Source: Rhodocyclaceae bacterium
GTDB taxonomy: Bacteria; Pseudomonadota; Gammaproteobacteria; Burkholderiales; Rhodocyclaceae
Reading direction: 5' to 3'
Assembly: GCA_011391215.1 (NCBI GenBank)
Contig: JAABQX010000018.1
Location: forward strand, 1-34,878
Length of the DNA stretch: 34,878 nucleotides
Position 1 is the stretch's first letter. Each line of letters opens with the position of its first letter. A program made the position numbers and the translations under genes. The notes under the pieces are model-generated. The model was given only the letters and a program-made list of their open reading frames with translations. It made no database searches and had not been told where the DNA came from. This document shows, piece after piece, positions 1 through 34,878 of this stretch.

Positions 1-692
1 ATCGGGTTCTCGCCTTCGACACCGGCCCAGTAGGACAGCGGGGAGCCGGGGATGATGATCGGGCCGCACAGCTCGGGGCGTGTCGCGGCGAGCATCATCA
101 CGGCCCAGCCGGCCTGGCAGTTGCCGATGACACAGGGTTTGCCGTCGGCGTCCGGATGCAAGGCGATGACTTTTTCAAGGAAGATCGCCTCGGCATGCAT
201 GATGTCTTCAATGGTCTGGCCCGGCATCGGTTCCGGGGTGAAGCCGACGAAGTAACAGGGGTGTCCGGCACGCAGGGCCACGCCCAATTCGCTGTCGGCC
301 TTGAAGCCGCCAATGCCCGGCCCGTGCCCGGCGCGCGGATCGACCACGACGAAGGGGCGCTTGCGGGGTTCGATCACCACGCCTGCCGGTGGTTTGATCC
401 GTACCAACCCGTAATTGACCGGCCGTTCGAAGGTGCGACCGTCCAGCACTTTTTCGGCGTCGAAGTTCAATACATGCGGTACAGCCTTGGCCTTCTGTGC
501 GTAGTACTGATCACTGCGCTGGCGCAGCAAGTCCCAGAACAGGATGGTGCGTTGCGTGGCATCGATCATGTACTCGCCGACGGGTCCCCAGGCTTGCAGG
601 ACGGCGTTCATGCCATTACCCATCCAGGGCAGCTCATTGGTTGTCTGGTTGGCAGGTACGTCAGTCGTACTTTTGCTGGATGCGTTCGACAT
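1..692 (-). CDS. DUF3141 / poly(3-hydroxyalkanoate) synthase-like alpha/beta hydrolase (N-terminal part)
   Basis: The reading frame runs from an ATG at 690-692 through the window edge, giving 230 visible residues; the C-terminus lies outside. A GGGAG Shine-Dalgarno sequence sits about 7 bases before the ATG. The protein has no signal peptide. Near residues 110-150 it carries alpha/beta-hydrolase strands (KRPFVVVDPRAGHGPGIGGF). At residues 190-196 it has GNCQAGW, a lipase-box-like nucleophile elbow with Cys192, as in PHA synthases, which also use cysteine. This pattern matches the DUF3141 family, usually annotated as 3-hydroxyalkanoate synthetase-like, whose reaction is not settled. The role in storage-polymer metabolism is inferred. 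Family call is fairly sure; function is not. Confidence 0.7.
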   Translation of the reverse strand, partial: MSNASSKSTTDVPANQTTNELPWMGNGMNAVLQAWGPVGEYMIDATQRTILFWDLLRQRSDQYYAQKAKAVPHVLNFDAEKVLDGRTFERPVNYGLVRIKPPAGVVIEPRKRPFVVVDPRAGHGPGIGGFKADSELGVALRAGHPCYFVGFTPEPMPGQTIEDIMHAEAIFLEKVIALHPDADGKPCVIGNCQAGWAVMMLAATRPELCGPIIIPGSPLSYWAGVEGENP

Positions 693-757
693 CTCAATAC
701 TCCCTATGCAGATTCCACTCGATACTGCCGCGTAAAGAAGTTGGCAGGCTTTAAATT

Positions 758-785
758 ATCATAGCCTAGTCGAGTGAGGTGTCCA
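758..785 (-). promoter_or_regulatory. candidate sigma70 promoter for the DUF3141 gene
   Basis: Read on the minus strand, TGGACA (780-785) is followed after 16 bases by TATGAT (758-763), a good -35/-10 pair. It lies about 66 bases ahead of the ATG at 692, with its -35 box inside the 3' end of the upstream gene. It is a pattern match only. Confidence 0.4.
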
Positions 786-1419
786 CCGAATACACGGTCC
801 CGCCCCAGCTGGCCTGCAATGCATTGCCCGAAATCGTGATTTGGTAAATATCGATGTTGGGATTGAACGAGCGCACGAAACCATCCTTGCCGGCACTGGC
901 CGTGGCAGACACATCACCCCCGGTTCCACCCGCGATGACGAACTGTTCCATGGCGCCTTTGCTCTTGAAGACAAAGATCTGATAAACCCGCTGCTTGCCA
1001 ATGCCCGGTCCGGTACCTGCCCGCACGCTCAGCATGTATGTCGCCTTCTTTGTCTCGTTATTGACCAGCACGCCCTTGCCTTTTTGCCCAACGAACAGCA
1101 CGGCATAAATCCCTGTCACATCGAATACCGCGTAGCCGGGCGACTTCTCGACGGTTGCCCGTGCCTCGGGGGCAACCTTGTAAAGCTTCGCCATGCCGGC
1201 TTCGACCATGGCCATGCGCGCTTCGCGCTCGGCCTGCTTTTCTTCGGGAGTCAGCTTCTTCACTTCTTCCTGCTTTTGCTGCCCCTCTTGGGCGTAGGCA
1301 CTGCCGGAACCCATGGAAATGGCCGCAGCCAGCATCGCACAGAAAGCCACGGGACCCATCCGTCCCCATTTTCTAGGTGTATTGCTTGAATGAACTTCAC
1401 TGACCAGACCTGCTTTCAT
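766..1419 (-). CDS. exported SYLF-like (DUF500/Ysc84-like) protein
   Basis: This 217-residue protein has a long N-region followed by a signal peptide (about residues 24-44, AFCAMLAAAISMGSGSAYA, then QE), so it is probably periplasmic. Residues 50-75 are charged and helical. From about residue 84 the text resembles the lipid-binding SYLF domain: EKSPGYAVFDVTGIYAVLFVG, then a glycine-rich stretch (RAGTGPGIG) and a hydrophobic repeat of beta character (YQIFVFKSKGAMEQFV). An AAGGA-type ribosome site lies 7 bases before the ATG; Met21 is an alternative start closer to the signal peptide. It stands between the GNAT gene (40 bases upstream) and the DUF3141 gene. SYLF proteins bind phosphoinositides in eukaryotes; the bacterial role is largely unknown. 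Confidence 0.6.
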   Translation of the reverse strand: MKAGLVSEVHSSNTPRKWGRMGPVAFCAMLAAAISMGSGSAYAQEGQQKQEEVKKLTPEEKQAEREARMAMVEAGMAKLYKVAPEARATVEKSPGYAVFDVTGIYAVLFVGQKGKGVLVNNETKKATYMLSVRAGTGPGIGKQRVYQIFVFKSKGAMEQFVIAGGTGGDVSATASAGKDGFVRSFNPNIDIYQITISGNALQASWGGTVYSVDTSLD

Positions 1420-1459
1420 GGGTAATTTCCTTTTATTGAATCGAACGGTTGGTACTTCA

Positions 1460-1990
1460 TCATGTATTGAGTGTCAGGGTGATATGCAAGCAACCGTCGG
1501 CTGCTTGCGTTGTCATTGGCCAGCCGCAACGCTCGAAAACCCGCAGCATGGCGGTGTTGTAGGGCAACACATCGGCGCTAAATGTCTTGATGCCGGCAGC
1601 GCTGGCGATCCGTCCCAGGTGCTGCAGCATCCTGCGGGCGATGCCGAGCTTGTGGTAGTCCTCCTCCACGATGAAGGCTACTTCTGCGGCAGCCGCGTCG
1701 ATCAGCACATAAGTCGCTGAAGCGATCACGACCTCCTGATTTTTTCGCATTATCGTACCGAGCAGGATCACGCGAGTGGTGAAGTCGGCTTCTCGAAAAT
1801 TGCGTATTTCCGCTGCGGATAATTCTTTTTTGTACCCGAAAAAACGCAGATAAACCGATTCCGGGTCAAGCTCATGAAACGCTGCGAGCGCCCGTTCGCT
1901 ATCGTCCGGACGTGCCGCCCGGATACAAATCTCGAGGCCGTTGCCGAGGGTTTCATATTCGAGGTAATGGCGGGCGTCGGACTTCGTCAT
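1460..1990 (-). CDS. GNAT-family N-acetyltransferase
   Basis: A 176-residue single-domain GNAT protein. Residues 20-50 (ICIRAARPDDSERALAAFHE, then PESVYLRFF) resemble the N-terminal strand and helix of the acetyltransferase domain found in bacterial protein-lysine acetyltransferases (Pat type). Motif A is around residues 105-120: AEVAFIVEEDYHKLGIARRM, where HKLGIA matches the acetyl-CoA pyrophosphate loop R/Q-x-x-G-x-G/A. The C-terminal half ends in the usual strand pattern (NTAMLRVFERCGW). Its ATG overlaps the stop codon of the SulP transporter gene by 4 bases (ATGA), so the two are translationally coupled. The substrate is unknown; coupling suggests a link to the transporter or to the same stress programme, which is inference. 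Confidence 0.8.
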   Translation of the reverse strand: MTKSDARHYLEYETLGNGLEICIRAARPDDSERALAAFHELDPESVYLRFFGYKKELSAAEIRNFREADFTTRVILLGTIMRKNQEVVIASATYVLIDAAAAEVAFIVEEDYHKLGIARRMLQHLGRIASAAGIKTFSADVLPYNTAMLRVFERCGWPMTTQAADGCLHITLTLNT

Positions 1991-3651
1991 GACACTTTCT
2001 GGTTCTCCAGGAAGCGCTCGATAGCGGTGTGCGCATTGAACAGCATCCGCTCCCGGCCAAGGGTGTCAGCCAGACCGGAGTGCCTTACCGTCTCCAGCAC
2101 ACCGGGATTCAGCCCCGCCAGCCAAAGCGAGAGACCTTGTTCTGCCACGTGCTTTTCTCCCTCTATGATCATTTGCAGCGCTGAATATTCGATATCCATC
2201 ACCCCACTCATATCCAGTACGACGACCCTAGGTTGATGTTTTGCTACCAACGCCTTGATCTGGTCGGAAACTGCTTGGGCATTGACGAAGAACAGGCGGC
2301 CCTCCGGACGCAGGATCAACAAGCCGTCGAAGGTCTCATCATCCGGGTGCTCTGGCGAAGTCGGGCGCAATACATCCGTCCCGCGCTTGCGTCCCAGGAC
2401 ATATACATGTGGATGGGCAGCCTGGCTGGCCAGTCCGATCACCGACACGATGATGGCGACGACAATGCCCTTCAGCGTGCCGAAGATGAGCACCCCGAAG
2501 AAGGCGGCGGCGGCCCAGCGGAACTCCATCGTGCGCACCTTGCGGATCGCCGCGAATTCGGCCGGCTGGATCAGTCCCATCGAATAGACGATGACCACGG
2601 CGGCCAGCGTGGCGTGGGGCAGCAGGCCAAGCAATGGCGCCAGGAACAACATGGTGGCGACCGCTGCGCCCGCTGTCACCAGGGCGGCCTTTTGCGATTG
2701 CCCGCCGGCAGCCCGCACCACGGCGGTCTGCGAGGTACCTCCGCCGGCCGGCATGGCGCCGAACAGGGCGCCACCCAGGTTGGCCACGCCCGTGGCAACC
2801 AGTTCGCGGTTGGCGTTGATCGGCGGGTCCGCAGCACCGGCAAAGGCACGCCCGGCGGCAATCGATTCGGTAAAACTCATCAAGGCAATACCGATCGCCC
2901 CCGGCAAGAGCGCCTCGACGAGGGAAAGGCTGGGCAAGGTCAGCGAAGGAAATCCCTGGGGGATCAGACCGACAATGGACACCCCCTTCCCTTCAAGGCC
3001 GAAGAGCCATGCAGCGGCAATACCGCCACCGACGGCGACCAATGGTGCAGGGGAATGCGGCCACAGGCGCTCCATGCCGATCAGCACCACCAGCGTTGCC
3101 ACGGCAACGGCCAGCGTGATCATTGAGGTATCCGGCAGGTGCTGCACGACGCTGAGCAAGTCGTGAAAGAAGCCCTGTTTCGTGATGTGGACACCGAACA
3201 GCTTGGGAATCTGGTCAAGCAGGATGACAAAGCCGATGCCTGCCTTGAAGCCGGTCAATACCGGGGTGGAAATGAAGTTGGCGACGAAACCGAGACGCAG
3301 CAGGGAGGCCAGCATCAATATCGCACCGGTCATTGCGGTCAAGGTGGCTACCGCAGGGATCAGCTGTGCGGGATCGCCATCCGGCACGACCAGACCGAGT
3401 TGCGTGCCGGCCAGAATGGCCAGGGTGGTGGTGGAGCTGACACTGAGGACGCGCGAGGTGCCGAGCAAGGCGTAGATGATCATCGGCACGAAGGCGGTAT
3501 ACAGGCCAACAGCGACCGGCAAGCCGGCCACCGTGGCGTAGGCCATGGCCTTGGGCAGGACGACTGCGGCGGCAGTCAGACCGGCGACAATGTCGAAGCG
3601 TAGTCCCGGATTACCGGCCGCAGGCGCTTGGTGGGAGCGGGTCTCAGACAT
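1987..3651 (-). CDS. SulP-family anion transporter with C-terminal STAS domain
   Basis: The 554-residue protein begins with a short cytoplasmic tail, then the SulP signature region (residues 18-60, GLRFDIVAGLTAAAVVLPKA), followed by about 10-12 hydrophobic segments up to residue 425. A second conserved SulP stretch, with ALMSFTESIAAGRAF and then NRELVATGVANLGGALFGAMPAGGG, falls near residues 255-300. Residues 440-550 form a STAS domain (DGLLILRPEGRLFFVNAQAV, VVVLDMSGVMDIEYSAL). SulP members carry sulfate, bicarbonate or dicarboxylates at the inner membrane; the sequence does not decide which. The ATG is preceded by an AAGGAT site. It lies 36 bases after the polyphosphate kinase gene and overlaps the GNAT gene, so the three probably form one transcript. 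Confidence 0.9.
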   Translation of the reverse strand: MSETRSHQAPAAGNPGLRFDIVAGLTAAAVVLPKAMAYATVAGLPVAVGLYTAFVPMIIYALLGTSRVLSVSSTTTLAILAGTQLGLVVPDGDPAQLIPAVATLTAMTGAILMLASLLRLGFVANFISTPVLTGFKAGIGFVILLDQIPKLFGVHITKQGFFHDLLSVVQHLPDTSMITLAVAVATLVVLIGMERLWPHSPAPLVAVGGGIAAAWLFGLEGKGVSIVGLIPQGFPSLTLPSLSLVEALLPGAIGIALMSFTESIAAGRAFAGAADPPINANRELVATGVANLGGALFGAMPAGGGTSQTAVVRAAGGQSQKAALVTAGAAVATMLFLAPLLGLLPHATLAAVVIVYSMGLIQPAEFAAIRKVRTMEFRWAAAAFFGVLIFGTLKGIVVAIIVSVIGLASQAAHPHVYVLGRKRGTDVLRPTSPEHPDDETFDGLLILRPEGRLFFVNAQAVSDQIKALVAKHQPRVVVLDMSGVMDIEYSALQMIIEGEKHVAEQGLSLWLAGLNPGVLETVRHSGLADTLGRERMLFNAHTAIERFLENQKVS

Positions 3652-3687
3652 CAGGATCCTTGTCAGCGTGCGGTTGCGGGAGGGCGC

Positions 3688-4503
3688 CTAGAAGTGCTCC
3701 TTGACGCGGGCGACTTCATGCTGCGGATCGCGGTAATTGCCGGCCTTCTGCCGACTGGGCAAGCGCACCTTCTGACGCGGCAGCTCCTTGTAGGGAATGC
3801 GTGACAGCAGGTCGCGGATGATGTTGAGACGGGCGCGTTTCTTGTCGTCCGAGTTGGCGACGATCCAGGGCGCCCAGTCGGAGTGGGAGTACTTGAACAT
3901 GTCGTCGCGCGCCCGCGAGTAGTCGAACCAGCGCCCGTAGGACTTGAGATCCATCGGCGACAGTTTCCAGGTCTTGCGGCCGTCATCGATGCGTGCTTTC
4001 AGGCGGCGGGTCTGTTCGTCCGGGCTGACTTCGAGCCAGTATTTGATGAGGATGATGCCGGCATCGACCATCGCTTTTTCGAAATCCGGCACCCTTTCGA
4101 GAAAGCGTTCCGATATCTTCTTGTCGCAGAAGCCCATGACGCGTTCGACCCCGGCGCGGTTGTACCAGCTGCGGTCAAAAATCACCACCTCACCGGCAGC
4201 GGGAAAGTGCGGCACATAGCGCTGCAAGTACATTTGCGATTTCTCGCGCTCGGTTGGCGAGGGCAAGGCAATGACGCGGAAGACCCGTGGGCTGACGCGC
4301 TCGGTGATCGCCTTGATCGTGCCACCTTTTCCTGCGGTATCGCGTCCCTCGAAGACGACGCAGACCTTGAGACCAGCGTGGATAACCCATTCCTGCAGCT
4401 TGACGAGCTCGATATGGAGCTTCTTGAGTTCGCGCTCATAGGCCTTGTTGCCCAACGGCTCGAGTTTTTCAGCTTCGGGTGTTTTCTTCGTGGCTTTCGT
4501 CAT
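3688..4503 (-). CDS. ppk2: polyphosphate kinase 2 (PPK2)
   Basis: The 271-residue protein matches one-domain PPK2 enzymes throughout. The Walker A loop is GRDTAGKGG (residues 53-61), the Walker B/lid region is FDRSWYNRAGVERVMGF (from about 109), and the lid arginines and the family's KYWLEVSPDEQTRRLKAR are present. It ends with the conserved WSPMDLKS-like stretch (WKLSPMDLKSYGRW) and the YKELPRQKVRLPSRQ tail. PPK2 enzymes transfer phosphate between polyphosphate and nucleotides, commonly GDP or ADP, favouring nucleotide synthesis from polyphosphate. A strong GGGAGG ribosome site precedes the ATG. It is the first gene of the minus-strand run leading to SulP and GNAT and faces a divergent AraC-type regulator. 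The exact nucleotide preference cannot be read from sequence alone. Confidence 0.92.
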   Translation of the reverse strand: MTKATKKTPEAEKLEPLGNKAYERELKKLHIELVKLQEWVIHAGLKVCVVFEGRDTAGKGGTIKAITERVSPRVFRVIALPSPTEREKSQMYLQRYVPHFPAAGEVVIFDRSWYNRAGVERVMGFCDKKISERFLERVPDFEKAMVDAGIILIKYWLEVSPDEQTRRLKARIDDGRKTWKLSPMDLKSYGRWFDYSRARDDMFKYSHSDWAPWIVANSDDKKRARLNIIRDLLSRIPYKELPRQKVRLPSRQKAGNYRDPQHEVARVKEHF

Positions 4504-4590
4504 CTCATCCTCCCTTTGACATGCTGACTGAATTTGATTTCTGGAATGTTAAGCGAAAACTGAGCCTTGGAATAATCATGCCCGGAGCAG

Positions 4591-4620
4591 TTGACGTTTT
4601 GCGCCATATTTTTGGATAGA
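4591..4620 (+). promoter_or_regulatory. weak candidate promoter for the AraC-type gene
   Basis: TTGACG (4591-4596) is followed after 18 bases by GATAGA (4615-4620), about 20 bases before the ATG of the regulator. The 137-base region 4504-4640 is shared by divergent genes and must hold promoters for both directions. No clear ribosome site precedes the regulator start. Confidence 0.3.
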
Positions 4621-4640
4621 AAGTTTGCTACCCTGCGCCT

Positions 4641-5696
4641 ATGGTAAAGACTCTTCGCGGTAAACCCCTTGCATCGAATCTCCAGATACCTTCAGGCCAT
4701 GTACGCGTGGGTACCCTGCATGCCCTTCCCCAGCTGGTCCGTAGCCTGGGCGGCCAGTTGGGTGAGGTGCTTGGCCCACTGAACATCACCGAAGAGTTCC
4801 TGGCCAACCCGGAGAACGTGATACCGCTCAACACGTTTGGCGATCTGCTGTACCGTGGCGCTATAACAACCGGGTGTGAGGATTTTGGACTGCTCGTCGG
4901 CAGCCATTCAGGAACAGAAAACATCGGCCCGGCAGGAAATCTCATGCGGCTTGCCCCAAGCGTCAGGGTTGCGCTGGAGGTACTGCGTAAATACCTGCAT
5001 CTCAATAATCGTCATGCGGTCGTTTTGTTGGGACGTGAGGGTGAGCAGGCGTTCCTCGGCTACGCCGTGCTGGACGGTAATTTCTCGGGTATCCAGGAAC
5101 TCCAGGATGGGGCGCTGGCCGTTGCGCTGAATATCATGCGCAAACTCATCGGGCCGCAATGGCACCCGACGGAAGTTCGGCTGATGCGCCGTGCGCCACG
5201 TCAGCCCGAAGCGTATGCCTGCTTCTTCGATGCCCCCTGCTGCTTCAATGCCGCGCGCTCCGAGCTGGTGTTTCCTGCCACGACGCTCGATTTGCCGCTT
5301 ACAGGGGCCAGCACAAATGCTTTTCCTGCCGCAATGGCGGCACATCAAGCCGGTACCCCCTTTGAGCTGACAGGCCAGGATTGGCTGGAGTTGGTCCGGC
5401 GCACGACGCTTGGCTTGCTGCTCACCGGCGATTGCAACCGGCAGGCGGTTGCCGATGCTCTGGAGATAAGCCCGCGCACCCTGAACCGCAAACTTGAACA
5501 GGCCGGCGCCAGCTTTCTGGAGCTTGCCGACTACACACGCTTTACGGCAAGCCGGGTGCTGATCAAGGATACCGACATGTCGCTTGGCGATATCGCGCGG
5601 GTTCTAGGCTATGCCGATCCCAGTTCATTTTGCCGGGCTTTCAAGCGCTGGTCGGGCGTATCCCCCGCAGAATGGCGCAAAACAATACCTGCCTGA
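4641..5696 (+). CDS. AraC-family transcriptional regulator (Arabinose_bd N-domain)
   Basis: The protein has 351 residues. The N-terminal 20-215 region has the layout of the arabinose-binding-like sensor domain of OruR/ArgR-type AraC proteins (LPQLVRSLGGQLGEVLGPLN; DFGLLVGSHSGTENIGPAG). The C-terminal 250-350 region is a double helix-turn-helix: the first is CNRQAVADALEISPRTLNRK, the second is MSLGDIARVLGYADPSSFCR, followed by the family ending AFKRWSGVSPAEWRK. It probably binds DNA as a dimer and responds to a small molecule that cannot be named from sequence. It is divergent from ppk2 and followed by a dispersed repeat copy 12 bases after its stop. Targets may include ppk2-sulP, but there is no direct evidence. 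Confidence 0.88.
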   Translation: MVKTLRGKPLASNLQIPSGHVRVGTLHALPQLVRSLGGQLGEVLGPLNITEEFLANPENVIPLNTFGDLLYRGAITTGCEDFGLLVGSHSGTENIGPAGNLMRLAPSVRVALEVLRKYLHLNNRHAVVLLGREGEQAFLGYAVLDGNFSGIQELQDGALAVALNIMRKLIGPQWHPTEVRLMRRAPRQPEAYACFFDAPCCFNAARSELVFPATTLDLPLTGASTNAFPAAMAAHQAGTPFELTGQDWLELVRRTTLGLLLTGDCNRQAVADALEISPRTLNRKLEQAGASFLELADYTRFTASRVLIKDTDMSLGDIARVLGYADPSSFCRAFKRWSGVSPAEWRKTIPA

Positions 5697-5707
5697 ACCC
5701 CTGCATT

Positions 5708-5732
5708 GCCGTCCCGCCAGCGCCGACTTTTT
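5708..5732 (-). repeat. dispersed 23-bp repeat, copy 1
   Basis: The minus strand reads five A, G, then the exact core TCGGCGCTGGCGGGACGGC. It begins 12 bases after the AraC-type gene's stop codon, so in that gene's sense direction it ends with a run of five T. Confidence 0.9.
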
Positions 5733-5760
5733 GCTGGCTAGCAAGGGGGCGCAAGGGTAT

Positions 5761-5782
5761 ATTGAGAAAAATATTTTTCAAT
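5761..5782 (+). promoter_or_regulatory. AT-rich inverted repeat ahead of the pqi operon
   Basis: ATTGA, a single G, then a run of A meets a run of T and CAAT, so the 22 bases form a near-perfect palindrome with one unpaired G. It lies about 65 bases ahead of the first gene of the pqi operon and stands out in a GC-rich region. It could be an operator or a hairpin; nothing in the sequence decides. Confidence 0.35.
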
Positions 5783-5847
5783 GGTTCCGGCAGCGGCTCG
5801 ATGAAGTGCGCGGTGTCGCGACCAAATAACCGTAGGAGAGGAAAAAC

Positions 5848-6318
5848 ATGAAACACATCATGCACGTTGCTGCGGGGGCTGTGATGCTGTCCCTGGCCTG
5901 TGTCGCCACAGCACAAAAACCTTCTGTTTATCCCGCCCAGGGTCAAAGTCAGACTCAGCAGAGCAGAGATGATGGCGAATGCTACGTCTGGGCCAAGCAG
6001 AATACCGGCATCGACCCGGCCGCTGTGGCTGCCGCACCTGCGCCGGCGCCGCAGTCTGGTCCGGCGGTGGGGGGTGGTGAGCGCGCGCGCGGTGCTTTGC
6101 GCGGTGCCGCGGTCGGTGGGATCATCGATGGCGGCGACGGTGCCGGCAAGGGCGCCGCCGTGGGTGTCGTGGCCGGAGGCGTGAGAGCGCGCAGCAACCA
6201 GAGTTCCCAGAATGCTCAGGCTCAGCAGCAAGCCCAATCTCAGAAACAGGGATCAATGGATACCTTTTACCGCGCCTATGGCGCATGCATGTCAGGGCGC
6301 GGCTATTCAGTCAAGTAA
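5848..6318 (+). CDS. exported glycine-zipper protein
   Basis: A 156-residue protein with a clear signal peptide (residues 1-22, cleavage after ATA before QK). The mature part is rich in Q, A and G. Residues 80-111 form a glycine-zipper-like segment (GALRGAAVGGIIDGGDGAGKG and AAVGVVAGGV), typical of small outer-membrane-associated or pore-related proteins. The C-terminus has FYRAYGACMSGRGYSVK, a pattern common in glycine-zipper family proteins, with Cys residues at about 45 and 148. A strong AGGAGAGG ribosome site precedes the ATG. Its stop codon touches the ATG of the first pqiA gene with no gap, so it is the first gene of the envelope operon. Function unknown beyond an envelope location. Confidence 0.7.
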   Translation: MKHIMHVAAGAVMLSLACVATAQKPSVYPAQGQSQTQQSRDDGECYVWAKQNTGIDPAAVAAAPAPAPQSGPAVGGGERARGALRGAAVGGIIDGGDGAGKGAAVGVVAGGVRARSNQSSQNAQAQQQAQSQKQGSMDTFYRAYGACMSGRGYSVK

Positions 6319-6930
6319 ATGCCTGATGGAAATCAGCTGATCGCCTGCCACGAATGCGATCTGCTGCAGCGCGAAGTGGCGTTGCCGGAGGGCGGCGTGG
6401 CGCGCTGTGCACGTTGCGGGGGCATATTGTTTCGCAGCCATCCGCAAGGCCTTGAGCGTGCCCTCGCGTTCACGCTCGCCGCGCTGGTGTTGTTCATTAT
6501 CAGCAATACCTTCCCCATCGTCGGCCTCGAAGTCAATGGTGATCTGATCCAGGCGACACTGCTGGGCACCGTTCACATGTTGTATCGCGACGGCATGTGG
6601 ATCGTCGCCGGATTGGTTATGTTTACCACGGTGCTGGCGCCGCTGGCCCACATTCTGGGGATGCTTTACATCCTGGCGCCGCTGCGGTTCGGGCGCCGGC
6701 CGCCGAATTCTGCGGCACTCATCCGCGTGCTGACGGAAGTCAAGTATTGGGGGATGGTCGAGGTTTTCGTTCTCGGCGTACTGGTTTCGCTGGTCAAGCT
6801 CGCCGACCTCGCCAAGATCGTCCCCGGTATCGCGCTATGGTCGTTCGCCGGCCTGATGATCCTCTTCACCGCCGCCACTGTCGCGTTCGATCAGCGCCAG
6901 GTCTGGCAAAAGCTGGGCGAGGTCGCATGA
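6319..6930 (+). CDS. pqiA: PqiA-like inner-membrane protein, first half
   Basis: The 203-residue protein opens with a rubredoxin-like zinc ribbon (CHECD about residues 10-14 and CARCGG about 31-36), followed by four hydrophobic segments (about 50-70, 92-120, 145-165, 172-192). This equals one half of E. coli PqiA, which is a single protein of two similar halves. PqiA is the inner-membrane partner of the PqiB/PqiC lipid-transport complex. The start abuts the stop of the glycine-zipper gene, has no strong ribosome site and is probably translated by coupling. It overlaps the second half-gene by 4 bases (ATGA). Confidence 0.87.
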   Translation: MPDGNQLIACHECDLLQREVALPEGGVARCARCGGILFRSHPQGLERALAFTLAALVLFIISNTFPIVGLEVNGDLIQATLLGTVHMLYRDGMWIVAGLVMFTTVLAPLAHILGMLYILAPLRFGRRPPNSAALIRVLTEVKYWGMVEVFVLGVLVSLVKLADLAKIVPGIALWSFAGLMILFTAATVAFDQRQVWQKLGEVA

Positions 6931-7550
6931 GTGCGGTTACCGCCGCAAGTCGCGGTTTGTCGGCCTGCCATGGCTGCGGCTTGCTGACGCAAACCGGCCA
7001 TCATCACGCGACCCACTGCCCGCGTTGCGGGGCCGGTGTGCATGCGCGCAAACCGGACAGCATCGCCCGCACCTGGGCTTTCCTGATTGCCGCCATGATC
7101 ATGTACATTCCCGCGAACGTGCTGCCGATCATGATCACCGAATCGCTCTTCGGCGCCCAGGCTGACACGATCATGAGCGGTGTGGCTTATCTGTGGCATC
7201 ACGGTTCCTGGCATCTGGCCTTGATCGTGTTCATCGCCAGCGTCGCGGTGCCGATGCTCAAGATCATGGCGCTGATCGTTCTTGTCGTGTCGGTACAGTT
7301 TCGTTCGGCATGGGATCCGTTGCAGCGCACCAAGCTTTACCGTGTGGTCGAACTGGTCGGCAAATGGTCGATGCTCGATATTTATGTGGTTGCCCTGATG
7401 GTCGCCCTGGTGCAGCTCAAGGCGCTGGCGACGATTAGTGCCGGGCCCGGGGCTGTGGCTTTCGGCGCTGTGGTCGTCTTGACGATGTTCGCGGCGATGA
7501 GTTTCGATCCGCGTCTTATCTGGGATGCAACGGAGAACAACGATGGCTGA
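6927..7550 (+). CDS. pqiA: PqiA-like inner-membrane protein, second half
   Basis: The 207-residue protein starts at the ATG overlapping the previous stop codon; the frame is open further upstream, but that stretch lies antiparallel in meaning to pqiA first-half coding and is not used. It has its own zinc ribbon (CHGCG near residues 13-17 and CPRCGAG near 31-37) and four hydrophobic segments, including the family's YIPANVLPIM near residue 57 and SMLDIYVVALMVALV near 150. It corresponds to the second half of E. coli PqiA. It overlaps pqiB by 8 bases. Split PqiA genes occur in other proteobacteria. Confidence 0.87.
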   Translation: MSAVTAASRGLSACHGCGLLTQTGHHHATHCPRCGAGVHARKPDSIARTWAFLIAAMIMYIPANVLPIMITESLFGAQADTIMSGVAYLWHHGSWHLALIVFIASVAVPMLKIMALIVLVVSVQFRSAWDPLQRTKLYRVVELVGKWSMLDIYVVALMVALVQLKALATISAGPGAVAFGAVVVLTMFAAMSFDPRLIWDATENNDG

Positions 7551-9177
7551 TGTTTCACTCGATCCGGGCGAACTGCCGGAGGCCGTGGCGGTGCCAAAAT
7601 CACGTAGTCCGCTGATGCTGGTCTGGCTGGTGCCGCTGCTCGCCCTGTTGATCGGCGGCTGGCTGGCGGTCAAGACCATCATGGAGCAGGGGCCGACGAT
7701 TACCATCACCTTCAAGAGCGCCGAAGGTATCGAAGCCGGCAAGACCAAGCTCAAGTACAAGGATGTCGAGATCGGCAAGGTCACGACTGTCAGCCTTTCC
7801 CGGGATCTCAGGCAGGTCGTCGTGACTGCCGAACTGGCCAAGAGTTTTACTCCACACCTGATCGAGGACACCACCTTCTGGGTGGTCCGCGCGCGCGTTT
7901 CCGGCGGCAGCGTTTCCGGGCTCGGGACACTGCTCTCGGGTGCGTATATCGGCGTCGATGTCGGCAAGTCGTCAAACAAGCAGCGTGCCTTTGCCGGCCT
8001 CGACGTACCCCCGGTCATCCAGATCGATACCCCGGGTCGCGAGTTCGCCTTGCACAGCGACGATCTGGGCTCGCTCGATGTCGGCTCGCCGGTTTTCTTT
8101 CGCCGTCTGCAGGTCGGGCAGATCAAGAGTTACGAGCTCGACAAGGATGGTGATGGGGTCACGCTCAAGGTGTTCGTCAATGAACCCTACGACAAGTATG
8201 TGACGACCAACACGCGCTTCTGGAATGCCAGCGGCGTCGATTTGACGCTCGATTCCGGCGGGATCAGGCTGCAGACGCAATCCATGGTGTCGATCCTGTT
8301 GGGCGGTATCGCTTTCGGCACGCCCCTGGACTCCTATGAACGGCCTGCCGCTGACGCCAATCGGGAGTTCAGCTTGTTTGCCAACCGTGAAGCGGCGATG
8401 AAGAATCCGGAAACGGAAATCATCAAGGTGGCCATGATCTTCAACGAGTCCGTGCGCGGTCTGGCGCCGGGCGCTCCGCTGGACTTCCGCGGCATCGAAA
8501 TCGGCGAGGTTACCGCCCTGCATGCCGATGTGGACCCGAACAGCAAGGAGGTCATCATCATCGCCGAAGCCAATCTTTATCCCGAACGACTGCGCGCCCG
8601 CTTGCGCGGCAATGTCGCGCTCACTCGCAAAATGCTCGGCGGCGATATCAATCAAGCCAAACCTGAATCAATGACCGAACTGATGGTCGAGAAAGGCTTG
8701 CGGGCACGACTGCAAACCGGCAACCTGCTGACCGGCCAGCTGTATATTGCGTTCGATTTTGTGCCGGGTACCCCCAAGGCGCGCATCGACCGGTCACAGA
8801 CCCCGCCGGTAATGCCCACTGTTCCGAGCAACATGACTGCTTTGCAGCACAGTGTCGCCAGCATCATCAAGAAGATCGACGGCATGCCACTCGAGCAGAT
8901 CGGTGCCAACCTCGAGCAGACCCTGAAAAATGCCAGCACACTGATGAAGCGGCTCGATACCGAGTTGACGCCTGAGGCAAGCAAGGCCTTGGCCGAGGCG
9001 AGCCAGACGCTGAAATCCATGGAGCGCCTGCTGGCGGCAGAGTCTCCGTTGCAGCAGGATGCCCGTGAGGCGATGCGTGAACTGACGCGCACCGCACAGG
9101 CTTTCCGCGTCCTCGCTGATTATCTCGAACGCCATCCGGAAGCCTTGCTCCGTGGCAAACAGGAGGATCAACCGTGA
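7543..9177 (+). CDS. pqiB: PqiB-like MCE-domain lipid-transport protein
   Basis: The chosen ATG (7543) has a GGAGA site 6 bases ahead; an in-frame ATG six codons earlier is less likely. The 544-residue product has one membrane anchor (residues 25-45, LVWLVPLLALLIGGWLAV), then three MCE domains at roughly 48-140, 160-260 and 290-400, each with the KYKDVEIGKV or FRGIEIGEV type strand. The C-terminal region (430-540) is helical (ALQHSVASIIKKIDGMPLEQ), as in PqiB, whose helices form a tube across the periplasm. It would carry phospholipid between inner and outer membranes with PqiA and PqiC. It overlaps both neighbours, consistent with tight operon expression. Confidence 0.93.
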   Translation: MADVSLDPGELPEAVAVPKSRSPLMLVWLVPLLALLIGGWLAVKTIMEQGPTITITFKSAEGIEAGKTKLKYKDVEIGKVTTVSLSRDLRQVVVTAELAKSFTPHLIEDTTFWVVRARVSGGSVSGLGTLLSGAYIGVDVGKSSNKQRAFAGLDVPPVIQIDTPGREFALHSDDLGSLDVGSPVFFRRLQVGQIKSYELDKDGDGVTLKVFVNEPYDKYVTTNTRFWNASGVDLTLDSGGIRLQTQSMVSILLGGIAFGTPLDSYERPAADANREFSLFANREAAMKNPETEIIKVAMIFNESVRGLAPGAPLDFRGIEIGEVTALHADVDPNSKEVIIIAEANLYPERLRARLRGNVALTRKMLGGDINQAKPESMTELMVEKGLRARLQTGNLLTGQLYIAFDFVPGTPKARIDRSQTPPVMPTVPSNMTALQHSVASIIKKIDGMPLEQIGANLEQTLKNASTLMKRLDTELTPEASKALAEASQTLKSMERLLAAESPLQQDAREAMRELTRTAQAFRVLADYLERHPEALLRGKQEDQP

Positions 9178-9803
9178 AGCTCGCCCACCCCCTCTCCTGC
9201 GTTTTTCTTTCCGGCCTGCTGCTGGCCGGTCTCGCCGGTTGCGCCAGTTCGCCCCCCGCGCGTTTTTACACGCTCGAAGCGCGCGCAGTTGCCACGCCGC
9301 TTGCCGGGCCGGCGGCCAGCAAGGCTGACTACAACGTACTGGTCGGGCCGGTGAGCATTCCCGACCTGGTAGACCGCCCCCAGATGGTGTTGCGCGCCGA
9401 TGGCAGCCGCGTCACCATCGCCGAGCAAGCCCGCTGGGCCGAGCCGCTCAAGAACGCGATCGCCCGCGCGCTGGCCGGCAACCTCGGACAATTGATTGAC
9501 GGTGCGCGGGTGGCGACGTACCCGCAGGCCACGGGTTCATCTGCCGATTACCAGGTTTTCGTCGATGTGCAAACTTTTGATGCGGCGCTCGGCAGCGGAT
9601 CGGCCATCGAACTGATCTGGACGGTGAAGGCCGGCAATGGCAAGGGTGAAAGGGCCGGACGCTCGGTCAGCCGTGAGGCAGCAAGTGGCGGTGATCACGC
9701 TGCACTCGTCGCAGCCCACGAAAAAGCTTTGGCGGCGATCAGCCGCGAAATTGCTGAGGCAGTGCGCGAACTTGCAGCGGTTCCCGGCAACAGGAATCCA
9801 TAG
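9174..9803 (+). CDS. pqiC: PqiC-like outer-membrane lipoprotein
   Basis: The start codon is GTG at 9174, overlapping the pqiB stop; an AGGAGG ribosome site at 9161-9166 inside pqiB fixes this start. The 209-residue product has a lipoprotein signal peptide ending LAGLAGC (Cys23), followed by ASSPPARFYTLEA, the classical start of the ABC_trans_aux/PqiC family. Further family marks are VGPVSIPDLVDRPQMV and QARWAEPLKNAIARALAGNL. PqiC sits in the outer membrane and docks the PqiB tube. It is the last gene of the operon; only 30 bases separate it from the convergent channel gene. Confidence 0.92.
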   Translation: MKLAHPLSCVFLSGLLLAGLAGCASSPPARFYTLEARAVATPLAGPAASKADYNVLVGPVSIPDLVDRPQMVLRADGSRVTIAEQARWAEPLKNAIARALAGNLGQLIDGARVATYPQATGSSADYQVFVDVQTFDAALGSGSAIELIWTVKAGNGKGERAGRSVSREAASGGDHAALVAAHEKALAAISREIAEAVRELAAVPGNRNP

Positions 9804-9833
9804 TTTTCAAGCAGTTTCTGTTTGCCGCTGTTC

Positions 9834-12221
9834 TCACTTGGCTGGCCCCGTATCGGGCACGATCCTGACCGGCAGGGGCGCGGCGACATCGAGATGGACG
9901 TCGCGCTGCGGGTAGGCGATGACGATGCCTTGTGCGGTGAAACTGCCCTCGATCATGGCGCGCAGGTCGCTGGCAACCTGGCGTGAGATGCTGCCGGCGC
10001 CGACGTCAAGCCAGTAGTAGACAGAAAAAATCAAGGCATCGCTGGCGAAATCCTCAAACAGCACTTCGGGCGCCGGTTGCTTGAGCACCTTGCCATGGCG
10101 TCCGGCAATTTCTTCGAGCAGTTGGGTGACGGTGCGCACCGGGGATCCGTAGGCGACCCCGACCTTGACATTGAAGCGCACGCGACCGGTGGTCAGGGTC
10201 CAGTTCGTCAGATTTTGCTCGATGAAGGTGCTGTTCGGAATGATCGTCTCGATGCCATTGACGTCGGTGATCGTCGAGGCGCGCAGGCCGATGTTGGTGA
10301 CATTGCCGCGGACACCTCCCACTTCGACGAGGTCGCCGATACGGAACGGCTGCTCGCCGAGCACCATGAGGCCGCTGATCAGGTTTTTCAGCAGGGTCTG
10401 CATGCCGAAACCCAGGCCGATGGCTATCGCACCGCCGAGGAAGGCGAAGGCGGTGAGGGGGATCTTCACCCAGATCAATACGATGATGATGAGGATGGCC
10501 AGTTCGCCTGCCAGCAGCCAGCGGCGCAGGATGGCGGCATGGGTCGGCTGCCAGCCGAAGTGGCGAATCAGCAAGCGTTCGCCGAAGCGTGCTATCACGA
10601 TGGCCAGCGCGTAGCCGATGGCGATCAGCAACAGGGCGCTGAGGATCTTGCCGACCGTGATGCTGCGCTGGCCGGCGATCTGCTTGCCATCGACCTCGAT
10701 CGTGTCCTCGATGGCCAGCAGTTCGTAGTTCCAGAATGCCTTGGCATAAGCGGCTGCGGAGACCTTCCAATCCTGACGGCGTTCCGTCAGCGAGCGCTGG
10801 CCATTGCTGCCGCCTCCAAATTCGATATGTATTTGCTGGGCCAGGGTCAGGTTCGCATCGAGTGCCGCCAACGTCCGCTGGATGCCAATGGCGCGCTCAC
10901 CGTAGATCTTCTGCATCTCGCGCAGGTGACTGTTTTGCGCCGGAAGCTCGGAGTTTTCCATGCGCGTCTCGATCTCGATGACGCGCCTGTTGGCCCGGTT
11001 GAGCATCTGTTCGAATTGTTTCTTCTGCGCCCCCAGGAAATCCAGAAACTTTTCAGCGGCTTCGCGCGCCTGCTGACGGCTGCGGGAATCCTGTTTCTGG
11101 TGTCCAGTAAAACGTGCCTCCCAGAGTACCCCTCTGATCCTGAGGCTGTCGCTCACTTCACGCTGACGTTCGATGAGTGCATTGGCGGTATCCGCACGCG
11201 CCTGTTTCAGATCGGCATCCTGTTCGAGGCGATACAGGCGGGCCAGGTACTGCGCCTCTGATTCGCCGCTGCGTCCCCCCGTTGTTCTGAGTGTTTCGCT
11301 GGCTTTGCGGGCTTCCCGGGCGGCCGGCTGGAGTTGCCCGAACTCCCGTGCCAGACGGTCGATTTCGGCAAGCAGCGTATCGCGCTCAGTGGTGAGTGCG
11401 GTGCGCACCTGTGCCATATCCTCGTCGGAAAACTGTGTCGCGGCGGCGACTTGATCCCGCTTGCGCTCAGCCAGATCGAGGTCCAGTTGGGCAATGGCGA
11501 TTTGTTCGTCAAGCAGTTGCCGCATGGTTTCCTGATGGCTGATGACGGTTTCGGCAAGGCGCACCATCAAGCTTGCCGATTCCCGCTCCCAGGCAATCTG
11601 CATCTGGTCTGCTTCCCCGCGCAGGCGCTCGGCCTTTTCGGTGATTTGCCGCATCTCTTGCTGGGCAGTCTTGAGGCGTTCGCGTGTGTCGTCAGACGTC
11701 TGCTGCAGCAATTCCAAGCGTCCCCGCAGGCCTTCCAGTTCGATGGAGGCGGCATGATGTTCTGCGCGTAGCCGGTCGGCCAGCAAAATCGAATAAGGCG
11801 GCTTTTCGGGCAGGCCCTTCCAGGCGCCCACCTCTTTCTCGAGGGTGGCGCGCCGCTTGCGAGTCTCGTCAAGCTTTTCGAGGTCCGCCATGTATTGCAC
11901 GAGGGTGCGCACCAGGTAGGCGACACGGATATGACGTTGTTGCAGCAAACGAATTTCGGTGCCGGGCGGCGCCCCCGCACTCAAGCCGTTCGGCCCATCC
12001 AGCGTCTCGAGCAGTTTGCGTTCACTGGCAAGCCGGTCGCCCAGTTCGGCCACTTTTGTCGCAGTGTCAGGCGCCGGGTTGCTGGTTGCCGGAGTGGCTG
12101 CTGCGTTCCGGGGTGCTGACGCACCGAGCCCGGCAATACCCGGAATCTGCGCCAGTGCCAAGCCGCAGAACAGCCATGCTGCTACAGCGAACATCCCCGT
12201 GCGGTAGCGTGCAACAGACAT
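9834..12221 (-). CDS. MscS-family mechanosensitive channel with long periplasmic coiled coil
   Basis: The start is placed at 12221, which gives a normal signal peptide (MSVARYRTGMFAVAAWLFCG, cleavage after ALA before Q). The frame is open back to 12317, but that would add 32 basic residues inside the trpE 3' end. The 795-residue product has a coiled-coil periplasmic region (about 60-490), four hydrophobic segments (about 520-625), and a C-terminal MscS pore and beta domain: GGAIAIGLGFGMQTLLKNLI (pore helix with Gly/Ala pattern), LVEVGGVRGNVTNIGLRAS, IPNSTFIEQNLTNW. It resembles MscK/YbdG-type large channels but is shorter than MscK (about 1,100). It would release solutes on hypo-osmotic shock. 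The gene starts 11 bases after trpE. Confidence 0.9.
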   Translation of the reverse strand: MSVARYRTGMFAVAAWLFCGLALAQIPGIAGLGASAPRNAAATPATSNPAPDTATKVAELGDRLASERKLLETLDGPNGLSAGAPPGTEIRLLQQRHIRVAYLVRTLVQYMADLEKLDETRKRRATLEKEVGAWKGLPEKPPYSILLADRLRAEHHAASIELEGLRGRLELLQQTSDDTRERLKTAQQEMRQITEKAERLRGEADQMQIAWERESASLMVRLAETVISHQETMRQLLDEQIAIAQLDLDLAERKRDQVAAATQFSDEDMAQVRTALTTERDTLLAEIDRLAREFGQLQPAAREARKASETLRTTGGRSGESEAQYLARLYRLEQDADLKQARADTANALIERQREVSDSLRIRGVLWEARFTGHQKQDSRSRQQAREAAEKFLDFLGAQKKQFEQMLNRANRRVIEIETRMENSELPAQNSHLREMQKIYGERAIGIQRTLAALDANLTLAQQIHIEFGGGSNGQRSLTERRQDWKVSAAAYAKAFWNYELLAIEDTIEVDGKQIAGQRSITVGKILSALLLIAIGYALAIVIARFGERLLIRHFGWQPTHAAILRRWLLAGELAILIIIVLIWVKIPLTAFAFLGGAIAIGLGFGMQTLLKNLISGLMVLGEQPFRIGDLVEVGGVRGNVTNIGLRASTITDVNGIETIIPNSTFIEQNLTNWTLTTGRVRFNVKVGVAYGSPVRTVTQLLEEIAGRHGKVLKQPAPEVLFEDFASDALIFSVYYWLDVGAGSISRQVASDLRAMIEGSFTAQGIVIAYPQRDVHLDVAAPLPVRIVPDTGPAK

Positions 12222-12232
12222 GAGATTTATGT

Positions 12233-13720
12233 TCAAGCGAAGCGCGTGTCGAGGCCGGCTTCGGCCATCTCGGCAGCGCGCAGTTGCGCTTTCGCCTTGT
12301 TCAACGTTTCCTGCCACTCGCTGTCGGGGTCGGAGTCGGCGACGATGCCGGCCCCCGCCTGCACATAGATGCGGCCGTCCTTGACGACTGCCGTGCGGAT
12401 GGCGATGGCCAGGTCCATGTCGCCGTTGAAACCGAGATAGCCGACACTGCCCGCATAGATACCGCGTTTGGTGGGCTCCAGTTCGTCGATGATTTCCATC
12501 GCCCGCACCTTGGGCGCACCGGAGACGGTGCCGGCCGGAAAGGTGGCGCGCAGCACCGAGACCGGGCCTTCGTCGTCCTTGAGTTCGCCTTCGACGTTGG
12601 AGACGATGTGCATCACATGCGAGTAGCGTTCGATGGCGTATTGCTCAGTCACTTTCACGCTGCCGGTCTTGGCGACGCGACCGACATCGTTGCGACCGAG
12701 GTCGAGCAGTTGCAGGTGCTCGGCGCGCTCCTTTTCGTCAGCGAGCAGGTCGGCCGCCAGGGCGGTGTCTTCTTCCACGGTAGCGCCGCGCTTGCGCGTG
12801 CCGGCGATAGGGCGCAGCGTGATGCGTTTTTTACCGCCTTCACCTTCGAGCCGCACCAGAATTTCCGGCGAGGCGCCGACGACCTGAAAGTCGCCGAAAT
12901 CGAAGAGAAACATGTAGGGCGAGGGGTTGAGCGTGCGCAAGGCCCGGTAGAGCGCCAGCGGGCTGGCAGCAAAGGGCTTGCTCATGCGCTGCGATAGCAC
13001 CACCTGCATCACGTCGCCATCGACGATGTATTGCTTGGCCTTGCGTACCGCTGCCTTGAAGGCTTCTTCACCGAATTCAGAAGTCGGCGCTGGCGAGACG
13101 GCTGCCGCATCGACGGGTAGCTGCACGGGCGCGCGCAACTTGGCCAGCAGCTCTTTCAAACGTGCCTGCGCCTGCTTCCAAGCGCCGGGGAAACCGGGCT
13201 CGGCATACACCACCAAAGTCAGCTTGCCCGAGAGGTTATCGACGATAGCAATTTCTTCCGACAGCAGCAGCAAAATGTCCGGTACGCCGAGGGCATCGGG
13301 CTTGTTTGTATCGGCCAGCTTGGGTTCGACATAGCGCACCGTGTCGTAGCCGAACACGCCGACGAGGCCGCCGCAGAAACGTGGCAGGCCGGGGAGGTCG
13401 GGCACCTTGAAGCGCGCCATGAACTCCGAGATGTAGGACATCGGGTTGGTATGCTCGCGCCGTTCGGCGACCCGGTTGCCGGTGAGCAGCAGGATCGTCG
13501 AGCCGGAAACTGAAATGCGTGTCGGCGTGCTCAAGCCGATAAAAGAGTAGCGGCCGAAGCGCTCGCCGCCCTGCACGGATTCGAGCAGGTAGGCGTGCGG
13601 TCCTTCGGCGAGTTTCAGGTAGATCGAGAGGGGGGTGTCGAGATCGGCAAAAGTCTCGAGTGTGACGGGGATGCGGTTGTAGCCTTCGAGGGCCAACTGC
13701 TCAAATGCGGATTCTTTCAT
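12233..13720 (-). CDS. trpE: anthranilate synthase component I
   Basis: The 495-residue protein catalyses chorismate plus glutamine to anthranilate with TrpG, the first step of tryptophan synthesis. The N-terminal part holds the tryptophan feedback site motif LLESVQGGERFGRYSFIG (residues 45-62). The C-terminal chorismate-binding domain has GDVMQVVLSQRM, RPIAGTRKRG, LGRNDVGRV and TVSGAPKVRAMEIIDELEP. trpG is not in the window, so trpE stands apart from the rest of the pathway; the order rpe-gph-trpE is common in beta/gammaproteobacteria. Its start lies inside the 3' end of gph (20-base overlap). Odd: the linker between the N- and C-terminal domains (residues 207-213, AVSPAPT) is encoded by a copy of the dispersed repeat. 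Confidence 0.97.
   Translation of the reverse strand: MKESAFEQLALEGYNRIPVTLETFADLDTPLSIYLKLAEGPHAYLLESVQGGERFGRYSFIGLSTPTRISVSGSTILLLTGNRVAERREHTNPMSYISEFMARFKVPDLPGLPRFCGGLVGVFGYDTVRYVEPKLADTNKPDALGVPDILLLLSEEIAIVDNLSGKLTLVVYAEPGFPGAWKQAQARLKELLAKLRAPVQLPVDAAAVSPAPTSEFGEEAFKAAVRKAKQYIVDGDVMQVVLSQRMSKPFAASPLALYRALRTLNPSPYMFLFDFGDFQVVGASPEILVRLEGEGGKKRITLRPIAGTRKRGATVEEDTALAADLLADEKERAEHLQLLDLGRNDVGRVAKTGSVKVTEQYAIERYSHVMHIVSNVEGELKDDEGPVSVLRATFPAGTVSGAPKVRAMEIIDELEPTKRGIYAGSVGYLGFNGDMDLAIAIRTAVVKDGRIYVQAGAGIVADSDPDSEWQETLNKAKAQLRAAEMAEAGLDTRFA
13081..13102 (+). repeat. dispersed 23-bp repeat, copy 2, inside trpE
   Basis: Plus strand AAG then TCGGCGCTGGCGAGACGGC, one base from the main form. 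It lies in frame in trpE and encodes residues 207-213 (AVSPAPT) on the coding (minus) strand, in the variable stretch between the two TrpE domains. Confidence 0.85.
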
Positions 13721-14387
13721 GCTGGATCAAGGCCGTGGCTGCTAGGATGGATTCGACTATAGCATCGGCGGCCAGACCCTGGACATCCTGGCCTTCGTTG
13801 TAGCCGTAAGGCACGAGGAAGACCTTGCAGCCGGCGGCCTTGCCGGCCTTGAAATCATGCACCGAGTCGCCGATCAGCAACGTGTCGGCGGGCGAGACAT
13901 TCATGCGGCCGCAGGCCCAGACCACCGGCATGGGATCGGGCTTCGGCTTCGGCAACTGGTCGCCGCTTACCGTGACGCTCATGTAAGGGGCGAGGCCGGT
14001 GCGTTCCAGCAGTGGAATGGTGAAAGCCTGCGCCTTGTTGGTGATGACGCCCAGCGGCAGCCCCATCGCCTTGAGTGCGTCGAGACCTGCCACGACGCCC
14101 GGGAAGGGCTGGGCGGCGCGGCCATTGAAGTGGGCGTAATGTTTTTTGAAACTCGTCAGCGCGTCATCCGGCGGCGGCGCGGGATCGTCGGCCGCTTCAA
14201 GCTTGCTGGCCAGCACACGCTTGACCAGATTCGGGATGCCACGCCCAACATAGGCGCGGATCTCTTCGATGGCCACTGACGGACGGCCGAGGTCGGTGAG
14301 CATGCCGTTGGCGGCGGCATGCAGGTCGAGTACGGTATCGAGAAGGGTGCCGTCCAGGTCGAGCAGGACGGCTTTGATTGCAAGCAT
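13701..14387 (-). CDS. gph: phosphoglycolate phosphatase (HAD family)
   Basis: The 228-residue HAD hydrolase has all family motifs: motif I DLDGTLLDT (residues 10-18), motif II GVITNK (near 113), the conserved lysine in the PKPKPDP stretch (near 148), and motif IV LLIGDSVHDFKAGKAAG (near 170). The cap region between motif I and II contains YVGRGIPNLVKRVL, typical of Gph. It removes 2-phosphoglycolate produced by DNA repair or oxygenation. It shares one base with the rpe stop and overlaps trpE by 20 bases, so rpe-gph-trpE are one transcription unit. Confidence 0.95.
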   Translation of the reverse strand: MLAIKAVLLDLDGTLLDTVLDLHAAANGMLTDLGRPSVAIEEIRAYVGRGIPNLVKRVLASKLEAADDPAPPPDDALTSFKKHYAHFNGRAAQPFPGVVAGLDALKAMGLPLGVITNKAQAFTIPLLERTGLAPYMSVTVSGDQLPKPKPDPMPVVWACGRMNVSPADTLLIGDSVHDFKAGKAAGCKVFLVPYGYNEGQDVQGLAADAIVESILAATALIQHERIRI

Positions 14388-15070
14388 CAGACCTTGGCCA
14401 GTTCGGCACGCATCTGACCGATGATCGTGTCGTAGCGGTTCGGGTCGTTTTCATTGCGCTTGCTGAACACGGCGGAACCGGCAACGAAAGTATCCACGCC
14501 GGCACGGGCGACTTCAGCGATATTTGCCGGGCCGACGCCGCCGTCGATCTCGATCTCGACCTTGAGGCCGCGATCGTCGATCATCTTGCGCACCTTACGC
14601 GCCTTGTCGAGCACGTAGGGGATGAACTTCTGACCGCCGAAGCCGGGGTTGACCGACATCAGCAGCACCATGTCGAGCTTGTCGAGCGTGTATTCGAGAA
14701 CATCCAGCGGCGTCGCCGGGTTGAAGACCAGGCCGGCCTTGCAGCCGCATTCCTTGATCAGGCCGATGGTGCGGTCGACGTGTTCGGAAGATTCCGGGTG
14801 GAAGGTAATGTAGGTGGCGCCAGCCTTGGCGAAATCGGGGATGATGCGATCCACCGGCTTGACCATCAGATGCACATCGATCGGTGCGGTGACGCCATGC
14901 TTGCGCAAGGCTTCGCAGACCAGCGGGCCAATGGTCAGGTTGGGCACATAGTGATTGTCCATGACGTCGAAGTGGACGATGTCGGCGCCGGCGGCGAGCA
15001 CGTTATCGACTTCCTCACCAAGTTTGGCAAAGTTGGCGGACAGGATGGACGGAGCAATGCGGTAGGTCAT
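14387..15070 (-). CDS. rpe: ribulose-phosphate 3-epimerase
   Basis: The 227-residue TIM-barrel enzyme interconverts ribulose-5-phosphate and xylulose-5-phosphate in the pentose phosphate pathway. Motifs include [17 protein letters not shown] at the N-terminus, [18 protein letters not shown] with the metal-binding H and D (residues 34-51), [27 protein letters not shown] and [14 protein letters not shown] (catalytic Asp). A strong GAGGAGG ribosome site precedes the ATG. It is the first gene of rpe-gph-trpE and divergent from apaG; the 101 bases between them must contain promoters for both. Confidence 0.97.
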
Positions 15071-15171
15071 GGGAAGCCTCCTCGTTGAATTAGAATGGCG
15101 ACAATTCTAGCTGCGCACCCCATCAGGCCGGCTAAGAATTTCTAATGGAAGCTATAAGCAAGGACGCCGGA

Positions 15172-15555
15172 ATGGCCGAATCGAAAAAATACGAAATCGC
15201 AATTACCGTGGCGACACAATATATGCCCGAGCAATCCGATCCCGACGCGGAACGCTATTTCTTTGCCTATACGATCACCGTGACCAATAGCGGCTCGGTC
15301 TCGGCCCAACTCATTTCACGGCACTGGGTGATCACCGATGCCGAAAACAAGGTAGAAGAAGTGCGCGGCCTCGGCGTGGTCGGCCATCAGCCCCTGTTGA
15401 AACCGGGCGAATCCTTTGAGTACACCAGCGGCTGTCCGTTGGCGACACCGGTGGGCACCATGAGCGGCAGCTACCAGATGGTGGCCGAAGATGGCACGCG
15501 TTTCGAGGCGCTAATTCCCGAGTTTGTCCTGGCGATGCCCCGCACCCTGCATTAA
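15172..15555 (+). CDS. apaG: ApaG protein
   Basis: I chose the ATG at 15172 because an AAGGA site stands about 8 bases ahead and the 127-residue product matches the usual length of about 125; the frame is open from another ATG at 15145, which lacks a ribosome site. The protein is the immunoglobulin-fold ApaG domain: FAYTITVTNSG, AQLISRHWVITDAENKVEEV, GLGVVGHQPLLKPGESFEYTSG, PVGTMSGSYQMV. Its biochemical role is uncertain; mutants in enterobacteria affect Co2+ resistance and Mg2+ efflux. It is divergent from rpe, a common neighbourhood. A repeat copy begins one base after its stop region. Confidence 0.95.
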   Translation: MAESKKYEIAITVATQYMPEQSDPDAERYFFAYTITVTNSGSVSAQLISRHWVITDAENKVEEVRGLGVVGHQPLLKPGESFEYTSGCPLATPVGTMSGSYQMVAEDGTRFEALIPEFVLAMPRTLH

Positions 15556-15556
15556 G

Positions 15557-15579
15557 AAAGTCGGTGCTGGCGGGACGGC
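15557..15579 (+). repeat. dispersed 23-bp repeat, copy 3
   Basis: Plus strand AAAG then TCGGTGCTGGCGGGACGGC (one base from the main form). It begins 1 base after the apaG stop codon, in A-run-first orientation relative to apaG. Confidence 0.9.
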
Positions 15580-15661
15580 AGGTTGCTGCTTTTTGATCGT
15601 TCTATCTGTTGCGTATGCTTCTTCCTTCACAATCCACTGCATTTCTCCTGCCTACTCTTCG

Positions 15662-16231
15662 ATGAGCAACCGGCACTCCCGCCGTCTGCTTGCCGAAGGG
15701 CTTACCGTCGCGGCCGCCAACTATCAGGTTGCCTTTGTCATCCCTCACTGCGCCGAGTGCGCGAAGCCTTGTTGTCGACTCGACCCGCTTGTCCTCGAAT
15801 TAGATTGGAAGCAGCTCAAGGCACTCTGGCAGATCGAAGAGTCGCGTAGTGTCTTCGACAGGAGGCTATCCTCGGGTAAGGGCCCCGAGGAGATCCGGGC
15901 GGGGGATGGGCTTTACTACGCCCATCGCAAAGCCTGCCCCGCCTACGACGCAGCGCACCGTGTGTGCCGAATCTATGAACGGGAACTCAAGCCTGCGGGT
16001 TGCACGGACTTCCCGGTGTACCAGGATCGGGGCAGCGTCGTCGCAGACCTGCGCTGCGAAGCTGTGGACCTCAAGGTGCTAGCGACCTGGATTGCTCGTG
16101 CTGTCGGGCAAGAATTTCGCATCGTCCAGTCCGCCGACGCGGAGTTCCCTTTTCTGGTCACGCTGTCGGTGAGGCGGGTGGCCAGCACGGCCACCTTCAG
16201 CAACCAGCCACGAATGCCAGGTAGTGCGTGA
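15662..16231 (+). CDS. YkgJ-family cysteine-cluster protein
   Basis: The chosen ATG at 15662 gives 189 residues. The frame is open far upstream into apaG, but that text is a shadow and runs through the repeat. The N-terminal cysteine cluster HCAECAKPCC (about residues 29-38) and the later CPAYDAAHRVCRIYERELKPAGCTDFPV (about 100-127) are the signature of YkgJ-type proteins, thought to bind Zn or Fe-S; the function is unknown. No clear ribosome site precedes the ATG, so the true start could be a few codons away. It is downstream of apaG and convergent with the methyltransferase-like gene. Confidence 0.75.
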   Translation: MSNRHSRRLLAEGLTVAAANYQVAFVIPHCAECAKPCCRLDPLVLELDWKQLKALWQIEESRSVFDRRLSSGKGPEEIRAGDGLYYAHRKACPAYDAAHRVCRIYERELKPAGCTDFPVYQDRGSVVADLRCEAVDLKVLATWIARAVGQEFRIVQSADAEFPFLVTLSVRRVASTATFSNQPRMPGSA

Positions 16232-16262
16232 GGAGTCCCAGAGGCGACTTTGGTTGATTTAT

Positions 16263-16922
16263 TTATGCTGGGTTAATTATGGTTTTCTTGGCGCGCTGTA
16301 CCAGTGTTGTTGCTTCGGCAACTGATAGCCATTTCCACGGTAACGGGATCAACCCCGGCACCTGTTTCTTGTAATCCCGGTAGGCCGCGCCGAAATGGGC
16401 TGCCAGCTTGCGCTCTTCGAGCCATGCACCGACGATCAGATAGAGCGTGATCGCGCCAGCTGATATCAGCAGCGGCGCGTCCATGTCGCGCGTCCATAGC
16501 AGTACGAGACCAAGCGCATACCAGGGGTGACGCACGAAGCGGTGCAACGGTGAAATGCGGAATCCTTCGTGCTCGACGACGTCCTGGCGTTTTTCGCGCC
16601 ACGGCCGTGTGCCGAGAAATTCGCCCATGTCGTAGCTGCCGGTGGAGAACCAGAACCCCGCCAGTGCCAGCAGCGCGAGGCCGTTCGCGACCCACGCCGC
16701 AAGCCCCGTCCAGCGCCACAGCCAATCCCCCGGAAGCGCATAGGTTGCCCAGACAAGTGGCAAGAGCAGGGCAAGCGCGAGGGCATTGAAGGCCAGCCGG
16801 TAATATGGCGCAAAGTCCGGCCACCGTCGTGTCAGCCAGGTTTTTACCGCCAGCGCGGCGAGCAGTGAATGCAGCACGGCGTAAGCCAGCCAGCCGAGGG
16901 CAAGCCAAAGTAGGGGATTCAT
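16263..16922 (-). CDS. membrane methyltransferase-like protein (NnrU/isoprenylcysteine methyltransferase type)
   Basis: I placed the start at 16922, with a GGAGA site 8 bases ahead, giving 219 residues; an in-frame ATG at 16976 lies in the promoter region of the divergent gene. The protein has five to six hydrophobic segments. The C-terminal half has the pattern of isoprenylcysteine-carboxyl/phospholipid methyltransferases: SPLHRFVRHPWYALGLVLLW, where R-HP-Y forms part of the S-adenosylmethionine pocket, then GAWLEERKLAAHFGAAYRDY and KKQVPGLIPLPWK. It probably methylates a membrane-associated substrate, which is unknown. It is divergent from the spermidine-synthase-like gene with about 90 bases between. 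Confidence 0.75.
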   Translation of the reverse strand: MNPLLWLALGWLAYAVLHSLLAALAVKTWLTRRWPDFAPYYRLAFNALALALLLPLVWATYALPGDWLWRWTGLAAWVANGLALLALAGFWFSTGSYDMGEFLGTRPWREKRQDVVEHEGFRISPLHRFVRHPWYALGLVLLWTRDMDAPLLISAGAITLYLIVGAWLEERKLAAHFGAAYRDYKKQVPGLIPLPWKWLSVAEATTLVQRAKKTIINPA

Positions 16923-17011
16923 GGCGCCATTCTCCGGAAGAATGGGCAGCAAGTACATATGTCCATATATGCCCATAAGAGATCAATCTGCTTCACCGTT
17001 AGGGTTTATGT

Positions 17012-19087
17012 ATGATCCGCGCAAAATCCAAAGACAACCCACCCCCGCACATGCCGCTCATCTTCCCCAAACTGGTTTTCGCCGGCACCATTTTCGCCAG
17101 CGCCTTTTCGCTGTTTCTGGTTCAGCCGCTGATCGCCAAGCAAATCCTCCCCTGGTTCGGTGGTACGGCGGCGGTGTGGGCGATCTGCATGGTGTTTTTC
17201 CAGGTGACCCTGCTGGCCGGTTACGCTTATTCCGACTGGTTGTCGCGCCGCCTGGTGCCGCGTCGCCAGGTCGTGGTCCATGTGTCCTTGCTGGCGGCCA
17301 GCCTGCTGTTCCTGCCGATCGTCGCGAATGCGCACTGGAAGCCGACCGGCGCCGAAGACCCGACCCTGCTGATCCTCGGCCTGCTGCTGGCGACTATCGG
17401 CCTGCCCTATTTTCTGCTCTCGACTACCGGCCCGTTGGTGCAGTCCTGGGTGGCGCGTGCCCAGTTGGGGACGCATGTCTATCGCTATTTTTCCTTGTCC
17501 AATATGGCGTCCCTGATCGCCTTGATCAGCTACCCGTTCCTCATCGAAACCCGCACTGCATTGCTCGGCCAGGCCTATGGCTGGTCCATCGCCTATGCAG
17601 TATTTACGGTGCTTTGCGCGGCTTCCGGCGTGTATTTCCTGCGCCATGTCCAGGCGCTGCCGGCCCCGACGCACAAAAAGATGCATGCTCCCGAAGGCGA
17701 CTGGGATCCCGCCTGGCGCGATTACCTGTTCTGGCTGCTGCCGGCCGCTGCGGCTTCCTGGTTGCTCCTCGCCATCACCAACCACATCACCCAGAACGTC
17801 GCCTCCATCCCCTTCCTGTGGTTGCTGCCACTGACTCTCTATCTGCTGACTTTCGTGTTGTGCTTCGAGAGTGACCGCTGGTATCGCCGCGCCTTTTTCG
17901 TGCCGGCCGGCGCCATTCTGCTCGCCGTGTGCGCCTACGGCTTGCAGGATAGTGATATCGGTATCAGTGTCAAAGTGGCCATTCCCCTGTATTCGGCCGG
18001 CCTGTTTGTTTTCTGCATGTTCCTGCATGGCGAACTCGCCCGATTGCGTCCCGCCACCCGCCATCTGACGCGCTTCTACCTGATGGTCTCGGTGGGCGGC
18101 GCCTTCGGCGGCATCGTTGTCGGCCTGATCGCGCCGCGCATCTTCCCGGCCTATTACGAACTCGGCATCGGCTTTGCCCTGACCGCCGTGCTCGCCGCCG
18201 TCATGTTCCGCCGCAACCGGCCGGTGATGCTGGTCGCGGTGGCACTGGCGGCGGCCTGCGGCTATTTCCTTTATGCGCAAATCAGCGACGACCTCAGTAA
18301 CGCGCGACGCATGGAACGGAGTTTCTACGGCACGCTCTACACGATGGATAGCGTCGATAAAGAACTCGACGACCAGGTGCGCCAGCTTTATCACGGCTCC
18401 ATCAAGCACGGCGAGCAATACCTGTCGCCGGCGCGGCGTCGCGAGCCGACGGCGTATTACGGCCGCAGCGCCGGCGTCGGCCTGGCCATCGCCAACACCC
18501 CGGCCCAAAACAAGAAAGTCGGCATGATCGGTTTAGGTGCCGGCACCCTGGCAGCCTACGGTCAACCCGGCGATGTCTATCGCATGTACGAGATCAACCC
18601 GCAGGTGATCGAACTGGCGCAAAGCGAGTTCACCTTCATGGCCGACAGCCCCGCCACCATCGATAACGTGCTCGGCGACGCCCGCCTATCCATGGAGCGC
18701 GAAGCTCCGCAGAACTTCGACGTACTGGCCGTCGATGCTTTTTCCGGTGACTCGGTTCCCGTGCACCTGATCACCGCCGAAGCGATGGATGTGTATCTGC
18801 GCCACATGAAACCCGATGGCATCATCGCCTTCCATGTCACCAACCGCTTCCTCTGGATGCCGCCGGTAGTCGAGAATATCGCCAAGGCCAGGGGCCTGCA
18901 TGTGGCGCTGATCCACGACGAGAACGACAACCCGCTACTGCGCAACACTGACTGGGTGCTCGTTGCCCGCAACCCCGCCGTATTGGCGCAGCAAGCCATT
19001 GCCAGCCGCAGCGCGCCGATCCGCGGCATTCCCGGGCTGGGCGTGTGGACGGATGACTTCAATAATCTCTTTGATGTGCTGAAGTGA
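17012..19087 (+). CDS. membrane-fused spermidine synthase-like protein
   Basis: The 691-residue protein has an N-terminal membrane half (about residues 20-440) with roughly 11 hydrophobic segments, beginning KLVFAGTIFASAFSLFLVQP and LIAKQILPWFGG, the usual opening of fused spermidine-synthase transporters. The C-terminal half (about 490-690) is a spermidine-synthase-like Rossmann domain: VGMIGLGAGTLAAYG (S-adenosylmethionine loop), YRMYEINPQVIELA, FDVLAVDAFSGDSVPVHL (catalytic-type Asp region). Aminopropyl transfer is the family's reaction but has been shown for few membrane-fused members. The start at 17012 is in-frame with a second ATG at 17051; a weak site precedes the first. It is followed after 3 bases by repeat copy 4. 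Confidence 0.82.
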   Translation: MIRAKSKDNPPPHMPLIFPKLVFAGTIFASAFSLFLVQPLIAKQILPWFGGTAAVWAICMVFFQVTLLAGYAYSDWLSRRLVPRRQVVVHVSLLAASLLFLPIVANAHWKPTGAEDPTLLILGLLLATIGLPYFLLSTTGPLVQSWVARAQLGTHVYRYFSLSNMASLIALISYPFLIETRTALLGQAYGWSIAYAVFTVLCAASGVYFLRHVQALPAPTHKKMHAPEGDWDPAWRDYLFWLLPAAAASWLLLAITNHITQNVASIPFLWLLPLTLYLLTFVLCFESDRWYRRAFFVPAGAILLAVCAYGLQDSDIGISVKVAIPLYSAGLFVFCMFLHGELARLRPATRHLTRFYLMVSVGGAFGGIVVGLIAPRIFPAYYELGIGFALTAVLAAVMFRRNRPVMLVAVALAAACGYFLYAQISDDLSNARRMERSFYGTLYTMDSVDKELDDQVRQLYHGSIKHGEQYLSPARRREPTAYYGRSAGVGLAIANTPAQNKKVGMIGLGAGTLAAYGQPGDVYRMYEINPQVIELAQSEFTFMADSPATIDNVLGDARLSMEREAPQNFDVLAVDAFSGDSVPVHLITAEAMDVYLRHMKPDGIIAFHVTNRFLWMPPVVENIAKARGLHVALIHDENDNPLLRNTDWVLVARNPAVLAQQAIASRSAPIRGIPGLGVWTDDFNNLFDVLK

Positions 19088-19090
19088 GCT

Positions 19091-19113
19091 GCCGTCCCGC
19101 CAGTGCCGATTTT
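19091..19113 (-). repeat. dispersed 23-bp repeat, copy 4
   Basis: Minus strand AAAA then TCGGCACTGGCGGGACGGC, the most divergent copy (G to A after the A-run and one base in the core). It starts 3 bases after the stop of the spermidine-synthase-like gene and ends touching the argJ stop codon, filling the space between the convergent genes. Confidence 0.85.
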
Positions 19114-20351
19114 CAGCTACGGTAATCGGCGTTGATCTTCACGTAGTCGTAGCTGAAGTCGCAAGTCCAGACGTTGGCTGACTGGCTGCCGCGGCCGAGG
19201 TCGACGCGAACCCTGATTTCGGCGGGCTTCATTGCGGCGGCGCCGTCTTCTTCGCGATAGCTGGCGGCGCGGCCGCCATTTTCTGCGACCAAGGTATCGC
19301 CGAGCCAGACCTTCACCTTGGTGTCGTCGAGATCGGCGAGACCGGGATCGTTATTCCAGGCATAGCCGATGGCGGCGAGGATGCGGCCGAGGTTGGGGTC
19401 GGAGGCGAAGAAGGCGGTCTTCACCAGCGGCGAGTGGCCGATGGCGTAGCCGACGGCCTTGCATTCGGCAACGCTACGGCCGCCTGCCACGGCGATCTCG
19501 ATGTATTTGGTGGCACCTTCGCCGTCGCGCACGATGGCTTGGGCGAGTTCGCGTGCCACGGCGATCACGGACTGCTTGAATTCATCCCAGCCCGGTGCGG
19601 TGATCGATTCGAATTTCGCTGTGCCCTGGCCGGTGGCGATGAGGATGAAGGAGTCGTTGGTCGACGTGTCGCCGTCGATGGTGATGCAGTTGAAGGATTC
19701 GTCGGCGGCTTCCTTGACCAGGCGTTCCAGCATCGGCTGGCTGATGGCGGCGTCGGTGGCCATGAAGCCGAGCATGGTGGCCATGTTCGGGCGGATCATG
19801 CCAGCGCCTTTCGCCATGCCAGTGATGGTCGCCGCCGTCCCGCCAGCGCCGACTTTTCGGGAGGCAGCCTTGGCGACGGTGTCGGTGGTCATGATGGCGT
19901 GCGCGGCGTCGTGCCAGCCGTCGGCTTTCAATGCGGACAATGCGGCGGGCAGGCCGGCCTTGAGGCGTTCGACCGGCAGCGGTTCGAGGATCACGCCGGT
20001 GGAGAAGGGCAGCACCTGATCGGCGCGCAGATCCATCAACTTGGCGAGGGCGGCGCAGGACTGGCGCGCGGCGTCCAAGCCGGGTTCGCCGGTCCCGGCG
20101 TTGGCAATGCCGGTGTTGATGACAAGGGCGCGAATACCTTCCTGCTGCAAATGTTCGCGGCAGACATGGACGGGCGCGGCGCAAAATCGATTCTTGGTGA
20201 ACACGCCGGCGACGCGGCTGCCGGGGGCGAGTTCGATCAGGGTGAGATCGCGGCGGTTGAGCTTGCGGATGCCGGCTTCGGCGACGCCGAGGCGCACGCC
20301 GGCGACGGGAAAGAGTTGGTCGGCAGCAGGGGTGGCGTAATTGACGGGCAT
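19113..20351 (-). CDS. argJ: bifunctional glutamate N-acetyltransferase / amino-acid acetyltransferase
   Basis: The 412-residue ArgJ makes N-acetylglutamate and recycles the acetyl group from N-acetylornithine in arginine synthesis. Hallmarks: [37 protein letters not shown], and [16 protein letters not shown], which contains the autocleavage site before Thr192. It should be processed into alpha and beta chains. The ATG has a GGAGAG site 9 bases ahead. It lies 6 bases after glnE and is probably co-transcribed with it. Odd: residues 166-173 (KVGAGGTA), in a segment before the catalytic region that is variable in the family, are encoded exactly by a copy of the dispersed repeat. Confidence 0.96.
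19834..19857 (-). repeat. dispersed 23-bp repeat, copy 5, inside argJ
   Basis: Minus strand four A, G, then the exact core TCGGCGCTGGCGGGACGGC. It is in frame with argJ and encodes residues 166-173 (KVGAGGTA). It is identical to the intergenic copies 1 and 7, despite lying in coding sequence. Confidence 0.9.
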
Positions 20352-20357
20352 TTGAAT

Positions 20358-23051
20358 TTACTCTCCGAAGACATGTGACCAGAGTTGGCGCACTGCGGCG
20401 ATGCGCTGTGCGTGGGGCGCCGCTTCGATGCGGCTGTCGAGGTTGTTGAGGCGGCGCTGATGCTGCAGACGACGGTACTCGCGGTAGGCGTCGCGCACTT
20501 CCTCGGCGAGAGCAGCGGGGATCAGCCCGCATTCGGCGGCGATGCGCAGCAGCGCGATGTTGCCGAGGTTACCGTTGAGTTCGGGGTGATCGCAGGCATG
20601 GGCGAGGATCAAATATTGCACGGCGAACTCGACATCGATGATGCCGCCGAAATCCTGCTTGAGATCAAATATGTCGTCATTGCCCCGGGAGGACAGACTG
20701 TCGAACATCTTCTGCCGCATCGCCTTCACTTCCTCACGCAGTTTCGCGCGGTCGCGCCGCTGGCAGAGAATTTCGCTGCGCGTCTGCTCGAAGGCGGCGC
20801 CGATGGCCGGATCGCCGGCGACGAAGCGCGCCCGCGTCAGCGCCTGGTGCTCCCACAGCCAGGCGGACTCGAGCTGATATTTGCGGAAGGCCGCGACGGA
20901 GGAAACCACCAGACCGGCATCGCCGTTCGGGCGCAGGCGCAGGTCGGTTTCGAAGAGGATGCCGGCGGAGGTGCGCGAGGACATCCAGGTATTGAGACGC
21001 GTACCGAGTTTTGCATAGACCTCGGCGGCCTCGGGCGCGGGGTCGTCGAATAGATAAACGAGGTCGAGGTCGGAAGCGTAGCCGAGCTCCTTGCCGCCGA
21101 GCTTGCCGTAGCCGATGACGGCGAACGCCGGAGTGTCCCGATGCTTTTTCAGCAACTTGCGCCAGGCCAGCACGATGGTGCGGTCGACCAGGATGTCGGC
21201 GAGTGCCGAGAGATGGTCGGAGAGAATTTCCAGCCGCAGCAGGCCGGAAACATCCTGGCTGACGAGGCGGAACACCTGGGCGTGGTGCGCCTCGCGCAGG
21301 GCGTCCATCTGCCGTTCGGTATCCGGTTCCAGTTCGTCGGTCTGCTCGATGAGTTGCTGGCGGAAAGCGCTCCAGTCCGGCGCCATTTCCAGCAGGCGCG
21401 GATCGAGCAGTTCGTCGAGCAGGATCGGGTGGTGCAGCAGGTAATCCGCCGCCCAGGACGAGGCGCTGGCGATGCGCGCCACCTGTTCGAGGCTTTGCGG
21501 ATATTGATGCAGCAGGGCGAGGTAGGCAGAGCGGCGGCCGATGGCTTCGAGCAGGTCGAGCAGGCGCGACAAGGTTTCGTCGCGGTTGGGTGTCGCCGCA
21601 GCGGCCTGAATGGCACGTGGCACCAGCGCATCGAAGCGGCTTTTCGCATGGTCGCTCATTTGCAGGTAGCGACCGCCGGTGCGGATGGCAGCGAGACGGG
21701 CGCACAGTGCTGCCGTCTCGCCAAAGCCGAGTTTTTCCAACTCGGTGGCCTGGCCGTCGGATTGCGTCCATACCGTATCGAGATGATGATTCTGCTCGTT
21801 CGGATCGGCAAACACGGCTTCGAAATGGCGCGCGACGGTCTGGCGATGATCGTCCAATTCCATCAGCAGGCTTTCATAGTTGGCGAAACCCATGGCCGCG
21901 GCGATGCGCGCCTGGTCCTGCGGATTTTCCGGCAGGGCATGGGTCTGCGCATCGTCGAGATATTGCAGGCGATGTTCGAGGCGGCGCAGGAAACGATAGG
22001 CGGACGAGAGTTCGACGACCGCGTCGAGTTCGAGCTGGTTGCGATCAACGAGCAGTTTCAAGACCTCCAGCGTCGGCTTGACCTGCAGGCTGCGGTCGCG
22101 ACCGCCGCGAATCAGCTGGAAGACCTGGGCGATGAACTCGATTTCGCGGATGCCGCCGGGGCCGAGCTTGACGTTGTTCGCCATGTCCTTCTTCGCGACT
22201 TCGCGGCGGATCTGCGCATGCAGGTCGCGCATGGCATTGATGGTGCCGAAATCGAGGTATTTGCGGAAAACGAAGGGGCGGCGGATGGCCTCCAGATCGT
22301 CCCAGTGTTTTCCGGCGCAGTTGGGTGCAATGGGGCGCGCCTTGATCCAGGCATAACGTTCCCATTCGCGGCCCTGGGTGATAAAGTAGTTTTCCAGCAT
22401 CTGGAAGGAGCAGACCAATGGCCCGGAATCGCCATTCGGCCGCAAGCGCATGTCGACGCGGAACACCTGGCCGTCCCCGGTGACTTCGGCGATGGCGCTG
22501 ATCAGCGCCTTGCCGACGCGGGCAAAGAACTCGAAGTTCGAGATGGAGCGCGGCCCTGCCGTGTCGCCATCTTCGGGGTAAACGAAAATCAGGTCGATAT
22601 CGGAAGAGACATTGAGCTCGCGGCCGCCCAGTTTGCCCATGCCAATGACGATCAGCCGCTGACGCCCTCCCTTGGCGTTTTGTGGCTCACCGTAACGGGC
22701 GACGAGGGCGGCCTCGCTGATGTCCAGCGCCGCGCTGACGGCGGCCTCGGCGACCAGCGTCATGCTTTCGACGACCTCGGCCAGTTCGGCGCGACCGTCC
22801 AGATCGCGGCTGGCGATACGCGCCATCGCCTGTTGCTTGAGGCGGCGCAGCGCAGGTTTCAGTGTGTCCTCGGTGAGTGATTCCGGCTGCAGCCAGGCAT
22901 TCAGCTGGGCGGCATCGAGGGCAGGTCTGTCAGGGCTGAATTCGGCAGCCAGTGCTGGCTGTGCATGCACCAGGCGCGCCAGATAGCGCGAGAAATCGGC
23001 AGGGGAGCTTTGCGATGGGTGCGGGGAAGGGTTCGGGGTCGGCTGAGTCAT
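20358..23051 (-). CDS. glnE: bifunctional glutamine-synthetase adenylyltransferase/deadenylase
   Basis: The 897-residue protein has two nucleotidyltransferase domains: N-terminal GKLGGRELNVSSDIDLIFVY (Asp151/Asp153, the deadenylating half) and C-terminal GKLGGKELGYASDLDLVYLF (Asp661/Asp663, the adenylating half). Between them is the PII-responsive helical region. It adds or removes AMP on glutamine synthetase in response to PII and glutamine, so it controls nitrogen assimilation. Length fits the family (about 900-950). No clear ribosome site precedes the ATG. It is divergent from yhdP, with 82 bases between the proposed starts. Confidence 0.96.
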   Translation of the reverse strand: MTQPTPNPSPHPSQSSPADFSRYLARLVHAQPALAAEFSPDRPALDAAQLNAWLQPESLTEDTLKPALRRLKQQAMARIASRDLDGRAELAEVVESMTLVAEAAVSAALDISEAALVARYGEPQNAKGGRQRLIVIGMGKLGGRELNVSSDIDLIFVYPEDGDTAGPRSISNFEFFARVGKALISAIAEVTGDGQVFRVDMRLRPNGDSGPLVCSFQMLENYFITQGREWERYAWIKARPIAPNCAGKHWDDLEAIRRPFVFRKYLDFGTINAMRDLHAQIRREVAKKDMANNVKLGPGGIREIEFIAQVFQLIRGGRDRSLQVKPTLEVLKLLVDRNQLELDAVVELSSAYRFLRRLEHRLQYLDDAQTHALPENPQDQARIAAAMGFANYESLLMELDDHRQTVARHFEAVFADPNEQNHHLDTVWTQSDGQATELEKLGFGETAALCARLAAIRTGGRYLQMSDHAKSRFDALVPRAIQAAAATPNRDETLSRLLDLLEAIGRRSAYLALLHQYPQSLEQVARIASASSWAADYLLHHPILLDELLDPRLLEMAPDWSAFRQQLIEQTDELEPDTERQMDALREAHHAQVFRLVSQDVSGLLRLEILSDHLSALADILVDRTIVLAWRKLLKKHRDTPAFAVIGYGKLGGKELGYASDLDLVYLFDDPAPEAAEVYAKLGTRLNTWMSSRTSAGILFETDLRLRPNGDAGLVVSSVAAFRKYQLESAWLWEHQALTRARFVAGDPAIGAAFEQTRSEILCQRRDRAKLREEVKAMRQKMFDSLSSRGNDDIFDLKQDFGGIIDVEFAVQYLILAHACDHPELNGNLGNIALLRIAAECGLIPAALAEEVRDAYREYRRLQHQRRLNNLDSRIEAAPHAQRIAAVRQLWSHVFGE

Positions 23052-23133
23052 GGATTAAACTGTCTACTAGTTGGGGCTGCATTCAGAGGGCCACCGCCGT
23101 CAAACAATCGCATTGTAGCCTTCGACCGTCACG

Positions 23134-26100
23134 TTGCCCGCTTCCCTGTTAGCCCAATCTACCTCCCCCGTGCATGCCAGTCCGTTGCTGCGTGGAGTCT
23201 TTGTATGGGGTTGGCGTCTGTTGCTGGCGTGCTACTTTCTGACTGGGGCCATCATCCTCGTCGGACGTTATGTCGTCCTGCCGGAAATCGCCGGGTATCG
23301 AGACAGAATCGAACAAGAGCTTTCCGGGGCCATCGGCCTGCCAGTCAAGATCGAATCCGTTTCAGCAACCTGGCCGGGATTGCACCCGCTACTTGTCATC
23401 AATGGCCTGCACCTGCATGACCGGGAGGGGCGGCCAGCACTGTCTTTCGATCAGGTGGAGGCCGCAGTGGGCTGGTCTTCGCTCTGGCACTTCGGCTTGC
23501 GCCTGCACCGGCTCGAGATCGTCGCGCCCGCGCTCGATATTCGCCGTGACGCCGCAGGTGTCTTGTTTGTCGCCGGACTGGCGGTGCAGGGCGGAGACGA
23601 CAACGGTTTTGCCGACTGGCTGCTCGCGCAGGGGCGCATCGTCGTGCGCGATGCGCGTCTGACCTGGCATGACGAACTCCGCAGTGCGCCGGCGCTCGAA
23701 CTGCAACACCTGAATTTCGATCTGAGGAATGCCGGCCGGCACCACAGCTTCGGCCTGACTGCGATTCCGCCTGCACCAGTTGCGGAGCGGCTCGACCTGC
23801 GTGGCACGCTGGTCGGCCATGATGTGGCGGATCTGTCAGCTTGGCGCGGCGAGCTGTTTGCCGACCTGGAGCAGGCCGATATTGCCGCCTGGGCGCCCTG
23901 GCTGGATGCACCGCTGGAGTTGACGCGCGGCACAGGTGGCGTGCGTCTCTGGTTGGATTTCGAGAAACTGATGCTGACCGGATTTACCGCCGACGTGCGT
24001 CTCGCGGATGTGTCCGTCCGCCTGCAAGCAGATTTGCCGGTGCTGGAACTGAATCACCTGGCAGGCCGTCTGAGCGGCCGGCTTACCGACGAGGGTTATT
24101 CCGGTGAGATCAAGCATCTGGCCTTGCTCACTGCGGAGGGCATCGAGGTGCCGCCCACCGACGCCCGCCTGACGCTGAATACGGTCAAGTCCCGTGAAAG
24201 TGGCGAGTTTCGCGCCAACGGCCTCGACCTGGGCGCATTGGCGGCATTGGCGAGCCATCTTCCCTTGTCTGAGGACGTTCATGCACGCCTGAAAAGCTTT
24301 GCGCCGCAGGGGCGGTTGTCCGGACTCGAATTGACTTGGCGCGGCAGCGTGGATGCGCCGCAGCGCTGGCAGATAAAGGGTGCTTTCGACGGCCTGGCAT
24401 TGGCGGCCTACCATGAACTGCCGGGTTTTATGGGCTTATCGGGGAAGCTGGAAGGCGATGAGCGTGCCGGACAGGTGCATATCGACAGCCGCAACGCGCG
24501 GGCTGACTTGCCGGCGGTATTCGCTGACCCGACGCTTTCCCTCAATGACCTGAGTGCTGAAATCGGCTGGAAAACTCGCGATAAGCAGGTCGACCTGTTG
24601 TTCTCGCGCATCAGCTTCCAAAACCCGGATGCCCATGGCGAGATCAGCGGCCACTATCGTTACACCGGCCAGGGTCCTGGCGAAATCGATCTGACGGCCA
24701 AGGTGACTAACGCGGCCGGCAGTGCCGTCTGGCGCTACCTGCCGCTGGCGGTCGGCCAACAAACACGCGACTGGTTGCGCGCCAGCATTATCGGTGGTCA
24801 TTCCGACAGCACGACCCTGCGCCTCAAGGGGCCGCTGGAAAAATTTCCTTTTCGCGACAACAAGGAAGGTATTTTCCAGGTCAAGGGCACATTCCAGGGG
24901 GCAACCCTGAAATACGCGCCGGACTGGCCCGAGATCACCGCCATCGACGGTGACCTGCTGTTCGAGGGCGTGCGCATGCTGATTCGCGGTCAGCGCGGGA
25001 AGATTCTTGGGGTCGATTTGTCGGAGGTGCGCGCCGAACTTGCCGATCTGGAACTGCCAGAAGAAATCCTCACGGTGACAGGGCAGGCGAGGGGGGTAAC
25101 GCAAGGGTTTCTCGATTTCATCGAGGCGAGTCCGGTGGGGGAACTCATCGATCATTTCACCGCGACGATGAACGCGACGGGCAAGGGCGAACTTGATCTC
25201 AAACTCGTGCTGCCCTTGCGCCATATTGCCGATACCCAGGTGCAGGGGCGTTACCGGTTCGCCGAAAATCAATTGCGCGTGCTGTCCGAATTGCCGCCTT
25301 TCAGCGCCGCGCGGGGTGAATTCAACTTTACGGCTGACCGCCTGCAGGCGAAAAACCTGCGCGCCAATTTCATGGGCGCGCCGCTGACATTGGATGTCGC
25401 ATCCATCAGTGGCGGAGGGGTGCGTGTCAACGCTGCCGGGACCTTGACAACACAGGTCTTGCGGCAGGAATACGGCTGGCGTGCGCTCGAACATCTATCC
25501 GGGCAATCGCCGTGGCGTGCGACGGTGACCGTGAAGAAACATGGCGCCGGCGCCGACATCCGTTTTGATTCGACACTGGAAGGCTTGTCGTCGAGCTTGC
25601 CCGAACCTTTCAATAAATCCGCGCGCGATGCGCTGCCGCTCAGGGTGGAAAGCCACGTCGAGGCGCAGCGCAACACCTTGAAAGCGTCGCTGGGCAACAA
25701 TGTCTCTGTCAATCTTCTGGATTCCGGGACGGGCTGGCGGGGCCGGGCGGCGATCGGCACCGCAGCAAACAACTCCACTGCACCCCTGCCGGCCAACGGC
25801 GTGACGCTCGCGATTACCCAGCCGAAACTGGATGTCGATGTCTGGCGTGCCTTGCTGGCCAGCAATGGTAGTGGCAATGGTAATGGCAATAATGGCAACG
25901 GCAAGCCTGTGCCGGCTTTCCCGCTGGCCGCCGTCGACCTGAAAACCAGCGAGATGCATGTTTTGGGCCGGCGCTTCCATGATGTCCAGTTGACTGGCGC
26001 ACGCAATGATGCGCTCTGGCGCTTCGACCTGGCAAGTCGCGAGGCGCAGGGGAAAGTGACGTGGGATGGCACGGGGGCCGGGCGCGTTACCGGCCGCTTG

Positions 26101-27027
26101 AGCCAATTTACCCTGCCTGCCACCGACAGCAATGCCAGCGCCAAAGCGTCTATTGCGCCGGAACCTGTCACAACGGATAACAACCAGGAGATGCCGGCGA
26201 TCGATCTCGTCATTGATGATTTCCGCCTGCAAGAGAAAGCGCTGGGCGAGGTACGCGTTGCCGCTGAAAATCGCGCAGGTGTCTGGCAGGCAAAGCTGGA
26301 TGTAAAGAACGATGCTGCCAAACTGCAAGGTACCGGGCGCTGGCGCCCTAGTTTTTCCGCCCCCGAGACCGCGCTCAACTTCAAGCTCGATGTCAATGAT
26401 GCCGAAAAACTGCTGGTTCGCCTGGGGCTACCCGATTCGATGCGCCGCGGTACGGCACAGTTCGAAGGCGACCTGACCTGGGCCGGTGCGCCGTTTGCTT
26501 TCGACCTGCCGAGCCTCACCGGCCAGCTCAAGATCGATGCAGGAAAAGGGCAGTTCAAGAAGCTCGAACCTGGCGTGGGGCGCTTGTTGGGCGTGCTGTC
26601 CCTGCAGTCGCTGCCGCGCCGCATTTCTCTCGATTTTCGTGATGTCTTCAGCGAGGGTTTCGCTTTCGACAGCATCACCGGCACTGCCGACATTAGCCGT
26701 GGCCAGATGCACACCGAGGGCTTGAACCTCCGCGGCCCGGCGGCGAAGGTGCTGCTCTCAGGTAAAGTGAATCTGGTCGCCGAAACGCAGGATCTCAAGG
26801 TGCGGGTGCAACCATCGGTCGGTGAATCCATCGCCATCGGCGCAATGATCGTCAATCCGGCCATTGGCGCTGCCGCCTGGCTTGCCCAGAAGGTCTTGAA
26901 CGATCCGCTCGATCAGGCGTTTGCCTTCGAGTACGCTGTCACGGGTAGCTGGAGCGACCCGCAGGTGGACAAGATCGACCGCAAGCCACCTGAAAACGAT
27001 TTCACAACCAGACCCGCGTCGCCATGA
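23134..27027 (+). CDS. yhdP: YhdP-family AsmA-like lipid-transport protein
   Basis: The 1,297-residue protein has one N-terminal membrane helix (about residues 25-45), then a long beta-strand periplasmic region of the AsmA-like kind: YRDRIEQELSGAIGLPVKIE and ISATWPG-type openings (SVSATWPGLHPLLVINGLHL), and near the end GRLLGVLSLQSLPRRISLDFRDVFSEGFAF, a YhdP hallmark. In E. coli YhdP, with TamB and YdbH, carries phospholipid to the outer membrane. The start is uncertain: no ATG is available; TTG at 23134 or GTG at 23170 are candidates, and neither has a strong ribosome site. Residues 910-924 form an Asn/Gly-rich tract. Its stop overlaps the nitrilase ATG by 4 bases. Confidence 0.92.
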   Translation: MPASLLAQSTSPVHASPLLRGVFVWGWRLLLACYFLTGAIILVGRYVVLPEIAGYRDRIEQELSGAIGLPVKIESVSATWPGLHPLLVINGLHLHDREGRPALSFDQVEAAVGWSSLWHFGLRLHRLEIVAPALDIRRDAAGVLFVAGLAVQGGDDNGFADWLLAQGRIVVRDARLTWHDELRSAPALELQHLNFDLRNAGRHHSFGLTAIPPAPVAERLDLRGTLVGHDVADLSAWRGELFADLEQADIAAWAPWLDAPLELTRGTGGVRLWLDFEKLMLTGFTADVRLADVSVRLQADLPVLELNHLAGRLSGRLTDEGYSGEIKHLALLTAEGIEVPPTDARLTLNTVKSRESGEFRANGLDLGALAALASHLPLSEDVHARLKSFAPQGRLSGLELTWRGSVDAPQRWQIKGAFDGLALAAYHELPGFMGLSGKLEGDERAGQVHIDSRNARADLPAVFADPTLSLNDLSAEIGWKTRDKQVDLLFSRISFQNPDAHGEISGHYRYTGQGPGEIDLTAKVTNAAGSAVWRYLPLAVGQQTRDWLRASIIGGHSDSTTLRLKGPLEKFPFRDNKEGIFQVKGTFQGATLKYAPDWPEITAIDGDLLFEGVRMLIRGQRGKILGVDLSEVRAELADLELPEEILTVTGQARGVTQGFLDFIEASPVGELIDHFTATMNATGKGELDLKLVLPLRHIADTQVQGRYRFAENQLRVLSELPPFSAARGEFNFTADRLQAKNLRANFMGAPLTLDVASISGGGVRVNAAGTLTTQVLRQEYGWRALEHLSGQSPWRATVTVKKHGAGADIRFDSTLEGLSSSLPEPFNKSARDALPLRVESHVEAQRNTLKASLGNNVSVNLLDSGTGWRGRAAIGTAANNSTAPLPANGVTLAITQPKLDVDVWRALLASNGSGNGNGNNGNGKPVPAFPLAAVDLKTSEMHVLGRRFHDVQLTGARNDALWRFDLASREAQGKVTWDGTGAGRVTGRLSQFTLPATDSNASAKASIAPEPVTTDNNQEMPAIDLVIDDFRLQEKALGEVRVAAENRAGVWQAKLDVKNDAAKLQGTGRWRPSFSAPETALNFKLDVNDAEKLLVRLGLPDSMRRGTAQFEGDLTWAGAPFAFDLPSLTGQLKIDAGKGQFKKLEPGVGRLLGVLSLQSLPRRISLDFRDVFSEGFAFDSITGTADISRGQMHTEGLNLRGPAAKVLLSGKVNLVAETQDLKVRVQPSVGESIAIGAMIVNPAIGAAAWLAQKVLNDPLDQAFAFEYAVTGSWSDPQVDKIDRKPPENDFTTRPASP
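25861..25905 (+). repeat. Asn/Gly-coding short-unit tract in yhdP
   Basis: Alternating AAT/AAC/AGT and GGT/GGC codons over about 45 bases encode residues 910-924 (SNGSGNGNGNNGNGK). The unit of about six bases makes slippage possible; six-base changes would keep the frame. Confidence 0.75.
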
Positions 27028-27827
27028 CTTTCCGTATCGCTGCACTCCAGATGATTTCCGGCCCTGATCTGGCGCCGAATCTCGCCACTGCCGCGCGCCT
27101 GATTGCCGAGGCGGCAGCGCAGGGCGCGCAGTTGGTCACCTTGCCCGAATATTTTCCGATCATCTCCGACAGCGATAAAGCACGGCTGGCGGTACGCGAA
27201 GTCGACGGTAACGGCCCGATTCAGGAATTCCTGGCGGAAAACGCGGCGCGCCATGGCCTCTGGCTGGTGGGCGGTACGCTGCCCTTGCTGGCCAACGACC
27301 CGGCGAAACTCAAGAACACCTGCCTGGTGTTCGACCCAGCCGGCCGGCGTGTCGCGCGTTACGACAAGATCCATTTGTTCGGTTTCCGGAAGGGCGACGA
27401 GTCCTACGACGAATCCGCTTTCATCGAGGCGGGCGCGCCCGTGCCGGTGGCCTTCGATGCGCCGTGCGGCACGGTCGGCCTGGGTATCTGTTACGACTTG
27501 CGCTTTCCGGAGCTGTTTCGTGCGCTGGGCGAGTTGGCTCTGATCGTGCTGCCCGCCGCCTTCACCGACACCACCGGCCGCGCCCATTGGGAAGTGCTGC
27601 TGCGCGCGCGCGCCATCGAAAACCAGTGCTACGTGCTGGCGGCGGCGCAGGGCGGCCTGCATCCGGGTGGCCGCATGACCCATGGCAACAGCCTGATCAT
27701 CGATCCCTGGGGCGAGATCATCGCCCGCATGGACAAGGGCGAGGGTGTCGTCATGGCGGAACTTGATCACGTGCGCATTGCCGAAATCAGAACCAGCCTG
27801 CCGGCACTACTGCACCGCAGGATCTGA
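27024..27827 (+). CDS. nitrilase-family carbon-nitrogen hydrolase
   Basis: The 267-residue protein has the full catalytic triad: Glu42 (TLPEYF), Lys115 (YDKIHLFGF) and Cys156 (GLGICYDLRFPELFR). The text matches the Nit1/Nit2 branch, whose members hydrolyse deaminated glutathione or omega-amides such as alpha-ketoglutaramate. Its exact substrate is open. The ATG overlaps the yhdP stop by 4 bases. The order yhdP-nit-tldD is conserved in many proteobacteria. A repeat copy lies 24 bases after the stop. Confidence 0.93.
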   Translation: MTFRIAALQMISGPDLAPNLATAARLIAEAAAQGAQLVTLPEYFPIISDSDKARLAVREVDGNGPIQEFLAENAARHGLWLVGGTLPLLANDPAKLKNTCLVFDPAGRRVARYDKIHLFGFRKGDESYDESAFIEAGAPVPVAFDAPCGTVGLGICYDLRFPELFRALGELALIVLPAAFTDTTGRAHWEVLLRARAIENQCYVLAAAQGGLHPGGRMTHGNSLIIDPWGEIIARMDKGEGVVMAELDHVRIAEIRTSLPALLHRRI

Positions 27828-27851
27828 ATGCATCGAAGACTGTAAACTTGA

Positions 27852-27874
27852 AAAGTCGGCGCTGGCGAGACGGC
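27852..27874 (+). repeat. dispersed 23-bp repeat, copy 6
   Basis: Plus strand AAAG then TCGGCGCTGGCGAGACGGC, the same GAGAC variant as the trpE copy. It lies 24 bases after the nitrilase stop and about 28 bases before the tldD start. Confidence 0.9.
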
Positions 27875-27902
27875 GCCCCACCCAAAATAGCGGAAGAATT
27901 TC

Positions 27903-29351
27903 ATGACCCAAGACCCCAGCAGCCTTTTTCGCACGGCAGAGCAGTACCTGCTGTCACCTTACAACCTGACGACCGGGCAACTCTCCGGCGTGTTCGGCGA
28001 AATGTTCGGCCACCGGCTCGATGCCGCCGACCTGTATTTCCAGTTCTCGCGCTCCGAGGCCTGGAGTCTCGAAGAGGGCATCGTCAAGTCCGGCAGCTTC
28101 AACATCGAGCAGGGCGTCGGCGTGCGCGCCATCAGCGGCGAGAAGACTGCCTTCGCCTACTCGGATGAAATCAGCATGCCGGCCTTGCTGGGCGCGGCGC
28201 GGGCGACGCGGGCAATTGCCGCTGCGGGTGGCGCGGGGAGCACACCCTTGCTTTCCGGCCGTGGTCTGCCGGCCCTGTATGCCATCACCGATCCGCTTGG
28301 TTCGCTGGCCGACGCAGAGAAGGTCAAATTGCTGGAACGTCTCGAACAACTGGCCCGCGCCGCCGATACGCGCGTTACCCAGGTCATGGCGACCATCGCC
28401 GGTAGTTGGGAAACCATGCTGGTGGTGCGTTCCGATGGGCATCTGGCGGCCGACGTGCGGCCGCTGGCGCGCGTCTCGATCACCGTCATCCTCGAAGCAA
28501 ATGGCAAGCGTGAGCAGGGCTCGGCGGGCGGCGGCGGGCGTTTCGACTATGGCTATTTCAGCGATGAGGTGCTGGCCGAGTATGCGCACCAGGCCATCCA
28601 TCAGGCCTCCGTCAATCTGGACGCGCGCCCGGCACCGGCCGGTGAGATGACTGTGGTGCTCGGCAACGGCTGGCCGGGCATCCTGCTGCACGAGGCGATC
28701 GGCCACGGGCTCGAAGGCGACTTCAACCGCAAGGGCAGCTCGGCTTTCTCCGGTCGCCTGGGCCAGCGCGTCGCCGCCAAGGGCGTCACGGTGGTGGACG
28801 ATGGGACGATTCCCGACCGGCGCGGTTCGCTGTCGGTGGATGACGAGGGTAACCCGACGCAACGCACCGTGCTGATCGAGGACGGTATCCTCGTCGGTTA
28901 CCTGCAGGACGCCCTGAACGCGCGTCTGATGGGCATGGCGCCGACCGGCAACGGGCGCCGCGAATCCTTTGCCCACATGCCCCTGCCGCGCATGACCAAT
29001 ACCACCATGATGGCCGGCGACAAGGACCCGCAGGAGATCATCGCCTCGGTGAAGAAGGGGCTGTATGCCGCCAACTTCGGCGGCGGGCAGGTCGACATCA
29101 CCAGCGGCAAGTTTGTGTTCTCCGCCGCCGAGGCCTACCTCATCGAGAACGGCAGGATCGGTGCGCCAGTGAAGGGCGCCACGCTGATCGGCAACGGACC
29201 CGATGTGCTGAAACGTGTCTCGATGATCGGCAACGACCTGGCGCTCGATCCTGGTGTCGGCACCTGCGGCAAGGAAGGCCAGAGCGTGCCGGTCGGCGTC
29301 GGCCAGCCGACATTGCGCATCGACGGCCTGACCGTGGGCGGTACGTCCTGA
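27903..29351 (+). CDS. tldD: metalloprotease TldD
   Basis: The 482-residue TldD carries the zinc-protease motif HEAIGH (residues 263-268) in [16 protein letters not shown], and the C-terminal [20 protein letters not shown] typical of TldD. With its partner TldE/PmbA (not in the window) it degrades unfolded peptides and matures ribosomal peptides such as microcin B17. The ATG has a GGAAG site about 8 bases ahead. A repeat copy sits in the 75-base gap upstream. Confidence 0.96.
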
Positions 29352-29369
29352 GCCGGCAAATCTTGTGTC

Positions 29370-29382
29370 GAGCCTGCGGCTC
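29370..29382 (+). terminator. possible bidirectional hairpin between convergent genes
   Basis: GAGCC and GGCTC pair around a three-base loop, 19 bases after the tldD stop and touching the stop codon of the convergent cNMP-binding gene. There is no T-run, so it is a weak terminator candidate. Confidence 0.3.
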
Positions 29383-29764
29383 AGGTGTCGACCTGCCGCC
29401 GCAAGCGGTCGGTCAGCAGGCGCATGACGGCAAGCGAAAAATAGGGCGTCGCCTCCAGCAACGACATGAACTGCCCCTCGCGGATTTCGGCAATGCGGCA
29501 GTGCGTGACGGCATAGGCATCCGCCACTCGCGGCTGATGGTCGATCAGACCCATTTCACCGAACATCGAACCTGGTTCCACCAGGGAAATCACCTTGACC
29601 CCCTTACGGATCTCGATACTGCCGCTCAGGAGTACGACCATGTAGTCGCCGACATCTCCGACCCGGAACACCGGGTCTCCGGGCGCGAGTTGGCGCATGG
29701 TTGCCCGATGCCGGTTGTTTTCGGCCAGTAATTCCTGGAGCAGCCAGCTGGTGATGTTTTTCAT
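29381..29764 (-). CDS. stand-alone cyclic-nucleotide-binding-domain protein
   Basis: The protein has 127 residues from the ATG at 29764, or 135 from an in-frame ATG at 29788; neither has a good ribosome site. It is a single cNMP-binding beta roll: PGDPVFRVGDVGDYMVVLLSG and the phosphate-binding cassette FGEMGLIDHQPRVADAYA, with the Glu and Arg that hold the cyclic nucleotide kept. There is no helix-turn-helix, so it is not a Crp-like DNA binder; it may regulate a partner. It is convergent with tldD and divergent from aroG. Confidence 0.82.
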   Translation of the reverse strand: MKNITSWLLQELLAENNRHRATMRQLAPGDPVFRVGDVGDYMVVLLSGSIEIRKGVKVISLVEPGSMFGEMGLIDHQPRVADAYAVTHCRIAEIREGQFMSLLEATPYFSLAVMRLLTDRLRRQVDT

Positions 29765-29929
29765 TGTCCCGGCGAGTCGATGTGGCAAGTGCCAGCATTA
29801 TGTCCGGCTATCGAGCCTGTTGTAAATCCAACGAAAGAGATAGATCGCCGCGGCAGGAATGCCTTGTGCCGACCCAACCTCGCCGCTGCGCGCCTCTGTC
29901 GGGAGGCCGGATCTTGCGCTGCACTGCGG

Positions 29930-29935
29930 TAAAAT
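29930..29935 (+). promoter_or_regulatory. candidate -10 element for aroG
   Basis: TAAAAT lies 28 bases before the aroG ATG in the 199-base divergent region. No convincing -35 box stands at the expected distance, so this is a weak call. No clear Shine-Dalgarno sequence precedes the ATG. Confidence 0.3.
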
Positions 29936-29963
29936 CGCGCGCTTTCCGATCTAGGCTACCACC

Positions 29964-31031
29964 ATGAAGCATATTGTCGACGACGTACGCATTCGCGAGA
30001 TCAAGGAGCTATCGCCGCCCGGCCATATCTTGCGCGAATTTCCGGCGACCGACCTGGCTGCGACGACCACCTACGACGCGCGCGCCGCCATTCATCGCAT
30101 CCTGCATGGCGCGGACGACCGCCTGCTGGTGATCGTCGGGCCGTGCTCGATCCACGATTTCGATTCGGCCATGGAGTATGCGCAGCGCCTCAAAGCCGTG
30201 CGTGATCAACTGGACGCCGATCTATTGATCCTGATGCGCGTCTATTTCGAAAAGCCGCGCACTACCGTGGGCTGGAAGGGCCTGATCAATGACCCGCGCA
30301 TGGACGGCAGCTTCAAGATCAACGAAGGCCTGCGCCTGGCGCGCCGGCTGCTGTGGGAGCTCACCGAAATGGGCCTGCCTTGCGCCACAGAGTTTCTCGA
30401 TACCATCACGCCGCAATACACCGCCGACCTGATCAGCTGGGGCGCCATCGGCGCGCGTACTACCGAATCCCAGGTGCATCGCGAGCTGGCTTCCGGCCTG
30501 TCCTGCCCGGTCGGCTTCAAGAACGGTACCGATGGCAACATCAAGATCGCCGTCGATGCGATCCGCGCAGCGCAGTCGCCGCACCACTTCCTGTCGGTGA
30601 CCAAGGCCGGGCATTCGGCGATCGTCTCGACCAATGGCAATGAGGACTGCCACGTCATCCTGCGCGGCGGCAAGCAGCCGAATTACGACCATGCGAGCAT
30701 CGAGGCGGCCTGCAGCGAACTCGGCAAGTCCGGCCTGGCAGCGCGCGTGATGGTCGACTTTTCACATGGCAACAGTCGCAAGGACTACAAACGTCAGATG
30801 GAAGTGTCGACCGATGTCTCCGCCCAGCTGACGGCGGGCGAGGCGCGCATTTTCGGCGTGATGGTCGAATCCCATCTCAACCCGGGGCGACAGGACCTGC
30901 AGCCAGGCTTGAAGCTCGATCATGGCGTATCGGTCACCGATGCTTGTCTCGGCTGGGATGACAGCGCACTCGTTCTGGATCAATTGGCCGACGCGGTGAG
31001 GAAGCGCCGCACCGTACTTGCCGGGCACTAA
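29964..31031 (+). CDS. aroG: 3-deoxy-7-phosphoheptulonate synthase (class I DAHP synthase)
   Basis: The 355-residue enzyme condenses phosphoenolpyruvate and erythrose-4-phosphate, the entry to the shikimate pathway. Hallmarks: VIVGPCSIHD (metal-binding Cys), RVYFEKPRTTVGWKGLINDP, IGARTTESQVHRELASGLS, GFKNGTDG, VDFSHGNSRKDYKRQ and MVESHLNPGRQ. It belongs to the AroF/AroG/AroH type; Phe-sensitive regulation is likely for AroG-like members but not shown here. It feeds chorismate to trpE, also in this window. Two single-domain cNMP-binding genes flank it. Confidence 0.96.
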   Translation: MKHIVDDVRIREIKELSPPGHILREFPATDLAATTTYDARAAIHRILHGADDRLLVIVGPCSIHDFDSAMEYAQRLKAVRDQLDADLLILMRVYFEKPRTTVGWKGLINDPRMDGSFKINEGLRLARRLLWELTEMGLPCATEFLDTITPQYTADLISWGAIGARTTESQVHRELASGLSCPVGFKNGTDGNIKIAVDAIRAAQSPHHFLSVTKAGHSAIVSTNGNEDCHVILRGGKQPNYDHASIEAACSELGKSGLAARVMVDFSHGNSRKDYKRQMEVSTDVSAQLTAGEARIFGVMVESHLNPGRQDLQPGLKLDHGVSVTDACLGWDDSALVLDQLADAVRKRRTVLAGH

Positions 31032-31084
31032 AAATACGGACAACTGAGGTTGTTTGCCGGGTGGCACAAAAATCCAACTATCGG

Positions 31085-31090
31085 TAATAT
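31085..31090 (+). promoter_or_regulatory. candidate -10 element very close to the ATG of the cNMP-binding gene
   Basis: TAATAT ends 7 bases before the ATG at 31098. If it is the -10 box, transcription would begin at or next to the start codon, giving a leaderless message; no Shine-Dalgarno is visible there. No good -35 was seen. Confidence 0.25.
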
Positions 31091-31097
31091 CTGACCT

Positions 31098-31637
31098 ATG
31101 CAGAATCCTAAAACTCTCGAACAGTTATCGGTCTTCGAGTCGCTTGGTAGTGCGGAAACGTTTGTCGACCGTATTCTTCAAATCGTCGAACATATCAGCT
31201 TGTTCGAGGATTTCGAACGCGCGGACATCGAAGTCCTGGCCCGCTATATGAATTGCTATCGCGCTGCGGCCGGCAGGGAAATTATCCGCGAAGGCGAGAC
31301 CAGCGACTATATGCTGCTGATCATCGAAGGCAGTATCGAGATCCTCAAGCTCGATGCGCGCGGTCTACCGCAGAGCCTGGGTGTTTCCGGCCCAGGCAAA
31401 ACGCTCGGCGAGATGTCGCTGATCGATGGTGAACCGCGTTTCGCGAGTTGCGTGACGCTTGAAAGCTCGGTCTTCGCCGTGCTCGACCGGGAAGCGCTGA
31501 CGCGCATGCTGACTGAAGAGTCCCGCGTCGGCGTGAAGATTCTCGTGGAACTGCTCACTTTACTCAACCAGCGTTTGCGCGGGCTCGGCAACGAGCTGAT
31601 GAAGTGTCGAGATAACCAGCGACTGCGGGTGCGCTGA
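31098..31637 (+). CDS. stand-alone cyclic-nucleotide-binding-domain protein
   Basis: The 179-residue protein has an N-terminal helical part (residues 1-40) and one cNMP-binding domain (about 40-150): FEDFERADIEVLARYMNCYR, GREIIREGETSDYMLLIIEG, and the cassette GEMSLIDGEPRFASC, with its Glu and Arg. After it come helices with no helix-turn-helix, so it is probably not a DNA-binding regulator. It lies 66 bases after aroG on the same strand and may be co-transcribed or have its own promoter. The ligand (cAMP, cGMP or none) is not decided by sequence. A repeat copy lies 18 bases after its stop. Confidence 0.83.
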   Translation: MQNPKTLEQLSVFESLGSAETFVDRILQIVEHISLFEDFERADIEVLARYMNCYRAAAGREIIREGETSDYMLLIIEGSIEILKLDARGLPQSLGVSGPGKTLGEMSLIDGEPRFASCVTLESSVFAVLDREALTRMLTEESRVGVKILVELLTLLNQRLRGLGNELMKCRDNQRLRVR

Positions 31638-31655
31638 AACCGGAAATGCGCTGAG

Positions 31656-31678
31656 AAAGTCGGCGCTGGCGGGACGGC
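31656..31678 (+). repeat. dispersed 23-bp repeat, copy 7
   Basis: Plus strand AAAG then the exact core TCGGCGCTGGCGGGACGGC. It begins 18 bases after the stop of the cNMP-binding gene, between convergent genes. Confidence 0.9.
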
Positions 31679-31689
31679 GGCAGGCCGCC
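31676..31689 (+). terminator. possible bidirectional hairpin growing out of repeat copy 7
   Basis: GGCGG pairs with CCGCC around CAGG. The left arm shares its first bases with the end of the repeat. It lies between convergent genes, 14 bases before the pduO stop. There is no T-run. Confidence 0.3.
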
Positions 31690-31703
31690 CCCTCACGCAC
31701 AGA

Positions 31704-32264
31704 TCAGGCGTTAATCCCTTTTTGCCACATGACATCGCCATGCCCGGCATGCTTGTTGAGCCAGCGCGCCAGCACGAATAGTAAATCCGACAAGCGGTTG
31801 AGATATTGCCGCGACGGTTCGGAGACTGCCTCGCCATCGTTACCCCGCGCCAGCGCCACCACAGCGCGCTCGGCGCGTCGGCAGACGGTGCGGGCGTGGT
31901 GGGTCAGGGCGGAGGCGCGCGTGCCGCCGGGCAAAATGAATTCCTTGAGTGGCGCCAGTTCACCGTTATAGCGGTCGATGGCGGTTTCCAGGCGCCCCGG
32001 TTGCGTGTCCTTGAGAAAGGCACCGCCGGGCACCGAGAGTTCGCCGCCCAGGTCAAACAGGTCATGCTGCACGCCGGTCAGGAGCATACGTACCTCCTCC
32101 GGCAACGCTTCGCAAAGCAGGATGCCGAGGATGGCGTTGAGTTCATCGACATCACCGAGCGCGGCAACGCGCGGCGCATCCTTGCCGACGCGCGAGCCGT
32201 CGCCGAGGCCGGTGGTGCCGGCGTCGCCGGTGCGGGTGTAGATTTTCGAGAGTCGGTAGCCCAT
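31704..32264 (-). CDS. pduO: PduO-type ATP:cob(I)alamin adenosyltransferase
   Basis: The 186-residue product begins at the ATG at 32262-32264; the frame is open 39 codons further up, but through repeat copy 8 and the end of the neighbouring gene. Family motifs: KIYTRTGDAGTTGLGDGSRV (ATP loop, residues 7-26), VQHDLFDLGGELSVPGG, FILPGGTRASALTHHARTVC-type, RRAERAVVAL and NRLSDLLFVLARW. It makes adenosylcobalamin from cob(I)alamin. No Shine-Dalgarno precedes the ATG; the preceding bases are a T/A run joined to the repeat. It follows the SulP-Usp gene by 44 bases on the same strand. Confidence 0.94.
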   Translation of the reverse strand: MGYRLSKIYTRTGDAGTTGLGDGSRVGKDAPRVAALGDVDELNAILGILLCEALPEEVRMLLTGVQHDLFDLGGELSVPGGAFLKDTQPGRLETAIDRYNGELAPLKEFILPGGTRASALTHHARTVCRRAERAVVALARGNDGEAVSEPSRQYLNRLSDLLFVLARWLNKHAGHGDVMWQKGINA

Positions 32265-32270
32265 GATTTT

Positions 32271-32295
32271 AAAAAGTCGGTGCTGGCGGGACGGC
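32271..32295 (+). repeat. dispersed 23-bp repeat, copy 8
   Basis: Plus strand five A, G, then TCGGTGCTGGCGGGACGGC. On the minus strand it begins 13 bases after the stop of the SulP-Usp gene and ends 6 bases before the pduO ATG. Confidence 0.9.
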
Positions 32296-32308
32296 GATGA
32301 TAGCCGTT

Positions 32309-34878
32309 TTATGCCTGATTCCTGACCGCGGCGACCAGACCATCCGGCTCGGGCGGGCGTTTCACCACCAGCACGGCGCACGCCAGTCCGCCGACGACGC
32401 GATCGGTAATCTGCCCGGTGAGTTTGCGCGACAGCCCTTTGCTTTGGTCGTTACCGATGATCACCAGGTCGGCGCCCACTTCCTGCGCGGTCTCGATGAT
32501 GGCCCGGTCAGGCGCTTTCTCGACGATGACGCCGGCACATTCGATGCCTTCGACCTTGAGCAGACCGAGCTTTTCCGCCACATCCGCCTCGGCCTTGGTG
32601 CGTTCAGCCTCCGTTCCGGCGGCGGCCAGTACTGTCACCGGCAGGTGGGCGACCTTGGCGATCTGGGCGGTAACTTCGGCTACCGTGCTGCTGATCTGCG
32701 ATCCGTCGGTGGCCATGAGAATGCGGCTGCGGCAGGGATGCGACTGCCAGTTTGCCACCAGCACATGGCAGGGCGAACGCAGGATGATCTGCAGGGCGAT
32801 TTCGCCGACCAGGCGTTCTTTCATGCCGCCGCGCGGCGGGTGACGGCCAATGACGAGAATGTTGGCATCGGCCGCCGCTGCAGCCGAGACGATTTGCTCG
32901 ACCAGGTTTTTGCCGTGGCGCACGATGGTTTCGCAGACGACGCCCCCTTCGGTTGCCTTGCGCTCCACCTGCGCGAGGCGGATGCGGGCGATCTCGTCGT
33001 CATCGGACGATTCGACACTGGTCATCAGATCCAGGGTAACGCCGAAACTTCTCGCCAGCCGGATGGCGATTTCCTCGGGTGCATGGCTGAATTCGCTGCC
33101 ATCGGTGGCGAGCAGCAGGCGCTGGCGACGCAAGCCGTCGGGCAGCACGCCGGCATTGCATTCTTTGAAGATGCGCGTCTTGCAGGTGCGGCAGATATCG
33201 GGATTGAGTGTCCAGTAAAGTGATCCGGCGACGTTGGTCCGTACCGGGAAGAAGGCGCCCTCGCCGATCTCGTGCGTGTAGCCGCCCTGCCGCAGGAAAT
33301 CGTAGGCCGACTGGTTGAGCCGATAGAAGTAGAGGCCGCCGCCCATGCGCCTCCGCCGGCGGGCTTCCTGCGCTAGCACTTCCGCTCCGGCGATGTCGAT
33401 GTAAGAGAGGCCGGAGCAGGTGAGCAGCACTGATTTTTGCTGCGGATTTTCTTCGTCGATCTGCTGCAGCATTTGCTGCACATAGCTGGCTGCACCGAAG
33501 TAGAACGAACCTGTAACGCGCACGGCACGCATTTGCGGGCATTCCTGGCGACCCTTGGCGCGTACGAAGTGGTAGGCGCCTTCTTCCGGCGCCGGCACCA
33601 CGGGGATGATTTCCGGCTTCGAGGTACGGTAGAGAAACATCAGCAGCGAGAGGAAAACACCGATGAAAATGCCGGCCTCGAGGTTGATCAGCGTGCCGAT
33701 CAGCGTCGCGGCAAGAATCGCCGACTCGGCTTTGCTGGTGTGCCAGATGTGCGCGATGTGGCCGAAGTCGATCAGCCCCCAGGCAACCAGGAACAGGATG
33801 CCTGCCATCGCCGCATTGGGCAGGTAAGCGGCGAGCGGCGCCACGACCAGTAGCACTAGTACCAATCCGATCGAGGCAAAAATGGAAGCCAGCGGCGTCT
33901 TCGCACCCGCTTCGTAATTCACGCCGCTGCGGTTGAACGAGCCCGAGGAGGCAAAGCCCGAGAAAAAGCTGCCGACGATGTTGGACAGACCCTGGCCGAT
34001 GAACTCCTGGTTGCTGTCGATGCGCTGTTCCGAGCGCACGGCAATGGCGCGGGCGATGGAGACGGCTTCGGTGAGCGCTAGCATGGTGATGACCAGCGCC
34101 GGGCCGACGGTTTTCTTCAAGGTATCGAGCGAGAAATCGGGCGTGGACAGTGGCGGCAGCCCGGCCGGCAGCGCGCCGACGGTCTTGATGCCGGTGGTCG
34201 CCAGGCCCTGCCAGACATTGAACAGCTCGGCGACGAGGCTGCCGACGATCATCGCCGCGATCATGTAGGGAATCTTCTTGATGTAGCGCTTGGTCAGGAT
34301 GCCGGTGGCGAGGGTGACCAGGCTGACGGTGAGCACCCACGGATTGATAGCGAAAAACTGCACAACCAGCTGATGCACGATCTCGTAGAACGGCGTACCG
34401 CGCGGAATCGGGATGCCGAAAAAGTTCTTCACCTGGCTGGCGGCGATCAGGATGGCCGCGCCGGCGGTAAAGCCGATCACCACGGTATGCGAGATGAAGT
34501 TCACCAGCGCGCCCATGCGCGCCAGGCCGAGGATCAACTGGAACAAGCCGACGAGGAAGGTGAGCGTCAGGATCAGGCTGATGTATTGCGGCGAGCCGAT
34601 GTCGGCCTGATGGGACAGGGCAGCGAAAATCGCGATGGAAATCGCTGTGGTCGGGCCGGAAACAAGATGCCAGCTCGATCCGAACAAGGCCCCGATCACC
34701 GCCGGCACCATGGCGGCATACAGGCCGTATTGCGGCGGCAGGCCGGCGATGGTGGCGAAGGCGACGCCCTGCGGCAGGACGATCAGGGCGCCTGTGAAGC
34801 CGGCGAGCAGATCGTCGCGCAGGGTGCGACGCGTGACCAGCGGCCACCAGAGCAGGAAGGGGAACAGTTTATTGAGTA
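32309..34878 (-). CDS. SulP transporter fused to STAS and two UspA domains (N-terminus beyond window)
   Basis: The frame stays open to the window end, so the first residues are missing; 855 are visible. The membrane part (about residues 1-420) begins LLAGFTGALIVLPQGVAFAT and has the SulP signature AFATIAGLPPQYGLYAAMVP and LTEAVSIARAIA with SNQEFIGQGLSNIVGSFFSG. Next is a STAS-like domain (about 450-530, LTCSGLSYIDIAGAEVLAQE), a three-cysteine segment (C-x2-C-x7-C, visible 562-573), then two tandem UspA domains (about 585-710 and 717-842). The second keeps LVIIGNDQSKGLSRKL in place of the ATP loop G-x2-G-x9-G. Transported anion unknown. The first SulP in this window lacks the Usp domains. Confidence 0.9.
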   Translation of the reverse strand, partial: LNKLFPFLLWWPLVTRRTLRDDLLAGFTGALIVLPQGVAFATIAGLPPQYGLYAAMVPAVIGALFGSSWHLVSGPTTAISIAIFAALSHQADIGSPQYISLILTLTFLVGLFQLILGLARMGALVNFISHTVVIGFTAGAAILIAASQVKNFFGIPIPRGTPFYEIVHQLVVQFFAINPWVLTVSLVTLATGILTKRYIKKIPYMIAAMIVGSLVAELFNVWQGLATTGIKTVGALPAGLPPLSTPDFSLDTLKKTVGPALVITMLALTEAVSIARAIAVRSEQRIDSNQEFIGQGLSNIVGSFFSGFASSGSFNRSGVNYEAGAKTPLASIFASIGLVLVLLVVAPLAAYLPNAAMAGILFLVAWGLIDFGHIAHIWHTSKAESAILAATLIGTLINLEAGIFIGVFLSLLMFLYRTSKPEIIPVVPAPEEGAYHFVRAKGRQECPQMRAVRVTGSFYFGAASYVQQMLQQIDEENPQQKSVLLTCSGLSYIDIAGAEVLAQEARRRRRMGGGLYFYRLNQSAYDFLRQGGYTHEIGEGAFFPVRTNVAGSLYWTLNPDICRTCKTRIFKECNAGVLPDGLRRQRLLLATDGSEFSHAPEEIAIRLARSFGVTLDLMTSVESSDDDEIARIRLAQVERKATEGGVVCETIVRHGKNLVEQIVSAAAAADANILVIGRHPPRGGMKERLVGEIALQIILRSPCHVLVANWQSHPCRSRILMATDGSQISSTVAEVTAQIAKVAHLPVTVLAAAGTEAERTKAEADVAEKLGLLKVEGIECAGVIVEKAPDRAIIETAQEVGADLVIIGNDQSKGLSRKLTGQITDRVVGGLACAVLVVKRPPEPDGLVAAVRNQA

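Follow-up and report, generated by a model that had tools for sequence, protein, structure and literature searches.

A conserved 24-bp word dispersed through Sulfuritalea-like Rhodocyclaceae genomes is a candidate DNA uptake sequence

Our initial question was why one short sequence recurs, nearly unchanged and in both orientations, along a contig of a Rhodocyclaceae bacterium. The window analyzed here (34,878 nucleotides) is contig C18 of genome G000, an assembly of 2.33 Mb in 102 contigs that is 76% complete. All eight copies listed in the original prediction are present, with 0 or 1 mismatch in their cores. The core is exact in a reverse-strand copy at 5707..5732 (core start 5708, score 43.7), which is intergenic and lies ∼10 bases past the stop of an AraC-type regulator gene (4641-5696, + strand), in a second reverse-strand copy at 19833..19858 (core start 19834) inside argJ (19113-20351, - strand), and in a forward copy at 31654..31679 (core start 31660), which is intergenic and follows a cNMP-binding-domain gene (31098-31637, + strand). 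One mismatch is found in the forward copies at 13078..13103 (core start 13084), inside trpE (12233-13720, - strand), at 15555..15580 (core start 15561), immediately past the stop of an ApaG-domain gene (15145-15555, + strand), and at 27850..27875 (core start 27856), between a CN_hydrolase gene (27024-27827) and a PmbA/TldD gene (27903-29351). The same holds for the reverse-strand copy at 19090..19115 (core start 19091), where A replaces G 5' of the core and the core sits between the ends of a convergent open reading frame (17012-19087, + strand) and argJ, and for the forward copy at 32271..32296 (core start 32277), located 5' of a cobalamin adenosyltransferase gene if this starts at 32264 on the - strand. 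The latter copy would fall within the cobalamin adenosyltransferase frame if the longer open reading frame to 32381 were used. For the forward copies, the positions given originally point at the A-run a few bases before the core; the copies themselves stand. We add a ninth, weaker copy, absent from the earlier list, on the reverse strand inside glnE (21711..21736, core 21712-21730, three core mismatches, score 32.6).

The window contains nine matches at ≤3 mismatches; 100 dinucleotide shuffles of it gave 0.09 on average and never more than 2. Genome-wide, G000 contains 489 copies at ≤2 mismatches (231 forward, 258 reverse) versus 0 for a reversed control, and 558 versus 8 at ≤3 mismatches. These counts confirm the repeat and place it far above the chance level, as had been claimed for the window. 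In 423 kb of G000, copies with 0, 1, 2, 3 and 4 mismatches number 34, 51, 25, 11 and 14, respectively. The consensus word, AAAAGTCGGCGCTGGCGGGACGGC, is ∼24 bp long and carries ∼35 bits, and a 26-column consensus from 202 sites of G000 and a second genome, G017, reads CAAAAGTCGGCGCTGGCGGGACGGCA (∼34.6 bits); the information content is somewhat inflated because sites were picked at ≤3 mismatches. The A-run and the usual G noted before the core are part of the motif: among copies with ≤2 mismatches in the 423 kb, the five bases 5' of the core are A (83%), A (91%), A (95%), A (98%) and G (94%), and the sequence logo is sharp from the A-run through the final C. In an unprompted k-mer scan, the most overrepresented 12-mers of both G000 and G017 come from the word; in a third genome, G002, a CRISPR-like array occupies the 12-mers listed.

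We located the copies relative to genes in G000, predicted with a home-made codon-score finder. Sixty-two of 121 copies lie within predicted genes and 59 are intergenic, often a few bases past a stop codon; genes cover 90% of the DNA, and the intergenic copy density is therefore ∼8-fold that of coding DNA. Genic copies are read mainly in three of the six frames (22, 21 and 10 copies, 53 of 62; 6, 2 and 1 in the others). The favored frames read mostly as small residues, one of them as RPASADF, a preference expected from purifying selection on the protein.

The word is restricted to part of one family. Among 60 relatives searched at ≤3 mismatches, 17 of the 18 other genomes of the same genus are dense (444-791 copies each), as are G019 and G026 from two further genera of the family (702 and 802 copies); the remaining 41, including the same-genus G006, hold at most 31 copies each. 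In the dense relatives, as in G000, copies of the repeat originally seen in one stretch thus run into the hundreds. In an order-wide sample of 399 genomes, drawn evenly, none of the 386 genomes from other families exceeds 8 copies, and 4 of the 13 family members are dense (G000, G002, G017 and G302, the last with 166 copies). Of 20 records chosen among the matches listed in a scan of a genome collection, 16 carry 259-668 copies at ≤2 mismatches. The dense records include metagenome-assembled genomes labelled Sulfuritalea, Sulfurisoma and Propionivibrio dicarboxylicus, and the sparse ones are a Thiobacillus (9 copies), a groundwater betaproteobacterium (13), a Casimicrobiaceae (6) and an Azonexus (3). 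Judging by shared glnE coordinates, G018 and G026 probably correspond to two named genomes, Sulfuritalea sp. CROMO_A_203 and Propionivibrio dicarboxylicus MiH-14oct19-39, respectively. On a tree built from glnE alone (41 rows, with copy counts that mix 2- and 3-mismatch searches), 24 bearers require at least three gains or losses, and all of them fall within one group of 29 rows, in which G006, G020, G024, G032 and G035 are non-bearers. The tree leaves aside G021 and G022, with no glnE in the stretch used, and G014 and G018, represented by fragments only. A comparable 12-mer that might serve as an alternative dialect was found neither in 354 kb of motif-less G006 nor in 304 kb of motif-less G035.

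Aligned relatives indicate how copies arise. At the argJ site the word is present at ≤2 mismatches in 12 of 21 sequences, nine of them in one orientation and three (G014, G016 and G019) in the opposite one, over the same 24 bases bar a 1-base shift. G013 alone has an indel at this site, and the argJ site of motif-less G006, G020, G021 and G022 differs in sequence and is equal in length. At the trpE site, 10 of 14 sequences have the word at ≤2 mismatches and none has an indel; at the glnE site, no copy at ≤2 mismatches was found in 18 aligned sequences. When we compared proteins with the same four motif-less genomes, 166 of 182 comparisons had no gap; of the 16 with gaps, 10 concern the argJ of G013. 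These comparisons are not independent, because all six frames, antisense included, were used. Around argJ, some copies are shared among 20 relatives and many are private, and copies map near the 27850..27875 site in 5 of the 20 stretches from relatives, some of which do not extend that far.

Between G017 and G002, the word is kept at 36 of 51 alignable G017 sites (22 of 73 could not be aligned) and at 23 of 32 alignable G002 sites (13 of 45 could not), where counterparts of aligned length other than 24 were scored as non-motif, though some retain most of the word. Of the 15 G017 sites counted as lost in G002, 4 are gapless, 2 have ≥15 bases missing in the counterpart, and in the others the gaps are smaller or the counterpart has extra bases; of the 9 lost in the reverse direction, a single one is gapless and three contain a long gap. 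Gaps occur in several of these comparisons, so some intergenic copies could involve indels. As the alignments show, copies at the two coding sites in argJ and trpE arose by substitution rather than insertion, and the other comparisons are mixed. Sequence identity within the word is 0.874 versus 0.778 in the nearest flanks (0.889 versus 0.780 in the reverse direction), a difference of ∼10 points. The genome mean is likewise 0.87; the word stands out only against its own flanks and thus forms a conserved island in permissive DNA.

The best explanation for these observations, and in our judgment a likely one, is that the repeat is a DNA uptake sequence. A receptor on the cell surface, probably a minor type IV pilin, would bind the ∼24-bp word on double-stranded DNA outside the cell, so that competent cells would import DNA of their own clade in preference to other DNA. 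Once recombined, the preferentially imported alleles would spread and maintain copies, which would settle in either orientation where the DNA or protein tolerates them, in intergenic gaps and permissive protein stretches. We infer that the cells are competent, that such a receptor exists, that uptake is biased and that recombination drives the spread. Hundreds of copies, a consensus that stays constant across genera while sites turn over, both orientations at a single site, tolerance-driven placement and even spacing are as biased import of self-DNA with recombination would produce. The word shares general traits of uptake sequences, being present in hundreds of strand-symmetric copies, genic and intergenic, and occurring without insertion at permissive sites (as judged from argJ, trpE, the frame bias and the low flank identity, with mixed intergenic comparisons). 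Inverted pairs are common among known uptake sequences, where they act as terminators, but close pairs are infrequent here: 3 of 120 in G000 (control 1), 7 of 90 in G017 (control 2) and 5 of 72 in G002 (control 1), and most cases in G017 and G002 are a 54-bp hairpin unit. Other points that count against uptake are the gaps in several G017/G002 comparisons, a word identity no higher than the genome mean, the lack of a comparable word in the samples of G006 and G035, and a word density that is only mildly lower in genome-specific blocks (1.95 versus 2.33 and 1.07 versus 1.94 per 10 kb), a weak depletion.

The original prediction had offered three options: a mobile small repeat, an uptake or segregation signal, and an RNA-level signal. 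Our analysis supports uptake and speaks against the others. A signal near gene ends, acting on RNA or in termination, would fit the intergenic excess, the frequent position just past a stop and the T-run that ends the reverse strand of the word. Between tandem genes of G000, however, single copies do not favor the terminator-like orientation of this T-run (9 versus 16 in the opposite one), genes contain half of the copies, in either orientation, and close inverted arms are rare; we regard such a signal as very improbable. An unlikely alternative is a binding site for a chromosome-organizing or segregation protein, spread evenly around the chromosome. Spacing is indeed even at the scale of a few kilobases (coefficient of variation 0.70 in G017 and 0.64 in G002 versus 0.99 and 0.98 at random, with 1 of 2000 and 0 of 2000 randomizations as even), and copies occupy coding as well as intergenic DNA. 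A KOPS-like strand bias, on the other hand, is not seen: strands are mixed in every 100-kb block of the 400 kb examined in each genome (49/42 in G017, 41/31 in G002). Housekeeping systems of chromosome organization are usually conserved, whereas the word is absent from same-genus G006 and, overall, from 17 of 36 family genomes searched, and 24 tightly conserved bases are long for a site of this kind.

The remaining alternative is a mobile small repeat, either a MITE or a REP moved by a RAYT transposase, that inserts its copies. Copies are dispersed, a ∼54-bp hairpin unit inside the motif distinguishes G017 from G002 at two and probably three sites, and the long gaps at some intergenic losses between these genomes would agree with this reading. 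Against it, the argJ and trpE copies align without indels to motif-less relatives (20 of 21 and 14 of 14 sequences, respectively), the protein comparisons are predominantly gapless, and half of the copies are coding. A RAYT (Y1_Tnp) is absent from 5 of 9 motif-bearing genomes, including G017 and G002, both rated 100% complete, and present in 3 of 6 motif-less ones. A search of 423 kb of G000 at ≤3 mismatches gave no hit to the hairpin arm. The original prediction had linked mobility to empty-site alleles in close relatives; the argJ and trpE sites show substitution, with mixed results at intergenic G017/G002 sites. For the coding copies examined, insertion is contradicted by the alignments, and as a general account we hold it to be highly unlikely.

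Comparison with known systems suggests that the word is best explained as working like the DUS of Neisseriaceae or the USS of Pasteurellaceae while belonging to neither, and the statement that it is not one of these words holds. Like DUS, the word is overrepresented, lies on both strands within and between genes, is confined to a clade and is kept at permissive sites, and its hosts have prepilins and ComEC; Neisseriaceae presumably belong to the same GTDB-type order. TGCCGTC, the other-strand end of the word, matches 7 bases of the AT-DUS 12-mer. Unlike DUS, the word has hundreds rather than thousands of copies and few inverted pairs, and we found no ComP counterpart that tracks it. It is also about twice as long (∼24 bp versus up to ∼13 bp for DUS, according to excerpts of PMC12616744). 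Every DUS dialect described in excerpts of PMC3630211 has a CTG core at +6 to +8 and A at +10. Aligned on GCCGTC, the present word reads CCC, in some copies CTC, at the CTG positions. With USS the word has in common the form of a long motif that is A-rich at one end, copy numbers in the hundreds over both strands and even spacing, which is also characteristic of USS copies, and the four-base inner core GCGG occurs in it in a different context. It differs in being a continuous GC-rich core from another bacterial lineage, whereas USS combine a 9-mer with two AT-rich stretches. The 9-bp cores of the USS types, AAGTGCGGT and ACAAGCGGT in excerpts of PMC12616744, are both lacking from the word. The TGCCGTC match to AT-DUS and a AAAGTCGG resemblance to USS may be chance. 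Like REP/REPIN elements mobilized by RAYT, the word is short, numerous and enriched between genes; it has no clear palindrome, half of its copies are coding, those at the coding sites examined stem from substitution, and a RAYT is lacking in the five bearing genomes mentioned above, in keeping with the earlier view that it is unlike REP.

We next consider the uptake machinery. ComEC is encoded in G000 as an 801-codon open frame and is present in 55 of 61 genomes, without discriminating between bearers and non-bearers, and all 16 genomes tested have prepilin matches (7-26 per genome). ComEC and prepilins permit competence but do not prove it. The domain PF16732 (ComP_DUS) proved too broad as a receptor mark, since 53 of 61 genomes have it, motif-less ones among them, and it was not found in G000 itself. 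A 151-residue pilin from a G017 cluster near argJ is present in 14 of 38 genomes and does not track the motif: motif-less G021, G023, G024, G025 and G036 have it, and many bearers, such as G001 and G003, lack it. A ∼225-residue pilin (200 residues of which served as query) is found in 36 of 38 genomes, again with no relation to the motif. Thus, none of the candidates tested across genomes, PF16732 and the two pilins, tracks the word as a receptor.

We consider it somewhat probable that free-living Rhodocyclaceae have a third, independently evolved self-DNA uptake system whose word is continuous and ∼24 bp long, whose receptor differs from both ComP and the ComN predicted for Pasteurellaceae, and whose word is in some species itself targeted by the ∼54-bp hairpin unit, which would sit inside it and keep a copy. 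Excerpts of a 2025 paper (PMC12616744) name Neisseriaceae and Pasteurellaceae as the only two families known to have uptake words, and we found no report of an uptake sequence in Sulfuritalea-like bacteria in the portions of the matching literature covered. If the uptake reading is correct, these environmental bacteria would be a third lineage with a DNA uptake sequence, different in sequence and length, and frequent natural transformation would be implied in them. With its environmental hosts and their motif-less close relatives, such a third case would make it possible to examine how uptake specificity is gained and lost, and which receptor features recur. The word could also mark the origin of DNA in metagenomes. 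Plasmids were considered as carriers, and the matches in 11 records are short or partial and look like chance. Among viral contigs, 52 stretches contain an exact 22-mer of the word.

Within the same genus, we find a relative genome, G006, that lacks the word, with only seven matches genome-wide. G006 forms a long branch in the glnE tree and its minor pilins are divergent in the stretches fetched, but ComEC is retained despite the missing word. G006 represents a natural case of word loss or absence, useful for finding the receptor.

In three motif-poor metagenome-assembled genomes, two of the few copies are neighbours, separated by 4–9 kb: two of three in the Azonexus genome G074 (C35:61467 and 68454), two of six in the Casimicrobiaceae genome G067 (C34:277120 and 285462) and two of 13 in the groundwater betaproteobacterium G066 (C16:6591 and 10689). 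Such clustering is what would be seen if the segments around these copies had come in from a donor that carries the motif, or had been mis-binned. Genome G302 (genus g47) has 166 copies at up to two mismatches, below other bearers, and its word is possibly a variant dialect.

Some motif copies contain a ∼54-bp hairpin unit, composed of a CGTCCCGCCGGGCGCCGACTC arm and a motif copy, which occurs once in tandem. The unit is located in the motif-bearing relatives G017 (L248:9041–9146, L248:13615, L249:8029, L240:8094 and L257:14093) and G002 (L263:1094, L266:11704 and L269:14149), with a further site at L038:7490. Comparison of G017 and G002 revealed two sites that are simple in one genome and composite, carrying the hairpin unit, in the other; a third site probably differs in the same way. 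The CGTCCCGCCGGGCGCCGACTC arm has no match at up to three mismatches in 423 kb of G000, the genome containing the window. Among the matches listed, two exact 22-mers of opposite orientation lie ∼50 bp apart in the Rhodocyclaceae metagenome-assembled genome ppb04 (L110:5033–5106), a close inverted arrangement that is rare for the motif.

The window's 691-residue open reading frame at 17012–19087 (plus strand) returned no Pfam match at E 0.001. A CRISPR-like array is present in 400 kb of G002 (L258–L277), where 12-mers such as GTCTTAATCCCT and TAGGAAACATGC each occur 58–59 times. In a viral collection, the exact 22-mer of the word was found in 52 stretches (L304–L355), once in 50 of them and twice in L324 and L330; these stretches are perhaps host flanks or proviruses.
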